NCBI GenBank assembly: GCA_938041335.1
Contig: CALIAF010000024.1
Location: forward strand, 1-63,241
Source of the DNA: an uncultured Ulvibacter sp.
GTDB taxonomy: Bacteria; Bacteroidota; Bacteroidia; Flavobacteriales; Flavobacteriaceae
Direction of reading: 5' to 3'
Length of the DNA: 63,241 nt
The translations under genes and the position numbers were made by a program. A model generated the notes under the pieces. It made no database searches and was not told where the DNA came from. It worked only from the letters and a program-made list of their open reading frames with translations. This document shows, piece by piece, positions 1 through 63,241 of this stretch. Each line of letters opens with the position of its first letter. Positions within the stretch are counted from its first letter, which is position 1.

Positions 1-1
1 A

Positions 2-673
2 GATGGAACACTTTGGTTTGGTACAAATAAAGGAGTTTATATTTATAAAGAGAACATATTTTCTTCTTTTCTAAATAATGATAGTATTGTAAATAATAAT
101 GATCTGCAACTTAAATCTATTGAACGAATATTAGAAGATAAAAAAGGAAATATCTGGTTCTGCTCGGGAATGTTAGGCGAAGAAGGTGTTAGCCGTTACG
201 ACGGAAAAACCATAACTAATTATAAACCTAATGGGGATACATGGGTGCCCTTTATTTTAGAAGATAAAACAGGAAATATCTGGTTCTCGGGAAGAAATCA
301 TGGATATTTTCGTTATGATGGGAAAAATTTTACTGATTTTACAGAGAAAGCTAGATTTAGTCCAATAGTAGAAAAACCCGCTGGAACAATTTGTCTTGAA
401 GGAAAAGTTGGAGTTGGTCCAATATTAGAAGATAAAGCAGGAAATATTTGGTTCACTGGAAAGATGAGTAGGTTTGGAGGCTCAGGAGGTATATGGCGTT
501 ATGATGGGAAATCTTGTACAAATTTTACCCAAGTGGGTTTAGAATATTATCAGGTTTGGTCAATGGTAGAAGATAAAGCAGGAAATATCTGGGTAGGAAC
601 AAACAATACAGGCTTGTATCGTTTCGATGGAAAAACGTTTACTGATTTTACGGAGAAAGCGTCTAAGCCATAA
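2..673 (+). CDS. Two-component-regulator-type beta-propeller protein, 5' partial, probably frameshifted
   Basis: The frame is open from base 2, so the gene begins outside the window. It encodes repeats of about 40-50 residues built around E-D-K-x-G-N-I-W-F and R-Y-D-G-K-x-F-T-D-F-T, the signature of the regulator propeller (Reg_prop) blades found in sensor proteins and standalone periplasmic propellers. No membrane segment, kinase or DNA-binding domain follows, so it is probably a standalone propeller. The stop at 671-673 cuts off a repeat: from base 660 a second frame continues with S-H-N-G-V-F-C-T-V-E-D, typical of the next blade, and runs to a stop at 756-758. This suggests a one-base frameshift and possible decay of the 3' end. 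The ligand is unknown. Confidence 0.75.
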   Translation, partial: DGTLWFGTNKGVYIYKENIFSSFLNNDSIVNNNDLQLKSIERILEDKKGNIWFCSGMLGEEGVSRYDGKTITNYKPNGDTWVPFILEDKTGNIWFSGRNHGYFRYDGKNFTDFTEKARFSPIVEKPAGTICLEGKVGVGPILEDKAGNIWFTGKMSRFGGSGGIWRYDGKSCTNFTQVGLEYYQVWSMVEDKAGNIWVGTNNTGLYRFDGKTFTDFTEKASKP

Positions 674-760
674 TGGTGTATTTTGTACTGTTGAAGATAT
701 CGATGAGAACCTTGTAGAAATTCGTCAAACGCTCATTTTTCATAAAATATGCCTTTAAAA

Positions 761-790
761 AAGAGCGACTTTCTAAAAGCCGCTCTTTTT
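761..790. terminator. Bidirectional intrinsic terminator
   Basis: AAGAGCG pairs with CGCTCTT, with an inner CTTT/AAAG extension around a CTA loop. A T-run lies on the right and an A-run on the left. It sits between the convergent propeller and VWA genes and can serve both. Confidence 0.85.
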
Positions 791-803
791 TTACAACACT
801 AAC

Positions 804-2723
804 TTAATAACTTTTTACCAGTCGTATAAATTCTGCTCTATACCCTTCTAGATCCTCGCCTTTACCTGATTCTGCCAGTCTAATAACATCCTTCTTACTG
901 GCTTTGTTGCAAAAAAGGGAGTTTCTGAGCTGCATCCCAAATAACGCAATAGAAGAAGCATATTTAAAATCTTCAGATGCATTTTCAAAAGACGTATCCG
1001 TATTTTCTACGATATGAGAAATTAACTGACTTTTATTTTCTTGTGGGTTTTTATATCTAAATTTTATGGTCGCAAGTTCACTCGTGTTGATCTTTGCATT
1101 TGTCTCTGTATACTTTAATGCAGGCACCTGCTTCACAAAAACACTTTTTACGCCTACTGGAATTATTTCATACAAGGCGGTTACGGTGTGTCCACTCCCT
1201 AATTCGCCAGCATCTTTGGTATCATCTTCAAAATCTTCGTCTTGGAGCAATCTGTTTTCATACCCAACCAAACGATACGCTTGTACCTTTGCAGGGTTAA
1301 ACTCTACTTGAATTTTCACATCTTTTGCAATTGTGTAGATAGTACCAAAAAACTCGGTTCCTAAAACTCTTCTTGCCTCTTGCATAGTATCTATGTAATA
1401 ATGATTCCCGTTCCCCTTGTCCGCTAGGGTCTCCAGTTTAGCATCTTTGTAATTCCCCATTCCAAAACCTAGGCATGTTAAAAAAATATTTTTTTTCCTT
1501 TTTTCTTCAATCAGCTTTTTCATGGCTTTATCACTGCTCATCCCTACATTAAAATCGCCATCTGTGGCAAGAATGACTCTGTTATTTCCATTTTTAATAA
1601 AGTTCTCTTCGGCAATTTTATACGCTAGTTCTATTCCTTCTCCTCCAGCGGTTGAGCCACCTGCAGATAAATCATTAATGGCGCTTAGTATAACTTCTTT
1701 ATTCGCTCCAGAAGTTGGGTTTAATGCAACACCAGCGGCGCCAGCATACACAACTATAGACACCCTATCTTTTTCTCTTAATTGGTCTAATAGTATATGT
1801 AGTGCAGATTTTAGCAATGGCAATTTATTTTCATCGCCCATGGACCCTGAGACATCTAATAAAAATACCAGGTTTGAAGCTGGGACTTTTTCCGTAACAA
1901 TACTTTTTCCTTTTAGACCTATGCGTAATAGTTGAGCATCCTTATTCCATGGAGATGATGCGACTTCGGTATGAATTGAAAATGGATCTCCGGCTTTTGG
2001 CTCTGGGTAATCGTAGTTAAAATAATTAATCATTTCTTCAATCTTTACGGCATCACTCGGTATTTTTTGACCCTTATTAATCATCCTTCTAATATTGCTA
2101 TAACTCGCCTTATCAACGTCTATAGAAAAAGTGGACAAGGGTGTTCCTGCTGCACGCTTAAAAATGTTTTCTTGGATGGCAGCATAGCTTTCGTTTGTAG
2201 CAGTTGTATTGTTATTTATTGAAGCAAGACCTTTAATGCTCTTACGAGATTTTGAGCCAGAAATACTGTTCGCACCTCTAATTTGGACACCGGAAGCTTT
2301 ACCCTGTAATCTGCGATTGAAGTTCTTTTTTTTCCTTGAAATCGACTCAGCGCTAACACTACTTACTGCAGCACTTAAGGCTCTTTTTTCTCTTTTTCTA
2401 CCATATGCGGTAACAATAACTTCTTGAAGCGCAGCAGCATCAGCAACCATACTCAAGGAAATTTCATTTTTAGATGTCACCTTTTTTCTTGCGGTGATAT
2501 ATCCAATATAAGAGAATGCTAGCGTTTGCCCTATAGACGCGCTTATAGAATAATTACCGTCAAAATCGGTTTGCGTGCCATTTGATGTTCCTTGCACAAG
2601 CACATTTACGCCAGGCATGGTTAGGCCATTCTCGTCTGAGATAGATCCAGTGATGGTAATTGCTTGCGCATGTAATTGTACTGCGGAAATGCTAAGGACT
2701 AAAAAAAGTAGAATAGTTTTCAT
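804..2723 (-). CDS. VWA-domain protein with carboxypeptidase-like regulatory domain and SusC-plug-like segment
   Basis: This 639-residue exported protein (signal peptide 1-19, ending LHAQ) has a CarboxypepD_reg-like beta-sandwich at about 22-95. Residues 100-165 resemble the start of a SusC/RagA TonB plug (EVIVTAYG, then LQGKASGVQIRG). A von Willebrand factor A domain follows at about 285-465 with an intact MIDAS motif DVSGS (290-294), and the C-terminus is DUF3520-like. The barrel of a TonB receptor is absent, so this is not a transporter. The family (YfbK-like) is thought to bind proteins or ligands at the cell surface through a divalent metal; the substrate is unknown. It is divergent from the M1 peptidase gene. 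Confidence 0.85.
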   Translation of the reverse strand: MKTILLFLVLSISAVQLHAQAITITGSISDENGLTMPGVNVLVQGTSNGTQTDFDGNYSISASIGQTLAFSYIGYITARKKVTSKNEISLSMVADAAALQEVIVTAYGRKREKRALSAAVSSVSAESISRKKKNFNRRLQGKASGVQIRGANSISGSKSRKSIKGLASINNNTTATNESYAAIQENIFKRAAGTPLSTFSIDVDKASYSNIRRMINKGQKIPSDAVKIEEMINYFNYDYPEPKAGDPFSIHTEVASSPWNKDAQLLRIGLKGKSIVTEKVPASNLVFLLDVSGSMGDENKLPLLKSALHILLDQLREKDRVSIVVYAGAAGVALNPTSGANKEVILSAINDLSAGGSTAGGEGIELAYKIAEENFIKNGNNRVILATDGDFNVGMSSDKAMKKLIEEKRKKNIFLTCLGFGMGNYKDAKLETLADKGNGNHYYIDTMQEARRVLGTEFFGTIYTIAKDVKIQVEFNPAKVQAYRLVGYENRLLQDEDFEDDTKDAGELGSGHTVTALYEIIPVGVKSVFVKQVPALKYTETNAKINTSELATIKFRYKNPQENKSQLISHIVENTDTSFENASEDFKYASSIALFGMQLRNSLFCNKASKKDVIRLAESGKGEDLEGYRAEFIRLVKSY

Positions 2724-2908
2724 AATGGTATGGTGTATTGATTATAAAGTAAAACTACTAGGGCCACAAGCTATAAAAAACACAGAATGAGGGAACCCTA
2801 CTTTTGATTGAGGGAAAACCGCTCTTGTTTTAGAGTTGTTAAAACCGTACCCTACCCAATTTTCAATCTGCCTCTATTTCCTTACTTTAGCGGCTAGAAA
2901 AATAACAC

Positions 2909-4762
2909 ATGAAAAAAGCAATAATTTTAGCCCTAAGCTGCTTCGCTATATTTACAAATTGTGACCAAACCGTAGAAAATGCGAGCACAAATACCTATGC
3001 AGAAGAGCCACATTCTTTTGCGCAGCCCAATGACGCTGTTATTACGCATCTAAATTTAGACATTGATGTCAACTTTGATACCCAAGTGATAACAGGAACG
3101 GCGACCTATGATATCACAAATAATGGTGCTAAAGAGATTATTCTAGATGCAAAATATTTGGACATTTCCGAAGCGACAGCAGATGGAAAAAAAACTACCT
3201 TCATACTAGGTGAGATGGATGAACAATTAGGGCAACCTTTAACTATCGCCATCACAGAAAGCACCAAAAAAATCGCGATCACCTATAAAACTACAGACAA
3301 AACAGAGGCATTACAATGGCTCAACGCACAGCAAACGGCAGATAAAAAACATCCCTTTCTATTTACCCAAGGCCAGGCGATATTAACACGTACGTGGATT
3401 CCTATTCAAGATAGTCCGCAGATACGTATTACCTATAATGCGACGGTTAAAGTACCGAAGGACCTTATGGCTGTAATGAGTGCAGAAAATCCGAAAGCAA
3501 AAACCGCAGACGGGGTTTATAATTTCAAAATGGTGCAGCCTATTCCCGCATATCTTATGGCGCTTGCCATTGGCGATATTGAATATAAAGCCATAAGCCA
3601 AAGAACAGGTGTGTATGCAGAAAAATCTATGGTTGACAAAGTGCACTATGAGTTTTCAGATATGGAAAAAATGGTGCTTGCCGCAGAAAATTTATATGGC
3701 GCCTACGATTGGGAACAATTTGATGTTATTGTACTGCCGCCTAGTTTCCCTTTTGGTGGTATGGAAAACCCGAGATTGACTTTTGCCACACCCACGGTCA
3801 TTGCAGGCGATAAAAGTTTAACCTCGCTTATTGCGCACGAATTGGCCCATTCTTGGTCAGGTAATCTAGTAACTAACGCTACCTGGAACGACTTCTGGCT
3901 TAATGAAGGCTTTACCGTCTATTTTGAAATACGTATTATGGAAGCGCTATACGGTAAAGAACGAGCTAATATGCTAGCGCTCATAGGACGACAGGATTTA
4001 GAAGAAGAATTAGAAGCTTTAAGTGATGCCCCTAATGACACCAAATTAAAACTAGATTTAAAAGGTAGAAACCCTGATGATGGTATGAACAGTATTGCAT
4101 ATGACAAAGGGTATCTCTTTTTAAGAACACTAGAAGAAAAAGTGGGTCGTGAAAAAATGGATGCCTTTTTGAAATCATATTTTAAGGAGAATGCCTTTTC
4201 AACGACAAACACAGAAGATTTTATCACTTACCTCAACGATAATTTATTGGAGAAGAATAGCATCTCATTCAATACGGAGGAGTGGATATACGAACCAGGC
4301 GTTCCTGCTAACGCGGCGATCATTGAGTCTGATGCTTTTTCTAATGCAGAAAAAGTACTACACTCTTTTATGGATACAAATACCATTAACGCTGAAGCAA
4401 CAAAAGACTGGACGACACTGCAATGGGTTCATTTTGTCCGTAACATTTCCGAAGACATCACCGTAGCACAGCTGCAACAATTAGACGATACCTTTAATTT
4501 TACGGCATCGACTAACTCGTATATTAGTATGGTTTGGTTTGAGCAAGCGATATTAAATGGCTATCATGGTAACCAAGTAGACGCTAAAATATCTGAATTC
4601 TTAAATACCGTTGGGAGACGTTGGTATGTAACGACCTTGTTTAAGGCATTTAAAAAAGCAGATCGATTGGATGAAGCTTCAGCCATTTATAAAACCGCGA
4701 GACAAAATTACCATTCCGTCACTACAAATACGATTGATGACTTGTTAGGATCCAATGAATAA
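2909..4762 (+). CDS. M1 family zinc aminopeptidase, lipoprotein
   Basis: This 617-residue protein has an N-terminal signal ending in a lipobox-like FTNC (Cys18), so it is predicted to be lipid-anchored. The GGMEN exopeptidase motif is at 283-287, the zinc motif HELAH at 310-314 and the third ligand in NEGF at about 332. A helical C-terminal domain follows from about 480. The order matches the leukotriene-A4-hydrolase / cold-active aminopeptidase branch of family M1, which removes N-terminal residues from peptides. Likely role: degradation of external or periplasmic peptides. The ATG is preceded by a weak promoter-like TACTTTA. Two copies of the 10-mer ATTTCCGAAG lie inside the gene. Confidence 0.93.
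   Translation: MKKAIILALSCFAIFTNCDQTVENASTNTYAEEPHSFAQPNDAVITHLNLDIDVNFDTQVITGTATYDITNNGAKEIILDAKYLDISEATADGKKTTFILGEMDEQLGQPLTIAITESTKKIAITYKTTDKTEALQWLNAQQTADKKHPFLFTQGQAILTRTWIPIQDSPQIRITYNATVKVPKDLMAVMSAENPKAKTADGVYNFKMVQPIPAYLMALAIGDIEYKAISQRTGVYAEKSMVDKVHYEFSDMEKMVLAAENLYGAYDWEQFDVIVLPPSFPFGGMENPRLTFATPTVIAGDKSLTSLIAHELAHSWSGNLVTNATWNDFWLNEGFTVYFEIRIMEALYGKERANMLALIGRQDLEEELEALSDAPNDTKLKLDLKGRNPDDGMNSIAYDKGYLFLRTLEEKVGREKMDAFLKSYFKENAFSTTNTEDFITYLNDNLLEKNSISFNTEEWIYEPGVPANAAIIESDAFSNAEKVLHSFMDTNTINAEATKDWTTLQWVHFVRNISEDITVAQLQQLDDTFNFTASTNSYISMVWFEQAILNGYHGNQVDAKISEFLNTVGRRWYVTTLFKAFKKADRLDEASAIYKTARQNYHSVTTNTIDDLLGSNE
3164..3173 (+). repeat. ATTTCCGAAG motif copy
   Basis: Exact copy inside the M1 peptidase gene, read there as I-S-E. 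Confidence 0.8.
4445..4454 (+). repeat. ATTTCCGAAG motif copy
   Basis: Exact copy near the 3' end of the M1 peptidase gene, again read as I-S-E. Confidence 0.8.
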
Positions 4763-4822
4763 CAAAGATTACATAGATTGATTATTAGCAATTGTATTAA
4801 CCAAAAACACTATTACAAAGCA

Positions 4823-5398
4823 TTGGAAGAACTAATCAAAAAAGTTAAAAATATAGTAACACTTAGCGCTGAAGCGGAAGCATACCTTTATTCTATTGCA
4901 CAGGAGATATCAGTTTCAAAAGGCTCCATCCTGATTAGAGAAGGTCAAACAGTAGATAAGATATATTTTGTTACTCATGGTTGTTTACGGTCTTACTGTA
5001 CTGACAAAAACGGGAAAGAGCACACTTTACAATTTGCCATTAAAAATTGGTGGATTAGTGATTATATAGCTATTCACAATGATGAAGCTGCAACCCTTAC
5101 GGTAGAATGCCTTAAAGATTCAACGGTTATTGAATTCAATGCTCAAGAAATTAATGGTATCCTTTATCAATATCCCGAATACGAACCCTTTCAGCGGTTT
5201 ATATTAGAGCGCCATGTGGTCAGCTTACATAAAAGGATTTTGAACCAATTACAACTAACCGCTACCGAAAGATATGATTTGTTTCTAGTACAATACCCAG
5301 ATATTGAACAATACACTAGAAATTATCACATTGCATCCTATTTAGGAATAACACAAGAGAGTTTAAGTCGCATTAGAGTCGATATAGCAAAAAGTTAG
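4823..5398 (+). CDS. Crp/Fnr family transcriptional regulator
   Basis: About 191 residues. A cyclic-nucleotide-binding-like beta-roll (about 20-120) contains G-S-I-L-I-R-E-G-Q and V-x-x-G-C-L-R. The C-terminus has a short helix-turn-helix (YLGITQESLSRIR) of the compact type common in Flavobacteriia. The TTG start at 4823 is preferred because it gives the usual family N-terminus (EELIKKVKNIV); an upstream in-frame TTG at 4778 would add 15 residues without family resemblance. The effector and targets are unknown. The gene lies 85-90 bp upstream of a same-strand quinone-oxidoreductase-like gene that has its own promoter, so it may regulate that neighbour; this is inference. Confidence 0.88.
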   Translation: MEELIKKVKNIVTLSAEAEAYLYSIAQEISVSKGSILIREGQTVDKIYFVTHGCLRSYCTDKNGKEHTLQFAIKNWWISDYIAIHNDEAATLTVECLKDSTVIEFNAQEINGILYQYPEYEPFQRFILERHVVSLHKRILNQLQLTATERYDLFLVQYPDIEQYTRNYHIASYLGITQESLSRIRVDIAKS

Positions 5399-5439
5399 TT
5401 TTCTTACCATAGGTCATTTTTTTCCAGAAGCGCCTAGGC

Positions 5440-5447
5440 TACTTTTG
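5440..5447 (+). promoter_or_regulatory. Predicted -7 box (TACTTTTG)
   Basis: Exact match to the Bacteroidota TAnnTTTG -7 consensus, 36 bp before the ATG of the oxidoreductase gene; the -33 region is T-rich but not a clear TTG. Confidence 0.6.
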
Positions 5448-5483
5448 TATCAGATAATTAGAACCTAATTAATTGATACAAAT

Positions 5484-6467
5484 ATGAAAGCATTACAAGT
5501 AATTCATTTTGGTGACATCCAAGATAGCCTAGCCTACAATGAAGTGAGTAAACCAACGGTAGGGCCTCATGATGTTCTTATTGAAATCAAAGCAGCCGCC
5601 ATTAACCCTATTGACAAGAGTATCATCTTAGGAAACTTACAAAGCATGCTCCCTATTCCACTGCCGAGCACAATTGCTTACGACCTGAGTGGGATTATAG
5701 TAGAAAAAGGCGATCAAGTTAGCAACTTTGACATTGGAGACTTGGTATATGCTAGAGTGCCTCAAGAACAGATGGGAACCGTTGCAGAATATGCAGTTGT
5801 ACTAGATAAAGCAGTATCCAAAAAACCTGGAAACCTTTCATTTGAAGAAGCTGCAAGTATTCCATTGGCCGGCCTTACTGCTTTACAATCTTTGGAACAT
5901 GCGGGTATAAAAGCAAAGGATAAGGTGCTAATTCATGCAGGTTCTGGAGGCGTAGGTAGTTTTGCTATTCAGTATGCTAAGGCAAAAGGAGCATATGTGT
6001 ATACCACCACCAGTACTAAGAATGTACCATGGGTGAAAGAACTTGGCGCTGACCGTGTTATCGATTACAAAACAGAGGACTATAAAACCATAGTAAAAGA
6101 TGCAGACATCGTTTTTGATACACTAGGCAAGAACTATACATTAGAAGCTTTTCAAGTGGTAAAACAAGGCGGTAAAGTGGTAAGTGTTGTGGGACCTTTA
6201 GATGTAGAAAGTGCTAGAATGTTCGGTATGGCAGCCTACGAATTACCGGAAGATCTCGCTGCATTAAGCCAAGCAAAAGAGGCTACGTACAAGTTCATTT
6301 TCATGCACCCAAATGGATCACATTTAAGTGAAATAAAAACTATGATTGAAGATGAAAAAATCAAACCTATCATTGATAAGGTCTATGACTTCTCTGAGTC
6401 AATAGAGGCTTTCAAGCATCTTGCTACAGGCAGAGCGAAAGGTAAAATAGTAATTAAAATTAGTTAA
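5484..6467 (+). CDS. Zinc-independent MDR oxidoreductase (quinone oxidoreductase-like)
   Basis: The 327-residue protein has a GroES-like N-terminal half with the family pattern IKAAAINPIDKSI and YDLSGIIVEKG. The Rossmann half carries the NADP-binding loop H-A-G-S-G-G-V-G-S at about 154-162. The cysteine and histidine zinc ligands of classical alcohol dehydrogenases are missing, placing it in the quinone reductase / enoyl reductase branch that reduces alpha,beta-unsaturated carbonyls or quinones with NADPH. The next gene on the same strand is a DJ-1/Hsp31-like protein, so the pair may belong to a reactive-carbonyl or oxidative stress response (inference). Confidence 0.9.
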   Translation: MKALQVIHFGDIQDSLAYNEVSKPTVGPHDVLIEIKAAAINPIDKSIILGNLQSMLPIPLPSTIAYDLSGIIVEKGDQVSNFDIGDLVYARVPQEQMGTVAEYAVVLDKAVSKKPGNLSFEEAASIPLAGLTALQSLEHAGIKAKDKVLIHAGSGGVGSFAIQYAKAKGAYVYTTTSTKNVPWVKELGADRVIDYKTEDYKTIVKDADIVFDTLGKNYTLEAFQVVKQGGKVVSVVGPLDVESARMFGMAAYELPEDLAALSQAKEATYKFIFMHPNGSHLSEIKTMIEDEKIKPIIDKVYDFSESIEAFKHLATGRAKGKIVIKIS

Positions 6468-6507
6468 AGTTTATTCCCTCCTATTAAAATAAAAATATAA
6501 AGTCACG

Positions 6508-7416
6508 ATAAAAAAAATAATAATTGGACTCGCAGGTATCATTGTCATTGCTATGATTACTATATACATAACAACGAGACCTACAGCTACAGAAGATGGA
6601 GCATATACTCCATCTACATTAGCATTAAAATTAGCAACGTCTTCTACAACCAATTTTGATAACACGGTGTATGAAAATCCGCACAAAGGCAACAAAAAAG
6701 TGTTGATGGTATGTACAGAAGAAAGATACATGACCATGGCTAATGGGGAAAAATTTTCTACAGGAAATCATCCTGTTGAAATGATGTTACCCATATTACA
6801 TTTAAAAAATGCAGGATTTGACGTAGATGTGGTTACGCCCACAGGAGAACCAGTAAAAATTGAAATGTGGGCCATGCCAGAAGAAGATGAACACATAAAG
6901 GCTGTCTATTCTGAATTTAAGACGAAATTTGAAAATCCTGGAAGTCTATCAGACTTTGTTCAACACACTATGAGTGATAGCACAGATTATGTAGCCGTTT
7001 TTATTCCTGGAGGACATGGAGCTATGCTTGGCTTACCAGAAAACAAAGATTTGAATAAAGTAATACATTGGTCACATAATAAGGATATGCACATGCTTGC
7101 TATTTGTCACGGGCCAGCAGCATTGTTAGCCGCAAATATTGATGGTGATAAAGATTCATTTATTTATAAAGGTTACAAAATTGCTTCATTTCCAGACGCT
7201 GTGGATGAACAAGGACCAATGATAGGCTATACGCCGGGAGCGATGCCTTGGATTTATGGTGAGAAATTAAACAACTTGGGGGTAACAATTATTAATAAAG
7301 AAGCTGATAATACTGTTTATATAGATAGAAAATTAATTTCTGGCGCAAGTCCTTTAGCAGCCAATGCTTTTGGAAAATTAGCTGCAACTGAATTATTGAA
7401 AGAAGTAAATAAATAG
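6508..7416 (+). CDS. DJ-1/PfpI (Hsp31-like) protein, probably membrane-anchored; non-standard start
   Basis: The DJ-1/PfpI fold is clear. Counting from the ATG at 6553 there is a nucleophile elbow A-I-C-H-G-P with Cys185 and His186, plus the acidic stretch MPEEDEH. Related proteins are Hsp31-type glyoxalases and holding chaperones that handle methylglyoxal damage. The first ATG (6553) falls inside a hydrophobic helix: the 15 codons before it (6508-6552) read I-K-K-I-I-I-G-L-A-G-I-I-V-I-A, which completes a normal N-terminal membrane anchor. Between the upstream stop (6490-6492) and 6553 there is no ATG, GTG or TTG, so initiation at ATA 6508 is proposed. If the ATG is used, the protein is 287 residues with a clipped anchor. 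Confidence 0.85.
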   Translation: MKKIIIGLAGIIVIAMITIYITTRPTATEDGAYTPSTLALKLATSSTTNFDNTVYENPHKGNKKVLMVCTEERYMTMANGEKFSTGNHPVEMMLPILHLKNAGFDVDVVTPTGEPVKIEMWAMPEEDEHIKAVYSEFKTKFENPGSLSDFVQHTMSDSTDYVAVFIPGGHGAMLGLPENKDLNKVIHWSHNKDMHMLAICHGPAALLAANIDGDKDSFIYKGYKIASFPDAVDEQGPMIGYTPGAMPWIYGEKLNNLGVTIINKEADNTVYIDRKLISGASPLAANAFGKLAATELLKEVNK

Positions 7417-7455
7417 CAACGAAGGCCAGAAGCCGATATAAGACAAAAATCCCAC

Positions 7456-7500
7456 AAAAGAACGCCTGCTAAATTCATTTTTAGCAGGCGTTCTTTTTAA
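7456..7500 (+). terminator. Intrinsic terminator
   Basis: A perfect 18-bp stem (7456-7473 with 7480-7497) around a 6-nt loop, with A- and T-rich flanks. It closes the DJ-1 transcript 40 bp after its stop. Confidence 0.9.
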
Positions 7501-7521
7501 TTAGTCACTGCTCTTTTATTC

Positions 7522-7529
7522 TATATTTG
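7522..7529 (+). promoter_or_regulatory. Predicted -7 box (TATATTTG)
   Basis: Exact TAnnTTTG match 23 bp before the Nudix ATG; TTAG at 7501-7504 lies 17 bp upstream as a weak -33 element. Confidence 0.65.
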
Positions 7530-7551
7530 CAGAAAAATAGATGATCCCTAC

Positions 7552-8076
7552 ATGCACATTTTAAAAACCCATTACCATCCTGAAATACAAACCCTAGAAA
7601 ATAAATCTGTTTTTACAAGACTCGCCACTAGAGGTATTGCCATGCAAGGAGATCATATTCTACTCTTATATACAGAAAGATATGAAGATTATAGTCTCCC
7701 TGGGGGAGGTTTAGAACAGGATGAGGACAAAGTAACTGGGATGATGCGAGAGCTCATAGAAGAAACTGGTGCTACTGATATAAAAGACATTGAAGTCTTT
7801 GGTGCCTATGAAGAGTATAGACCTTGGTATAAGCCTGACTATGACATACAGCATATGATTTCGTATTGTTATACCTGTAAAGTGAGTGCGACTCTTGGTG
7901 CATCAAATCTAGAATCTTACGAAATAAAAAATGGAATGAAAGCGATGTGGGTTAATATTTATGAAGCAATAACTCATAATAAAAAAACCATAGAAACAAG
8001 CGAGAAGAAAGGCATGTCTATAGAACGAGAAACTTTTTTATTAGAGCGTATCGCAGAACGTATTAATAAGAATTGA
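7552..8076 (+). CDS. Nudix hydrolase
   Basis: The 174-residue protein has a complete Nudix box (G-x5-E-x7-R-E-x2-E-E-x-G) at about 52-74, written GGGLEQDEDK followed by RELIEETG. Nudix enzymes cleave nucleoside diphosphates linked to another moiety using Mg2+ bound by the REXXEE glutamates. The substrate cannot be told from sequence. Its stop overlaps the TTG start of the flavin monooxygenase by four bases (TTGA), so the two are translationally coupled, and a strong predicted promoter sits just upstream. Confidence 0.92.
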   Translation: MHILKTHYHPEIQTLENKSVFTRLATRGIAMQGDHILLLYTERYEDYSLPGGGLEQDEDKVTGMMRELIEETGATDIKDIEVFGAYEEYRPWYKPDYDIQHMISYCYTCKVSATLGASNLESYEIKNGMKAMWVNIYEAITHNKKTIETSEKKGMSIERETFLLERIAERINKN

Positions 8077-9524
8077 AAAAGGCCGCACATACAAGAACAA
8101 ATTGGACTACTTGTCTTGATTGCCAAGGTCGTGGCAAAAAAAGCCAACGCATTCGTAAGAAAGCAAAATTAAGCTATAAAAAAGCAGTTGATCAATTTGA
8201 AAAGACCAATATCGGTGAAGCTCCTACTCCACCGAAAGGACATTTAGCTACTTGTACCACTTGTAATGGAACGGGTTTAAAACCGGCAACACAAGCACTT
8301 ATTCCAGACACAGAAAATTATCCCGAGGTGGCAATCATAGGTGGTGGTATTGGAGGCGTTGCTTTAGCAATTGCTTGCTTGCATCGTGGAATTCCATGTA
8401 CACTCTATGAACGTGATAATAGCTTTGATGAGCGATCTCAAGGCTATGGTCTTACGCTACAACAGGCAAGTAAAGCGATTCGGTGCTTGGGAATTTTATC
8501 TTTAGAAGAAGGTGTTATTTCTACAAGACACTTAGTGCATACCACCGATGGAAAAGTAATTGGCGAATGGGGTATGCGCAAGTGGTTGGAAGGAGAAACA
8601 AAGAAATCTCCAAAACGAACCAATATTCATATTGCTAGACAATCTTTGCGAAAGTCACTGCTAGAGCAATTAGGAGGGCCTGATAAGGTACAATGGGGAC
8701 ATCAATTAGTACATATCAAGGAAGATGGTACTAACGGGCATATTCTCAACTTCAAAGTGTCGGGTCAAAACAAAAGTGTTAAAACAGACTTAGTGGTTGG
8801 TGCAGATGGTATACGCAGTACGGTGAGGAACTTGTTTATCCCAAAAAAAATCACACCATTACAATACCTTGGTTGTATTGTAATATTGGGTATTTGTCCG
8901 TTATCAGCGCTCCAAGCACTCGAGCATTCCTTACTAGATGGAAAGACCGTATTTCAAACCGTTAACGGTACAGAACGTATGTATATGATGCCGTATGATT
9001 CCCACTCGGTGATGTGGCAATTTAGTTTTCCTATTTCAGAAGAAAAAGCAAAAGCATTAAGTAAACAAGGAGCAAGAGCCCTTAAAGAAGAAGCTTGCAA
9101 AAGAACACATTGGCATACGCCTATTCCACAGATAATGGCGGCAACTAAGGCAACACAAATTACAGGCTATCCGGTTTATGATCGTGAATTACTTACTTCG
9201 GAAATGTTAGATGATACGGGAAATGTGACGTTGATTGGAGATGCAGCACACCCCATGAGTCCTTTTAAAGGACAAGGAGCAAACCAAGCGATATTAGACG
9301 CATTAGCGTTGGCTAGAGCCATTCAAAAAGGATGTAGACCGGCATCTAACTGGAGCGCAGCAGGACTTAGAAATCAGGTTTTAACGCCCTTCGAATTAGA
9401 AATGATAAAACGCACGGCAATGAAAGTAAAAGACTCTGCGGCAGCGGTGAAGTATTTGCATTCTGAAGTGGTTTTGCAAGAAGGTGATTCGCCAAGGGGG
9501 CGAATATTAAAAGATAATACTTAA
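8073..9524 (+). CDS. FAD-dependent monooxygenase with N-terminal DnaJ-like zinc-binding segment
   Basis: The 483-residue protein is built from two parts. Residues 14-68 hold two CxxCxGxG units (CLDCQGRG and CTTCNGTG), as in the DnaJ zinc finger, separated by a basic linker. From about 85 comes a PHBH-type flavin monooxygenase: the ADP-binding G-G-G-I-G-G at about 90, DLVVGADGIRS, and the flavin-binding GDAAHPMSPFKGQG. The start is TTG at 8073, overlapping the Nudix stop; no earlier start is possible without running into that gene. The family hydroxylates aromatic or similar substrates. The role of the zinc segment is unknown; it could bind a partner protein or nucleic acid. Confidence 0.87.
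   Translation: MKKAAHTRTNWTTCLDCQGRGKKSQRIRKKAKLSYKKAVDQFEKTNIGEAPTPPKGHLATCTTCNGTGLKPATQALIPDTENYPEVAIIGGGIGGVALAIACLHRGIPCTLYERDNSFDERSQGYGLTLQQASKAIRCLGILSLEEGVISTRHLVHTTDGKVIGEWGMRKWLEGETKKSPKRTNIHIARQSLRKSLLEQLGGPDKVQWGHQLVHIKEDGTNGHILNFKVSGQNKSVKTDLVVGADGIRSTVRNLFIPKKITPLQYLGCIVILGICPLSALQALEHSLLDGKTVFQTVNGTERMYMMPYDSHSVMWQFSFPISEEKAKALSKQGARALKEEACKRTHWHTPIPQIMAATKATQITGYPVYDRELLTSEMLDDTGNVTLIGDAAHPMSPFKGQGANQAILDALALARAIQKGCRPASNWSAAGLRNQVLTPFELEMIKRTAMKVKDSAAAVKYLHSEVVLQEGDSPRGRILKDNT
9196..9205 (-). repeat. ATTTCCGAAG motif copy
   Basis: Exact copy (reverse orientation) in the monooxygenase gene; the reading frame differs from the I-S-E copies (T-S-E-M). Confidence 0.8.
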
Positions 9525-10840
9525 TCCACAATCTTAATTGCTTCCTGTCTACCTTTTACATATCTAAACCCATCAGATCCCCAAAAACCGGCCTCTTCAA
9601 GCATAATACGAATGTCTTTATCCCATTCTTTAATGGTCACCGTTGTGTTTAGCTCAATCGCATACACCGTATTCTCGTGCAATGGATAATCACCTGTTAC
9701 AGGCACGCCACCTTGAGAATCCCACATTCCTAAAGTGGTACCAGAGCTATGACCATAAGTACCTAATGGGTGTGTATAAATAGATGGGCGTAAACCTTCG
9801 GCTTTACCTTGCGCTAATGACATAGCTAATACCTCATTGCCGGTACGACCTGTTTTAAAATTTGACGTAAAAATATCTTGAACGCGATTTCCTTTTTTAT
9901 AGGCATCTGCCAAGTATTTTGGGACCTCACTTTCTCCCTTATTTAAGACATAGGCGTGTTGCTGGCAATCTGTATTGAGCATCACATAAGTAATCCCAAA
10001 ATCACAATGCAACAAATCTCCTTCTAGTATCACTTTCTTACTTTTAGCTTTAGAAAAAGAATCAATATGACTCTTTAATTTTTCAGAAGATCGTTGCACA
10101 TCTATAGTAGGATGAAACCAAGTTTCTAAACCCAGGGCAGTTACTTTATCACGCATCCACCAGACCACATCATCTGTAGTTGTTTCACCCGGTGTAATTA
10201 CTTTACTAGAAAAAGCCTCATCAATAATATCATGGGTTATATCCACTAAAGTAGTGTAGAGGTGCATTTCTTTTTCTGTACGCGTTTCTATCCATCCAAT
10301 CGCTAGTTTTTCTGCCGAAACAACCCGCGATTTAAATGTACTAGGCAATACCGCTATCAAGGCATCGTGATCTGTCTTTACTAGCCCATCTGCAATGCCA
10401 AAATATTGCGACATATTAATACCAATTTTTTCTGGATTACGTTCCTCAATGATTTCTACTAATCTCGCCCATTGATCCGGTTGTTTTTCTTTATCCCAGG
10501 CAGAAGTGATATTTTCCCCTACATCATATCGTGCTACAGCAAGCTTTTCTATAGTATTTTCATCTTTGTTTCTACTAAAAACTAAAATGGTTCTTCTACG
10601 TGCATTAAGCCAAGTAGCTGGAAGCATCGTTCGCATTACTGGATCTTCGTTGTACTCTCTAGATATCACAAGCCACATATCTATGCCAGCAGCATCCATT
10701 AAGGTAGGAAGTAAGTTATCAAAACGATCTTTTAATAATTCGTTGCGCAGGTCTGCCCGTTCTCTTTCTGGGAGTATTTGTGCTGTAGTTTGAGTGGCTA
10801 TAGCGATTAGCAGTATAAAGAAAAAGTGCTTTTTAATCAT
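9521..10840 (-). CDS. M24 family metallopeptidase (Xaa-Pro aminopeptidase-like), exported
   Basis: The 439-residue protein has a signal peptide (1-21, ending TTAQ). The N-terminal creatinase-like domain precedes the pita-bread fold, whose metal ligands are visible: two aspartates eleven residues apart in D-F-G-I-T-Y-V-M-L-N-T-D, a histidine in HPLGTYGH, and glutamates in YAIELN and IMLEEAGF. The family cleaves X-Pro or related bonds with two metal ions. It converges with and overlaps the monooxygenase by four bases. A separate small T9SS gene lies upstream on the same strand with 26 bp between them, so the two may be co-transcribed. Confidence 0.9.
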   Translation of the reverse strand: MIKKHFFFILLIAIATQTTAQILPERERADLRNELLKDRFDNLLPTLMDAAGIDMWLVISREYNEDPVMRTMLPATWLNARRRTILVFSRNKDENTIEKLAVARYDVGENITSAWDKEKQPDQWARLVEIIEERNPEKIGINMSQYFGIADGLVKTDHDALIAVLPSTFKSRVVSAEKLAIGWIETRTEKEMHLYTTLVDITHDIIDEAFSSKVITPGETTTDDVVWWMRDKVTALGLETWFHPTIDVQRSSEKLKSHIDSFSKAKSKKVILEGDLLHCDFGITYVMLNTDCQQHAYVLNKGESEVPKYLADAYKKGNRVQDIFTSNFKTGRTGNEVLAMSLAQGKAEGLRPSIYTHPLGTYGHSSGTTLGMWDSQGGVPVTGDYPLHENTVYAIELNTTVTIKEWDKDIRIMLEEAGFWGSDGFRYVKGRQEAIKIVD

Positions 10841-10866
10841 ATTTATAGTATTTCCGAATTAAATCA

Positions 10867-12108
10867 TTACTGCTTTATCAACGTTTTTTGTCGCTTCCCA
10901 TAATTGGTATGAATGTCTAAAATATAGGTACCTGCCGCATATGGGAAATCAAAACTATATTCTTTTTGTTGTGCTTCTTGTACTTGATCTCTAACTAAGC
11001 GTTTAATAAATTTACCCTGCGCATCATAGAGCTCCAGTAAAATATTATCTATGTGCTCAAACTCTATAATAACATGAAGCCGGTCTTTAACAGGCATAGG
11101 TGCGATGGTGACTTTTATATCTTCTGGGGTAGCGGATATTGCAGATTCATTTGACAATACGGGCTCCGTCTCAAATTTATAAATTTTATTACCTACGCAA
11201 TAAGCGAGGTTATCGCTTAAAAACACGAACCTGTTAAGTGAAGCACCCAACTCAAGGGACACCCAAGTATCACCCCCATCATTGGTTTCATAAAAACCAG
11301 TATTGTGTCCACCCATCCAGCCTCGAGTATCCGAAACAAAACCAACGGCTTGCACAGAAGTGTCTGGAAAATTCTTATACTCCCATGTTAATCCACCGTT
11401 AAGCGTTTTTACGAGCTTTCCTTGCTGTACTGACTCTACAGAACCAAATATTTTATTCTCATCTCTTACTTGCAGTTTCCAGACATATTCTCCAGGTAAA
11501 TCTGTACTTAAAATTTCTGTCCACGTATCGCCACCATCAAAGGTTTCTAGAATTATACCCCCATCATAACCTCTTCCAGCTGTATACCCATGTAACTCAT
11601 CCATCATTAAAATTTCTACCAGACCGTCTGCATATTCAGACATATCTTTATAGGTAAAAGTTTCTCCTCCATCTGTAGATTTTATTAAATATGCCGGACT
11701 AAAATACGCCCCAACTCCAAAAATGGTGTTTTCACCTACGGCATCCATCCCGCAAATTGCTACTACATTAGGATCTAGATCAACAAGCTCCCAGTCAACA
11801 CCGCCATTAACGGTTTTAAAAAAGGAACTACCTAGCGTTCCTAAAAAACCCACATTCTCATTTAGAAATTCGATGTTTCTAAAATACATTTCTTCACCAA
11901 ACTGAAACGCCCAGCTATCTCCTCCATTTGTGGTTTTCCATACAGAGCCTCCACCGCCATTTGCGGCCCAACCCAAATTTTCATCTAAAAAACAGATATC
12001 ATCAAAACGGGTTCCATCTACTGGCGAATTTGGTAATTCTATCCAGTCTTGACCTAAGGATATGGTCGAAATAAGTAACGTGACTAATAGTAATAAAGAA
12101 GTTTTCAT
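10867..12108 (-). CDS. T9SS-sorted YCF48/BNR propeller protein
   Basis: The 413-residue protein has a signal peptide (1-19). Repeats at intervals of about 45 residues follow the pattern F-x-D-x-x-x-G-W, then K-T-x-N-G-G-x-T-W, typical of Ycf48/BNR beta-propellers. Residues 335-413 form a T9SS type A sorting domain (PMPVKDRLHV, LYDAQGKFIKR, G-T-Y-I-L-D-I, final KTLIKQ). It should cross the outer membrane and be attached or released at the surface. The function is probably binding; no catalytic motif was seen. A TTTG-N16-TAAACTTT promoter-like pair lies upstream. Confidence 0.88.
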   Translation of the reverse strand: MKTSLLLLVTLLISTISLGQDWIELPNSPVDGTRFDDICFLDENLGWAANGGGGSVWKTTNGGDSWAFQFGEEMYFRNIEFLNENVGFLGTLGSSFFKTVNGGVDWELVDLDPNVVAICGMDAVGENTIFGVGAYFSPAYLIKSTDGGETFTYKDMSEYADGLVEILMMDELHGYTAGRGYDGGIILETFDGGDTWTEILSTDLPGEYVWKLQVRDENKIFGSVESVQQGKLVKTLNGGLTWEYKNFPDTSVQAVGFVSDTRGWMGGHNTGFYETNDGGDTWVSLELGASLNRFVFLSDNLAYCVGNKIYKFETEPVLSNESAISATPEDIKVTIAPMPVKDRLHVIIEFEHIDNILLELYDAQGKFIKRLVRDQVQEAQQKEYSFDFPYAAGTYILDIHTNYGKRQKTLIKQ

Positions 12109-12306
12109 AGCAGCGAAAGTTTATGTTACAGAATATAAACAAATTTAATGAATTAGTTCTAAAACCCAGAATTTTACCTAACAATGACCCAATAAATGAA
12201 CCCATTAATGTTTGCTAAATTGATGACTTAAATATCCGCTATTTTTTATGAGACTCATTCTAGTTTTCGTTTTACGTATTACGACAGTTTTTAAGAATGT
12301 AAGGCT

Positions 12307-12438
12307 ATGACTAATGGTCTTGAAGGTGCGTTAAAAGTATGCTATACCTTCTTTTCCATAGCTAAAAAAGAACAGAAAAAGCAGTATGATTTTAATCCTA
12401 TTGTCACCACGGCTAAGATGCTAGATGATTGTTATTAA
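12307..12438 (+). CDS. Possible 43-residue ORF, unknown or remnant
   Basis: The 354-bp gap between the small T9SS gene and menE holds only this ORF, which starts MTNGLEGALKV and contains a basic stretch KKEQKKQ. I recognise no family. No promoter-like box or terminator is evident around it, so it may be a gene remnant. The remaining DNA in this gap shows nothing I can interpret. Confidence 0.2.
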   Translation: MTNGLEGALKVCYTFFSIAKKEQKKQYDFNPIVTTAKMLDDCY

Positions 12439-12462
12439 GATATTTTTAAATAGAATATCTAA

Positions 12463-13533
12463 TTACTTGAAACCTCTTATTAATGCTATTATTTCTCCTC
12501 GTTTAATCTTTCCTGTTTCTGTATGTGGAAACTTAGATAAAGTATACACTTTTTTAGGTCGCTCATAGGGATCTAAATTTAAAAATGCACTAGAATAATT
12601 AGGGATTTTATCTGAGTCAGGCGCCTCAAAAACTAATACTGCGCGCTCCCCTAACTTTTCATCTTTCTCCCCAATAATAACAAATGGCCTGTCTATTTTT
12701 GTAGATAGTTTGGTCTCTATTTTTTCTGGATACAATTTATACCCACCGCTATTAATCACATTATCATAACGTCCTAACCAGTTAAACTCTGTTGCATTTT
12801 TAAGTTCAACAATATCATTTGTAATAACGGGTTCTTCTGAAACTTTAAAAGCATTCACCACCAAACAACCTCTTTTATCTTGGCCAAATATCACATCCGG
12901 TAAGGCAATAAAGCTTGACGAAGCACTAGGGCCATTTATTCTTTTGACAGCGATATGAGTGATCGTCTCTGTCATCCCATAGGTCTCGAAAACTTCTGTG
13001 GGGACGTTCTGCAAACGTTCTCGCAGCTCTGAAGACACAGCACCACCACCAATTATTAATTTTTTTATTTTATGTATTGCACCTAGCGTATGAAACACTT
13101 GGTACGGTACCATTGCAGCAAAATCATACTCATTATCATACTGTGTAAGGGCATCTTTTTCTGGAGCCACGACGTGTAGATTCCAACCTAGAACCATTGC
13201 GCGAACAAGCATCATTTTTCCAGCAATAAAATTTGCGGGCAAACATAATAGTGCCGAAGTTTTCTCACCCAACTCAAAAAAAGCACCTGTTGCTCTTGCA
13301 CTGGCGATCATTTGGTTTTTCTGTAATTTGATCTTTTTAGGAGTACCTGTAGAACCAGAAGTTTTAACATTAATTGAAGTAGCGTCATTAAGCCACTTTG
13401 TAATAAACTTACCTATTTTTTGTTCATAATCGTCCCCAACTGCTTGCAGCTTTTCTGCAAATTCCAAAAGTTCGGTTTCAGAATACTGTAAGCCATTAAA
13501 GGTAAACGCGGGATGTAAAAGTGAGGTTGGCAT
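12463..13533 (-). CDS. menE: o-Succinylbenzoate-CoA ligase
   Basis: The 356-residue adenylate-forming enzyme has the P-loop-like TSGSTGTPKK at about 61, the YGMTET motif at about 185, a GRYDNVINSGG motif and a C-terminal lysine region (HTETGKIKR). It is shorter than E. coli MenE, as is usual in Bacteroidota. It activates o-succinylbenzoate as its CoA thioester in menaquinone synthesis. Assignment as MenE rather than another acyl-CoA ligase rests on the small size and on menC and menA in the same operon. It is the last gene of the operon, 10 bp after the CPBP gene. Confidence 0.9.
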   Translation of the reverse strand: MPTSLLHPAFTFNGLQYSETELLEFAEKLQAVGDDYEQKIGKFITKWLNDATSINVKTSGSTGTPKKIKLQKNQMIASARATGAFFELGEKTSALLCLPANFIAGKMMLVRAMVLGWNLHVVAPEKDALTQYDNEYDFAAMVPYQVFHTLGAIHKIKKLIIGGGAVSSELRERLQNVPTEVFETYGMTETITHIAVKRINGPSASSSFIALPDVIFGQDKRGCLVVNAFKVSEEPVITNDIVELKNATEFNWLGRYDNVINSGGYKLYPEKIETKLSTKIDRPFVIIGEKDEKLGERAVLVFEAPDSDKIPNYSSAFLNLDPYERPKKVYTLSKFPHTETGKIKRGEIIALIRGFK

Positions 13534-13543
13534 CTCTTTAGAC

Positions 13544-14503
13544 TTAGGCGTTTGTTTCTAAAATTTCTGGAAGCGGTTTGGACACTTTACCAAATAGTTT
13601 TTCACTCCAGTTGGTCCATTTATATTTTCTAGCCATAATAAAAATTAATATGGGATAGAAAACAAATACTGGCACTATCGCTAGAAATCCAACAGCTGGC
13701 TCAGCAATATCTTTAAAAATAGAATGTGTTTGAAACACCGTCCAATCTGCGGTTACTAAAAGAGCACCTACTAAGTTATTACCCGCATGAAAACCTAAAG
13801 CGAGCTCTAGTCCTTCATCCATTAAAGTAATAATACCTAAAAAGAGTCCAGTACCAATATAATACACCATAATAATGTAGCCTATTTTTTCTACTTCTGG
13901 ATTAGCGATGTGCATCAACCCAAATATCAATGAAGTTACTAATAGTGGAACCCATCTATTTCCAGTAAGAACGCCTAATCCTTGCATCCAATAACCTCTA
14001 AAAAAATACTCTTCAAATGAAGTTTGTAAGGGCACTAATAAAATGGCGATCACAGCAAGTATTAAAAATGGGATAAGATCGAATTGTAAAATATAATTGT
14101 CTGGAGCAAAATAAAAATAATCTACTAATGTCGTTATGATTGTAATGACAGCAATAAGACCAAAGCCAAACCAAATACGGCCCCAATCTGTTTTCTTTCT
14201 ACTTGTGGTAAGTGACAACCAAGGTTGTTTATGCAAATATTTTACCACCAAATAAAGCCCTAATAGGCCAAAAACAAAACTTAGGAGCATTAAGAATAAT
14301 GTAAGATTTGACTCAAGTGTGGTCATCATGGTATTGGGGTCTGCAAGTACAGACATATCCCCGCCTTCGCCCATCACTTTAACCATTAGCGCCCCTAAAA
14401 AAGGCAATGATCCAATTTGTGTGGCTGCAAAGACTGCTAATAATCCTACCACAAAATACCTCCACCAGTCGTGTAAATATTTATAAGCTTGTGCTATGTA
14501 CAT
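13544..14503 (-). CDS. CPBP family intramembrane glutamic endopeptidase
   Basis: The 319-residue protein has about eight predicted membrane segments. The family signature is present: E-E-Y-F-F-R-G at about 165, a histidine in L-M-H-I-A-N, and a HAGNN motif further on. CPBP (Abi/CAAX-like) proteases cut peptides within the membrane or act on prenylated substrates. It sits between menC and menE with 10-11 bp spacing, so it is co-expressed with menaquinone genes. A role in quinone synthesis is not established and this may be only conserved neighbourhood. Confidence 0.88.
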   Translation of the reverse strand: MYIAQAYKYLHDWWRYFVVGLLAVFAATQIGSLPFLGALMVKVMGEGGDMSVLADPNTMMTTLESNLTLFLMLLSFVFGLLGLYLVVKYLHKQPWLSLTTSRKKTDWGRIWFGFGLIAVITIITTLVDYFYFAPDNYILQFDLIPFLILAVIAILLVPLQTSFEEYFFRGYWMQGLGVLTGNRWVPLLVTSLIFGLMHIANPEVEKIGYIIMVYYIGTGLFLGIITLMDEGLELALGFHAGNNLVGALLVTADWTVFQTHSIFKDIAEPAVGFLAIVPVFVFYPILIFIMARKYKWTNWSEKLFGKVSKPLPEILETNA

Positions 14504-14514
14504 AATCCAAAAAT

Positions 14515-15561
14515 TTAATGTGTTAATATATCAAGATCCCATTGCTGGTTATCAGCATATCGTATACTACCTTTTTCAATTTCTAATGGTGAGGGTACAT
14601 TATTGGTAAACAAACTACCTGTCCCTAAACCTTGCGGCAAGATACTATTTTTTGTAGACGTATACTGCGCAATCCCATTGAGACCTAAATTACTCTCTAA
14701 TGCGGAAGTAATCCACCAATCAACATTTTTATCTTCAGCTAGTTCTATCCATTCATCTGTACCCTTAAAGCCGCCAATAAAGCTAGGTTTAAAAATAATA
14801 TATTGGGGCTTAATGGTATGTAATAGTCTTTTTTTCTCTTCAGAAGCAAAAACACCTATCAATTCTTCATCCAGTGCAATGGGCAAGGGTGTTTTTTCGC
14901 ATAATGCGGCCATTTCATCCCATTGTCCTTGTTTGATAGGCTGCTCTATAGAGTGTAAGTCTAAGGCAGCCAGTTGTTCTAATTTTTCTAGTGCACCTTT
15001 CGGCGAAAATGCCCCATTAGCATCCACCCGGAGTTCTATTTCATTACTATTAAATTCTCGCCTAATACTCTTAAGTAAGGCTATTTCCGAAGCAAAATCA
15101 ATTGCACCTATTTTCATTTTAATACATGAAAATCCTGCGGACAGTTTGTCTTTTATCTGCTGCTTCATAAACCCTTGGTCTCCCATCCAGATTAATCCAT
15201 TAATCGGAATTCCAGTTTTTCCACTAGAAAATGGCGTGTCAAATAGTTGAAATGGATCTTGGGATTGTAATGACAGAAATGCCATTTCTATTCCTATTTG
15301 TATGGAAGGAAATTGGATAAGGGCATCATACAGTTGCTCCTTACCAAAGTTAATATTCTCGCAAACCCATTGTAGTTTTTCCTCATAATCAGGACGGTCA
15401 TCGATACTTAGTCCACGGAGTAGCCCACATTCGCCATAGCCTTTTTTACCATTTTTTTCAATAATGATAAAGTAGGTCTCTTTTGTTTTTAAAACACCGC
15501 GAGAAGTACCACTTGGGTTTTTAAACTGGAGGATGTGTTTTTTATATGATGCTTTGATAAT
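14515..15561 (-). CDS. menC: o-Succinylbenzoate synthase, with non-standard (AUU-type) start
   Basis: Enolase-superfamily enzyme that dehydrates SHCHC to o-succinylbenzoate. The catalytic set is present: K-M-K, the metal ligands in RVDANG, SIEQP and ALDEEL, and the base in FKPSFIGG. The first ATG is at 15285, but the 92 codons upstream in the same frame encode the whole N-terminal capping domain: KASYKK, the family landmark PSGTSRG, then ETYFIII and GYGECGLLRG. That stretch contains no ATG, GTG or TTG before the stop at about 15582. Initiation at ATT (15561) or ATC (15558) gives about 348 residues, the normal MenC length. A start at 15285 would leave the enzyme without its capping domain. Confidence 0.88.
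   Translation of the reverse strand: MIKASYKKHILQFKNPSGTSRGVLKTKETYFIIIEKNGKKGYGECGLLRGLSIDDRPDYEEKLQWVCENINFGKEQLYDALIQFPSIQIGIEMAFLSLQSQDPFQLFDTPFSSGKTGIPINGLIWMGDQGFMKQQIKDKLSAGFSCIKMKIGAIDFASEIALLKSIRREFNSNEIELRVDANGAFSPKGALEKLEQLAALDLHSIEQPIKQGQWDEMAALCEKTPLPIALDEELIGVFASEEKKRLLHTIKPQYIIFKPSFIGGFKGTDEWIELAEDKNVDWWITSALESNLGLNGIAQYTSTKNSILPQGLGTGSLFTNNVPSPLEIEKGSIRYADNQQWDLDILTH
15083..15092 (+). repeat. ATTTCCGAAG motif copy
   Basis: Exact copy inside menC, on the non-coding strand (gene reads A-S-E-I). Confidence 0.8.
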
Positions 15562-15592
15562 GGCTATTCTTGTTGATTATAAGTGTTGCTTT

Positions 15593-16495
15593 TTAAAAAG
15601 TACCAACTATACCTATTTGATTGGAACTAAAAGTAAAATTCCAAGCTATTTTTTTGTCTTTGTTTTTGTAAGAATACGTGTCTGTATTAAATAATAAGCG
15701 ATCCATACAATCTACAACAATAATCCCGTAAGCTGCCCCAAAAGCCACATCGCTTAGCCAGTGCTCGCCATTAACCAATCTAGACAAGGGTGGTAAGGTA
15801 GCTAGGGCATAAATTCCAGATTTCACCCACATATTATCAAACTGTTTTGCGATAGAATGTGCCATTGTCACAGCAAGAACTGTATGCCCCGACGGAAACG
15901 AAAAGTAAGCTTGTGTACCATTAAAGGGTTCAAAATCATAGACACCTAAGTCAGATTTAGGTCGCGCTCGTCCAACAACTGTTCGCGCTAAAATTTGTGA
16001 ATATCCTGCCACTACAGAAGAAGAAATAATTAGCACTCCCGTTTTCCTGACCTGTTCATTTTTTGTGAGTACTCCAAAGCCATAGATACTGACGCTGGCA
16101 ATTAAAAAATTAAATGGTTTAGCATAATAAAATCCGTAATCATCTAAAAGTTGTGGATATGTATTTTGTTGCTGTGTAAAAAAATTGCTTGTCTGCTTAT
16201 CTGATAAAGAAACAATTGCGGCACCAGCAATTAAACCTCCAAATTTGGCAAAATCTTTCCCTTTCCAGTGTATAGGTCTTGTGATGGCGTGGGCCATACT
16301 TCTGTAAGAAGCATTTGCATCATATTTTACTAAAGTCCAAACGCTACTGCTGTCTGCAGGCTTTGTCCTTTGCTGTGCTATACTTTGCCATGGAAGTGAC
16401 AGCAATATTGCAGTAAGTAAAAAGAAACCAAACGTTCTTTTTAGAACCAGACTGGACCTTTGCACACTTGCTATTTGGAATTTAAATATGGGCAT
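15593..16495 (-). CDS. PAP2 superfamily phosphatase
   Basis: The 300-residue protein shows all three phosphatidic-acid-phosphatase motifs: a GRARP segment with upstream basic residue, F-S-F-P-S-G-H-T (acid-base histidine) and S-R-L-V-N-G-E-H-W-L-S-D (nucleophilic histidine). Membrane segments flank them. An N-terminal hydrophobic stretch after RSSLVLKR is likely a signal or anchor, so the active site is probably periplasmic. Substrates of the family include lipid phosphates and undecaprenyl pyrophosphate. It lies between menC and the MBL hydrolase (32- and 22-bp gaps); the genes share an operon but a pathway link is unproven. Confidence 0.9.
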   Translation of the reverse strand: MPIFKFQIASVQRSSLVLKRTFGFFLLTAILLSLPWQSIAQQRTKPADSSSVWTLVKYDANASYRSMAHAITRPIHWKGKDFAKFGGLIAGAAIVSLSDKQTSNFFTQQQNTYPQLLDDYGFYYAKPFNFLIASVSIYGFGVLTKNEQVRKTGVLIISSSVVAGYSQILARTVVGRARPKSDLGVYDFEPFNGTQAYFSFPSGHTVLAVTMAHSIAKQFDNMWVKSGIYALATLPPLSRLVNGEHWLSDVAFGAAYGIIVVDCMDRLLFNTDTYSYKNKDKKIAWNFTFSSNQIGIVGTF

Positions 16496-16516
16496 TTATT
16501 TATTTTTCGTTTAAAT

Positions 16517-17197
16517 TTATAATTCAATGGATGCTCCAATCTCCAGGAGCATCAAATCTTTATTCGCGTCGTAAAACTTTCTTTTTGCCTCGGTATGATC
16601 AATCTCAATATAGCCAAAGGTATCATAATGAACGCCCAATACTTTATCACATTCCACAAAATCACTCGCGGTGATGGCGTCATCAATGCCCATGGTAAAA
16701 TTATCGCCTATGGGTAAGATAGCGAGATCTAACTTGGTGCGTAAGGGGATTAATTTCATATCCATTGTGAGTGCCGTATCGCCTGCGATATAGATGTTTT
16801 TATGTTCACCTTCTATTACAAAGCCACCAGGTTGACCACCATTACTCCCATCAGGAAATGTACTGGTGTGAACAGCGTTTACATATTTGACGTTTCCGAA
16901 GTCAAACTGCCAGTTGCCCCCGTGATTCATGGGGTGTACCTCAAACCCTTTGGCTTGATAGTGCATGGCAATCTCATAATTACTTACAATAACAGCATTT
17001 GTATTTTTTGCGATAGCGGCTGCATCCAGAATGTGATCTTGATGCGCGTGTGTGAGTAAAATATAATCTGCTTTTAGGCTCATAATATCTACTTTATCTT
17101 TGGCAAGCTCGTTACCAGTAATAAAAGGATCTACAATTATGTTTGTTTCGCCTATGGTAATAGCGAGCGTATTCTGACCGTAAAAAGTGATTTTCAT
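16517..17197 (-). CDS. Metal-dependent hydrolase, MBL fold (UPF0173 type)
   Basis: The 226-residue protein has the metallo-beta-lactamase-fold zinc motif THAHQDH at about 50, further ligands in AVHTSTFPDG and YIAGDT, and a C-terminal H-Y-D-T. Size and motifs match the UPF0173 / L-ascorbate-6-P-lactonase-like group, whose substrates are mostly unknown. It sits 12 bp after menA in the menaquinone operon. I cannot assign a reaction. Confidence 0.88.
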   Translation of the reverse strand: MKITFYGQNTLAITIGETNIIVDPFITGNELAKDKVDIMSLKADYILLTHAHQDHILDAAAIAKNTNAVIVSNYEIAMHYQAKGFEVHPMNHGGNWQFDFGNVKYVNAVHTSTFPDGSNGGQPGGFVIEGEHKNIYIAGDTALTMDMKLIPLRTKLDLAILPIGDNFTMGIDDAITASDFVECDKVLGVHYDTFGYIEIDHTEAKRKFYDANKDLMLLEIGASIEL

Positions 17198-17208
17198 TTT
17201 CTTTATTA

Positions 17209-18153
17209 TTAATGAACAAAAGCAAGCAAAATGGCAAAAGCAAATGTGCTTAATGCCACTATTTTTAATTGAGAATCTAGTAATCGGGGTTCCTTATTTT
17301 TATACACTTTAATCCCATTTAAAAGTAAAGGAATAAATGCAATGACATATAAAAATTGAGAGGGCGAATGATAGTTAAATAATGTAAATACAGCTGCACA
17401 GGAAATTCCTGCAATAAGTAAAAGATAATGATACTTCTTAGATTTGGTAATACCTAACGTAACGACCAGCGTGTTTTTGCCCACTTTTGCATCGTTCTCA
17501 ATATCTCGCATATTATTTAAGTTAAGCACGGCCACACTAAAAAATCCTATTGCCGCAGCCGGCAGGAGTAATTCCCAATCTAAACTTTTAACATATAAAA
17601 AGTAACTACCCAGTACACTTATTAATCCAAAAAATAAGAACACCACGATGTCTCCAAAACCAGAATAGCCATAGGCCTTTTTACCTACCGTATATTTAAT
17701 CGCCGCAATAATAGCGGCTATGGCAAGATTAAAAAATATAAGTGCTAGCACAAAATGTTCATTACCAAAAGCAGTAAAAATGAGTAGACTGGCAATAAAT
17801 AATGTAAGTACAGCAGTGATAATCATACCTCGTTTCATTTGCTTGGGAGTAATGAGCCCAGAGGCCACCATTCGCTTTTCGCCTTCTCTATGATCATCTG
17901 TTCCTTTTATACCATCGCCATAATCATTGGCATAGTTAGAGAGCACCTGAAAGCCTACGGTTGCAAGAATCGCCAGCCAGAAGATTGGAGTTTCATAAAA
18001 AGGGCTAAGATTTGACCCTGCTAAAGAAGTACGTGTAATTTGGTTAGAGATAAATGCTTCATTACCTAATGAAGCACCAACAATAATCCCAGAAATAGAA
18101 AGAGGCAAGGTGCGTAAACGCGCCGCAGAAATCCAAGCTTTTGCTTTTTGCAT
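17209..18153 (-). CDS. menA: 1,4-Dihydroxy-2-naphthoate polyprenyltransferase
   Basis: UbiA-family membrane enzyme of about 314 residues with 8-9 membrane helices. The first aspartate-rich motif is N-Y-A-N-D-Y-x-D, followed by G-T-D-D; a second lies at L-N-N-M-R-D-I-E-N-D. It prenylates DHNA to demethylmenaquinone. The ATG at 18153 is preferred because MQKAKAWISAARLRTLPLS is the standard family start; an ATG at 18195 would add 14 residues and place the start upstream of the predicted -7 box. It is the first gene of the men operon. Confidence 0.93.
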   Translation of the reverse strand: MQKAKAWISAARLRTLPLSISGIIVGASLGNEAFISNQITRTSLAGSNLSPFYETPIFWLAILATVGFQVLSNYANDYGDGIKGTDDHREGEKRMVASGLITPKQMKRGMIITAVLTLFIASLLIFTAFGNEHFVLALIFFNLAIAAIIAAIKYTVGKKAYGYSGFGDIVVFLFFGLISVLGSYFLYVKSLDWELLLPAAAIGFFSVAVLNLNNMRDIENDAKVGKNTLVVTLGITKSKKYHYLLLIAGISCAAVFTLFNYHSPSQFLYVIAFIPLLLNGIKVYKNKEPRLLDSQLKIVALSTFAFAILLAFVH

Positions 18154-18172
18154 GTGTAAAAGTGTCTTAACA

Positions 18173-18180
18173 CAAAAATA
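18173..18180 (-). promoter_or_regulatory. Predicted -7 box (TATTTTTG) for the men operon
   Basis: Exact TAnnTTTG match on the minus strand, about 20 bp before the menA ATG at 18153; supports the shorter menA start. Confidence 0.55.
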
Positions 18181-18277
18181 GCGAATAATTAGCAACAGAC
18201 AGAATGAACAATTTGATTTTATATACTAGTTGATAACATATTTTTTATACTTTTAGATTTTATATAAAATATAAACT

Positions 18278-18658
18278 ATGACAACATCTGGCAGTTTTTC
18301 AATAGGAGCTTTACTAATGCGTTTAGGTTTTGGAGGTTTAATGCTCACTCACGGTATTCCAAAAATGCTTGAAGTATTTAACGGCAACTTAGAAGTTGTT
18401 GGTGATCCCCTTGGTGTAGGCGCGCTTTTAACTTCTATACTAGTGATTATAGGTGAGGTAATTTCTCCATTACTTGTGATTGTAGGATACAAAGTTAGAT
18501 TTACTGCTATTCCAGCAATTATTACGATGGCAGTCGCTGCTTTTATGATACACGGTGCAGATCCACTAGCAAAAAAAGAAATGGCCTTGCTCTATTTAAT
18601 TGGTTTTACGGCGATAGCTCTAATAGGAGCTGGTAAGTATAGTTTGAGTAAGAGGTAA
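18278..18658 (+). CDS. DoxX family membrane protein
   Basis: The 126-residue protein has four predicted helices. The early R-L-x-F-G-x-x-M-L-T-H-G pattern and the later A-x-F-M-I-H-G-A-D-P are typical of the DoxX/SURF4-like family. Some members act in thiosulfate:quinone oxidation or redox stress, but most are uncharacterised. It is transcribed away from the menaquinone operon, making a quinone-related role conceivable but unproven. Confidence 0.85.
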   Translation: MTTSGSFSIGALLMRLGFGGLMLTHGIPKMLEVFNGNLEVVGDPLGVGALLTSILVIIGEVISPLLVIVGYKVRFTAIPAIITMAVAAFMIHGADPLAKKEMALLYLIGFTAIALIGAGKYSLSKR

Positions 18659-18665
18659 AGTATAG

Positions 18666-18675
18666 CTTCGGAAAT
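18666..18675 (-). repeat. ATTTCCGAAG motif copy
   Basis: Exact intergenic copy 8 bp after the doxX stop. Confidence 0.8.
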
Positions 18676-18724
18676 ATTTCACTTAGAGAGCATTTGCCAT
18701 AAATTTCAAATAATGGCTGGAGAT

Positions 18725-18799
18725 GATTTACGATTTTAGATATACGATTGTAGATTGGGGCTTTTTTTATTTCATTTTTCGATTTCGGTTTCGATTTTT
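18725..18799. repeat. Intergenic GATTTACG / TCGATTT micro-repeats
   Basis: Short near-tandem words (GATTTACGATTT, TATACGATTG, TAGATTGG, then TTTTTCGATTTCGGTTTCG) fill the space between doxX and the outer-membrane protein gene. The word GATTTACG recurs upstream of holA at 22625. Confidence 0.5.
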
Positions 18800-21425
18800 A
18801 AAACCCAACGCCTAACTTCACAGCAATACGAAGTCCCTCATCACTATGAAATGCTGAGATATCACCTACTAATACTCCCGTAGTATCAAAAAACAATCCG
18901 CCACCTACAGCTGTTTTCCAATCTTTTGACACATCATTAACACCCCATACTCTACCGTGATCAAAACCAGCATATATCCCTAAATCTATAGGGATTAATT
19001 TTGTTTGCAAACGATTTAATTTAAATTGCAAATCACTGCTTTGCACAAAAGAATTAATCCCTGTAAATCGTTGATTGCGATATCCACGCAGTCCACTTTC
19101 TGCCCCTAAGCTAGCTCCTTGATAGAACTCAATGTTATTGTTAAAGTTAATATAAGTGGCTAAACTATTAACAAGCTTTACCCGTTCATTCTTGTCAAAT
19201 GGAAGGCCCAATTTAAGCTGTGGGTTTATGAATACCGCATTGCTTGTTTCTGTAAGATTAAATGAATTTCCGGCAATTAGAGTAGCGTCCACATCAAAAA
19301 ACGGAATATAATCTTGTACGGTATCACTGAAATTTGCGGCTGCAACAAGTTCGACAAATTTATTTTCTGGCACACTGTCCAAGCCATTATAATAGGTTTC
19401 AATAAAACGATTGTTGGTTTCATCAATATTGATTGATGCATATCCAATAGATGTCTTTAATGAATATCCTGAAGGGTCACGATAAGCAATGGAGGGTGCG
19501 ATTCTAAACTTCTGTATCCGCACTCTGTTATAATTTAATCTAAAATTTTCAGGGTCTTCCTTATTTGGATTTATACTCTCATTTCCGAAGCCAAAAAAAT
19601 TGAGGGTATAATTAGGGCTTGTAAAGTGAATATCTAGCCCCGGATCCAGCTTGCCAATAACGTGAGTCCATTGCCCGGAATATTGTAAATCAAAACCAGA
19701 AGTGGCAAAATAAAAGGAAGCACCTAGCGTATGTTGTTGAGCAAATGGCAAATGCTGAAAACCATAATCTGTAAACGTGTTTTCTACACCTACACGTAAA
19801 CCATCATCAATATTCACCCCAAGCAAAGGCCTTAGTTTATTTGCATACCGGTGTACCCTTTTATAATTGTAAATACCTGCTTCCGGTTCATCTATCAATT
19901 TAACCTTTAAATTTTCAGCTGGAGCACCTTGAGAAGGAAAATCATACAAGTGTATATTTTCTTTATTTTTAATGTCATAGCTATCGTCGTTTTGGCCTCC
20001 AAAAATGGAAATTGGGATATGCTTTATTTCAGTACCAACAACTTGAAAAGAATCGTTGCCTTCTAGACCGTATAACCAAACTCGATTAGTACTTTCTTTG
20101 TATATAGTCTGCTTATAAAAAGGAGTTTCAGATCCGTTGATTTGATGTCCAGTGATAATAGTATGACCATCTGGCATTCTTGAAATGGTGAAACGATCAT
20201 CTTTATCTGTCCCCTTAACAACAACTAGTTTACTAAGTAACGCGACATAAGACGCCACAAGTTGAGGTAGATTGTCTCTCCTTTCTTTTAAGTTAATAGT
20301 GATTTCTTCGGAAATTCTAGCTTCTAATTCTTGTGGTATTCTAGCAAAGGCTTTTTCAATTACATCTTCTGTTAAACCCTGCATCATCTTTTCTGCTTCG
20401 GCATCCCAAAAGGCTAAATCAAGATTTGAAATTAAAGTTTTATCTAATGCAAAGGCACTTCTATTTAACCATTTTGGATCTAATAATTCGCCATCATAGT
20501 TTTCTAAATGACGGTGTCTTTTTGAAAAAAAAGTGGTCAATCTCATTAAAGGTCCATCTCCCATTTTAGAAAATGCTTGATCGCTATTTTTTGAAATAGG
20601 TGTATACATAGTAGAACCATTTGCACGCACCCCCAACCAATCCCATTGTGATGCTCCACGGTTCCAATCGCCAATAAGCATATCAAATATACGGGCTCTA
20701 ATGTATGCGGTTTCGTCAATTTTATTTGATGCGTCTGCTCGTAACGCAGCTAAGACTTGTTTGGTAGTAACAATAGTGTCTTTTTCTGATGGGTTTCCAT
20801 TCTTTAAAATTTCAGAAGGTATTTGTTTTTCTATGTAATAGAGCGCATCACCAAAGTTATTAGCGTAGGAACCTAAAGCTCCATCACGAGGCACATATAT
20901 TAATGAAGGAAACGTATGGACCACGTCTAAATCACGTGCTAATGAACCCACTGCAAGCGAAATGTATGGGTGCGCACCCGTGCCCATATCATCAATAAAA
21001 TCTGCCGTATAGGTGTCGTCGAGCGCTCCAAGCTCATACTCTTCTTTTAAGGTTTTGTTGTTGAGGTATGCTGTAGGATTTTTACGTAAGGCTCGTAGGG
21101 TATATTTTGTATTGTGTTCATCTGCCAATAAAAGTACACGGGAGTGATCACCCCCTACTTGCTGCATCACTTTTAAACCATTTTTATACGTGTCAAGTGG
21201 CACAACTGGTGCAGTAATTGTTGTAGTATAGGCTTGTCTATAACGAGCTCCATATAAAGAAACGTAAAAGTAACCTCTTAACATTTCGGTCTCCAAAAAA
21301 ACACTAGTACGTATTTTTTCTGCAGCAAAGGTATCCTGAACGTTTTGATTATTGTCTTGCGCTTGTATTAAAACCGTGCACAGCATACAAACACTCAAAA
21401 GGAACAAAAAACGGTTTTTAAACAT
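18798..21425 (-). CDS. BamA/TamA-type outer-membrane beta-barrel protein with large N-terminal domain
   Basis: The 875-residue protein has a signal peptide (1-22). The last ~350 residues look like an Omp85-type barrel: alternating beta strands, a late G-A-E-S-G-L-R-G-Y-R-N-Q-R-F-T-G motif and the terminal phenylalanine KLGVGF. The N-terminal ~430 residues are not POTRA repeats. They contain D-M-L-I-G-D-W-N-R-x3-Q-W and later I-S-K-N-S-D-Q-A-F, a pattern found in Bacteroidota barrel fusions and reminiscent of kinase-fold phosphotransferases, although NR here replaces a more usual DRH. Role unknown; it may move or modify a surface substrate. Confidence 0.75.
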   Translation of the reverse strand: MFKNRFLFLLSVCMLCTVLIQAQDNNQNVQDTFAAEKIRTSVFLETEMLRGYFYVSLYGARYRQAYTTTITAPVVPLDTYKNGLKVMQQVGGDHSRVLLLADEHNTKYTLRALRKNPTAYLNNKTLKEEYELGALDDTYTADFIDDMGTGAHPYISLAVGSLARDLDVVHTFPSLIYVPRDGALGSYANNFGDALYYIEKQIPSEILKNGNPSEKDTIVTTKQVLAALRADASNKIDETAYIRARIFDMLIGDWNRGASQWDWLGVRANGSTMYTPISKNSDQAFSKMGDGPLMRLTTFFSKRHRHLENYDGELLDPKWLNRSAFALDKTLISNLDLAFWDAEAEKMMQGLTEDVIEKAFARIPQELEARISEEITINLKERRDNLPQLVASYVALLSKLVVVKGTDKDDRFTISRMPDGHTIITGHQINGSETPFYKQTIYKESTNRVWLYGLEGNDSFQVVGTEIKHIPISIFGGQNDDSYDIKNKENIHLYDFPSQGAPAENLKVKLIDEPEAGIYNYKRVHRYANKLRPLLGVNIDDGLRVGVENTFTDYGFQHLPFAQQHTLGASFYFATSGFDLQYSGQWTHVIGKLDPGLDIHFTSPNYTLNFFGFGNESINPNKEDPENFRLNYNRVRIQKFRIAPSIAYRDPSGYSLKTSIGYASINIDETNNRFIETYYNGLDSVPENKFVELVAAANFSDTVQDYIPFFDVDATLIAGNSFNLTETSNAVFINPQLKLGLPFDKNERVKLVNSLATYINFNNNIEFYQGASLGAESGLRGYRNQRFTGINSFVQSSDLQFKLNRLQTKLIPIDLGIYAGFDHGRVWGVNDVSKDWKTAVGGGLFFDTTGVLVGDISAFHSDEGLRIAVKLGVGF
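19581..19590 (+). repeat. ATTTCCGAAG motif copy
   Basis: Exact copy within the outer-membrane protein gene, on its non-coding strand; the gene reads F-G-N-E here, a third reading frame. Confidence 0.8.
20306..20315 (-). repeat. ATTTCCGAAG motif copy
   Basis: Exact copy within the outer-membrane protein gene, read I-S-E-E. Confidence 0.8.
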
Positions 21426-21539
21426 ATAAATAATATAACAAAATTTAGAAGAAAGATAAAAGACCGCTTCGCTGAAAGAAGAAAGACTTAACTATTAACA
21501 ATTTAATTACTCATTTAGGCTTTCAACCTTTAGTACTAT

Positions 21540-21610
21540 GTCAGTCTGAGCGCAGTAGAAGACCAAATTAATCTGTTCGTTTTATTCACTTCGACTGCGC
21601 TCCCTGTGAC
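21540..21610. repeat. Palindromic intergenic repeat (GAGCGCAGT...ACTGCGCTC)
   Basis: Two 22-bp inverted arms (21540-21561 and 21589-21610, 17 of 22 positions complementary) surround a 27-nt loop. The arms contain TCTGAGCGCAGTAGAAG and CTTCGACTGCGCTC, a word I know as dispersed in many Flavobacteriia. It lies 5 bp after the holA stop. It could act as a terminator or mRNA 3'-end hairpin, but has no clean T-run. Confidence 0.65.
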
Positions 21611-21614
21611 AGTG

Positions 21615-22619
21615 TTAATCAAAAATCCCTACCAACAGCTCCTTCAACAAATCTCCCTGTGGCAAGCCTGAAGCCCCAACACCTTTACTTTTTAGGTCAA
21701 CATCTCGAATAACTCCAATTATGGAACTCACCTTTTTCATAGGATAGTTACCAGCGGCCTGCTGGTAATCTTTTAAAAAATATGGATTTACACCCAGTAC
21801 TTTGGCTGCTTCACTTTTATTAGTCAACGAATGATATTTAAGCAGTTTTGAGAAAAAACTAAACAACAAAGCGACCGTTAATACAATAGGGTGGTCTTTT
21901 GGGTTTTGAGAGAAGTATGTGATAATGCGATACGCTTTCTTAAAATCTTTGGCTCCAAGTGCATTCTGTAACTCAAAATTGTTAAAGTCTTTGCTAATCC
22001 CAATATTCTCCTCAATAATATGCGGTGTAATCTGCTCTCCCGGTTGTATAATTAATAAAAGTTTTTCAAGTTCGTTATTTACTTTACCTAAATCATTGCC
22101 CAAAAATTCCACCAGCATAAGGGCTGCTTTAGGTGTGATGGTGTGACCTTTGCCTTGTAATACTCTAGAAATCCAGTTTGGCACTTGATTGTCATAGAGT
22201 TTTTTACTTTCAAAAAGTACATTGTCTTTTTTAAGTGTTTTGCTTAGCTTTTTGCGAGCATCTAGTTTTTTATACTTGTAGCACAATACCAAAATCGTAG
22301 TAGGCTGCGGGTTTTCTGCATAGCCTACCAGGTTCTCTATGGTTCGTGATAAATCTTGCGCCTCTCTTACAATAATCACTTGCTTCTCTGCCATCATTGG
22401 ATAGCGTTTGGCATTACTTATAATATCATCAACAGTGACATCGCGTCCATATAACACAATCTGATTAAAGCCCCTTTCTTCTTCTGTAAGCACATTTTTT
22501 GAAATATAATCTGAAATCGCATCAATATAATAAGGCTCCTCTCCCATCAAAAAGTAGATAGACTTAAAGTTCTTATTTTTTATATCTGTGATGATAGATT
22601 TTACTTTATCTAAGGGCAT
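21615..22619 (-). CDS. holA: DNA polymerase III subunit delta
   Basis: The 334-residue protein has the clamp-loader delta pattern: an N-terminal domain with Y-F-L-M-G-E-E-P-Y-Y, then A-K-R-Y-P-M-M-A-E-K-Q-V-I-I-V-R-E-A, and the helical C-terminal collar with L-L-K-Y-H. It opens the sliding clamp during loading. No ATP-binding motif is expected or seen. It appears monocistronic, with micro-repeats upstream and a palindromic repeat just after the stop. Confidence 0.9.
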   Translation of the reverse strand: MPLDKVKSIITDIKNKNFKSIYFLMGEEPYYIDAISDYISKNVLTEEERGFNQIVLYGRDVTVDDIISNAKRYPMMAEKQVIIVREAQDLSRTIENLVGYAENPQPTTILVLCYKYKKLDARKKLSKTLKKDNVLFESKKLYDNQVPNWISRVLQGKGHTITPKAALMLVEFLGNDLGKVNNELEKLLLIIQPGEQITPHIIEENIGISKDFNNFELQNALGAKDFKKAYRIITYFSQNPKDHPIVLTVALLFSFFSKLLKYHSLTNKSEAAKVLGVNPYFLKDYQQAAGNYPMKKVSSIIGVIRDVDLKSKGVGASGLPQGDLLKELLVGIFD

Positions 22620-22624
22620 ATTTT

Positions 22625-22656
22625 GATTTACGATTTACGATGGCAGATGTACAATT
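22625..22656. repeat. GATTTACG micro-repeat
   Basis: Two adjacent copies of GATTTAC(G) followed by degenerate GATG/GATGTAC units, in the gap upstream of holA. Confidence 0.4.
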
Positions 22657-22725
22657 AATTTTTCTCTTAAAAATAATCAAGAAATCACAATTCCCGATTA
22701 ACTTTTAAACTTAACTTTGATTTCA

Positions 22726-22735
22726 CTTCGGAAAT
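22726..22735 (-). repeat. ATTTCCGAAG motif copy
   Basis: Exact intergenic copy between the divergent holA and HsdR-N-like genes, 61 bp before the ATG of the latter and directly next to a TATCTTTA promoter-like box. Confidence 0.8.
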
Positions 22736-22796
22736 ATCTTTACATTTCAAACGCTAGTTAAAAATCTAAAAAAACAGAAACACTATTTTTAAAGCA

Positions 22797-23243
22797 ATGC
22801 AGCAACTACAGTTTCCTTCTTATGAGTTTCGTTTCAAAAGTAACGAAAACAAACCGATGATTTTTGACGTGGTCAGGAAAAAATTTGTAGTACTCACTCC
22901 AGAAGAATGGGTGCGGCAACATGTGGTGCATTATCTTATTTCAGAAAAAAAATATCCGCTATCTTTAATCAACGTAGAAAAACAAATAAAGCTACATAAA
23001 ACTACTAAACGCTATGACGTGGTGGTTTTTAACAGTGATGGTAGCATACATCTTATTGTAGAATGTAAGGCACCAAAAATAGCAATCACGCAAGAAACCT
23101 TTGACCAGATTGCGCGCTATAATTTTGTGCTCAATGCCACTAACCTAATGATTACTAATGGGCTAACGCATTATTATTGCCGTATGGATTTTGAGAAAGA
23201 ACGTTATCTCTTTTTAGAAGACCTTCCCGCCTATTTAGATTGA
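22797..23243 (+). CDS. Type I restriction HsdR N-terminal-like nuclease domain protein
   Basis: The 148-residue protein is essentially a single PD-(D/E)xK-like domain: R-Y-D-V-V-V-F then I-V-E-C-K-A-P. It matches the HsdR_N_2 family, common as a small standalone protein next to holA in Flavobacteriia. No hsdM or hsdS is nearby, so it is not part of a restriction system here. The nuclease residues look intact, but its role is unknown. Confidence 0.85.
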   Translation: MQQLQFPSYEFRFKSNENKPMIFDVVRKKFVVLTPEEWVRQHVVHYLISEKKYPLSLINVEKQIKLHKTTKRYDVVVFNSDGSIHLIVECKAPKIAITQETFDQIARYNFVLNATNLMITNGLTHYYCRMDFEKERYLFLEDLPAYLD

Positions 23244-23326
23244 TACGTGCGCAACAGAATCTTAAGAAGATGATGTAAAAAACGCTTCATTTTCAATTAT
23301 CTTTAACAAACAATAAACCAAGAGCA

Positions 23327-25813
23327 ATGAAAAACGTATTTATTTTATTTATTTCATTTATTAGCATTTCGGCAAGCGCCCAATTGCAATCACCAGAATC
23401 ATTTTTAGGTTACGAAATTGGAGCACAGTTTACGCGTCACGCAGATGTAGTGGATTACTTTGAGCACGTTGCAGATAATAGTGCTATGGTCACCTATGAC
23501 GTTTATGGAAAAACTAATGAGCGCAGACCACTCACCTATGCTATTGTATCTACACCAGAAAATCTAGCAAATATAGAAACCATTCGTAAAAACAATTTGA
23601 TAAATGCAGGACTAGCATCTGGTACTGCAAGTCCAGATGTTGCAATAGTATGGCTAAGTTACAATGTGCACGGAAATGAAGCTTCTAGTACAGAAGCTGC
23701 CATGTCTACTGTTTATGAGCTCATCACAAAAAAACAAGCTTGGTTAAAAAATACGGTTGTTATTATTGATCCTTGCGTAAATCCAGATGGTCGTGATCGC
23801 TATGCCAATTGGTACAACCAGGTAAAATCTACCCCCTATGATGTAAAACAAGCAGCCACCGAGCATAATGAGCCGTGGCCAGGAGGGCGACCTAATCACT
23901 ATTTGTTTGATTTAAACAGAGATTGGGCTTGGGCAACACAAATAGAGAGTCAAGAACGGCTTAAGATTTATAATAAATGGATGCCACACATTCATGTAGA
24001 TTTTCACGAACAAGGGATTAATGAACCGTATTATTTTGCACCAGCCGCAGAGCCCTTTCACGAAATCATCACAGATTTTCAACGTGATTTTCAAACAGAT
24101 ATAGGTAAAAACCACGCAAAATATTTTGACCAAGAAGGATGGTTGTTTTTTACCAGAGAACGTTTTGATTTACTATATCCAAGTTACGGTGACACCTACC
24201 CTACTTTTATGGGCTCTATAGGTATGACATACGAGCAGGCGGGACACGGTCGCGCAGGATTAGGAATAAACACAGATGAAGGTTTTGTGCTTACTCTAAA
24301 AGATAGAGCTGCCCATCATACCACTACCGGACTATCTACGGTAGAAATGGGAAGTAAGAATGCTGCAAAACTAAACACCGAATTTAAAAAGTTCTTTAAT
24401 AACAGCAACATTAAATATAAAAGCTACATTCTTAATGGGAATCCTGATAAGATCAAGGCATTGACAAATTTACTAGACAAGCACGAGATACGTTATGGTT
24501 TTTCTAAGGACGGAAATGTGAGTGGTTTCAACTACAGCCAAAATAAAAATGGATCTATGGACGCAACAGGGGCGCTAGTTATTGACGCTACACAACCCAA
24601 AGGAAAAATGGTGAAAGCACTTTTTGAACCAGACGCAAAACTAAGCACGCCACTTACCTATGATATTACTGCTTGGAGCCTTCCGCACGCGTATGGGCTA
24701 AATGCTATAGCAAGTACATCTGTGGTATCTGCAAATGGCAGAAACCCTTATGTAAAAGAGATCAATCAAGTTTTTTCTGGTGCAGCAGGTTATTTAGTCA
24801 ATTGGAATTCTATGAGCGATGCTACATTTTTAGCTGCGCTACTGCAAGCAGACATTAAGGTTCGTTTTTCTGAAAAAGACTTAAGTTTTGAAGGAAAGAA
24901 ATTTGCAAAAGGGACACTAGTAATCACAAAGAGCGATAACAAAACAAAAGATGATTTTGCCGCAACCGTAACTAAACTCGCAAATACCCACGAGCGTAGA
25001 TTATATGCTTCTACTACTAGTTTTAGTGATAACCATACAGATTTTGGTTCGCCAGATATTAAACTAATCAACAAACAACGTATCGCGATGCTTAAAGGCG
25101 ATGGCGTGTCTTCTTTGAGTTTTGGTTCTTTATGGCACTTTTTTGAGCAGGATTTAAAATATCCTGTGACTAATATTGATACAGGAGATTTTAACCCATC
25201 TGTACTAGACAACTTTGATATACTCGTATTACCAAACGGATGGTACAGCAGACAACTTAATGATAAGGCAATGGACGGTATTAAAGATTGGGTGCGCAGT
25301 GGAGGTAAGATAATTGCGATTTCTGGTGCCTTGCGCTCTTTTGCTGGCAAAGATGGTTTTGATTTAAAAAACAACGAAGCCAAAAAAGAGGATGAAAAGA
25401 AAGAGGATGCAAAAGGAAACCTTACTCCCTATGACCAGCGTGAAAAAGACAACGTTAAAAATCTAATTACAGGTAGTATTTACAAAACAACACTAGACTC
25501 GTCTCACCCTATGGCTTTTGGTTATGGAGATACCTATTACAGCTTAAAGCAAGGCGGAACATCGTATCAGTTTTTAGAAAACGGCTATAATGTGGGGTAC
25601 ATTAATGGAGCTCCAGAAACTGTTTCAGGATTCTCTGGTGACGATGCAAAAGCTGGACTTACAGACAGTATGACTTTTGGAGAAGCTAGAATGGGTAGCG
25701 GTAGTGTTATCTATTTTGTAGATGATGTACTATTTAGATCCTTCTGGGAAAACGGGAAGTTACTTATTGTAAACGCGTTGTTCTTTGTAAATAACAATAG
25801 GTTTACATTGTAA
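23327..25813 (+). CDS. M14 family zinc carboxypeptidase, exported
   Basis: The 828-residue protein has a signal peptide (1-18, ending SASAQ). The M14 domain has zinc ligands in N-V-H-G-N-E-A-S (H, E) and a third histidine in H-I-H-V-D-F-H-E-Q-G; the substrate-binding segment VNPDGRDRY is present. The second half (from about 470) looks like a class I glutamine-amidotransferase-type domain with F-D-I-L-V-L-P-N-G-W. This long arrangement is usual for Bacteroidota M14 peptidases. Predicted to hydrolyse peptides in the periplasm. A hairpin terminator follows. Confidence 0.9.
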   Translation: MKNVFILFISFISISASAQLQSPESFLGYEIGAQFTRHADVVDYFEHVADNSAMVTYDVYGKTNERRPLTYAIVSTPENLANIETIRKNNLINAGLASGTASPDVAIVWLSYNVHGNEASSTEAAMSTVYELITKKQAWLKNTVVIIDPCVNPDGRDRYANWYNQVKSTPYDVKQAATEHNEPWPGGRPNHYLFDLNRDWAWATQIESQERLKIYNKWMPHIHVDFHEQGINEPYYFAPAAEPFHEIITDFQRDFQTDIGKNHAKYFDQEGWLFFTRERFDLLYPSYGDTYPTFMGSIGMTYEQAGHGRAGLGINTDEGFVLTLKDRAAHHTTTGLSTVEMGSKNAAKLNTEFKKFFNNSNIKYKSYILNGNPDKIKALTNLLDKHEIRYGFSKDGNVSGFNYSQNKNGSMDATGALVIDATQPKGKMVKALFEPDAKLSTPLTYDITAWSLPHAYGLNAIASTSVVSANGRNPYVKEINQVFSGAAGYLVNWNSMSDATFLAALLQADIKVRFSEKDLSFEGKKFAKGTLVITKSDNKTKDDFAATVTKLANTHERRLYASTTSFSDNHTDFGSPDIKLINKQRIAMLKGDGVSSLSFGSLWHFFEQDLKYPVTNIDTGDFNPSVLDNFDILVLPNGWYSRQLNDKAMDGIKDWVRSGGKIIAISGALRSFAGKDGFDLKNNEAKKEDEKKEDAKGNLTPYDQREKDNVKNLITGSIYKTTLDSSHPMAFGYGDTYYSLKQGGTSYQFLENGYNVGYINGAPETVSGFSGDDAKAGLTDSMTFGEARMGSGSVIYFVDDVLFRSFWENGKLLIVNALFFVNNNRFTL

Positions 25814-25832
25814 CTGGTATGAAGTATTAGAT

Positions 25833-25880
25833 GAAAAATGAGATGGTTTACCAAGGTAAATCATCTCATTTTTCATTTTT
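25833..25880 (+). terminator. Intrinsic terminator
   Basis: A 20-bp stem with one G-T pair (25833-25852 with 25855-25874) and a two-base AA turn, followed by a T-rich tail, 20 bp after the M14 stop. Confidence 0.85.
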
Positions 25881-25968
25881 CTAATTCTCTTTTTAAATCC
25901 ATTGAAAGCACTATGCAAGTCTGACTGTTTTGGATACAGAAAAACTATAAACAATGATGTTTTTCAGA

Positions 25969-28467
25969 TTATAGGATCACCTTTTTCACTAATCTAGACC
26001 CCTCATATTCAAAAACCAGAATGTAAACGCCGCTTTGATAGTTAGACACATCAATTTGCAATTCCCTGCCAGTATCTTCATAATAGGATTGCTGCATTAG
26101 TTTACCTTGTATATTAAATACAGAAACTGAAGTGTTTTCTTCTTGAATGCCTTTAACATAAATAGTATCCTGATCTTGATAAACAATAATTGCATCTTCA
26201 TTAAATTCATTTACCTCAAGTATATTTAATGGAGATAGTGGAGCTTCAAAGATTCCTCTTCCGTGAGTTCCTATAAATATCTTACCTCCATTTAAATATT
26301 GTATTTCAATATCATTTACAGAAGTATTGGGTAAACAGCCATATTTTTTCCATTCTTGAGCTCCATTTTCAAGATAAAACACGCCATTGTATGTTCCAAC
26401 AAAGAGGCCATCTTCTTGTGCATCTAGTATTTCTAAAGAAAACACAGGTACATTAGGAAGGTTGTATGATATGTTTTGCCAGCTTGATCCTCCATTTGTA
26501 GAGGTATACACCTTTCCATTATTTGTATATCCTCCGTAAGATATAAAAACGGCGTTCTCATCTGAATGATCAACTTCTAAATCTGATATGTATTGATTAA
26601 CAGGAGTTCCCGAAGCGGTCCAACTGTTACTTGTTGCATCCTTAGCATAAACAACATTATTACGCGATGCATATATTTTATTAGAATTGCTTTTAGCTAT
26701 TGCTATCTGTTCTAAATCTTGAGCAGCACCTATATTGTTACCAATATTAGTCCAGCTAGTTCCTTGGTTATCTGAAGCATATACACTGTTGTACCCAACA
26801 ACAATGCGATTAGAATTATTTGGGTCTAATTTAAAGGGAGTTTCCCAAGCACCTGAACCATTCTCCCCTGGTGGAGCAATAGAAGTTACATTTCCATTTA
26901 CCCATTTTCTTAATCCACCTAATTGATAACTAAAATACCTTGTATTGGGATCGTTAAAATCTATTTCTTGACCCATCCCATCTCCCGTAGGCGCATAACT
27001 TTGCCAAGAACCATCAGCATTTCTAGTTACATTACCGTTATCCTGAGATCCTCCACCAATAATATTTGGATTCGTTTGAGATACCGCGATATCATAATAT
27101 TGCGTGATAAATAAACCTGAAGATAAATTTACAAACGAACTATCGGACACTGAATATTTAAAAACTCCTCCATCGTTGCAATAATAAACAGCATCTGCTT
27201 CTAATGGATTTGTATAGATATTTCTTTGATCTACGTGTATAAAAGGTAAATCGTCTTGACCTAGCCATTGTGTAGTTGCCTCAAAACTCGCGCCTCCGTT
27301 TGTAGATCGATAACATTCAAAATTACCCACAACAATATCTGTATCAGAATTATTTGCAAATGATACCACACAGTTAGATTCTGGTAAAGATTGTTGGTTA
27401 AAATTTTGTCCAAAATTTGATGAAACATTTAATGTAGAACCATTAGTAATGGCTACAAAGCCAGAATTAGTATTGTTTGAAATGGCGATTCTTACCTGAC
27501 CATTCCCAAAATCTTGGCTTAAATTAAAACTTGCCCCATCATTTGTACTTAAATAAAACTCCCCATTTGACCCACCAGCATAAACATCATTAGAATTTAA
27601 GCTATAACGAACCGCTCTAATATCTGAATCTATAATTTTATTATGTGTAGAAAAGTAATCTGTAGTTCTATATAATCCATCAGAACTGGCTACCAAAAAC
27701 TCTGAAGGGTTGTTAGGGTTTACATCTATTTCGTATATCCTAATATTTTCTGGTAAGCTAAATGTTAAATTAGTTGGAGTAAAGCTAACCCCTCCATCAT
27801 TAGACTCATAAATACCTATCCCAGAAGGACCATACCAAACAAGATCGCTCAAAGCAATAAAAATGCGATCCGGATTATCAACATCAATAATAATATCTGA
27901 AATTGACGAATGTGGTAGGTCATCATTTAAATTAAGGTACGTCGCTCCTCCATCTGTGGTTTTCCAGAGACCCCCAAATGCCGCTCCAACCCAGTACGTA
28001 TTGACATCTGTAGGATGAAAACCAATACTACTTACTCTTCCCATATCAATTTGAAAACCAAAATTACCATCGTAATTTAATTCACTCCATTGCACATCAT
28101 AATCAGCATTGTCGCAAGTAGCGATAGCAGATTTGTTTTTTTCTATTTGAGCCATTGTAAAATCGCCTAAGGTACCGTCATCATTTAAACGATACTTCCA
28201 AAAACGCTTCCATCGTTGGTACTTCACAAAATCACTATCCCTATAATCGCCTGTTGACAACTCTAAAAAAGTTAAACCGGGACATTTTAATTTAAAAAAA
28301 GTATCCGCTTCTAATACAATAGCATCAAAGGTCAATGTGTTATCACCATTCTCTGCTAGAACCGTATTAGACAGAATATCCTTAATGTCTCTCGGTTCTT
28401 CAAGATTCTGCGAAATTACTGTTGTAGTAAACAGAAAAACAAATACTTTGAAAATTTTTCTAATCAT
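25969..28467 (-). CDS. T9SS-sorted VPS10/BNR propeller protein
   Basis: The 832-residue protein has a signal peptide (1-19). Many blades follow the BNR/sortilin pattern S-x-D-G-G-x-S-W/F, and there are paired motifs W-K-T-T-D-G-G and S-Q-D-N-G. The C-terminal ~75 residues form a T9SS type A sorting domain ending RLVKKVIL. It shares its whole layout, including the mid-protein QDNG turn, with the protein at 43793-46366, so the two are paralogues. Large exported propellers of this kind are often glycan-binding or adhesive; no catalytic residues are evident. Confidence 0.87.
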   Translation of the reverse strand: MIRKIFKVFVFLFTTTVISQNLEEPRDIKDILSNTVLAENGDNTLTFDAIVLEADTFFKLKCPGLTFLELSTGDYRDSDFVKYQRWKRFWKYRLNDDGTLGDFTMAQIEKNKSAIATCDNADYDVQWSELNYDGNFGFQIDMGRVSSIGFHPTDVNTYWVGAAFGGLWKTTDGGATYLNLNDDLPHSSISDIIIDVDNPDRIFIALSDLVWYGPSGIGIYESNDGGVSFTPTNLTFSLPENIRIYEIDVNPNNPSEFLVASSDGLYRTTDYFSTHNKIIDSDIRAVRYSLNSNDVYAGGSNGEFYLSTNDGASFNLSQDFGNGQVRIAISNNTNSGFVAITNGSTLNVSSNFGQNFNQQSLPESNCVVSFANNSDTDIVVGNFECYRSTNGGASFEATTQWLGQDDLPFIHVDQRNIYTNPLEADAVYYCNDGGVFKYSVSDSSFVNLSSGLFITQYYDIAVSQTNPNIIGGGSQDNGNVTRNADGSWQSYAPTGDGMGQEIDFNDPNTRYFSYQLGGLRKWVNGNVTSIAPPGENGSGAWETPFKLDPNNSNRIVVGYNSVYASDNQGTSWTNIGNNIGAAQDLEQIAIAKSNSNKIYASRNNVVYAKDATSNSWTASGTPVNQYISDLEVDHSDENAVFISYGGYTNNGKVYTSTNGGSSWQNISYNLPNVPVFSLEILDAQEDGLFVGTYNGVFYLENGAQEWKKYGCLPNTSVNDIEIQYLNGGKIFIGTHGRGIFEAPLSPLNILEVNEFNEDAIIVYQDQDTIYVKGIQEENTSVSVFNIQGKLMQQSYYEDTGRELQIDVSNYQSGVYILVFEYEGSRLVKKVIL

Positions 28468-28511
28468 ATTTTAAAACTTTAATGCAATTGATATTCAACA
28501 AAATAATAAAC

Positions 28512-28519
28512 CAAAAATA
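28512..28519 (-). promoter_or_regulatory. Predicted -7 box (TATTTTTG)
   Basis: Exact TAnnTTTG match on the minus strand, 45 bp before the ATG of the T9SS propeller gene; a TTG lies 14 bp further upstream, closer than usual. Confidence 0.45.
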
Positions 28520-28633
28520 ATCAATTTTTACTTCAAGCTGAAAATTGCTGAGCCATTCAAAAAGTTAAAACGACCACAACTTTAAGGCAGTTCTAAACGA
28601 TATATCTAGTGGGTTCATTATTATCGCCCTTAG

Positions 28634-29866
28634 CTATTCTTTATTTTTCACTTCAATCCACTTACTCATATATTTTGTTGCCTGCAGCGATTGTTGTTGT
28701 AGTATTTGACCTAAAAAGTTTTGTTCTCGGTGGGTCTTTAGATCTTCGGAAATATGAATAATTCTATACATTAGTCGTTTTGAATGCACCGTCGTATCAA
28801 AACGAGTATCTAAAATATCATAACCCTGGCGCTGAGACACCAACCAATCTCTTTTTTCTGAGAACAGTGTTACCGCACAAGTAACCATTTCTGAAACTGC
28901 ATCAGTTACACAGCCTGCATCAACATGCGCTCCATACATCCCTTCTGAGCCTAAAGTCGTAGTTATTGCAGGAGTACCATAATACATTGCATCTAGCAGT
29001 TTCCCTTTTAAACCCGCACCAAAACGCAAAGGAGCTAAACAAACGCGTGCACTACTCATTACATCTTGCACAGATGGCGCCCAACCTTTAATTAAAAAGC
29101 CAGCTTGCTCGTTATGAAGCTCTGTTATTTGTTGCGGCGCATAAGCACCATAGATATAAAGCGTAGCATTGGGTAATTGTTTACGTATTGCTGGCCAGAT
29201 TTCTTTATGGAGCCATTTTATACTATCTACATTAGGCGCGTGGTAGAAGTTACCAATGGCCATAAAATCCTTTCGTTCATCAAATTCTGGAAATGTACTT
29301 TTTATTTTTGCATTTGACTTGGGAAGAAAAGGAACATATTGAAGTATTCCTTCTGGGATTTTAAACGTATCCATTAATAATGTCATTTCCATTTCGGAAA
29401 TAATAAGACTTAAGTCTGAGCGTAAAACACTTGCCAATTCGCGTTTTGCCGTGTCGGTATACAAATCTACAGCATCAAGCTTCCCCTCTTTCTTAAAAGT
29501 TTCTTCTCGGGCTTTTCTTAAAAAATGGAGATCCTCCGTATCCAATACCCTTAAAGCATTGGGACAATGTTCTGCCACTCGCCATCCAAATTGTTCTTCG
29601 GTCACAAAGCGATCAAAAAGCACAATCTCTGGTTTTAGGGTAGCAATAAATGTATCAAAAGAAGGATCATTTAGTTGTAACATTTCCGAAGTAACACCTA
29701 ACAAATGTAAGTCTGCGCTTCGTTCAGAAATACTTGCCGTACTGCCAAAAGTGATGGCATAATCGTGTTCTAAAAACAAGTCAATTAACTGCATCATTCT
29801 AGACCCAGCAGCCGTTGTAGAAGGCTCTGGAAAAGTATGACCTATGATAAGGAGATTTTTCTCCAT
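28634..29866 (-). CDS. Glycosyltransferase family 4-like protein
   Basis: The 410-residue protein has a GT-B fold with a C-terminal donor-binding half: FMAIGNFYHAPN, an L-x-I-Y-G-A strand, then P-L-R-F-G-A-G-L-K-G-K-L-L-D-A-M-Y-Y-G-T-P-A, which carries the family glycine-rich and E/D-like contacts. The acceptor is unknown; surface polysaccharide or protein glycosylation is plausible. The ATG directly abuts the phosphodiesterase stop (29867), so it is the third gene of a minus-strand unit. Confidence 0.88.
   Translation of the reverse strand: MEKNLLIIGHTFPEPSTTAAGSRMMQLIDLFLEHDYAITFGSTASISERSADLHLLGVTSEMLQLNDPSFDTFIATLKPEIVLFDRFVTEEQFGWRVAEHCPNALRVLDTEDLHFLRKAREETFKKEGKLDAVDLYTDTAKRELASVLRSDLSLIISEMEMTLLMDTFKIPEGILQYVPFLPKSNAKIKSTFPEFDERKDFMAIGNFYHAPNVDSIKWLHKEIWPAIRKQLPNATLYIYGAYAPQQITELHNEQAGFLIKGWAPSVQDVMSSARVCLAPLRFGAGLKGKLLDAMYYGTPAITTTLGSEGMYGAHVDAGCVTDAVSEMVTCAVTLFSEKRDWLVSQRQGYDILDTRFDTTVHSKRLMYRIIHISEDLKTHREQNFLGQILQQQSLQATKYMSKWIEVKNKE
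28744..28753 (-). repeat. ATTTCCGAAG motif copy
   Basis: Exact copy near the 3' end of the glycosyltransferase gene (I-S-E-D). Confidence 0.8.
29682..29691 (+). repeat. ATTTCCGAAG motif copy
   Basis: Exact copy near the 5' end of the glycosyltransferase gene, opposite strand (gene reads T-S-E-M); a near copy (first nine bases) lies 280 bp away at 29393-29401. Confidence 0.8.
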
Positions 29867-30904
29867 CTATCTTTCTAGTAAGAGTTCTTCCATTAAATTC
29901 CCAGTACTTCTTTTTTCAGGAAAATATAAAAGCTCTTCTATAGTAGCCGAAATATCAAGCAAATCTCTTCTTGTACTATAAATGACATCAGTATTAAAAT
30001 CTGGTCCATAAGAAAATAGGTTAATATGCTTACACCCTTCACAGCTGTCTCCGTGTGACTTAAATCCATCTGCAACTGTATCTAAATGCCTGCCATGATC
30101 ATTAGTCACAAAAAATGTAGTTTTATCTTTATAATATGCGTCTTGTTCAATAAAATTGAATAACTCAAATATGTATTGATCAACATCTTTAATAGCTTGA
30201 AGATACCCTTCCCAATCATTATTATGCCCATTAGAATCTGGTGCTCTAAAATTTACTAATAGTAGCTTAGGTTTATCAACTACCAATGCGTTCATGGTAT
30301 TTAAAAATGTAATACTATCTTTTCTATATCCAGTGCCTAAGCCGTTAACACCGCAATCTGTATAAGGTTGGTAAAGGTCTCTCCAAGATGGGTCTATACA
30401 ATTTGATAACACTTCAAGTTTGTCTTTACTCGCTATAATTTGTGTGTCCACCGCTGGATTATTAGTGAATTTTCTCCAGGTTTGAAAAATAGATGGTGAT
30501 AGTGGCATTTCTCCTCCACCATTATTAATTTCTTGATAAATACCTGTTGTTATTGCAGTATGACCCGGCATAGTATATGTCACTCCTTCATTGTAGAAAG
30601 AAGTATGAATCCCTCCTTTTTGAGCCATGTCATTTGCCATTCTAGGAATATACTGATGAGTAGAATCCCCCCAGGTTTCAGAATATCTTGGGCCATCCAT
30701 AACTACAATAATTACATTTTCAGTTAGGTATTTCTTATCCGATTTGTTTTCTTTAGCACAAGAAAACAAAATAGCACTCATTAAAAAAACACCGATACCA
30801 TTAAAATAAATCATTCTAAATTTTAAAATTCCTGATGTATTAAATCTATTCTCTTGAGTAAAAAAATTACAACACTTCTTCATCATTTGCGCTTTACAAT
30901 TCAT
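29867..30904 (-). CDS. Alkaline phosphatase superfamily phosphodiesterase-like protein
   Basis: Nucleotide-pyrophosphatase/phosphodiesterase-type features are visible: metal aspartate in V-V-M-D-G, nucleophile threonine in Y-T-M-P-G-H, then P-D-S-N-G-H, T-N-D-H-G and S-H-G-D. These form the expected two-metal site. The ATG at 30904 overlaps the upstream gene by 11 bp, suggesting coupling. An internal ATG at 30814 would start closer to a lipobox-like ILFSC, so the mature protein may be a lipoprotein and the true start is uncertain. Probably acts on phosphate esters at the cell surface. Confidence 0.82.
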   Translation of the reverse strand: MNCKAQMMKKCCNFFTQENRFNTSGILKFRMIYFNGIGVFLMSAILFSCAKENKSDKKYLTENVIIVVMDGPRYSETWGDSTHQYIPRMANDMAQKGGIHTSFYNEGVTYTMPGHTAITTGIYQEINNGGGEMPLSPSIFQTWRKFTNNPAVDTQIIASKDKLEVLSNCIDPSWRDLYQPYTDCGVNGLGTGYRKDSITFLNTMNALVVDKPKLLLVNFRAPDSNGHNNDWEGYLQAIKDVDQYIFELFNFIEQDAYYKDKTTFFVTNDHGRHLDTVADGFKSHGDSCEGCKHINLFSYGPDFNTDVIYSTRRDLLDISATIEELLYFPEKRSTGNLMEELLLER

Positions 30905-32165
30905 TGATAGTCAAAGTTTTAATTTCTATTCTAGAGGGTTTGTCTTTTTCTAACATAGTGTAAGCTATGACTATATTCTCTCCATCTACTGCCATTCTAG
31001 GAAAACCACTTGCTCTTGCGGCATTTGTTTTTGAAACTGTTAACACGTCTCCTTTAGCACCATTCTTATCCACCTTAATTAACTGAATGAGTGTGTCATC
31101 TCCTACATCTTCAATCCAGCTTACCACGGCCTGAGTGTCTGAGATCATTGTCAAATCAATACGACCAATAGTGGGATTACTATTTATTGTAATGGGAGGC
31201 TCAAGGGTATTGCGATCTATATTTCCGAATGACAATTGTACTTTCGGATTATTTTTAGCTTCAGAGAACCAAGCTACAGCATAGGTATTAGTATAAGATG
31301 CTAGTGCCGGGCCATTAACGGGGCAACCTGTAATCTTCCAGTTGTCATTACCAACAATAATAGGAGAAGACCAATCTCCATTTTTATCCCGTTTTTTTAT
31401 CTTTATATCTCTTATCTCATCATCACTTCTATCTCTATACGCTACAATAACCTGCTTATCTTTTGTCACTACTAGATCTGTCTGACAGCAATCACAAACT
31501 CTATTATCTAAGGCTTCATCATTACGTATCTCTCCTGTATCTGTAACTATTGCACCTCTTAATGTCATGGCTCCACCGTGACCAGAATGACTATCGTGAT
31601 CCATACTACCACCGGTATTACGACCGTCTAACCAAACTGCATAAAAAGAGCGCTCTCCATAAGGTTGCAGGGATACAAAACCATGTTCACTTTTTGTCCC
31701 GTCATCGTGTAGTATAAAATCAAGTTTTCTAGGGATAGCATCAGATGGACCAGAACGCTTTACCGTTTGTAATAGGTTAAGTTTAACATCATAAGTATAA
31801 GTACCCGTATCTGACATCTTAAGGATATTAGTCAATATTTGATCATCGTTAACTGCAATGGCAGGGAAATCTGCCCAATTTACAAACCAGTCTGTACCGC
31901 TGGTAACCGTCTTGGTTTCTTGCCAAGTGTTCTTGTCAAATTTTGAAAACTTCAGATAGTCAATATCATCTTTGGTCGATATCCAAGACATCCAAAGCCC
32001 ATTATCATTGGAAAATAAGTTTGGAGTTTGCGAATCTGGATTGGCTGGATTCTCAATAGTTTTTACTTTTTCATTTTTAGATGTAGCCACTTCTTGGTTT
32101 TGCTTTTTCACCTGCTCTTTACAGGAGAATAGTGCAATTGAGACTAGAAAGAAGAGAATTCGCAT
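30894..32165 (-). CDS. Sialidase-like propeller lipoprotein with CDCCQT motif
   Basis: The 423-residue protein has a lipobox A-L-F-S-C (Cys15). The rest is repeat-rich beta-propeller of the sialidase/BNR type without recognisable sialidase arginines. It contains a cysteine cluster V-C-D-C-C-Q-T (about 225-231) and a later G-C-P-V-N-G-P, a conserved pair that could bind a metal or form disulfides; I know of no assigned function. A histidine-rich stretch HDSHSGHGG nearby would fit metal binding. It is the first gene of the three-gene unit. Confidence 0.75.
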   Translation of the reverse strand: MRILFFLVSIALFSCKEQVKKQNQEVATSKNEKVKTIENPANPDSQTPNLFSNDNGLWMSWISTKDDIDYLKFSKFDKNTWQETKTVTSGTDWFVNWADFPAIAVNDDQILTNILKMSDTGTYTYDVKLNLLQTVKRSGPSDAIPRKLDFILHDDGTKSEHGFVSLQPYGERSFYAVWLDGRNTGGSMDHDSHSGHGGAMTLRGAIVTDTGEIRNDEALDNRVCDCCQTDLVVTKDKQVIVAYRDRSDDEIRDIKIKKRDKNGDWSSPIIVGNDNWKITGCPVNGPALASYTNTYAVAWFSEAKNNPKVQLSFGNIDRNTLEPPITINSNPTIGRIDLTMISDTQAVVSWIEDVGDDTLIQLIKVDKNGAKGDVLTVSKTNAARASGFPRMAVDGENIVIAYTMLEKDKPSRIEIKTLTINEL

Positions 32166-32213
32166 AAGGATATGATTTGTATATAAAAGTACAAAAAATG
32201 CTACCTTTATCTT

Positions 32214-32570
32214 ATGGAAGACTTTGATTTCTTTTTAGACTTTTTATATCCATTACCATTAGTAAAAAAGAGCCTCTTTGGGACTACTTCGTATTACTTA
32301 GATGATAAAATACTCTGTGCTACTTGCATCAATGAGAAGTTTCCAGATGATACAGGGATATGGATTTCTACTCCTCCAGAATATCACGAATTCCTATTTC
32401 CGAAGTTAAAAAACCATCGTTTTTTAAAAAGAGTACCTACAAAAAAATGGATATTACTACCAGCAGAAAGTGACTTCTTTGAAGAAGACGCAAGAACAAT
32501 CGCAGCCTTAATTAAACAAGGTAGCCCATGGATTGGTACTGTGCCAAAACCAAAAAAGAAAATTAAGTAA
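32214..32570 (+). CDS. Small protein of unknown function (118 aa)
   Basis: I do not recognise a defined family with confidence. The sequence is mixed alpha/beta: G-T-T-S-Y-Y-L-D-D-K-I-L-C, then G-I-W-I-S-T-P-P-E-Y-H and K-K-W-I-L-L-P-A-E, with a lysine-rich tail PKPKKKIK. The layout resembles the MmcQ/YjbR fold but key positions cannot be checked by eye. It is divergent from the sialidase-like gene with 48 bp between them and stands alone. Confidence 0.7.
   Translation: MEDFDFFLDFLYPLPLVKKSLFGTTSYYLDDKILCATCINEKFPDDTGIWISTPPEYHEFLFPKLKNHRFLKRVPTKKWILLPAESDFFEEDARTIAALIKQGSPWIGTVPKPKKKIK
32396..32405 (+). repeat. ATTTCCGAAG motif copy
   Basis: Exact copy in the 118-residue protein gene, read L-F-P-K-L, a frame not used by the other copies on the coding strand. 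Confidence 0.8.
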
Positions 32571-32704
32571 TAGCAGTTGCGGTGACAGTAAAAAAGTTAA
32601 ATGTTAATTGGAGCTTAGCGATTGATGAAAGTACGTATATAATTTTTGATACTAGTTTTCTTCACCACTCTTAATCTAATGATTCAAAAAAGATAAGGAA
32701 CAAG

Positions 32705-34009
32705 CTACTTCACCACCTCAGCATACAAATCAAAATCTTCTGCGCCAGTGACTTTCACATGGAAAAACTCCCCCGTTCTTAGGTATCCTTCTTCTGCATT
32801 AATCAAGACTTCATTATCTACATCTGGGCTATCAAACTCTGTACGACCCACGTAGTACGTTCCTTCTTTACGGTCAATAAGTACACGGTATTCATTCCCT
32901 ATTTTTTGCTGATTAAGCTCCCAAGAAATTTGAGATTGGATTTCCATAATCTCATTAGCACGTTCCATTTTCACATCTTCTGGAACATCATCCTCAAGGT
33001 TGTATGCGTGCGTGTTTTCTTCGTGAGAATAGGTAAAGCAACCTAATCTTTCAAAACGCATCTCGCGCACCCATTCTCTCAGAGTTTCATAATCTTCTTG
33101 TGTTTCTCCCGGATAACCCACTATTAATGTGGTTCTTATCGTCATATCTGGAACGGCAGCTCTAAAGTCTTGCAATAACTTAGTGGTTTTTGCTTTAGTA
33201 GTACCACGGCGCATGGACTTTAGGATAGGGTCTGCAATATGTTGTAACGGAATATCAATATAGTTACAAATTTTTGGCTCTTTGCGCATTAAATCAAGTA
33301 CATCCATTGGGAAGCCCGTTGGGAACGCATAGTGTAAACGTATCCATTCTATACCTTCTACCTTAACGAGATTTTCTAATAACTCTGCAAGATTTCTTTT
33401 CTTGTAAATATCGAGACCATAATACGTTAAATCTTGGGCAATAAGAATTAACTCTTTCACACCGTTTGCTACTAATTTTTCGGCTTCAATCACCAAATTC
33501 TCTATAGGTGTGGAGCGGTGTTTTCCTCTCATTATTGGGATCGCACAAAACGAACAAGGTCTATCACAACCTTCGGCAATTTTTAAATACGCGTAATTTT
33601 TTGGTGTGGTAGTTAATCGCTCTCCTATCAACTCGTGTTTGTAATCTGCTCCAAGTGCTTTTAACAATCCTGGTAATTCTGTCGTACCAAAATACTGATC
33701 CACATCTGGAATTTCTTTTTGCAGATCTGGCTTGTACCTTTCTGAAAGACATCCAGTAACAAATACTTTATCTACCAGTCCTTCTTGCTTTTTCTGGACA
33801 AACTCTAAAATGGTATTTACACTCTCCTCTTTTGCATTTGCGATAAACCCGCAGGTATTAATAACAACTACATTACCTTCTTCTTCGTGCACAACCTCTT
33901 TGCCATTGGCTTTTAGTTGTCCCATTAACACCTCACTATCATAGACGTTCTTTGAACAGCCTAAAGTGACCACATTAATTTTATTTTTCTTGAGAGTTTT
34001 GGTACGCAT
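32705..34009 (-). CDS. rimO: Ribosomal protein S12 methylthiotransferase
   Basis: The 434-residue radical-SAM enzyme has the N-terminal [4Fe-4S] cysteines in TLGCSKN, INTCGF and VTGCLSERY. The radical-SAM CxxxCxxC is at E-G-C-D-R-P-C-S-F-C-A-I-P, with a C-terminal TRAM domain. GCSKN and the S-E-R-Y signature favour RimO over MiaB. It adds a methylthio group to an aspartate of ribosomal protein S12. A predicted promoter and an ATTTCCGAAG copy lie in its leader. Confidence 0.95.
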   Translation of the reverse strand: MRTKTLKKNKINVVTLGCSKNVYDSEVLMGQLKANGKEVVHEEEGNVVVINTCGFIANAKEESVNTILEFVQKKQEGLVDKVFVTGCLSERYKPDLQKEIPDVDQYFGTTELPGLLKALGADYKHELIGERLTTTPKNYAYLKIAEGCDRPCSFCAIPIMRGKHRSTPIENLVIEAEKLVANGVKELILIAQDLTYYGLDIYKKRNLAELLENLVKVEGIEWIRLHYAFPTGFPMDVLDLMRKEPKICNYIDIPLQHIADPILKSMRRGTTKAKTTKLLQDFRAAVPDMTIRTTLIVGYPGETQEDYETLREWVREMRFERLGCFTYSHEENTHAYNLEDDVPEDVKMERANEIMEIQSQISWELNQQKIGNEYRVLIDRKEGTYYVGRTEFDSPDVDNEVLINAEEGYLRTGEFFHVKVTGAEDFDLYAEVVK

Positions 34010-34042
34010 GGTTTGATGTACTATTATCGTTTATAATAAATG

Positions 34043-34052
34043 CTTCGGAAAT
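34043..34052 (-). repeat. ATTTCCGAAG motif copy
   Basis: Exact intergenic copy, in the predicted 5' leader of rimO between its -7 box and ATG. Confidence 0.8.
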
Positions 34053-34079
34053 ATAAATAAGTTGATTTCTTAGCGCGTG

Positions 34080-34087
34080 CAAAGGTA
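34080..34087 (-). promoter_or_regulatory. Predicted -7 box (TACCTTTG) of rimO
   Basis: Exact TAnnTTTG match on the minus strand, 70 bp before the rimO ATG. Confidence 0.5.
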
Positions 34088-34114
34088 CTGAATTATCTAG
34101 CACATAACCCTTTA

Positions 34115-34450
34115 TTAACCAAAGGGATTAAATTGAAAAGCTAGGATTAATATTATTGTATTTCCCAAAAGAAAACCGAATAATGACATTGGAATAAACC
34201 AAAATCTACTTTCTAGTAATGGGATGTTTTTAAGAGATTTCCAATAAAAAAAAACACCAATGGCCCAAAACGGAATTAATAAAAAACTTGAAAAACTAGC
34301 AAAATAAGCCAATGATTCGGGTATTAGCGGATTTCGAGGTTGGGTAAAATGAAAAAACACATAATAAAATTGCAAGAAAAATTGAAAAACACAATACAAC
34401 AAACACAATTTGGTTATTGCATCTTTCCACCACATGGAGAGTTTAAACAT
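34115..34450 (-). CDS. Small membrane protein of unknown function
   Basis: About 111 residues with three hydrophobic stretches: LCLLYCVFQFFLQFYYVFF, FLLIPFWAIGVFFYW and FGFLLGNTIILILAF. No known family was recognised. The ATG at 34450 (MFKLSMWW) is chosen over an in-frame TTG at 34489. It lies between ftsY and rimO on the same strand, with no terminator seen between it and ftsY. Confidence 0.6.
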   Translation of the reverse strand: MFKLSMWWKDAITKLCLLYCVFQFFLQFYYVFFHFTQPRNPLIPESLAYFASFSSFLLIPFWAIGVFFYWKSLKNIPLLESRFWFIPMSLFGFLLGNTIILILAFQFNPFG

Positions 34451-34534
34451 TATACACTGTATCTTTATTAGGCTATACACTTTAAGCAAAAAAGATAAGC
34501 ATAAAGCTTACCGCCCATAGTCTACAGCTATTTT

Positions 34535-35491
34535 TTATTTAAAGAAAGAATCTACAAACTCAAACTTATTAAATACTTGTAAATCCTCTATACCTTCTCC
34601 TACGCCTATATATTTTACAGGAATCTGAAACTGATCACTTATACCTATAACTACACCACCTTTTGCGGTTCCATCTAGCTTAGTTACTGCAAGCGAAGTT
34701 ACTTCTGTTGCTGCCGTAAATTGTTTTGCTTGTTCAAAGGCATTCTGTCCTGTAGAGCCATCAAGCACTAATAAAACATCATGAGGTGCATCCACTATTA
34801 CCTTTTGCATCACGCGCTTTACTTTAGTGAGCTCATTCATTAAGTTAATTTTATTGTGCAATCTTCCTGCTGTATCAATAATGATTACATCGGCGTTTTG
34901 ATTCACTCCACTCTCTAGCGTATCAAAGGCAACACTGGCAGGATCACTTCCCATTTCTTGCTTAACAATAGGCACGTTTGTTCTGTCTGCCCATACTTGT
35001 AATTGATCTATTGCTGCAGCTCTAAAGGTATCTGCTGCCCCTAATACTACTTTGTACCCTGCTTTGGTAAATTGATGTGCCAGTTTACCAATGGTCGTTG
35101 TTTTACCAGCACCATTTACACCCACAACCATAATCACGTGAGGACCAGTCTCGTGTTTTGGTACTGAAAAGACACTCTCATTACCACTATCTATTTCACT
35201 CAGTAGTCCAGCAATTTCTTCTCTAAGTATATCATTAAGCTCGCTAGTACCCACATATTTATCTTGCGCTACTCTAGCTTCTATTCTATCAATTACTTTA
35301 AGTGTAGTAGTAACACCTACATCACTTGACACTAAAATTTCTTCTAGATCATCAAGTACATTCTCATCTACTTTACTCTTTCCAGCTACTGCCTTGTTGA
35401 GTTTATCAAAGAAAGAAGATTTAGATTTCTCTAAGCCTTTATCAAGGGTTTCCTTTTTTTCTTTGTTAAATATCTTTTTAAAAAAACTCAT
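34535..35491 (-). CDS. ftsY: Signal recognition particle receptor FtsY
   Basis: The 318-residue SRP GTPase has a short charged N-terminus, the N-domain, then G1 G-V-N-G-A-G-K-T-T-T, the SRP insertion D-T-F-R-A-A-A, G3 D-T-A-G-R and G4 T-K-L-D-G-T-A-K-G-G. It docks ribosome-SRP complexes at the membrane. The acidic A-domain of E. coli is missing, as usual in Bacteroidota. It has its own promoter behind a terminator, so it is transcribed separately from the ribosomal-protein genes. Confidence 0.96.
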   Translation of the reverse strand: MSFFKKIFNKEKKETLDKGLEKSKSSFFDKLNKAVAGKSKVDENVLDDLEEILVSSDVGVTTTLKVIDRIEARVAQDKYVGTSELNDILREEIAGLLSEIDSGNESVFSVPKHETGPHVIMVVGVNGAGKTTTIGKLAHQFTKAGYKVVLGAADTFRAAAIDQLQVWADRTNVPIVKQEMGSDPASVAFDTLESGVNQNADVIIIDTAGRLHNKINLMNELTKVKRVMQKVIVDAPHDVLLVLDGSTGQNAFEQAKQFTAATEVTSLAVTKLDGTAKGGVVIGISDQFQIPVKYIGVGEGIEDLQVFNKFEFVDSFFK

Positions 35492-35533
35492 TGTTGTTTT
35501 GTTATTTGGTCATGCCCACTACTTAGCGATAAG

Positions 35534-35541
35534 CAAAAATA
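35534..35541 (-). promoter_or_regulatory. Predicted -7 box (TATTTTTG) of ftsY
   Basis: Exact TAnnTTTG match on the minus strand, 42 bp before the ftsY ATG and directly after the terminator hairpin of the upstream operon. Confidence 0.55.
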
Positions 35542-35545
35542 CGAA

Positions 35546-35571
35546 AAGCCACTCTTGTTAAAAAGTGGCTT
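35546..35571 (-). terminator. Terminator of the rpmB-rpmG-DUF4295 unit
   Basis: AAGCCACT pairs with AGTGGCTT; read on the minus strand it is followed by TTCGTATTTTTG. It lies between the DUF4295 stop and the ftsY promoter. Confidence 0.75.
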
Positions 35572-35595
35572 GACTTAATATAATAAAAAGAATAA

Positions 35596-35748
35596 TTATT
35601 TTTTACTCATCCAGTCACTTACTCTGTCTGGAGCCATAATTGATTCTGTAAAAACGTAAGCTCCAGTTTTAGGAGACTTTACCATTTTTATTGCTTTTGT
35701 AAGACGCTTAGATCCTGTTTGTAGAGATGCTACTGATTTCTTTGCCAT
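35596..35748 (-). CDS. DUF4295 family small basic protein (50 aa)
   Basis: The 50-residue ORF begins MAKKSVASLQTGSKRLTKAI and contains V-F-T-E-S-I-M-A-P-D-R-V-x-D-W. This is the Bacteroidota-restricted DUF4295 family, always found just after rpmG. Its basic character and position suggest association with the ribosome, but its function is not established. It is separated from rpmG by 39 bp. Confidence 0.88.
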   Translation of the reverse strand: MAKKSVASLQTGSKRLTKAIKMVKSPKTGAYVFTESIMAPDRVSDWMSKK

Positions 35749-35787
35749 AATCCTATGTTTTGTCATTCCCACTAAAGTGGGAACTAA

Positions 35788-35970
35788 TTACTTAATTTCT
35801 TTATGAACCGTCATTTTCTTTAAGATTGGGTTAAATTTCTTTAACTCCATTCTATCTGGCGAATTCTTTTTGTTCTTTGTCGTGATGTAACGAGATGTTC
35901 CAGCTTGTCCTGATTCTTTATGCTCAGTACACTCTAAAATTACCTGTACTCTGTTTCCTTTTCTAGCCAT
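35788..35970 (-). CDS. rpmG: 50S ribosomal protein L33
   Basis: The 60-residue protein starts [16 protein letters not shown] and contains the L33 pattern [23 protein letters not shown]. The two zinc-ribbon CxxC pairs are absent, so this is the zinc-independent form. It lies 27 bp after rpmB. Confidence 0.95.
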
Positions 35971-35997
35971 CGTGCTATTCTATTAATGGTTTTACAG

Positions 35998-36237
35998 TTA
36001 TTTAGTTAGAATCCCGCTTGCACGAGCTTCTTTAATTACTGCAGAAATACCTTTTTTGTTAATATTTTTTAATGCTGAAGTAGATACTTTAAGTGTAATC
36101 CACTTGTCCTCTTCAGGAATGTAAAAACGTTTTTTCATCAAGTTTACATTAAACTTGCGCTTCGTTTTGTTCATTGCATGAGACACGTTGTTTCCAACCA
36201 TTGCCTTCTTTCCAGTAAGCTCACAAACTCTTGACAT
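35998..36237 (-). CDS. rpmB: 50S ribosomal protein L28
   Basis: The 79-residue protein begins MSRVCELTGKKAMVGNNVSH and has the L28 pattern N-K-T-K-R-K-F-N-V-N-L. It has a single N-terminal cysteine rather than CxxC pairs. It is the first gene of the rpmB-rpmG-DUF4295 operon. Confidence 0.95.
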   Translation of the reverse strand: MSRVCELTGKKAMVGNNVSHAMNKTKRKFNVNLMKKRFYIPEEDKWITLKVSTSALKNINKKGISAVIKEARASGILTK

Positions 36238-36272
36238 TTCTGTAAATTATTTAGTTATTTTTAAACAGGGTG

Positions 36273-36280
36273 CAAATTTA
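36273..36280 (-). promoter_or_regulatory. Predicted -7 box (TAAATTTG) of rpmB
   Basis: Exact TAnnTTTG match, 36 bp before the rpmB ATG. TTTTGTTG lies about 20 bp upstream as a -33 element, making this one of the best two-part promoters in the window. Confidence 0.65.
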
Positions 36281-36313
36281 AGTAATATTATTGGTTTGCA
36301 CAACAAAAGAATT

Positions 36314-37561
36314 TTAGTTTTTTGATAATTCTTTTAGCAGCATTTCTAAGGCTTTATTATGTGCCTTTGCGATTACTCGTTCGCGATGATCTCCAAGACT
36401 AAATTCTTCCACCATAACGCCCCTTGGGCCAGCTATAGCAATACATACTGTTCCTACCTCTTTATTTGTATCTCCTTTGGCGGGTCCAGCTACACCTGTT
36501 GTTGCCAACCCATAATCAGATTTAAATAAATCCCTACTGTTTTCTGCCATAGCGCATGCCACCTCAATACTCACCACAGTGTGTTTTTCAATTAAGCGTG
36601 AATCAACTTTTAAAATTTCTGTTTTAAGTGCTGTACTATAGGGTATTAATCCTCCTTTAAAATATGAAGATGCTCCCGCTATTGCAGTTATTGACTTTGC
36701 GATTGAACCTCCAGTACAACTTTCTACCACACTTAAGGTATGTCCTTTTTCAACCAGTATTTCTGAAATGCGCCCTACTAAACTTGTTTCGTCTTCATAA
36801 CCAATGGCAATGTCTTGTAGTATTTCAGAAAGAAGCAACATTTGTTTATTTACGGCGTACTCAACTTTAATTTTATCAACCCCTGTAGAAGACAATCTTA
36901 AACGTACACTACCAAAAGATGGTAAATACGCTAATTTTATATACTCTGGCAATGCCTCTTCCCAGGCCGTAATGCGTTCTTGAATCTGGCTTTCTCCTTG
37001 TCCAAAGGTGAGCAGGGTCTTATGATAAATATGTGGTCGTTTAAACTTAACCTTCACTCTTGGCAACACCTCATTTTTTAATAATGCCTTCATCTCAAAT
37101 GGGACTCCTGGCATAGATACAAATACAGTATTGTTTTTTTCCATCCACATTCCAGGAGCGGTACCATGGGCGTTCCTTAGTATGGATGCTTTACTCGGCA
37201 CCATCGCCTGTGTGAGGTTTGAAGGCAAGGGGTCTCTTTTTAAATGCGTTTTAAATATATCGTGAATATGCGCTAAAACAGTGTGGTTTTCAATGAGTGT
37301 ATCATTAAAGTACTCTAGAAACATTGCTTTAGTAATATCATCTTTGGTAGGCCCTAGCCCTCCGGTCAACAAAACAAGATCTACTCTATCGTTTGCTTGA
37401 GCCAGCGCATCTAAAATCTGGGAAGACTCATCTTGAATAGAAGTGATTTGAAGCACCTTAACCCCAATTTTATTGAGTTCTGCGCCTATAAAAGCAGAGT
37501 TGGTATCTACTATTTGACCTATTAAGATTTCGTCTCCAATAGTAATAATTTCTGCAAGCAT
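36314..37561 (-). CDS. cinA: CinA-family protein (competence/damage-inducible; NMN deamidase domain)
   Basis: The 415-residue protein has two domains. The N-terminal MoaB/MogA-like domain has I-T-I-G-D-E-I-L-I-G-Q-I-V-D-T-N and L-T-G-G-L-G-P-T-K-D-D. The C-terminal CinA/PncC domain has V-V-E-S-C-T-G-G-S-I-A and T-G-V-A-G-P-A. Known members hydrolyse ADP-ribose and deamidate NMN in pyridine nucleotide salvage. The Hpt gene ends 2 bp upstream, so both are in one operon. Confidence 0.94.
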   Translation of the reverse strand: MLAEIITIGDEILIGQIVDTNSAFIGAELNKIGVKVLQITSIQDESSQILDALAQANDRVDLVLLTGGLGPTKDDITKAMFLEYFNDTLIENHTVLAHIHDIFKTHLKRDPLPSNLTQAMVPSKASILRNAHGTAPGMWMEKNNTVFVSMPGVPFEMKALLKNEVLPRVKVKFKRPHIYHKTLLTFGQGESQIQERITAWEEALPEYIKLAYLPSFGSVRLRLSSTGVDKIKVEYAVNKQMLLLSEILQDIAIGYEDETSLVGRISEILVEKGHTLSVVESCTGGSIAKSITAIAGASSYFKGGLIPYSTALKTEILKVDSRLIEKHTVVSIEVACAMAENSRDLFKSDYGLATTGVAGPAKGDTNKEVGTVCIAIAGPRGVMVEEFSLGDHRERVIAKAHNKALEMLLKELSKN

Positions 37562-37563
37562 TT

Positions 37564-37902
37564 TTAACTAAAATCTTCTTTTAATTCGTCAAATACCTTA
37601 GCAAGTATCGCATTTATCGACCCTACATTTTCTGATACAGATTCATTGCTTCTATTCCCTTTTGTCCAGGTCTCTATGGTCGTGATATCTTTAAGCACAC
37701 TAATTCCAAACATTTCAATGTTCGGTTTCATCTTATGCGCAAACTGGTAGGCTAACTCTTTATTATCATTTGAAACAGCAATGGTTAACGCTTCAAGATC
37801 TGGCGGTATTTCCTCCAAGAAGGTTTGAGCTACAATCGCCATAAAGTCTGCATCTCCTCCTGCGATTTCTTCTAAGCTCTCTAGGGAATAATGTTTTTCC
37901 AT
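37564..37902 (-). CDS. Histidine phosphotransfer (Hpt) domain protein
   Basis: The 112-residue protein is a helical bundle with the phospho-acceptor histidine in A-Y-Q-F-A-H-K-M-K-P-N (about residue 57). It has no kinase or receiver attached and no histidine kinase is encoded nearby, so its phosphate donor must be elsewhere. It sits between the FAH hydrolase and cinA; the spacings (27 and 2 bp) suggest one operon. Confidence 0.87.
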   Translation of the reverse strand: MEKHYSLESLEEIAGGDADFMAIVAQTFLEEIPPDLEALTIAVSNDNKELAYQFAHKMKPNIEMFGISVLKDITTIETWTKGNRSNESVSENVGSINAILAKVFDELKEDFS

Positions 37903-37929
37903 GTATTAGTTTGTTAGATCTGCTGTTAC

Positions 37930-38541
37930 TTATTTCACTTTAATTGAGAATAGTTGTTTCTCTTCTAGAAAGCCAGTAAGCATATCATTTGGTTGAATTT
38001 TTGCAACACCACTAGGTGTTCCAGTAAAGATAACATCTCCAATCTTTAAAGTGAAATATTTTGAAATATATTCGATTAAAGCATCAATTTTCCATAACAT
38101 TAGAGCGGTATTGCCTTTTTGAACGACTTTTCCGTTGTTTTCTAACCTAAAATCTAATGTGTTTACATCTGCAAAGTCACTTTTGGGTAAAAACGTTCCT
38201 ATTACTGCCGCACCATCAAAAGACTTTGCTTTTTCCCAAGGCAAGCCTTTTACCTTTAACTGTGCCTGAAGATCTCGTGCCGTAAAATCTATCCCGAGCC
38301 CGATCTCATCATAATATTTATGTGCAAATTTTCTATCTATGTGCTTCCCTAATCTGTTTATCTTGACCAACACTTCTACTTCGTGATGCACATCGTTCGA
38401 GAATTCTGGAATAATAAAGGGATGCTTTTTAAGCAAAATTGCTGTATCGGGTTTCATAAAAACAACAGGATGTTCGGGTCGTTCATTATTTAACTCGGCA
38501 ATGTGATCTGTATAATTTCTACCTATGCATATAATTTTCAT
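37930..38541 (-). CDS. Fumarylacetoacetate hydrolase family protein
   Basis: The 203-residue protein has the FAH-fold features: R-N-Y-x-D-H near the start, metal ligands in H-H-E-V-E and G-I-D-F-T-A-R-D-L-Q, K-S-F-D-G and the loop F-T-G-T-P-S-G-V. At this length it belongs to the short FAHD1/YcgM-like group, which includes acylpyruvase and oxaloacetate decarboxylase activities. The exact substrate is not predictable. Confidence 0.92.
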   Translation of the reverse strand: MKIICIGRNYTDHIAELNNERPEHPVVFMKPDTAILLKKHPFIIPEFSNDVHHEVEVLVKINRLGKHIDRKFAHKYYDEIGLGIDFTARDLQAQLKVKGLPWEKAKSFDGAAVIGTFLPKSDFADVNTLDFRLENNGKVVQKGNTALMLWKIDALIEYISKYFTLKIGDVIFTGTPSGVAKIQPNDMLTGFLEEKQLFSIKVK

Positions 38542-38641
38542 GTGGATAAAATATTTGATAAAGCAGAAGATGTAATACCCGTTTTAAGCATCTTCTAGTT
38601 GATTAATGATAGCCAATGTCCCTTCGAAATTTTCGGAAATA

Positions 38642-39415
38642 TTAAAGTTTATTATTTAGGGTATTTAATTTTATTCTGGTCAATACTTTCTTAGTATATA
38701 AAGGGAAATCTGCATTAAGCAGCCACCCAAAATAGCCTGGTTCTTTTTCAAGTATATCAAGAACTAGTGATCCTTTATGTTTTCCGAAGGCAAATGTTTC
38801 TTGCCCTTTTTTATTAATACCAATATAACCAGCAAAATCTGCAAACTTATTATGTGCGCTAAAGGTGGACAAAAAAGAAACATCATTCTCAAGTTCATCG
38901 TACCGGTCCAGTTGAGATTTTAAAACCTCGTACGTTGCGTTTGTGTCTGCGGCTGCGCTATGAGCGTTTTTAAGTTCTTCATTGCAATAAAACATATATG
39001 CCGCTTCTAACGTGCGCTTCTCTTTTTTATGAAAAATAGTTTGCACATCTACAGAAGCTGCTTTTTTAAGATCATAGTCAATCTCAGCTCTTAGTAACTC
39101 TTCTGCTAATAAAGGAATATCAAAACGATTAGAATTATAACCTCCAAGATCACAATCTTTAATTAATGCAAATATCTTAGGTGCGAGTTCTTTAAAAGTA
39201 GGCTCATTTACTACCATCTCATCTGTGATACCATGTATAGCACTAGTAACTGCCGGAATAGGAATCGTTGGGTTTACCTTCCAAACAAAACTCTCTTTAT
39301 TTCCGTTAGGAAATACTTTGAGTACAGCTATTTCTACTATTCTATCATTAGCGATATTAATTCCTGTGGTTTCCAGATCAAAAAAACAGATGGGTTTACT
39401 TAATTTTAATTGCAT
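38642..39415 (-). CDS. 3'-5' exonuclease, DnaQ-like (DEDD)
   Basis: The 257-residue protein has ExoI F-F-D-L-E-T-T-G at 11-18, ExoII with the later D-L-G-G-Y-N-S-x-R-F-D, and ExoIII with H-S-A-A-A-D, giving the acidic residues of the DEDDh type. A C-terminal ~60 residues (F-A-F-G-K-H-K-G-S-L) lie beyond the nuclease fold. It is likely a proofreading or repair exonuclease. A near copy of the 10-mer (38781-38789) lies in the gene and another (38632-38640) just after its stop. Confidence 0.9.
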   Translation of the reverse strand: MQLKLSKPICFFDLETTGINIANDRIVEIAVLKVFPNGNKESFVWKVNPTIPIPAVTSAIHGITDEMVVNEPTFKELAPKIFALIKDCDLGGYNSNRFDIPLLAEELLRAEIDYDLKKAASVDVQTIFHKKEKRTLEAAYMFYCNEELKNAHSAAADTNATYEVLKSQLDRYDELENDVSFLSTFSAHNKFADFAGYIGINKKGQETFAFGKHKGSLVLDILEKEPGYFGWLLNADFPLYTKKVLTRIKLNTLNNKL

Positions 39416-39448
39416 TGGTATAGTTTATGCAGTAAAGGTAACAATTAC

Positions 39449-39456
39449 TACTTTTG
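39449..39456 (+). promoter_or_regulatory. Predicted -7 box (TACTTTTG) with very short leader
   Basis: Exact TAnnTTTG match 7 bp before the ATG at 39464. Transcription would then start within a few bases of the ATG, implying a leaderless or near-leaderless mRNA. Confidence 0.5.
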
Positions 39457-39463
39457 AAATATT

Positions 39464-40081
39464 ATGAAGTTAAAATTTTTACTCACATTATTATTAGTCT
39501 CCATAAGTTATACTGCATTCTCGCAAGATGACAGAATTCTTGTTTCAGAAAAAAAACAAGGCAAACGTATTGTTTTTAGCGCAGAGAACATTACCAAAGA
39601 CACGCTAAATGTCTTCTTCATGGTACGCAGCGAAGGCTATAGACGTAGTGCAGACAGGCCTACAATTAAGTTTATCAATCCTGGACAAAAGGTTCAGTTA
39701 ATCACACTAATCGAACTCTCTAATGTAGCCTCAAGTTATGACTATACTTTAATTGTTAACGATGAGGATTACACCCTAGATCTCACCAATGAGAAAAAAA
39801 CGATTGATATTGAAAAGCAAATATCAAACAGAGTTGTATTGTTTACAGATGAAACTTGTGAAAAATGCCAATTACTGCATACTGAGCTTGACGTAAATAA
39901 AATTGATCATCAAGTTTTTGACATCAACAAAGACCCAGAATTATACCAGCAGTTTACTGCCTTTATAGCAAAGAAATATCCAGAAGTTCAAGCCATGAGA
40001 CTTCCAGTAATTTGGAACAAAGATGAGCTATTGTTTGGTTGGGACCAGTTGGAAGAGATTATTAGTAAATTGAAAAAATAA
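39464..40081 (+). CDS. Exported thioredoxin/glutaredoxin-fold protein
   Basis: The 205-residue protein has a signal peptide (1-21, ending AFSQ). The first ~110 residues look like an immunoglobulin-like beta domain. The second half has a CxxC redox motif C-E-K-C-Q followed by a cis-proline candidate R-L-P-V-I, fitting the glutaredoxin fold. It would act on disulfides in the periplasm. Divergent from the exonuclease gene. It is followed 3 bp later by an unrecognised gene, probably co-transcribed. Confidence 0.8.
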   Translation: MKLKFLLTLLLVSISYTAFSQDDRILVSEKKQGKRIVFSAENITKDTLNVFFMVRSEGYRRSADRPTIKFINPGQKVQLITLIELSNVASSYDYTLIVNDEDYTLDLTNEKKTIDIEKQISNRVVLFTDETCEKCQLLHTELDVNKIDHQVFDINKDPELYQQFTAFIAKKYPEVQAMRLPVIWNKDELLFGWDQLEEIISKLKK

Positions 40082-40084
40082 AAA

Positions 40085-40522
40085 ATGCACATTATTAATA
40101 AGACACAAAAATGGAAAGGCTATTTCACCTATGAAGCTGGATATGAAGTGAAAGACCAATTTGAGACAGTGTCTTTTTCAATGGAACTCACAGTAACTGA
40201 CAACTCTTTTACTGGGACTTCTATAGACGATGAATTTAAAAAAATACATGATAAACCTGCAAGTGTAGTAGGTTTTTTTGATGACGAAAAAATGAGTTTC
40301 ATATTAAAATACCCTTGTTCTTACTACATCGATGAAGGTGACAACATAATCCTAGACAAAACAAACGAACATCCAGACATACATTATCTTGGATTTTTTG
40401 AAGTCGATAAGAAAATCGTTCTTGGAAAATGGGAAATGAAAATATTTAAAGAAAAACACAATGAAGATCTTTACATTGAAGAATCAGCAAATGGAGAATT
40501 TGAAATAACCAGAATCTCGTAG
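40085..40522 (+). CDS. Unknown protein, beta-rich (145 aa)
   Basis: No family recognised. The sequence is acidic and beta-strand-like throughout (W-K-G-Y-F-T-Y-E-A-G-Y-E-V, V-V-G-F-F-D-D-E-K-M-S-F, Y-L-G-F-F-E-V-D-K-K-I-V-L-G-K-W-E), compatible with a lipocalin-like or small barrel fold. No signal peptide or membrane segment is seen. It lies 3 bp after the exported redox gene, so the two are probably co-translated. Confidence 0.7.
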   Translation: MHIINKTQKWKGYFTYEAGYEVKDQFETVSFSMELTVTDNSFTGTSIDDEFKKIHDKPASVVGFFDDEKMSFILKYPCSYYIDEGDNIILDKTNEHPDIHYLGFFEVDKKIVLGKWEMKIFKEKHNEDLYIEESANGEFEITRIS

Positions 40523-40585
40523 AAACTTAGTAATAAAAAACTATTAAATTTTCTTCAACCAAACATCAACTTTCAACTAGAAAGA

Positions 40586-41905
40586 TTAAATCTCACGATT
40601 TAAATCCCACCTTTCCAGATAGTCTGATACGGCCTTAACAAACTGACCTCCTAAGGCACCATTTACAACTCTATGGTCATAACTATGTGATAAGAACATC
40701 TTATAACGAATACCAATAAAATCTCCATCTGGAGTTTCTATTACAGCCGGTACTTTACGGATAGCCCCTAGAGCTAAAATTCCTACTTGTGGTTGGTTAA
40801 TTATAGGAGTTCCCATAATACTGCCAAAAGTTCCAACATTTGTTACCGTATAGGTTCCGCCTTGAATATCGTCTGGTTTTAGCGCACCATTACGAGCACG
40901 CCCAGCAAGATCATTAACCGCCTTACTCATACCCACCAAGTTTAATTGGTCTGCATTCTTGATTACTGGAACGATAAGGTTTCCATCTGGTAAAGCTGCT
41001 GCCATTCCTAGATTAATATTTTTTCTTTTAATGATAGTATCACCATCTACGGCAATATTCATCATCGGGAAGTCTTTTAAAGCTTTTGCTACGGCTTCCA
41101 TAAATATAGGTGTAAACGTTAGGTTCTCCCCTTCTCGTTTAGAAAAGCCATCTTTTACTTTTTTACGCCAGTTCCAGATGTTTGTTACGTCTGCTTCAAT
41201 AAATGACTGCACATGTGCACTTGTTTGGACACTTGCCACCATATGGTGTGCGATTAATTTACCCATACGGGTCATCTCAATCACTTCATCACCTCCGTTT
41301 ACAGAAACTGGAGCAGCCTTAGGTGCTGCCGCTTTTACTGCAGGAGCAGTAGTTGAAGACTCCGTTTTAGCCGGAGCAACTACTTCTTGTTTAGCGCCTC
41401 CATTTTCAATGAACGCCAACATATCATTTTTAGTCACACGTCCGTCCTTTCCAGAACCCGCTATATTATCTAATTGTGCTTGAGAAATACCTTCTGCCGC
41501 AGCCATATTTTTTACTAATGGCGAGTAAAATCGATCTCCAGAATTTGTGATGGCTGTTGCTGTAGTTTCTTTAGCTACGGTTACTACATGTGCTACTGCG
41601 GCTACTGCTTTAGGGGCAGGAGTTTTTATCTCATCGTTTGCTGCAGCAGGAGCACTTACTTCACCATCGGTTTCAATAATGGCTAGTATTTCACCTACTT
41701 GCACTACGTCATCTGTATTGTAGCATATTTCTACAAGAACACCATCTACCTCACTAGGCACTTCACTATCTACCTTATCTGTAGCAATCTCTAGGACTGC
41801 CTCATCTGCTTCAATGGTGTCACCAACGCTTTTAAGCCAATTGGTTACTGTTGCTTCTGCAACACTCTCACCCATTTTAGGTAGTTTTAATTCAAATCTT
41901 GCCAT
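40586..41905 (-). CDS. 2-oxo acid dehydrogenase E2 (dihydrolipoamide acyltransferase)
   Basis: The 439-residue protein has a lipoyl domain (lysine in E-I-A-T-D-K-V-D-S-E at about 44), an Ala/Pro/Lys-rich linker, an E3/E1-binding domain at about 130-170 (Y-S-P-L-V-K-N-M-A) and the catalytic core. The C-terminal active-site motif reads D-H-R-V-V-N-G-A-L-G-G, with Asn where most family members have Asp. It is an E2 of the branched-chain or 2-oxoglutarate type; the substrate cannot be fixed from sequence. The E1 and E3 genes are not in the window. Confidence 0.92.
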   Translation of the reverse strand: MARFELKLPKMGESVAEATVTNWLKSVGDTIEADEAVLEIATDKVDSEVPSEVDGVLVEICYNTDDVVQVGEILAIIETDGEVSAPAAANDEIKTPAPKAVAAVAHVVTVAKETTATAITNSGDRFYSPLVKNMAAAEGISQAQLDNIAGSGKDGRVTKNDMLAFIENGGAKQEVVAPAKTESSTTAPAVKAAAPKAAPVSVNGGDEVIEMTRMGKLIAHHMVASVQTSAHVQSFIEADVTNIWNWRKKVKDGFSKREGENLTFTPIFMEAVAKALKDFPMMNIAVDGDTIIKRKNINLGMAAALPDGNLIVPVIKNADQLNLVGMSKAVNDLAGRARNGALKPDDIQGGTYTVTNVGTFGSIMGTPIINQPQVGILALGAIRKVPAVIETPDGDFIGIRYKMFLSHSYDHRVVNGALGGQFVKAVSDYLERWDLNREI

Positions 41906-41930
41906 AGTATTGTTAGGTAATTTTAAAGCG

Positions 41931-41938
41931 CAAAATTA
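41931..41938 (-). promoter_or_regulatory. Predicted -7 box (TAATTTTG) of the E2 gene
   Basis: Exact TAnnTTTG match on the minus strand, 25 bp before the E2 ATG. Confidence 0.55.
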
Positions 41939-41970
41939 GTTAAAATAAATAGGTTAATTAAAGCTATTTT

Positions 41971-43098
41971 CTAAAATTTAACAACACTTCCTTTGCTGTC
42001 ACTTTGATCACTGCCCAATAAAAAGTTGCAGCCAGGAGGTTTAATTTTAAATCTATTCCCCTTATTGCTCATTTGTTGCATAAAAACAAATATTCGTTGG
42101 TATGAAATATAGTCTGCATCAAAAATAAGCTCTGTATTGTGAAGTATCCCGTCTTCCAGAACGGCAATGGCCGATGCAGAAAGCGAAGCATCATATAAAT
42201 TTGAGAGCTTTTTCAATAATGTAAAGTCATCAGTAAAGACAATAGATTTTTCAACATTAGAATTATTTTTTACAGAATTACCCTTTAAAGAATGAAGTAA
42301 TCTAGCACCAAAAACTCCAAATTTAACCATTGCTTTTTGCCAAAGAGACAGCGACAACTGCTTGTCATAAAAAATATGCATTGCTCCATAAAATCGTTTT
42401 AGATAGGTTTTATCTCTAACGGTACTCTCTCCTTTATAATGGAGCGTCGTGGTATCGCCTAAATACATGTTTTTATATCCAGCTTTTTCTATTCGGTAAG
42501 AAAAGTCTATGTCTTCTCCATACATAAAATAGTCTTCATCAAAACCCCCTACTTCTTCATAAACGGCACGTTTCAATAGCATAAATGCACCTACTAAAAT
42601 TGCCACTTCTCCGGCTGCTTTTTCTGAAACATGACTAGCATAATAGCCGTTCTTAGCATTGCCCTTACCCATCATCTTTTTTAAAGCAATGGTTGGTGTA
42701 GGAAGATTACGCTTACTTTCTGGCAAATAAAGACCTGTTCCATCCATTAGATACGTACCCAATGCTCCCATATTTGGATGCCGTTCTGCATAGGCTATTG
42801 TTTCGGTAAAACAATTTTCTGTAACTGCGGTATCTGGATTTAAAATACAAACATACTCCCCTTTTGCGATAGCTACTGCCTGATTATTAGCAGTGGCAAA
42901 ACCTACATTATCTTTATTTGCTATTAAGGTAATATGCGGAAAAACAGCTCGGATCATCTCACAACTGTCATCTGGCGAGTTATTATCTACTACAATTATT
43001 TCTGCATCAAGATGATTTAGCGATCGTTCTACACTAAGAATGCATTGCTCTAAAAAATAGCGCACATTATAGTTAAGAATGATGACAGATAGTTTCAA
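41971..43098 (-). CDS. Glycosyltransferase family 2
   Basis: The 375-residue protein has a GT-A fold: V-I-I-L-N-Y-N-V-R-Y-F at the start, V-V-D-N-N-S-P-D-D-S, the metal-binding D-x-D region in L-N-P-D-T-A, and G-G-F-D-E-D-Y-F-M-Y-G-E-D-I-D with the catalytic E-D. This is the rhamnosyltransferase-like subgroup. The C-terminal ~100 residues (LLKKLSNLYDAS) have no clear family. The start is TTG at 43098, 3 bp after the recR stop, so it follows recR in one operon. Confidence 0.9.
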   Translation of the reverse strand: MKLSVIILNYNVRYFLEQCILSVERSLNHLDAEIIVVDNNSPDDSCEMIRAVFPHITLIANKDNVGFATANNQAVAIAKGEYVCILNPDTAVTENCFTETIAYAERHPNMGALGTYLMDGTGLYLPESKRNLPTPTIALKKMMGKGNAKNGYYASHVSEKAAGEVAILVGAFMLLKRAVYEEVGGFDEDYFMYGEDIDFSYRIEKAGYKNMYLGDTTTLHYKGESTVRDKTYLKRFYGAMHIFYDKQLSLSLWQKAMVKFGVFGARLLHSLKGNSVKNNSNVEKSIVFTDDFTLLKKLSNLYDASLSASAIAVLEDGILHNTELIFDADYISYQRIFVFMQQMSNKGNRFKIKPPGCNFLLGSDQSDSKGSVVKF

Positions 43099-43101
43099 GT
43101 C

Positions 43102-43722
43102 TTAGTTGTTTTTTAAGGAAGTTTCAAAAGGAATTCTATGCAAGATACTTCTTCCGAGGGTAACCTCATCTGCATATTCAAGTTCGTCGCCTACAGAGAT
43201 TCCTCTTGCAATAGTAGTTATCGTAATGGAATGTTGTTCAAGTTGTTTAAAAATGTAGAAGTTAGTAGTATCTCCTTCTAAGGTGGAGCTCAAAGCAAAA
43301 ATGAGTTCTTCTATATGCCCTGCACTTACTTTTTTAACAAGACTCTCAATGGTTAACTCACTGGGGCCTATGCCATCCATAGGAGATATTTTGCCACCTA
43401 ATACATGATATTGCCCACGATATTGACTCGTATTTTCTATAGCCATTACATCTCGAATATCTTCTACCACACAGACAATACTACTGGTTCTATTAGGATT
43501 TGCACAGATTTCACACAAAGCAACATCAGAAATATTATGACAATTAGAACAGAAGTTAATCTCTTCGCGTAATTCTTTAATACTTTCTGAAAGAGCGATG
43601 GCTTGCTCCTTGGGCTGTTTTAAGAGATGAAGCACCAAACGCAATGCAGTACGCCTGCCAATACCCGGCAATTGTGACATTTCGTTCACCGCATTTTCTA
43701 AGAGTTTAGAAGAAAAATCCAT
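43102..43722 (-). CDS. recR: Recombination protein RecR
   Basis: About 206 residues: N-terminal helix-hairpin-helix ([11 protein letters not shown]), four-cysteine zinc finger (C-S-N-C-H, then C-E-I-C), Toprim core ([10 protein letters not shown]) and Walker-like C-terminus. It loads RecA at gaps with RecO and RecF. The ATG at 43722 ([12 protein letters not shown]) is preferred over an upstream TTG at 43731. Confidence 0.95.
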
Positions 43723-43734
43723 GGTATGCAAGAT

Positions 43735-43771
43735 AAAAAAAAAGCTTCAGAAATTGACTTTCTGAAGCTTT
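43735..43771 (-). terminator. Intrinsic terminator of the T9SS propeller gene
   Basis: A 13-bp perfect stem (43741-43753 with 43759-43771) and 5-nt loop; on the minus strand it is followed by a run of about nine T. It separates the propeller gene from recR. Confidence 0.9.
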
Positions 43772-43792
43772 GTAACAAATATTTACTGTTGA

Positions 43793-46366
43793 TTATTTCT
43801 TTATCAATTGTTTAGTGACTGTTCCTAAATCAGAATTAACTCTAACAAAGTAACTACCCGCAGTTAATGCGCTTACATTAATAGTGTGAGAACCAGAAAT
43901 AAACACGCCTTTTTCAAACTTTACTAAAGCACCTTGTATATTAAATATTCTAATATCAGCTTGCGTTGCTTGAGGCATTGTTATCGTAAATTGAGTAGCC
44001 GCTGGGTTAGGTGCAAGCACCACGTCGTTTTCGTTTAAAAAATCACCAACACTCAACAGACCATCTTCCACCAAGGGTGAAGACCAAAGGCCACGACCAA
44101 AAGTACCCGCATACAAGGTATTGGTTACATTGTTAATATCTAAATCATTTACAATTACATTAGGCAATCCATTGTTATAAGGAATCCACTCCTCCATAGT
44201 ATTATCGATATAATAGACACCAAAGTCCATCCCTAAATATAAGCCCTCTTTATTATTATCATCCCAGATAACGCTAAGCGCAGTAAAATCAGGTAAACCC
44301 GTATTAGTAACTGTCCAAGTAACACCTCCGTCTTGAGTAATAACAACTTTTGTAGTTCCTCTTATTGCCAAGGCAACTCGGTTAGGATTTGTAGGATGAA
44401 TTGCAATATTGTTCACAAAACCACCTGGGTTTGTTGTCTGTGTCCAGTCTGTAGCACCTCCATCTATGGTCTTTTGTATTACTGCACCTCTACTTGCATA
44501 TAAAACTTGATTATTAGATGCAGAGACTTGCACATCTGACAGTACGCTCCCAAAATTCTGAGAGATCGCTACCCAACTTGAACTAAAATCTGTTGTTTTC
44601 CAAACTGTATTTGTCCCAACTAAAACACCATTATTATTAGGCGCCCTATTGGTTAGTGTATATGCCGTATTTGCATCTATTTTATCTGTCTCTAATGGTG
44701 TTACAAATGGCCCATTTTCAGGAGTTTGCCCAGTACCTCCTGCAGACGTTGTTCCCGCATCAAAAGATCTAAAATTACTACCAAACTGTATGGTACCGTA
44801 TATCCTACTTGAATTTGCAATATCTATTCCCGCACCACCTCCATCTGCACCTAACCAGGATACAAAATCATTAGTTGCTTCTCTATAGACTGTTGTTCCA
44901 TTATCCTGTGTTCCACCACTAACAACTGCATCTTGAGTCTGAGAAGCGGCTATTTTATAAAATTGTTGGGTTCCTAATCCGTTGTTTAAATCTTCATAAT
45001 AAGAAAAACTAACCGCATCTGTTGGGTTGTTTGCTCTAAAAACTCCACCATCTGTTGCAGCATATAATTTACCATCAACAAATTCAAGATAATCAACATC
45101 TGCATGAATATAACCTAGATTTTCATCTTGCGATAATCCTATTAGCCAATGTGCATTTAAATTAAACGTAACACCTCCATCCATAGAACGCCATTCATTA
45201 ACACCCGCTATATGTACTTGATCTGCATTATCTGGGTGTACCACGATATCCATATCTCTCGGGGCTTGACCTCCACCACCAACTCCATCTTCACTGAAAT
45301 TCATGTAATTTCGACCCGTGTGATCTAATTCCACCCACGTTTCTCCAGCATCTTCAGATTTAAAAATACCAGCAAATGCATCAAGAGCGTGCAATAGATA
45401 GATAATATCTGGGTTGTTCTCTGAAACTGCCATCATTGATCTTGCATCTGCTGTAACCCCAGCAATATCTATTTGAGTAAATGTGGCTCCACCATCTGTA
45501 GACTTATTAAAGAATCTTCCAGAAGCATAAACGATAGAAGTATTGCCAGGCTGAAACTCAATATCGTAGCCCCTATCTTCATTTGTAACACTAATCCAGT
45601 TTAACCCACCATCAACTGATCTGAAAACACCAGAGCTTTGGTTAGTGATAAACATGATATTAGAGTCATCGGGGTTGATTAAAATTTTATTAACAATTGA
45701 TGTGCCAACGACTGCCAGTTCATTCCAAGTAGCACCCGCATCTGTTGACTTATAAACTAAACCATCATTTGCACCAAAAAAATAAGTATCTGAATCAGTG
45801 GGATCAATAGCAACCGAATTCACCTCTAGGTTGACAAAATTATCAGACAATGGTGTCCATGTAGCCCCAGCGTCGAGCGTTCGCCAAACTCCGCCATTTA
45901 GACCTCCTGTAATAAAATGATCTGTATTGTTTCTATCTACAGAAATCCCAGTCATTCTTCCTACTCCTGGAGACCAAGAAGATGTTGGGTTTATTGTCAA
46001 TGGGCCTAATTCTTGCCAGTTATCATTAAGTAAAACTCGCTGACCTGCTGTTTCATTTAACGCCGCGTTATACGCATTTCGTGAAGCTATTTTTTCTGCG
46101 ACAGTTTTTAAATAACCATCCTCATTCATCGTTCTGACTGCATCATATTCCCAACGCTTAAAATGTTTGTAACCAGAACCTTTTCCTTTGTCTCTATTAG
46201 CAAAGTACGCTTCGGCGTTCTCTATTATTTCTTCGACAGTAAAGGTTTTCGCCTCCATCATATCAATATATTCTTGCGAGAACATAGATGATGTCGATAA
46301 TACAATCGCAAAAAGTGTAAATAGCAATCTCATAGCATTTGGTTTTAATGGCTTAGTAGTATTCAT
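43793..46366 (-). CDS. T9SS-sorted VPS10/BNR propeller protein (paralogue)
   Basis: The 857-residue protein has a hydrophobic leader ending STSSMFSQ; the signal may start at an inner ATG (46333, MRLLFTLF). Multiple S-x-D-G-G-x-T-W blades, W-R-T-L-D-A-G-A-T-W and a T-Q-D-N-G turn match the protein at 25969-28467. The final ~75 residues are a T9SS type A sorting domain (L-A-P-N-P-A-A-T-Q-F, I-F-N-I-Q-G-A-L-V, VTKQLIKK). It is probably a surface or secreted adhesive or binding protein. Confidence 0.88.
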   Translation of the reverse strand: MNTTKPLKPNAMRLLFTLFAIVLSTSSMFSQEYIDMMEAKTFTVEEIIENAEAYFANRDKGKGSGYKHFKRWEYDAVRTMNEDGYLKTVAEKIASRNAYNAALNETAGQRVLLNDNWQELGPLTINPTSSWSPGVGRMTGISVDRNNTDHFITGGLNGGVWRTLDAGATWTPLSDNFVNLEVNSVAIDPTDSDTYFFGANDGLVYKSTDAGATWNELAVVGTSIVNKILINPDDSNIMFITNQSSGVFRSVDGGLNWISVTNEDRGYDIEFQPGNTSIVYASGRFFNKSTDGGATFTQIDIAGVTADARSMMAVSENNPDIIYLLHALDAFAGIFKSEDAGETWVELDHTGRNYMNFSEDGVGGGGQAPRDMDIVVHPDNADQVHIAGVNEWRSMDGGVTFNLNAHWLIGLSQDENLGYIHADVDYLEFVDGKLYAATDGGVFRANNPTDAVSFSYYEDLNNGLGTQQFYKIAASQTQDAVVSGGTQDNGTTVYREATNDFVSWLGADGGGAGIDIANSSRIYGTIQFGSNFRSFDAGTTSAGGTGQTPENGPFVTPLETDKIDANTAYTLTNRAPNNNGVLVGTNTVWKTTDFSSSWVAISQNFGSVLSDVQVSASNNQVLYASRGAVIQKTIDGGATDWTQTTNPGGFVNNIAIHPTNPNRVALAIRGTTKVVITQDGGVTWTVTNTGLPDFTALSVIWDDNNKEGLYLGMDFGVYYIDNTMEEWIPYNNGLPNVIVNDLDINNVTNTLYAGTFGRGLWSSPLVEDGLLSVGDFLNENDVVLAPNPAATQFTITMPQATQADIRIFNIQGALVKFEKGVFISGSHTINVSALTAGSYFVRVNSDLGTVTKQLIKK

Positions 46367-46456
46367 TCTAAAAAGCTTTCAAAAATATAGAAATATGTGA
46401 ATTAGGATACCCATCTTTGCAAGATTAACTTCAATTTAGTAGAAAAAAAGGAGATT

Positions 46457-47917
46457 ATGGAACCTATTCACATCTTACTATTAATAGCGTCCTACTTTGG
46501 ACTACTCTTATTAATATCATATTTTACAGGTAAAGATGACAGTAATGACGTCTTTTTTAAAGCATCAAAAAAATCTCCTTGGTATTTAGTTGCCTTTGGG
46601 ATGATAGGTGCATCATTAAGTGGCGTTACCTTTATCTCTGTCCCCGGAATGATTGGCGGTCAACAATTTGCTTACATGCAAGGCGTACTTGGCTTTTTTG
46701 TTGGTTATTTATTTATTCTGTTCATCTTAATACCCATTTATTACAAACTAAATGTCACTTCTATTTATCAATATCTAGAACAACGTTTTGGGAAAGTAAG
46801 TTATAAAACCGGAGCATTTTTCTTTTTACTCTCACGTGTAACTGGAGCTTCGTTTAGATTATTTTTAGTTGCACTAGCCATGCAGTATATTGTTTTTGAA
46901 GCACTTGGTGTTCCGTTTTGGCTCACCGTGGTTATTTCTATTCTCCTTATCTGGGTATACACTAATAGAGGTGGCATTAAAACTATTGTATGGACAGACA
47001 CACTACAGACACTTGCAATGCTCACTGCTGTGGGAGCCGGTATTTACTTAATTAACAGTAAATTAGACTGGACGTATTTAGAATTTTTAAATTCTCCAGA
47101 GTTCACTTCCAAAGGTCAAATCTTCTTTTTTGATGATCCAAATTCGAAAACTTATTTCTGGAAATATTTTATTGGAGGAATCTTTATTGCTATTGCCATG
47201 ACGGGCTTAGATCAAGATATGATGCAAAAAAACTTGACCTGTAAGAATAAAAATGACGCTCAGAAAAATATGTTTAGCATGGCCACATTGCTAGTCATTG
47301 TAAATTTTGTCTTTTTATCTTTAGGAGCATTACTATTTATATATGCTGAGAAATTTGGGATTTCAATTCCTGTGGTAGACGGAAAAACTAGAACTGATTT
47401 ATTATTTCCAGAGATTGCAATGAATCAAGGTTTAGGAACAGCCCTAGCGGTCACATTTATAATAGGCTTAATAGCCGCCGCATATTCTAGCGCAGATTCT
47501 GCGTTAACATCGCTAACAACTTCATTTTCGGTTGACTTTTTAAACATTGAAAAGAGACCCAAAGAAGACCAAAAGCCGTTGCGTAAAAAGGTACATATAG
47601 GAGCTTCTATTTTGCTAATCGTCGTTGTTATAATCTTTAACACTCTAGAAGGGAATGTGGTGAGTAACCTATTTACATTTGCGACTTTCACCTATGGACC
47701 CTTGCTTGGATTATTTGCTTTTGGAATCCTGACCAACTATAAAATTAAAGACAAATACGCTTGGATAGTTGCCTTGGCATCTATAGGCTTGACGTTTGCA
47801 ATTACCTCATTACCCACAAGTATAATTGGTGATTACCAGTTTCATTGGGAGATATTACCCATAAATGGGCTCATCACATTTTTAGGCTTAATATTGATTC
47901 GTACCCAAAAGGACTAA
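46457..47917 (+). CDS. Sodium:solute symporter (SSS family)
   Basis: The 486-residue protein has about 13 membrane helices. The N-terminal helices carry G-A-S-L-S-G-V-T-F-I-S-V-P-G-M, and I-A-A-A-Y-S-S-A-D-S-A-L-T-S-L fits the family signature near the Na+ site. It transports a small molecule with sodium; the substrate is unknown. It overlaps the CoA-binding protein gene tail-to-tail by 30 bp. Confidence 0.92.
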   Translation: MEPIHILLLIASYFGLLLLISYFTGKDDSNDVFFKASKKSPWYLVAFGMIGASLSGVTFISVPGMIGGQQFAYMQGVLGFFVGYLFILFILIPIYYKLNVTSIYQYLEQRFGKVSYKTGAFFFLLSRVTGASFRLFLVALAMQYIVFEALGVPFWLTVVISILLIWVYTNRGGIKTIVWTDTLQTLAMLTAVGAGIYLINSKLDWTYLEFLNSPEFTSKGQIFFFDDPNSKTYFWKYFIGGIFIAIAMTGLDQDMMQKNLTCKNKNDAQKNMFSMATLLVIVNFVFLSLGALLFIYAEKFGISIPVVDGKTRTDLLFPEIAMNQGLGTALAVTFIIGLIAAAYSSADSALTSLTTSFSVDFLNIEKRPKEDQKPLRKKVHIGASILLIVVVIIFNTLEGNVVSNLFTFATFTYGPLLGLFAFGILTNYKIKDKYAWIVALASIGLTFAITSLPTSIIGDYQFHWEILPINGLITFLGLILIRTQKD

Positions 47918-48250
47918 GGTACAGGCAACCTCAAAATCCATATTATTATTTTTTAATATGGAATAAAATTCAGGATTTTCAGTTCCAGGATTAAAGATGA
48001 CACGTTTTGGTTTTAACGAGATAATGTACTCATAAAAAGGCTCTTGCCTTGTGGGATTAAGATATAATGTCACAGTATCAATATCCCTAAAATCTTCTTT
48101 TTCTACCGAAATAGTAACGCCTGAAACCTCACCTACTCTAAGACCAATTGCAACTACGGGATGATCATAACTTATTAAACGATGGATGGCAATATTTGAG
48201 TACCTATTAGACTTCAAACTCGCACCAATAACTAAGGTTTTCTTTTTCAT
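47888..48250 (-). CDS. CoA-binding domain protein
   Basis: The 120-residue protein has a Rossmann-like fold with T-L-V-I-G-A-S-L-K-S-N-R-Y-S-N-I-A at the N-terminus, matching the CoA_binding_2 family (succinyl-CoA synthetase alpha-like). The terminal 30 bp overlap the symporter gene from the opposite strand. Function unknown; family members often bind CoA or nucleotides. Confidence 0.85.
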   Translation of the reverse strand: MKKKTLVIGASLKSNRYSNIAIHRLISYDHPVVAIGLRVGEVSGVTISVEKEDFRDIDTVTLYLNPTRQEPFYEYIISLKPKRVIFNPGTENPEFYSILKNNNMDFEVACTLVLLGTNQY

Positions 48251-48312
48251 TTAGTAAAAGTAGCAGATTTTAGGCGCTCCTGGCACGAGCTTGATATTAA
48301 ACCTATGTTTTT

Positions 48313-48461
48313 TTTGAGATTGGTGTAACAATTAATAAGTTGCTCCGTCTATAATGTAGAAGCGTTTCTCGTTTTACTGTGAAAATTTTACGTTGATGGT
48401 TAGTGTTAATAATAGCAGTAAAATGCCAAACCCGAAGTTCTAGACTTCGGGTTTGTTTTTT
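48313..48461 (+). ncRNA. Candidate small transcript ending in an orphan terminator
   Basis: No gene of useful size on this strand precedes the terminator at 48427. TTTG at 48313-48316 and TAAGTTG about 19 bp later form a weak promoter. An open frame of 15 codons (48396-48443, MVSVNNSSKMPNPKF) ends inside the terminator. The upstream sequence shows no convincing fold. Low confidence. Confidence 0.25.
48427..48461 (+). terminator. Orphan plus-strand intrinsic terminator
   Basis: CAAACCCGAAG pairs with CTTCGGGTTTG around a 7-nt loop, then GTTTTTTATAAT. The nearest plus-strand gene (symporter) ends 510 bp upstream with a minus-strand gene between, so this probably terminates a separate short transcript. 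Confidence 0.75.
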
Positions 48462-48493
48462 ATAATATTTTGTTAAATGTGCAACACTTTAAT

Positions 48494-48503
48494 ATTTCCG
48501 AAG
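48494..48503 (+). repeat. ATTTCCGAAG motif copy
   Basis: Exact intergenic copy between the two terminators downstream of fabH. Confidence 0.8.
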
Positions 48504-48574
48504 TCATTAGGGAAATAGTATTACAAACATAGAGATTATTTGAATTAGCCTTTATATAATTTTAAGAGTGTAAG

Positions 48575-48609
48575 TAAAAAAGCCTTTTAGTTTAGCACTA
48601 AAAGGCTTT
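48575..48609 (-). terminator. Intrinsic terminator of fabH
   Basis: A 12-bp stem (48579-48590 with 48598-48609), T-rich on both sides. On the minus strand it follows the fabH stop by about 54 bp. Confidence 0.85.
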
Positions 48610-48662
48610 GGTTTTTTAGGGTAGAACCAGAACGTTTTAAGTTTCGATTATAATGTAATTGT

Positions 48663-49667
48663 TTACCACTTAATAATGACACTTCCCCAGGTAAACCCGC
48701 TACCAAAGGCAGCCAGCACCACAAGATCACCAGCTTTTATCTTACCCTCTTCCCAAGCCTCTGTCAAGGCAATTGGAATGGACGCGGCAGTTGTATTACC
48801 GTAACGTTGTATGTTGTTATATACCTGCTCATCTCTTAACTTAAACTTACGCTGTATCATTTGAGAAATTCTCAAATTTGCTTGATGGGGTATCAGCATA
48901 TTTATGTCTGAAACATCCAGACCATTTGCAATAAGGCCTTCATTAATAACCTCAGCAAAACGAGTAATTGCATTTTTAAAAACAAACTGACCATTCATAT
49001 AAGGATAATATGGGATATCTTCTTGTGGATTTTCTGCTATAATCTCTGGCACCCAATAAGATGTGCTAGGACCTTGCAAGGCGAGTTGATCCTTGTGTGC
49101 GCCTTCACTATGCAAATGTGTAGATAAGATTCCTGATTCATCTTCACTTCTGGATAATACTGCCGCTCCCGCTCCATCACCAAAAATAACAGAAACACTG
49201 CGACTGCGTGTGCTAAAATCTAATCCTCCACTATGATTTTCTGCGCCAATAACTAGAACGTTTTTATACATTCCTGTTTTAATAAACTGATCTGCCACAG
49301 AAATTCCATACACAAAACCACTACATTGATTACGCACATCTAATGCCGGCACGGTTCTCATACCCATTAAATGCTGTACTTCTACACCACCGCCAGGAAA
49401 ATACATATCTGGGCTTAAGGTTGCAAAAACAATCATGTCTATATCTTCTGGAAGTAAACCTGCTCGCTCTAGGGCAATTGTAGCTGCCTTCACTCCCATT
49501 ATGGAAGTAGAATTTCCATCGCCTTTTTTAATATGCCTACGTTCTTGAATTCCTGTTCGTTCTTGTATCCAGGCATCGTTTGTGTCCATCAATTTTGAAA
49601 GGTCATCGTTAGTGACTACATTTTCTGGCACATATTTTCCGAGGCCGATAATTTTTGAGGTATACAT
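48663..49667 (-). CDS. fabH: 3-Oxoacyl-ACP synthase III
   Basis: The 334-residue thiolase-fold enzyme has the catalytic cysteine in V-R-N-Q-C-S-G-F, the histidine in L-I-P-H-Q-A-N and the asparagine in Y-G-N-T-T-A-A-S. These make the Cys-His-Asn triad of KAS III, which condenses acetyl-CoA (or branched acyl-CoA) with malonyl-ACP to start fatty acid synthesis. Start MYTSKIIGLGKYVPENVV is typical. No rpmF or plsX is adjacent, so this may be a second FabH paralogue. Confidence 0.94.
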   Translation of the reverse strand: MYTSKIIGLGKYVPENVVTNDDLSKLMDTNDAWIQERTGIQERRHIKKGDGNSTSIMGVKAATIALERAGLLPEDIDMIVFATLSPDMYFPGGGVEVQHLMGMRTVPALDVRNQCSGFVYGISVADQFIKTGMYKNVLVIGAENHSGGLDFSTRSRSVSVIFGDGAGAAVLSRSEDESGILSTHLHSEGAHKDQLALQGPSTSYWVPEIIAENPQEDIPYYPYMNGQFVFKNAITRFAEVINEGLIANGLDVSDINMLIPHQANLRISQMIQRKFKLRDEQVYNNIQRYGNTTAASIPIALTEAWEEGKIKAGDLVVLAAFGSGFTWGSVIIKW

Positions 49668-49751
49668 ACTATTATATTAAGGTATAAGTATGCAAGATAA
49701 TATTTTCAATTATCGAAATGCAAAATTTGCAAACACTATTTACTTTGTAAC

Positions 49752-49783
49752 AAAAAATAAGGGTGTCTAAAAAAGACACCCTT
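49752..49783 (-). terminator. Minus-strand terminator of an unannotated transcript
   Basis: AAGGGTGTCT pairs with AGACACCCTT around a 5-nt loop. Read on the minus strand it is followed by ATTTTTTG. Its only possible source is the 250 bp between it and htpG, because fabH starts downstream of it. Confidence 0.8.
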
Positions 49784-49848
49784 AAAACAACCTAACCAAT
49801 AGATAGTGTGAAAAATTACTTTCCCAAGTAATATCACTATCAAATATA
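49752..49848 (-). ncRNA. Candidate structured small RNA between fabH and htpG
   Basis: On the minus strand a perfect -7 box TATATTTG (49848-49841) is followed by an inner hairpin TTACTT/AAGTAA (49816-49831), a single-stranded stretch and the terminator at 49783-49752. The predicted transcript is about 85 nt. A potential outer stem GATAGTG/CACTATC (49802-49808 and 49835-49841) overlaps the promoter box and may be only partly transcribed. No convincing ORF is present. I cannot match it to a named family. Confidence 0.45.
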
Positions 49849-49931
49849 AAGGTACTCTATTTTGTTTAATCATTATAGTAATACGTTAAACATTTTGTTA
49901 AAGTTTACCCAACATAGGTTTTCCTTTTTAA

Positions 49932-49944
49932 TGACATGATGTCA
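49932..49944. promoter_or_regulatory. Inverted repeat upstream of htpG (TGACATGATGTCA)
   Basis: A perfect 6-1-6 palindrome 90 bp before the htpG ATG; candidate operator for a dimeric regulator. Confidence 0.4.
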
Positions 49945-50033
49945 CAAAATGCAAAATGGTATTGCTTTTGAATATTTCAGAAGCAAAGAAATTAATTTAA
50001 TTAAACATTCCTGCTTACTGCGGGACAATACAT

Positions 50034-51926
50034 ATGAGCAAAGGAACAATTAATGTAGCGGTAGAGAATATCTTCCCGCTTATCAAGAAATTTTTATATA
50101 GCGATCACGAGATTTTTTTACGTGAGCTAGTGAGTAACGCCACAGATGCGACCTTAAAACTGAAGCACCTTACTAATATAGGTGAAGCAAAAGTGGACTA
50201 CGGAAATCCTAAAATCGAGGTAAAGATTGATAAAGAAGCAAAAACACTTCATATTATTGATCAAGGTATAGGGATGACCTTAGAAGAAGTAGATAAATAC
50301 ATCAACCAGATTGCATTTTCTGGGGCAGAAGAATTCATTGAAAAATATAAAGATACCAAAGGAGAAGACGCAGGAATTATTGGACATTTTGGTCTTGGTT
50401 TTTATTCCGCTTTCATGGTAGCAGAGAAAGTTGAGATTTTCACAAAATCGTTTAAAGAAGAGCCAGGAGCACACTGGTCTTGTGATGGTTCTCCTAACTA
50501 CACACTAGAAGAAACAGATAGAAAAGAAAGAGGGACAGAAATCATTCTTCATATTTCTGAAGACGAAAAGGAATTTCTAGAAGATGGAAAAATCACAGGG
50601 CTTTTATCAAAGTATAACAAGTTTATGCCTATTCCAATAAAGTTTGGAATGAAGACAGAGACCTTACCAAAGCCAGAAGATGCAAAAGAGGAAGACCCTG
50701 CGCCTACACAAGAAGTAGAAAATATCATTAATAATCCTAATCCAGCTTGGACTAAAACACCTACGGAGTTAAAAGACGAGGATTATTCTACTTTTTACAG
50801 AGAACTATATCCTTCGCAGTTTGAAGAGCCACTTTTTAACATTCACTTAAATGTGGATTATCCTTTTAATCTAACGGGAATTTTATATTTCCCAAAGATG
50901 AGTCAAGATATGCAAATACAAAAGGACAAGATACAGTTGTATCAAAACCAAGTATTTGTAACTGATAATGTAGAAGGTATCGTACCAGAGTTTTTACAAA
51001 TGCTTCGTGGAGTTATAGACTCTCCAGACATCCCTTTAAATGTATCGCGTAGTTATTTACAAGCAGATGGTGCAGTTAAGAAAATATCGAGCTATATCAC
51101 CCGTAAAGTAGGTGATAAATTAAAAAGCCTTTTTAACGAGAGTAGAGAAGATTTTGAAGCAAAATGGAATGACATTAAAATCGTAATCGAGTACGGAATG
51201 CTTACTGAAGATAAATTCTTTGACAAGGCACAGGACTTTATGTTATACCCAACGGTAGATGGAAAATATTTCACCTTCACCGAATTAAAAGAGAAGCTTG
51301 CCGCAACACAAACAGATAAGGACGAAAAGTTAGTATTGTTATATGCAAGTAATAAAGAAGAGCAACATAGTTACATACAGTCTGCTCAAGACAAAGGATA
51401 TGAAGTTTTATTACTAGACTCTCCTATTATCTCTCACCTCATCCAAAAAATGGAAACGAGCAACGAGAAGGTAAGTTTTGCAAGAGTAGATGGTGATCAT
51501 ATAGATAACCTCATCAAAAAAGATGAAGCGGCAATCTCTAAGTTAAATGATGAAGAAAAAGAAACACTAAAAACATTCTTAACAGATGCCATCCCGGCAG
51601 ACAAGTTTACGGTGCAGCTAGAGGCAATGGATAGTAATGCTAATCCATTTACCATCACAGAACCAGAATTTATGCGCCGTATGAAAGAGATGCAGCAATC
51701 TGGTGGCGGTGGCGGTATGTTTGGAATGGGTGGTTTTCCAGAAATGTATAACCTCATTGTAAATACAAATAACGAGTTGGTTTCTGAAATTTTAAACACC
51801 AAAACTGCTAAGAAGAAAGAACGATTGGTGAATCAAGCTTTAGACCTCGCCAAGCTGAGCAAAGGGCTTTTAAAAGGGGAAGATATGACAGCGTTTATTA
51901 AACGTAGTTATGAGATGATTAAATAA
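50034..51926 (+). CDS. htpG: Molecular chaperone HtpG (Hsp90)
   Basis: The 630-residue protein has the Hsp90 GHKL ATPase domain: E-L-V-S-N-A-T-D-A, D-Q-G-I-G-M and G-H-F-G-L-G-F-Y-S. The middle domain contains V-S-R-S-Y-L-Q (the usual ATPase-assisting Arg), and there is a C-terminal dimerisation domain. A short glycine/methionine-rich stretch (GGGGGMFGMGGFPE, about 560-573) lies near the C-terminus. It assists folding of client proteins under stress. It is closed by a terminator. Confidence 0.95.
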   Translation: MSKGTINVAVENIFPLIKKFLYSDHEIFLRELVSNATDATLKLKHLTNIGEAKVDYGNPKIEVKIDKEAKTLHIIDQGIGMTLEEVDKYINQIAFSGAEEFIEKYKDTKGEDAGIIGHFGLGFYSAFMVAEKVEIFTKSFKEEPGAHWSCDGSPNYTLEETDRKERGTEIILHISEDEKEFLEDGKITGLLSKYNKFMPIPIKFGMKTETLPKPEDAKEEDPAPTQEVENIINNPNPAWTKTPTELKDEDYSTFYRELYPSQFEEPLFNIHLNVDYPFNLTGILYFPKMSQDMQIQKDKIQLYQNQVFVTDNVEGIVPEFLQMLRGVIDSPDIPLNVSRSYLQADGAVKKISSYITRKVGDKLKSLFNESREDFEAKWNDIKIVIEYGMLTEDKFFDKAQDFMLYPTVDGKYFTFTELKEKLAATQTDKDEKLVLLYASNKEEQHSYIQSAQDKGYEVLLLDSPIISHLIQKMETSNEKVSFARVDGDHIDNLIKKDEAAISKLNDEEKETLKTFLTDAIPADKFTVQLEAMDSNANPFTITEPEFMRRMKEMQQSGGGGGMFGMGGFPEMYNLIVNTNNELVSEILNTKTAKKKERLVNQALDLAKLSKGLLKGEDMTAFIKRSYEMIK

Positions 51927-51950
51927 AACCTCTTTCATAGACAGTAAATT

Positions 51951-51990
51951 GAGAAAAAACCTTCCTAACACGAAGGTTTTTTCTCATAAT
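51951..51990 (+). terminator. Intrinsic terminator of htpG
   Basis: A 14-bp perfect stem (51951-51964 with 51972-51985), 7-nt loop, 25 bp after the htpG stop; the 3' arm itself supplies the T-run. Confidence 0.9.
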
Positions 51991-52007
51991 AATATCCCAT
52001 AATTTTA
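51981..52007 (+). promoter_or_regulatory. Shared 27-bp upstream element, copy 1
   Basis: Differs from the sequence at 56256-56282 in one of 27 bases and includes AATATCCCATAATTTTA. It lies 210 bp before the ATG of the first giant T9SS gene and overlaps the htpG terminator arm. Confidence 0.5.
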
Positions 52008-52216
52008 ATGTGCTTTAAATGATAATTACCTTTACATCACAACTATTTTACGCTTATTAAGAGTACATATTTCATAGAGATTTAGCAAATAAGTATCAAT
52101 AGTTATACGGAAGGAAGTTTCAAAAACTCGCTATCTAATAACCATCTGTTATTCGCTAGGTTTTTAGTAACTTGCCTACCTGTTTTATTATTAAATCTAA
52201 TCCTATACTTGATCTG

Positions 52217-55200
52217 ATGAAATCATTACTTAAATTAAAAAATCAATTCGTTTTTATAGCTTTTATTTTTTGTGCAACGACTGCCATTGCTCAAGATAAT
52301 AACGAGTCTTATACTCCTAGCGAGAATCCGACATTAATATTAACTCCCTCAAACTTTTTTGTTTCTCCTCCAGTGAGAGATTTACCCGTTTGTGATGACT
52401 TATCAACTTTTGATGGCTTTATTGTTCCAAAGGATGGAGCAAATACAAGTCATGACTTGAGTGCAAAAAGAAAAAGAAAACTAGCAGCTTTAAATGCGGC
52501 TGGGGCGAGTAGCACTTCTATTGACCCTAAAATGCAAATGGACATCGCTCCAAACAAATCTAATATAAACAGAGCTCCCATAGTGAGTTTTGATGATGTT
52601 GGCAACCAATCTGCTCCGCCAGATCCTTCTATGGCTGTAGGTCCTAATCACGTTGTGACTATGCAAAATGGAGTCTGGGCAGTATATGACAAAAACGGTA
52701 CTATTGCTGCAGGATTTCCTAAGACATTAAACGATCCATTATCAGGACCTAATCACGCAGACAATGCTGGTGACCCAGTAGTAATGTATGATAGAGAAGC
52801 TGATAGATGGTTTATTTCTCAATTTCAGTTATCCGGTAACCCTGCATTATCTGACAATGTGTTTTTAGTAGGGATTTCAACAACACCAGACCCTACAGGT
52901 GCCTATAACGTTTATGAGTACGAGCTTACCGCTGGAAATGATTACCCACACTACGGTATTTGGGGTGATAGTTATGCAACAGCAGGTAACTTTACAGGTG
53001 CTCAAAAAGTATATACTTTTAATAGAAACAAAATGCTAGCAGGAGATCCTACTGCAGAAATTGCAGGGTTCTCTCCAGCGAGTTTAGGTATTGGCGGTTT
53101 TGCTGCTCCTATTCCAGTGCATTCAGAAGCAGCAGGAGCCGCAACTGGAGATATTAAGATTGTTTTTTATCAAGATGATGCCTTTGGAGGTATCACAACA
53201 GATCATATTGGTTTATGGAATATCGATATGGACTGGACAAATGCGGCTACTATAAATGCCTCTACCATTTCAGGAAAAATTGAAATACCAACAGCACCTT
53301 TTGATGCGGCTATTGCTGGAGGTTTTGCAAATATCGCACAACCAGGAACCGGACAAAGAATTGATGCCATTGTAGGAGCAGTAATGAATATGTCGCACTG
53401 GTATGAGTTTGGCACTCACCAATCCATCTTATTAAACTGGGTAGTAGAAATCCAAGACGGAACTCAAAAATCAGGTATACGATGGGTCGAGTTAAGAAGT
53501 ACAGATAATGGTGCAAATTGGGTTGTTTTTCAAGAAGGTACTTTTACAGACCCGGCAGCAACCACAGTTGCTCAAAAAGAATCTGTATTTATGGGATGTA
53601 TTTCTATGGATAGCGAAGGAAACATAGGATTAGGGTATACCAAATCTGGTACAGACACCTTCCCTTCTTTATACTATACAGGAAGAATGAATGGTGACCC
53701 ACTTGGCACTATGACAGTCCCAGAAGAACTAGCCATTGCAGGAACAACGTCTGTAACTTCTAATGATCGTTATGGAGATTATGGTCAAGGAGTTAGGGAC
53801 CCTGTAGATGACCTTACTTTTTGGGTAACCTCAGAATATTCAGGAGATCCTGGTTTTAATAGAAAATCTAGAGTGTATTCTTTTAAGATTGCTCCAGATG
53901 TGCTTTTAGAAATTAGCTGCCCTAACGATATTACAGTAGAATGTGGTGAAGACACCTCTCCTGCTGCTACCGGAACAGCATCTGCAAATTCTACTTGCGA
54001 TCCAAATCCTGTAATTACCTTTACAGATGAAGTAGTAGAAACCTGTGGAAATACACAAACAATAACCCGTACTTGGGTTGCAACAGACACTTGTAACAAC
54101 CCAATTGTTTCGTGTGAACAAACCATTACTGTAACAGATACGATATTGCCTGCAATAATATGCCCAGATAACATCACTGTGTTTAACGATCCAGATCAAT
54201 GTACTGCTGTAGTTACTTATGATGATGTAACCGGAAGTGATACTTGTGCAGCCGTAACCATAACACAAACAAGTGGTTTGGCCTCAGGCAGTGAATTCCC
54301 AATAGGGGATACAATAAATGTGTTTGAGATAGTTGATGACTGCGGAAATAGCAACACGTGCTCATTTACAGTTTCTGTGCAAAACTCGGTGATACCAGAA
54401 GCTATCTGCCAAAACATTACGGTAGAACTTGGTGCAGATGGAACGGTTACTATTACAACAGCTGATGTTAACGGAGGTATAGGGACAGTATGCGAAAGCG
54501 AAAACGCGAGCATTGATATAGACACTTTTGATTGTTCAAATATTGGTGATAATAACGTTGTGCTTACCATCGTAGATGGGGCAGGAAACTCAGCCATGTG
54601 TACTGCAGTTGTTACCGTAGAAGATAACTTAGCTCCAGATATTGACTGCTCTCCGTTCACGATTCAATTGAATGACTTAGGTATGGTGATGATAACAGAA
54701 GAAATGATTGAAGATATTACTTCAGAAAATTGCGAAATTGACACGATCGATATTAGCGCAACAACTTTTGATTGTACTATGGTGGGTGAACACATAATTA
54801 CTGTTGTCGTAACAGATGTAAACGGTAACGCTAATTCTTGTGACATTACGGTAACCGTTGCAGATTCTATTTTCCCTACAGCGATTTGTCAAAATATTAC
54901 CGTAGAACTTGACGCAGATGGAATAGCAACAATTGAAGCTTTAGAGGTAAATAACGGTAGCTTTGATAACTGCGGAGAAGTGACTGTAGAAGTTAACATC
55001 ACTACATTTAACTGTGAAAACCTTGGAGAAAACGACGTAATTATGCTCGTTACAGATGAAAATGGTAACGTTTCAGAATGTATAGCAGTAGTAACGGTAG
55101 AAGATAATATTTTACCTACAGCGGTATGTCAAAACATAGCTATTGAAATCAATGCAGATGGAGACCCAATTACGATTACTCCTGCGATGATAGATAATGG

Positions 55201-56113
55201 AAGTACCGATAATTGTGAGATCGTAAGTTACAGTCTTGATGTGATGCAATTTGACTGTACTAACCTAGGTGATAATAACGTAGTATTAACAGTTACAGAC
55301 AGCGCGGGTAATGAGGCCACTTGTATGGCAATTGTTACTATTAGCCCACCTAGTGATCCCCCAGTTGTAGCCTGTCAAAACTTAACGGTTATTCTAGATG
55401 AAAACGGAATGGCTTCTATCACACCCCAGAACGTTTCGGCAAATGATGCTTTTAACCTTTGTGGCTATGTATTGACTTTAGATATTGATACTTTTACTTG
55501 CGATGACGCTGACACCGTTGTCCCTGTAACATTAACAGTAACAGACGCACAAGGCCTTAGCGATAGTTGTATTGCCGAAGTATTTGTTGTAGATAATATT
55601 GTTCCAACCATTATGTGCCCAGAAGAAACTATAGTAATTGCTTCTCTTGCACCTTACACCTTGCCAGACTATGTGATGGATGGCACAGTAGTTATTGAAG
55701 ATAATTGTTTTGACCAACTCGTTGTTACTCAAGATCCAGAAGCCGGAACTATGGTTGATGAAGGTGAAACAGAAATCACTATAATGGTTACAGATCCAAG
55801 TGGTAACAGCGTAAGTTGTGAGTTTGATATTTTTATAGATCCAAGTCTAGAAATACCTACTGCAGAAATGCTAAAGACCTTACAAATCTATCCTAATCCA
55901 GCAAGAGACTTTGTCGTGCTAGGCAACCCGCAAAACGTTTCGATAAATAGTATTCAACTATTTGATATTTCAGGAAGAATCGTAAAAACGTTCGATGTTT
56001 CTAGTAACAGTATTGAAGAAACATTTGATATCTCAGAAATTGCAAACGCAAGCTACTTTATGACAGTAACGAGTGATGTTACAAGCATTACTTTTCAAAT
56101 TATAAAAAAGTAA
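52217..56113 (+). CDS. Giant T9SS-sorted protein with propeller-like head and HYR-like repeats
   Basis: About 1,298 residues. The start at 52217 (MKSLLKLKNQF, signal ending TTAIAQ) is preferred over an ORF start at 52172 that adds 15 residues before the signal peptide. The head (about 85-560) has P-P-D-P-S-M-A-V-G-P-N-H-V-V and G-Y-T-K-S-G-T-D-T-F-P, suggesting a beta-propeller; no catalytic motif. From about 565, Ig-like/HYR-like repeats of about 80 residues recur with A-x-C-Q-N-I-T-V-E-L and F-D-C. A T9SS type A domain ends the protein (SITFQIIKK). The whole C-terminal half matches the next gene. Confidence 0.85.
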   Translation: MKSLLKLKNQFVFIAFIFCATTAIAQDNNESYTPSENPTLILTPSNFFVSPPVRDLPVCDDLSTFDGFIVPKDGANTSHDLSAKRKRKLAALNAAGASSTSIDPKMQMDIAPNKSNINRAPIVSFDDVGNQSAPPDPSMAVGPNHVVTMQNGVWAVYDKNGTIAAGFPKTLNDPLSGPNHADNAGDPVVMYDREADRWFISQFQLSGNPALSDNVFLVGISTTPDPTGAYNVYEYELTAGNDYPHYGIWGDSYATAGNFTGAQKVYTFNRNKMLAGDPTAEIAGFSPASLGIGGFAAPIPVHSEAAGAATGDIKIVFYQDDAFGGITTDHIGLWNIDMDWTNAATINASTISGKIEIPTAPFDAAIAGGFANIAQPGTGQRIDAIVGAVMNMSHWYEFGTHQSILLNWVVEIQDGTQKSGIRWVELRSTDNGANWVVFQEGTFTDPAATTVAQKESVFMGCISMDSEGNIGLGYTKSGTDTFPSLYYTGRMNGDPLGTMTVPEELAIAGTTSVTSNDRYGDYGQGVRDPVDDLTFWVTSEYSGDPGFNRKSRVYSFKIAPDVLLEISCPNDITVECGEDTSPAATGTASANSTCDPNPVITFTDEVVETCGNTQTITRTWVATDTCNNPIVSCEQTITVTDTILPAIICPDNITVFNDPDQCTAVVTYDDVTGSDTCAAVTITQTSGLASGSEFPIGDTINVFEIVDDCGNSNTCSFTVSVQNSVIPEAICQNITVELGADGTVTITTADVNGGIGTVCESENASIDIDTFDCSNIGDNNVVLTIVDGAGNSAMCTAVVTVEDNLAPDIDCSPFTIQLNDLGMVMITEEMIEDITSENCEIDTIDISATTFDCTMVGEHIITVVVTDVNGNANSCDITVTVADSIFPTAICQNITVELDADGIATIEALEVNNGSFDNCGEVTVEVNITTFNCENLGENDVIMLVTDENGNVSECIAVVTVEDNILPTAVCQNIAIEINADGDPITITPAMIDNGSTDNCEIVSYSLDVMQFDCTNLGDNNVVLTVTDSAGNEATCMAIVTISPPSDPPVVACQNLTVILDENGMASITPQNVSANDAFNLCGYVLTLDIDTFTCDDADTVVPVTLTVTDAQGLSDSCIAEVFVVDNIVPTIMCPEETIVIASLAPYTLPDYVMDGTVVIEDNCFDQLVVTQDPEAGTMVDEGETEITIMVTDPSGNSVSCEFDIFIDPSLEIPTAEMLKTLQIYPNPARDFVVLGNPQNVSINSIQLFDISGRIVKTFDVSSNSIEETFDISEIANASYFMTVTSDVTSITFQIIKK

Positions 56114-56134
56114 TTTAAGTAGTAGTGTAAATTA

Positions 56135-56155
56135 TACGAAACAATTTGTTTCGTA
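56135..56155. repeat. Perfect hairpin TACGAAACA-ATT-TGTTTCGTA
   Basis: A 9-bp stem with 3-nt loop just after the giant gene's stop, without a T-run; perhaps an mRNA 3'-end stabiliser. Confidence 0.5.
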
Positions 56156-56172
56156 CGCGATACCATTGATGG

Positions 56173-56210
56173 AGCGCAACGATACTAGTATCGTTGCGCT
56201 TTTTGTTTTA
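56173..56210 (+). terminator. Intrinsic terminator, loopless palindrome
   Basis: A 28-bp perfect palindrome (56173-56200) containing ACTAGT at its centre, followed by TTTTTGTTTT. The centre must open to form a loop. It is 60 bp after the giant gene's stop. Confidence 0.85.
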
Positions 56211-56255
56211 GTAATGATTCTGGAAGCCATCTTTAACAAACAATCAGACTGCCTT

Positions 56256-56282
56256 TTCTCATAAAAATATCCCATAATTTTA
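56256..56282 (+). promoter_or_regulatory. Shared 27-bp upstream element, copy 2
   Basis: 26 of 27 bases identical to 51981-52007; lies about 150 bp before the M36 gene. Otherwise this 320-bp intergenic gap holds only the hairpin and terminator just upstream and a TATATTTT promoter-like box near 56380. Confidence 0.5.
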
Positions 56283-56433
56283 TATTGATAGTATTGTTTT
56301 TAACTTTACTTCTGTGCCATAAGCATGTATTGAACCAGGACTATTTAACAGTAATACTTAATAAAACAGCACATTAATATATATTTTCGCAAAGGTTAAC
56401 ATTCCCAAAGATGTTACTATTAAACCAAATTAT

Positions 56434-59400
56434 ATGAAATTAAAGAACCTACTTCTATTTGTCTTTACCCTTATTTGCTTTAATGTTTTCGGACAAAAAC
56501 ATAGTAAAGCACAACAAGGTATTTCGAACATCTCCTTAGCACAATTAATAAAAAACCCAGACAACTCCTTTATTATTACTAAAGAAAATACCAGTAGTAT
56601 TAGTGGAGTGAAGCATATGTATCTTAGACAAGCTATTAATGGCATCGAAGTCTTAGGTACAGAATCTAGTGTTCACGTTTTAGCCAATGGTACTGTATTA
56701 AAAACGCACAATAGTTTTATCAACGATATTTCAGAAAAAATTACTTCATCATCGACCTCTTTAGATGCTGCGCAAGCCATCGCAGCTGTTGCTCAGAAAA
56801 AAGGGTATTCTATTATCAACCTAAACACGATTGAAACTTCAACGGCTGTGAATAGAAAATCACTTTTTTCAAATGGAGGGATTTCTAATCGTGAGATTCC
56901 GGCTGAGTTGGTTTATTTTAAAACGAACACTGGAATTAGATTGGCCTGGGATATCTCCATCGATGAAGTGACAAGCCCTAACTGGTATAACTATATTATT
57001 GATGCAGCAACTGGAGAAATTCTTGAAACCTATAACTGGACCTTGTCTTGTAACATATTAGGGGACCATAAAGATCACGTGCATACTACAAAAGAAAACG
57101 TATTTATAGGCCCATTAGAATTACCTACTCCAGATGTAACCAATGAAGAAGCCTTAGTAGGTAGTTATTTTGTATACCCTATGCCTATAGAATCACCTAA
57201 CTATGGAGCACCAAGCGTGGTTGTAGACCCAGATAATGCGGTCGCATCACCTTTTGGATGGCACGATACGGACGGAACTGCTGGCGCAGAATTTACAATC
57301 ACAAGAGGAAATAATGTATTTGCCTATGATGATATTAATAATACAGACTCTCCGGGATTTAGCCCAGACGGTGGTGCTGCGCTCAACTTTAATTTCCCGA
57401 TAAACACTACGTATTCAGTTGCAGATCCATCTTTATCGGGAGTAATCACCAACTTGTTTTACTGGAATAACATAATACACGATGTTATGTATCAATATGG
57501 TTTTGATTCTGATTCTGGAAATTTTCAAGAAAACACTTACGGCTTGGGCGGAATTGGAAATGATTCTGTGAATGCCGAAGCGCAAGACGGATTATCCACC
57601 TGTAATGCATTTTTTGGCACACCTGCAGATGGAGGATCTCCTAGAATGCAAATGTTTGTTTGCGGAGACAGAGATGGCGACCTTGATAATGGTGTGATCG
57701 TCCACGAATACGGCCACGGAATTTCTAACAGATTAACAGGTGGAGCCGCTAATGCTAACTGTCTTACTAATCAAGAACAAATGGGTGAAGGTTGGAGTGA
57801 TTACTATGGGCTGATGCATACATTAGAACCTGGAGATATAGGAACACAAGCACGCCCTATAGGTACTTGGCTATTAGGCCAAGGGCCCAATGACAATGGT
57901 ATAAGAACCTTTCCTTACAGTACTGATTTTGCCATAAACCCACATACCTATGATGATATTACCACAGAGGCAATACCACACGGTGTAGGATCGGTTTGGG
58001 CCAACATGTTATGGGAAATGACCTGGGAGCTTATCGCTTTAGAAGGTTTTGATCCTGATATCTATAACGGTACTGGTGGAAATAACACATCACTTGCATT
58101 AGTAACTGAAGGGCTTAAGTTACAACCTTGCTCTCCAGGATTTGTAGATGGTCGTGATGCAATTTTAGCCGCAGACCAAGCATTGTATGGCGGAAGTCAC
58201 ATTTGTGAAATCTGGGCAGCTTTTGCGCGCCGCGGATTAGGATTTAGCGCTACACAAGGTAGCTCTGATAGCAGAAGTGATGGTACAGAAGCATTTGACC
58301 TCCCTCCTACTTTTTCTTCACTAGATGTAATTGAAGAAGTTTGCCTTGCAGACGGTATACAAACTGGACTTGGTGGAGGCTCTCCTGTAGGTGGAGTATA
58401 TAGTGGCATAGGAGTAACGGATGACGGTAACGGAGCTACGTTTACATTTGACCCTAGTATTTCTGGAGCAGGACTGGTAACCATTAGCTATGCTACAACA
58501 GATTTTTGTACCGGCGCACCGGGAGTATTAATGGATGATATTTTGGTAACAGATGAACCTCCAGTAATTATCTGCGTAGGCTCTGGACTTCTAGAAATGA
58601 ATGGTTCTTTTGAAGATTCTCCTGGATTAGTTATTGAAGACCTCAATACGGTGAGCACAACTATTGAGATTACTCAAGATGTGATGCTTACAGATTTAAA
58701 TGTTGCACTAGATATTTCGCACTCGTATGTTGAAGATATGATTATAACGCTAATTTCACCTGCCGCAACACCAGTAGTCATTTTTAATGGGACTACAGAT
58801 GGTTGCTCAGGAAACAACCTTGTTTCTTTGTTAGATGATGAATCTGTTAATCCATTCAATTGCAATAATGGAGCAGCATTCCCAGAACCAAATTACATAC
58901 CAAGCAATGCATTAACCGCATTTGATGGCGAAAGCACTTTAGGTACATGGACCATAACAATTCAAGACACATTTAACGCAGATCCAGGAGTTTTAAATAA
59001 CTGGAGACTCGACTATACGTATGAGGTCAACTCATTACCATTGGATGTTCAACTTGACATTACAGGAAATGCAACTATAACTGCAGATCAATTATTAGAA
59101 AGTGTTTTTGTAGCCTGTGGTGGATATACGGTTACGGCTGGAACGCCACTAGCCCCTGCGGTTTCATTTACAAATGCAGATATCGGTTTAAATAACGTAA
59201 ACGTACTCGTAACAAGTGACACAGGGCAAACGGCTATGTGTGTCGCGGTAGCTAATGTGATACCCAACGATGGGGGTCAAGAAATTACCTGCCCAGAAGA
59301 TGTTACCATTGCTTGTGGTGATGATTCATCTCCGGCTAATACAGGTATGGCGACTGCTGTTTCTTCTTGTGATCCTAATCCAGTAATTACATTTTCTGAT

Positions 59401-61479
59401 GCTATAGAAGAAACCTGCGGAAATACTCAAATAATTACCCGTACTTGGTTTTCTGAAGATGGTTGCGGTAGTGACATCGTCTCTTGTATTCAAACCATTA
59501 CCATACAAGATGGCATTCCTCCCACTGTAGACTGTCCAGAAGATATTACAGTAAACACAGACCCTGAGCAATGTACTGCAATAGTAGATTATGAAATACT
59601 AGCAAATGATACCTGCGGAAATGTGACTATAAATTTAATAAATGGGATAGCATCTGGTAGCGAGTTCCCAATAGGAGATACCATTAATGAATTTGAAATA
59701 GTGGATGACTGCGGAAATATTACTGAATGTTCTTTTACAGTTACTGTAGAAAACACCACTTTGCCAGAAGCGGTTTGCCAGAACATTACCATACAATTAG
59801 ACCAAAATGGCATAGCGTCTATTACCGCAGCAGATGTGAATGTAAGTTCTGGAACGATCTGTTTAAATGCAATCGCTACCATTGATATAGACACTTTTGA
59901 CTGCTCAAACATTGGTGACAATGATGTGGTCTTGACGGTTGAAGACGATGACGGTAATATGGATAGCTGTACGGCAGTAGTAACTGTTGAAGACACTCTA
60001 GCTCCAGAAGCCATTTGCGCATCTATTACAGTAGCTTTAGATGATGCAGGGATGGCAACAATTACAGCAGAAATGCTGGATGGCGGCAGTACTGACAACT
60101 GCCAAATCGCTTCTTTTGATGCGAGTATTACCTCATTTGATTGTACCATGTTAGGGGACAACACGGTAATACTTAGCGTGACTGATGCATTTGGTAATGT
60201 TTCAGATTGTGATGCTATTGTAACTGTTGTAGATAATGTACTACCTACTGCGAGTTGTCAAAACGTAACCGTAGCACTTGATGCTGACGGAATAGCAATG
60301 ATTGAACCTGATGCTATTGACAACGGTAGTACTGATAACTGCGGAAATGTGACTGTCGAAATTAATGTAACAACATTTAACTGTGATAATATTGGAACTA
60401 ATGATGTGGTACTAACAGTTACCGATGAAAGCGGAAATGTTTCTCAATGTGATGCCATTGTAACCATTGTAGACAATGTATTGCCTACTGCTAGTTGTCA
60501 AAATATAGAAGTAGAAGTAAATGAAGATGGCGACATCATTATCATTACGCCAGAAATGATAGATAACGGCAGTACAGATAATTGTCAGATTGCATCTTAT
60601 GAACTTGACATCACAGAATTTGATTGTAGTAACCTTGGTGAAAACGAAGTACAATTAACCGTAACAGACACTTCCGGCAATCAAGCCACTTGTACCGCAA
60701 TAATAACGGTAAATCCGCCGAGTGCTGCACCCATTGCGGCCTGCCAAAACGTGAGTGTTGTCCTTGATGAAAATGGATTTGGCACACTTGCGCCACAGAA
60801 TATTTCGGCAAATAATGCATTTAATATTTGCGGATATACACTTACAGTAGATATCGACACCTTTAATTGTGATGACGCCGGCACTACGATTCCAGTAACA
60901 TTAACAGTGACAAATGCGGGTGGCCTTAGCGATAGTTGTATTGCAAACGTTTTTGTAGTTGATAATTTAGACCCTACAATTGAGTGTCCTGAAGAAACCG
61001 TGGTTGTTGCATCTATCGCGCCTTATGCTCTCCCAGACTTTATAGCAGATGGTACTGTAATCGTCTCAGATAACTGTTTAGATCAATCAACCGTAACACA
61101 AGATCCAGAAGTGGGGACAATGGTAGGTGAAGGTGAAACAGAAATCACTGTAACTATAACCGACCCAAGTGGCAATATCGCAAGTTGTAGTTTTGACATT
61201 TTTGTAGATCCAACTCTATCAACAAGTACTTCGGAAATTTTAAGCGCTTTACAACTCTTCCCTAATCCAACTTTAGGTAGTTTTAGCTTTTCACATGCTG
61301 ATGGTATTTCAATTAAAAAAGTAACAGTCTTAGATATTTCAGGAAGAAATATAAAGAGCTTTGGTATTTCAGAAATACAACAAAATCAATTTTCTATAGC
61401 CGAAATAGCAAGCGCAACCTATTTTATATCTATCGAAACAGAAAATGAAAACAAAATGGTACAGTTGATAAAACGATAA
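56434..61479 (+). CDS. M36 (fungalysin) metalloprotease with P-domain, HYR-like repeats and T9SS sorting
   Basis: The 1,681-residue secreted protease has a signal (1-21, ending NVFG) and an FTP/PepSY-type propeptide (about 40-200). The catalytic domain has zinc motif H-E-Y-G-H at 424-428 and E-G-W-S-D-Y-Y-G downstream (third ligand Glu). A proprotein-convertase P-type beta domain follows at about 715-865 (LNVALDISHSYVEDM, then LGTWTITIQD). Ig-like/HYR-like repeats begin at about 950, and a T9SS type A sorting domain ends at MVQLIKR. It probably degrades proteins outside the cell. Its C-terminal ~730 residues align in register with those of the preceding gene. Confidence 0.93.
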   Translation: MKLKNLLLFVFTLICFNVFGQKHSKAQQGISNISLAQLIKNPDNSFIITKENTSSISGVKHMYLRQAINGIEVLGTESSVHVLANGTVLKTHNSFINDISEKITSSSTSLDAAQAIAAVAQKKGYSIINLNTIETSTAVNRKSLFSNGGISNREIPAELVYFKTNTGIRLAWDISIDEVTSPNWYNYIIDAATGEILETYNWTLSCNILGDHKDHVHTTKENVFIGPLELPTPDVTNEEALVGSYFVYPMPIESPNYGAPSVVVDPDNAVASPFGWHDTDGTAGAEFTITRGNNVFAYDDINNTDSPGFSPDGGAALNFNFPINTTYSVADPSLSGVITNLFYWNNIIHDVMYQYGFDSDSGNFQENTYGLGGIGNDSVNAEAQDGLSTCNAFFGTPADGGSPRMQMFVCGDRDGDLDNGVIVHEYGHGISNRLTGGAANANCLTNQEQMGEGWSDYYGLMHTLEPGDIGTQARPIGTWLLGQGPNDNGIRTFPYSTDFAINPHTYDDITTEAIPHGVGSVWANMLWEMTWELIALEGFDPDIYNGTGGNNTSLALVTEGLKLQPCSPGFVDGRDAILAADQALYGGSHICEIWAAFARRGLGFSATQGSSDSRSDGTEAFDLPPTFSSLDVIEEVCLADGIQTGLGGGSPVGGVYSGIGVTDDGNGATFTFDPSISGAGLVTISYATTDFCTGAPGVLMDDILVTDEPPVIICVGSGLLEMNGSFEDSPGLVIEDLNTVSTTIEITQDVMLTDLNVALDISHSYVEDMIITLISPAATPVVIFNGTTDGCSGNNLVSLLDDESVNPFNCNNGAAFPEPNYIPSNALTAFDGESTLGTWTITIQDTFNADPGVLNNWRLDYTYEVNSLPLDVQLDITGNATITADQLLESVFVACGGYTVTAGTPLAPAVSFTNADIGLNNVNVLVTSDTGQTAMCVAVANVIPNDGGQEITCPEDVTIACGDDSSPANTGMATAVSSCDPNPVITFSDAIEETCGNTQIITRTWFSEDGCGSDIVSCIQTITIQDGIPPTVDCPEDITVNTDPEQCTAIVDYEILANDTCGNVTINLINGIASGSEFPIGDTINEFEIVDDCGNITECSFTVTVENTTLPEAVCQNITIQLDQNGIASITAADVNVSSGTICLNAIATIDIDTFDCSNIGDNDVVLTVEDDDGNMDSCTAVVTVEDTLAPEAICASITVALDDAGMATITAEMLDGGSTDNCQIASFDASITSFDCTMLGDNTVILSVTDAFGNVSDCDAIVTVVDNVLPTASCQNVTVALDADGIAMIEPDAIDNGSTDNCGNVTVEINVTTFNCDNIGTNDVVLTVTDESGNVSQCDAIVTIVDNVLPTASCQNIEVEVNEDGDIIIITPEMIDNGSTDNCQIASYELDITEFDCSNLGENEVQLTVTDTSGNQATCTAIITVNPPSAAPIAACQNVSVVLDENGFGTLAPQNISANNAFNICGYTLTVDIDTFNCDDAGTTIPVTLTVTNAGGLSDSCIANVFVVDNLDPTIECPEETVVVASIAPYALPDFIADGTVIVSDNCLDQSTVTQDPEVGTMVGEGETEITVTITDPSGNIASCSFDIFVDPTLSTSTSEILSALQLFPNPTLGSFSFSHADGISIKKVTVLDISGRNIKSFGISEIQQNQFSIAEIASATYFISIETENENKMVQLIKR
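61229..61238 (-). repeat. ATTTCCGAAG motif copy
   Basis: Exact copy in the linker before the T9SS domain of the M36 protein (T-S-E-I). Confidence 0.8.
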
Positions 61480-61502
61480 TATTTCAGAATTAAAAAAAAC
61501 CC

Positions 61503-61535
61503 AATACCGCTTCATTATTGAAGCGGTATTTTTAT
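61503..61535 (+). terminator. Intrinsic terminator of the M36 gene
   Basis: A 12-bp perfect stem (61503-61514 with 61519-61530), 4-nt loop, then TTTATTTC. Confidence 0.9.
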
Positions 61536-61583
61536 TTCAAGAAGTCTTTAATTGTATCTTTAGCTTCCAACAAATGAAACATC

Positions 61584-63241
61584 ATGAAAAATAGGACCAT
61601 TATCTTCCTCGCCATTATTAGTCTTTTTGTACTCTCTTGCGACGATAAAGAAAAAAATAAAAATGTGGCGACTAACGCTAATTTTGATCAATTGCTAAAA
61701 GACTATTATGAAGACGGTTTAAAATTAAACCCTGTGGCTGCTACGATGACGGGTGATAATCGCTTCAATGCACTCTATGTAAATCCACTTTCTTTGGAGA
61801 GCATCCAGAATAATAAGACGCATTATCAGAACTACCTAAATGCATTAGATAAACTAGATGTCTCTACATTAAGTACTTCTCAAAAAATGAGTCACAGTAT
61901 ACTTACTTGGGAATGTGATATGAACCTTGAGGAAATGAACTTTAAAAATGGTGAGTATTTTCCTATTGACCAGATGTGGTCGCAAAATTTAAGTTTTGGA
62001 CAGCTAGCCAGTGGTATGAGCGCCCAGCCTTTTAAGAATACAAAAGATTATAAAAACTGGATAAAACGTGTGGATGGTTATTTAAGCTGGCTTTCTGCTG
62101 CAGAGGCGAATATGAGAATGGGAATGAAAGAAGGCTATGTCCTGCCAACATCTTTGATTAACAAAGTAATACCGCAATTAAAAGATATGACCGTGGCAGA
62201 TCTTAATAAACATCTATTCTATACGCCAATTAAAAATTTCCCTAAAGATATTAAAGGTAATGAACGCAACGAACTAACAGATAGTTACACAACCATGATT
62301 AAAGAGCGCGTAATCCCTACCTATAAAAGCATCCACGATTTTATGGTAACCGAATATTTGCCAGCTGGCAGAAAAACCTCTGGTATTGATGCGATTCCTA
62401 ATGGGAGTGACTATTACCAACATCAAATCAAGAAGTACACAACGACCACCATGACAGCCGATGAAATACACCAATTAGGTTTGAGTGAGGTAGCCCGTAT
62501 TCTTTCTGAAATGGAAAAAATAAAAACTGAGATAGGTTTTAAAGGAGACTTAAAAGCTTTTTTTAATGAGGTACGTAAGAACCCGAAGTTGATGCCCTAT
62601 AACACCCCAGAAGAAGTGATTGCAAATTTTAACGCCATTCATGAAACCATGAAACCACAACTGGAAGCCCTATTTGATAAAAAACCAAAAACACCTTTTG
62701 AGGTAAGACAGACAGAAGCTTTTAGAGAAAACAGTGCCAGTGCAGAATACAATCCTGGCTCACTAGATGGCACAAGACCCGGGGTTTTCTACACACCTAT
62801 TCCAGATGCTAAAAAATACAATGTGTATAGTGACGAGTCTTTGTTTTTACACGAAGCAATACCCGGTCACCATTACCAGATTTCATTGACTCAAGAAAGT
62901 ACAACCCTCTCAGATTTTAGAAAAACACTGTGGTATAGCGGTTATGGAGAAGGTTGGGCTTTATACAGCGAATCTTTAGGTAAAGAGCTAGGCTTATATA
63001 CAGATCCGTATCAATATTTTGGTATGTTAGGAGCAGAAATGCACCGAGCAGTACGTCTAGTAGTAGATACAGGAATGCACTCAAAAGGATGGACCAGAGA
63101 ACAAGCTATCCAGTACTCACTGGACAACGAAGCAGAATCTGAGGCAGGTATTATCAGTGAGATCGAGCGCTATATGGCAAACCCAGGACAAGCTTTATCG
63201 TATAAAATAGGACAACTTAAAATTATAGAACTCCGGAAACG
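61584..63241 (+). CDS. DUF885 family lipoprotein, 3' partial
   Basis: The frame is open from ATG 61584 to the end of the window, giving 552 residues. A lipobox L-F-V-L-S-C (Cys19) predicts lipid anchoring. The family motif L-F-L-H-E-A-I-P-G-H-H-Y-Q is at about 420-432, with the HExxxxHH-like histidines and glutamate thought to bind metal, and G-E-G-W-A-L-Y-S-E follows. DUF885 proteins are predicted metallo-carboxypeptidase-like enzymes of unknown substrate. About 40 residues are probably missing beyond the window edge. A TATCTTTA promoter-like box lies 25 bp before the ATG. Confidence 0.9.
   Translation, partial: MKNRTIIFLAIISLFVLSCDDKEKNKNVATNANFDQLLKDYYEDGLKLNPVAATMTGDNRFNALYVNPLSLESIQNNKTHYQNYLNALDKLDVSTLSTSQKMSHSILTWECDMNLEEMNFKNGEYFPIDQMWSQNLSFGQLASGMSAQPFKNTKDYKNWIKRVDGYLSWLSAAEANMRMGMKEGYVLPTSLINKVIPQLKDMTVADLNKHLFYTPIKNFPKDIKGNERNELTDSYTTMIKERVIPTYKSIHDFMVTEYLPAGRKTSGIDAIPNGSDYYQHQIKKYTTTTMTADEIHQLGLSEVARILSEMEKIKTEIGFKGDLKAFFNEVRKNPKLMPYNTPEEVIANFNAIHETMKPQLEALFDKKPKTPFEVRQTEAFRENSASAEYNPGSLDGTRPGVFYTPIPDAKKYNVYSDESLFLHEAIPGHHYQISLTQESTTLSDFRKTLWYSGYGEGWALYSESLGKELGLYTDPYQYFGMLGAEMHRAVRLVVDTGMHSKGWTREQAIQYSLDNEAESEAGIISEIERYMANPGQALSYKIGQLKIIELRK

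Follow-up and report, generated by a model that had tools for sequence, protein, structure and literature searches.

Copies of the word and of its variants

The window (the whole stretch of DNA analysed, 63,241 nt, with a GC content of 0.370) contains 14 exact copies of the 10-mer ATTTCCGAAG, seven on each strand, and the original prediction had every coordinate and strand of these right; most copies had also been placed in genes, and 10 of the 14 indeed fall inside ORFs of at least 80 aa. The copies at 3164..3173 (+) and 4445..4454 (+) are within an M1 peptidase ORF (2909-4762), that at 9196..9205 (-) within an FAD-binding ORF (8073-9524), and that at 15083..15092 (+) within a minus-strand, enolase C-terminal-like ORF (14515-15285). 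Farther on, 19581..19590 (+) and 20306..20315 (-) lie in a minus-strand ORF without a Pfam family (18798-21425), 28744..28753 (-) and 29682..29691 (+) in a minus-strand glycosyltransferase ORF (28634-29866), 32396..32405 (+) in an ORF again without a Pfam family (32214-32570), and 61229..61238 (-) in an M36 peptidase ORF with a secretion-system sorting tail (56434-61479). The remaining four are found in spacers: 18666..18675 (-) in a convergent one, 7 bp past a DoxX ORF (18278-18658); 22726..22735 (-) in the divergent spacer between a DNA polymerase III delta-like ORF (21615-22619, -) and an HSDR_N_2 ORF (22797-23243, +); 34043..34052 (-) in a tandem spacer, 33 bp upstream of a radical SAM ORF (32705-34009, -); and 48494..48503 (+) between the minus-strand ORFs 47888-48250 and 48663-49667.

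The six predicted variants that differ only at an end base are present as well; written as 10-mers, they are ATTTCCGAAT at 10850..10859 and 31221..31230 (both +), GTTTCCGAAG at 16892..16901 (+), ATTTCCGAAA at 29392..29401 and 38631..38640 (both -), and TTTTCCGAAG at 38780..38789 (+); those at 31221 and 38780 did not reach 12 bits when scored with the profile. The top-scoring site of the window is a copy of the variant ATTTCAGAAG at 49974..49983 (+, 22.6 bits), which recurs at 9033..9042 (+, 21.1 bits). A second form, ATTTCAGAAA, occurs at 22938..22947 (18.7 bits), 36822..36831 (18.1 bits) and 61366..61375 (19.9 bits), all on the plus strand, and the variant ATTTCTGAAG at 50553..50562 (+, 18.3 bits).

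Structure of the motif

The word is the center of a longer motif with the consensus TAAY-ATTTCCGAAG-N-AA, followed by an A-rich 3' side. The flanks prefer T at -4, A at -3 and -2, and A at +11 and +12, while G is almost absent at -1; they are AT-rich, with A/T steps on either side of the core. Some ten positions outside the core are conserved in the genic copies, the conservation is alike in genic and intergenic ones, and ATTTCAGAAA has the same flanks. The original prediction had held the flanks to be unconserved, which is refuted by these data; the 14 copies of the window were too few to reveal them. Of the 20 repeat families that are largest in the window, one (19 nt, four copies) lies around the core, in keeping with the base preferences of the flanks.

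Within ATTTCCGAAG, which contains the odd dyad TTCNGAA, the strict core is TTTC-N-GAA-R, and positions 1, 6 and 8 are tolerated. When only the seven non-tolerated positions were considered, perfect copies outnumbered those with one mismatch by 128 to 42 in the own genome and by 76 to 7 in the congener G076; over all positions, one-mismatch copies numbered 196 against 128 perfect ones in the former, and 68 against 76 in the latter.

Over-representation of the word

Dinucleotide shuffling of the window gave an expectation of 0.13 copies, within the predicted 0.1-0.2 per 63 kb, and none of 100 shuffles reached 14; an order-4 Markov model gave 0.29, i.e., an excess of approximately 48-fold. The genome-wide count, for which the original prediction had called, was 474 (235 on the plus and 239 on the minus strand) against 17 for the reversed word, corresponding to 0.15 exact copies per kb, or one per 6.8 kb. 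The counts in G076 were 605 and 21, respectively, and in about 0.4 Mb of each of the two congeners the word ranked first among all 10-mers, with a z of 47. A profile built from the congener found 532 sites in 807 kb, compared to 82 in Markov sequence; this excess of about 0.6 per kb may be read against the density near one per kb that is expected of DNA uptake sequences (DUS/USS).

Coding constraint was addressed by a synonymous-codon null, under which 2.4 genic copies were expected in the own genome and 0.3 in the congener, whereas 83 and 42 were observed (35- and 158-fold); genic copies, moreover, occupied all six frames. The exclusion of protein sequence and codon bias, which had been argued from the use of several frames, and with it the idea of a protein-read site that does not result from coding, are both supported by this null.

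Strand and spacer preference, and what they say of other roles

Of the candidates originally listed for the word, a DNA uptake word emerged as the best supported, a Chi-like recombination site was disfavored by the absence of strand bias and by the conserved AT-rich flanks, and a replication-termination organizer was not supported, since copies occur on both strands throughout the stretches read. A Chi-like role, in which an AddAB helicase-nuclease would read the word on one strand and switch from degradation to recombination, is the main alternative. Like Chi of RecBCD/AddAB, the word is short, dispersed and over-represented, and its exact-copy density of one per 6.8 kb resembles that of Chi in E. 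coli; the genome also encodes two PDDEXK_1 proteins, AddA/AddB-like by size and nearness, at 77-83 kb of contig C11, and a search of it for RecC found none. However, no orientation bias was seen on the stretches read: the strand split was 37:39 in the first 400 kb of G076, and of 188 pairs of neighboring copies 85 were on the same strand and 103 on opposite strands, against the roughly 117 same-strand pairs expected under a 75:25 bias. Known AddAB Chi words are also only 5-8 nt long and have no flanks, unlike the roughly ten conserved flanking positions seen here, and the enrichment in spacers is a further departure from Chi. Taken together, we consider a Chi-like role unlikely.

The spacer enrichment was 3- to 4-fold, with 43 of 128 copies in the own genome and 34 of 76 in G076 located in the 10.8% and 10.7% of the DNA, respectively, that is spacer; the majority of copies are still genic. 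These spacer copies, along with the odd dyad and the AT-rich flanks, are what one might expect of a site for an abundant nucleoid-associated or global regulatory protein. Nonetheless, most copies are in genes and in all frames, divergent spacers are not favored over convergent ones (17 copies in 20.4 kb and 8 in 10.9 kb; 37 in 49.6 kb for tandem spacers), and enrichment changes sharply between genera, all of which makes such a site improbable. No strand, promoter or terminator preference was found, nor any fixed distance to gene starts, and the similar density in the three spacer types and the genic majority speak against a regulatory or terminator element. Terminator hairpins were given no weight, since inverted pairs 24-25 bp apart numbered only three in 844 kb, where about one is due by chance by a rough estimate from copy density.

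It is also conceivable that the word marks self DNA for a restriction, defense or spacer-acquisition system rather than for uptake, since the sparing of word-bearing DNA by any system would raise the frequency of the word on both strands alike; methylation-type markers, however, seldom have conserved AT-rich flanks such as those of this core, and we regard this role as very unlikely. Lastly, a by-product of codon, amino-acid or mutation bias, or of a degraded mobile repeat, is hardly credible: coding can account in part for words of the TTCAGAAA type (the same null gives 86.8 of the 220 seen in the genes of the own genome), but the synonymous-codon result for the full 10-mer contradicts coding bias, copies sit in spacers and in six frames, and no longer element is common to them.

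Conservation among relatives

The comparison set was a draw of 199 Flavobacteriaceae genomes, in which G076 is the sole congener. The core TTCCGAAG was at least three times as frequent as its reversed control in 17 of the 199, including the own genome and G076, and enrichment shifted sharply from genus to genus. In five relatives, spacer enrichment of TTCCGAAG was not clear (0.4 to 1.5 fold), the spacer shares being 4/116 in G101, 3/60 in G198, 1/13 in G054, 2/8 in G063 and 7/65 in G012.

Conservation between the congeners was evaluated on 80 reciprocal best pairs. Of eight genic sites of the own genome with an aligned ortholog, three were exact in G076 and three more differed only at the tolerated position 6; of nine G076 sites, three were exact in the own genome and two more were off by one base. 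The background of exact 10-mer conservation was 11%, and 5% for 10-mers containing CCGA/TCGG, and thus the sites are suggestively, on these small numbers, conserved above background.

Competence genes and a barrel-lipoprotein pair

The genome carries comEC, dprA and HhH proteins, as well as a CarboxypepD_reg outer-membrane barrel (P0001) that adjoins a surface lipoprotein (P0002) composed of DUF5689 and a jelly-roll domain. By domains and adjacency, this pair matches one described as essential for transformation in Riemerella anatipestifer, a process that depends on ComEC, on DprA and on a CarboxypepD_reg protein of the outer membrane whose neighbor contains DUF5689 (PMC8459023). Of 80 named loci, 79 had a P0002-type gene following the barrel, and the remaining one was cut by a contig end; the named loci (72 of 80 of at least 14 kb looked at) are too short for reliable genus classification. 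The DUF5689 model bears a weak resemblance to tandem OB-fold nucleic-acid/DNA binders, and P0002 is a candidate reader of the word.

A strong P0001 match was present in all 17 word-rich genomes (ratio at least 3) and in 162 of the 182 others, so that the barrel did not significantly predict the word (Fisher P 0.23, 199 genomes). One word-rich genome, G058 (80% complete), was without a P0002 match, and word enrichment did not cluster on the P0001 tree, where it was scattered with eight changes.

A probable DNA uptake sequence

We propose that ATTTCCGAAG probably serves a genus of Flavobacteriaceae as the core of its DNA uptake sequence, of the DUS/USS kind. The genome-wide excess, the strand symmetry, the conserved AT-rich flanks, the use of all frames in genes and of spacers, the surplus of perfect over one-mismatch copies at the non-tolerated positions, the related words elsewhere, and the competence genes with the barrel-lipoprotein pair are best explained in this manner; to be set against it are the sparser exact word compared to classical DUS/USS, the surplus of one-mismatch copies in the own genome once all positions are counted, the common occurrence of the barrel in word-free genomes, the word-rich genome that has no P0002 match, the scattered enrichment, the random spacing over all gaps, and the unclear spacer enrichment of TTCCGAAG in relatives. 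Binding of the word would take place at the cell surface, on free double-stranded DNA, and would favor the uptake of word-bearing DNA; uptake followed by recombination would spread the word and maintain it in the genome. With less assurance, the reader may be P0002, acting with the neighboring P0001, and the DNA might then be handed to ComEC, DprA and RecA.

To our knowledge, Neisseriaceae and Pasteurellaceae, two unrelated families, are the only ones in which a genomic word is firmly known to guide sequence-specific uptake, and we know of no earlier DNA uptake sequence in Bacteroidota; among the matches listed from the open-licence PubMed Central literature, no report identified one. The tag most likely lets these marine bacteria recognize and take in DNA of their own kind. 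If this is true, it would be a third case of an uptake word, in another phylum and with a different envelope machine, making the origin of such words testable by comparison; it would also suggest why R. columbina favors its own DNA (PMC7965970), and would offer a handle for the genetics of marine flavobacteria in the form of a word placed on donor DNA. It is possible, albeit doubtful, that Flavobacteriaceae have a third, independently evolved uptake language. In it, a DUF5689 surface lipoprotein with an OB-fold (HIN-like) would take the place of a type IV pilin as reader and deliver double-stranded DNA to an outer-membrane barrel dedicated to this task, and genus dialects would be built on TTC-N-GAA: ATTTCCGAAG and ATTTCAGAAA in the own genus, TTCCGAAG in others, and perhaps GCTTTCGCGAAAGC in Dokdonia and Nonlabens.

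Comparison with known uptake systems

The Pasteurellaceae USS is described as a strict core of 9-10 bp with AT-rich flanking segments, dispersed at high density, and its subclade-specific types, AAGTGCGGT and ACAAGCGGT, have part of the core in common (PMC1626085). The motif reported here is similar in its strict core, AT-rich flanks, dispersal and types with a partly common core, but the core itself is unrelated, the flanks lie on both sides rather than 3' as in the USS, and the exact word, at 0.15/kb, is sparser than the density close to 1/kb given for classical DUS/USS (PMC1626085). The setting may differ as well, as R. anatipestifer and R. columbina, both competent flavobacteria, are described as without pilus homologs (PMC8459023). 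Like the Neisseriaceae DUS, which is bound by ComP, the word is an over-represented 10-mer with genus dialects around a small common core (PMC3630211); unlike it, it has flanks, the neisserial word being described as without a flanking motif (PMC1626085), and while neisserial dialects are reported to track the core-genome tree (PMC3630211), the enrichment of the present word is scattered over the tree of the barrel. In gene content the genome resembles Riemerella, which has ComEC, DprA and, next to a DUF5689 protein, a CarboxypepD_reg barrel (PMC8459023). For Riemerella itself no uptake word emerged, the raw counts of 7-10-mers listing low-complexity, A/T-rich words.

Spacing of the copies

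Over all gaps, the spacing of copies had the same CV as random placement; with one 44-kb gap removed post hoc, it was slightly even (CV 0.856 versus 0.961, P 0.042), a weak effect. This gap is the largest motif-free stretch and spans 25.8-70.1 kb of contig C7. A scan of 20 of its 32 larger ORFs placed a cluster of ribosomal protein genes in the final 18 kb, with genes for RadC, a rhomboid protein, and SusC/SusD-type and Omp85-type proteins in the part before it. The notion of motif-poor islands as mobile DNA was not borne out, as no such island was identified and the sole large gap carries the ribosomal cluster and SusC/SusD-type genes; at the ribosomal end, the absence of the word is likely due to strong coding constraint.

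Excess of the word over coding expectation

The 14 exact copies of the word, the dispersed 10-mer under study, that the original prediction had reported in the window were indeed found where it had placed them, seven on each strand, whereas dinucleotide shuffles predict 0.13 and an order-4 Markov model 0.29; the six variants it had described as differing only at an end base are also present in the window. Extension of the count to the whole genome (3.25 Mb in 63 contigs), a check that it had proposed, yielded 474 exact copies versus 17 of the reversed control, i.e., the same letters read backwards. Strand bias, which it had found to be lacking, is likewise absent at this scale, with 235 forward and 239 reverse copies and neighbouring copies on the same strand in 85 of 188 pairs; in the first 400 kb of G076, the sole congener in our set of family genomes, the strands stand at 37:39.

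Since most copies sit in genes, a coding-aware null was chosen, in which synonymous codons were shuffled 30 times in ORFs of at least 90 amino acids, leaving all protein sequences and overall codon usage intact; it was applied to 807 kb of the window's genome and to G076. Genic copies numbered 83 versus 2.4 in the shuffles for the window's genome and 42 versus 0.3 for G076, bearing out the earlier claim that protein sequence or codon bias cannot explain them, and they occupy all six frame and strand classes. The reversed 8-mer control GAAGCCTT gave 26 versus 22.5 and 11 versus 8.2, respectively, and the inner 8-mer of the word, TTCCGAAG, showed no comparable excess in 40 kb from each of two word-free genomes (1 versus 0.7 in G014, 0 versus 0.4 in G010).

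Anatomy of the site

The site extends beyond the 10-mer. The flanks had been thought not to be conserved, a view that did not hold: numbering the core 1 to 10, strong preferences were seen on both sides, namely for A at -3, -2, +11 and +12 and for T at -4, with G almost absent at -1. These preferences are common to the window's genome and G076, and recur when genic (n=127) and intergenic (n=77) copies are analysed separately, the intergenic ones showing further preferences, for A at -11 to -9, +13 and +14 and for T at -14 to -12. Inside the core, positions 1, 6 and 8 tolerate substitution and single changes are hardly seen elsewhere: among copies with one mismatch, these three positions account for 154 out of 196 in 807 kb of the window's genome and for 61 out of 68 in G076. 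Positions 6 and 10 covary: in 844 kb, ATTTCCGAAG (149 copies) and ATTTCAGAAA (110 copies) are abundant, while ATTTCCGAAA is rarer than expected (6 versus 14.5), and ATTTCAGAAA shares the flanks of ATTTCCGAAG. A 24-column profile built from 189 G076 sites and run over 807 kb of the window's genome found 532 sites of at least 10 bits versus 82 in one order-4 Markov simulation, an excess of about 0.56 per kb (0.63 at 8 bits). The window holds 39 matches of at least 12 bits, two pairs of which are a single place read on both strands.

Distribution along the genome

By the longest-ORF gene calls made here, 43 of 128 copies in the window's genome and 34 of 76 in G076 are intergenic, although intergenic DNA makes up only 10.8% and 10.7%, respectively. 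When 149 copies in 844 kb were classified (86 genic, one unclassified), spacer density was nearly independent of the layout of the neighbouring genes (tandem, 37 in 49.6 kb; divergent, 17 in 20.4 kb; convergent, 8 in 10.9 kb), which argues against a promoter or terminator function. One spacer copy in the window lies between a DNA polymerase III delta-like gene and a divergent gene (22797-23243) for a small HSDR_N_2 protein, the N-terminal domain of a type I restriction R subunit alone.

Over all gaps, the coefficient of variation (CV) of spacing is the same as random. A single word-free gap of 44 kb lies far beyond all others; without it, spacing is slightly evener than random (CV 0.856 versus 0.961, P 0.042), the largest gap being 19.4 kb (P 0.010). 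A Pfam scan of 20 of the 32 larger ORFs in the 44-kb gap placed ribosomal proteins S7, L3, L4, L2, S3, L5, L6 and S5, together with EF-G, SecY and RNA polymerase alpha, in its last 18 kb. Coding constraint can account for only part of this gap, because the remainder holds RadC, rhomboid, SusC/SusD-type and Omp85-type genes.

A probable DNA uptake sequence

We infer that the word is most likely a DNA uptake sequence. The site would be bound as double-stranded DNA at the cell surface, uptake would favour DNA that carries it, and as incoming alleles replaced resident ones again and again, the word would become enriched wherever coding permits; such enrichment would explain why spacers of its own genus hold an excess, which positions tolerate change, why the ribosomal cluster lacks the word and why genera have the dialects described below. 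Observed here are the existence, shape and distribution of the word, its independence of coding, its occurrence in relatives and several competence genes, whereas binding, uptake, the reader and the drive that spreads the word belong to the proposed mechanism. The main rival is that the word is a Chi site, in keeping with the AddAB-like genes of the window's genome, in which RecC was not found; however, the missing orientation bias and the flank structure of the site make this unlikely. A binding site of a chromosomal protein is slightly less probable again, and a self-marker for defence is very improbable.

Like the Pasteurellaceae USS as described in PMC1626085, the site combines a strict core with AT segments, and like the Neisseriaceae DUS as described in PMC3630211, the word has genus-level variants around a common core; the core words of both systems nevertheless differ from the flavobacterial one. 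Among the matches listed in a literature search, there was no identified uptake word for Bacteroidota.

Relatives and dialects

In a survey of 199 family genomes, one per genus except the word's own, only G076 nears the window's genome in exact copies, the next being G012 with 181. The 8-mer TTCCGAAG exceeds its reversed control at least threefold in 17 of the 199, the window's genome and G076 included, with strands balanced in each; the median ratio across the survey is 0.68. Against the synonymous-codon null, TTCCGAAG numbered 112 versus 16.2 in G101, 57 versus 14.3 in G198 and 58 versus 4.6 in G012, and TTCAGAAA was enriched alongside it (101 versus 23.7, 87 versus 27.9 and 20 versus 5.5); all three genomes prefer A after the core at one position at least. 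Unlike in the own genus, concentration of TTCCGAAG in spacers is not clear in the relatives (0.4 to 1.5 fold; G101 4 of 116, G198 3 of 60, G012 7 of 65, G054 1 of 13, G063 2 of 8). Among 246 genomes drawn from across the order, of which 40 belong to the window's family, the 9-mer TTTCCGAAG shows a milder excess outside the family, at most about threefold over control where there are at least 20 copies, mostly in the family coded f5 (e.g., 147 versus 46 reversed in G323, 106 versus 36 in G343).

Competence genes and a candidate reader

Transformation of Riemerella anatipestifer requires, among others, ComEC, DprA, ComF and RecA, as well as RA0C_RS04915, an outer-membrane protein with a carboxypeptidase-regulatory domain, and RA0C_RS04920, a DUF5689/choice-of-anchor protein; the last two are encoded by adjacent genes widespread in Flavobacteriaceae, and the same account reports that pilus homologues were not found in Riemerella genomes (PMC8459023). 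R. columbina is described as favouring its own DNA; no uptake word is reported there, and the k-mer table has A/T-rich words only (PMC7965970). In the window's genome, ComEC and DprA have one match each, and there are HhH proteins, including one of 295 amino acids with two HhH matches. Its contig C61 encodes P0001, a 951-residue CarboxypepD_reg barrel protein, followed directly by P0002, of 729 residues with two DUF5689 stretches; judged by domains and adjacency, the two probably correspond to the Riemerella pair.

P0001 has matches at E 0.001 in 192 of the 199 family genomes, the weak ones possibly representing other barrels; for P0002 the number is 181. Among 80 named loci fetched by barrel search, a P0002-type gene lies right after the barrel in 79, the last being cut at a contig end. 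Copies of the word were tallied for 72 of these loci, and the richest are those of Altibacter sp. HG106, with 14 in 22.9 kb, and Psychroserpens sp. SPM9, with 10 in 22.8 kb. A strong barrel match occurs in all 17 word-rich genomes versus 162 of the 182 others (Fisher P 0.23); since most word-poor genomes thus also have one, the barrel cannot on its own have caused the word. In a tree of the 20 barrel proteins closest to P0001, 11 of which carry the word label (ratio of at least 2.5), the label requires 8 changes, 3 of them forced by well-supported branches, and clusters no better than shuffled labels: either the word has often been gained, changed or lost, or the barrel genes have moved.

In 32 aligned P0002 homologues, Cys 22 is invariant and preceded by an N-terminal stretch predicted helical, which we read as a predicted lipoprotein signal. 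A PDB sequence search with P0002 returned no matching chain. Modelled with AlphaFold2 (pLDDT 83, pTM 0.48), the Marinirhabdus homologue has a C-terminal domain matching jelly rolls, e.g., gingipain cleaved-adhesin and MAM domains. For its first DUF5689 domain modelled alone (pLDDT 89, pTM 0.86), OB-fold nucleic-acid binders predominate among the best 50 of 864 PDB matches, including RPA, Teb1, HIN domains (some with dsDNA), SSB and POT1; these matches are weak, 3 of 864 reaching E 0.001 (best 3.9e-4), with TM-scores below 0.5. The predicted likeness is a lead rather than proof, pointing to P0002 as a candidate reader of the word.

Homologues of about 720-745 residues, judged by length to have two DUF5689 halves as in P0002, were seen in the own genus and a few relatives (L213-L216 and the named loci L133, L146 and L198); others have 650-705 (e.g., L141, L134, L135, L176, L187, L188), and those of most relatives about 450-500.

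Other repeated words

Dokdonia (L187, L188, L197), Nonlabens (L201, L202) and G010 (L064-L065) carry another dispersed word, GCTTTCGCGAAAGC(G), which may be a further dialect for uptake or a palindromic repeat in its own right. No mention of TTTCGCGAAAGCG was found in the open-access PubMed Central literature. TTCGCGAAA, expected near 0, has 6-10 copies per 15-23 kb in the same Dokdonia and Nonlabens loci, 4 in L176 (another Dokdonia), 4 in L204, and 14 per 40 kb in G010. A repeat with CTCCCTTTAGGG and AACCCCACGAA words has about 13-18 copies in 100 kb of G027 (L046-L050), and GTGAATTGC and GTCATGATT words form an array-like set of 63-64 copies in 22.9 kb of Salegentibacter sp. R32 (L185). In the window's genome, CACTACTCACTA-type words, possibly a tandem array, have 10-13 copies in 444 kb (L021-L040 and the window), and in G045, TCCGAGTACACAC and AACAACGTGTATA words have 8-13 copies in 18.8 kb (L045).
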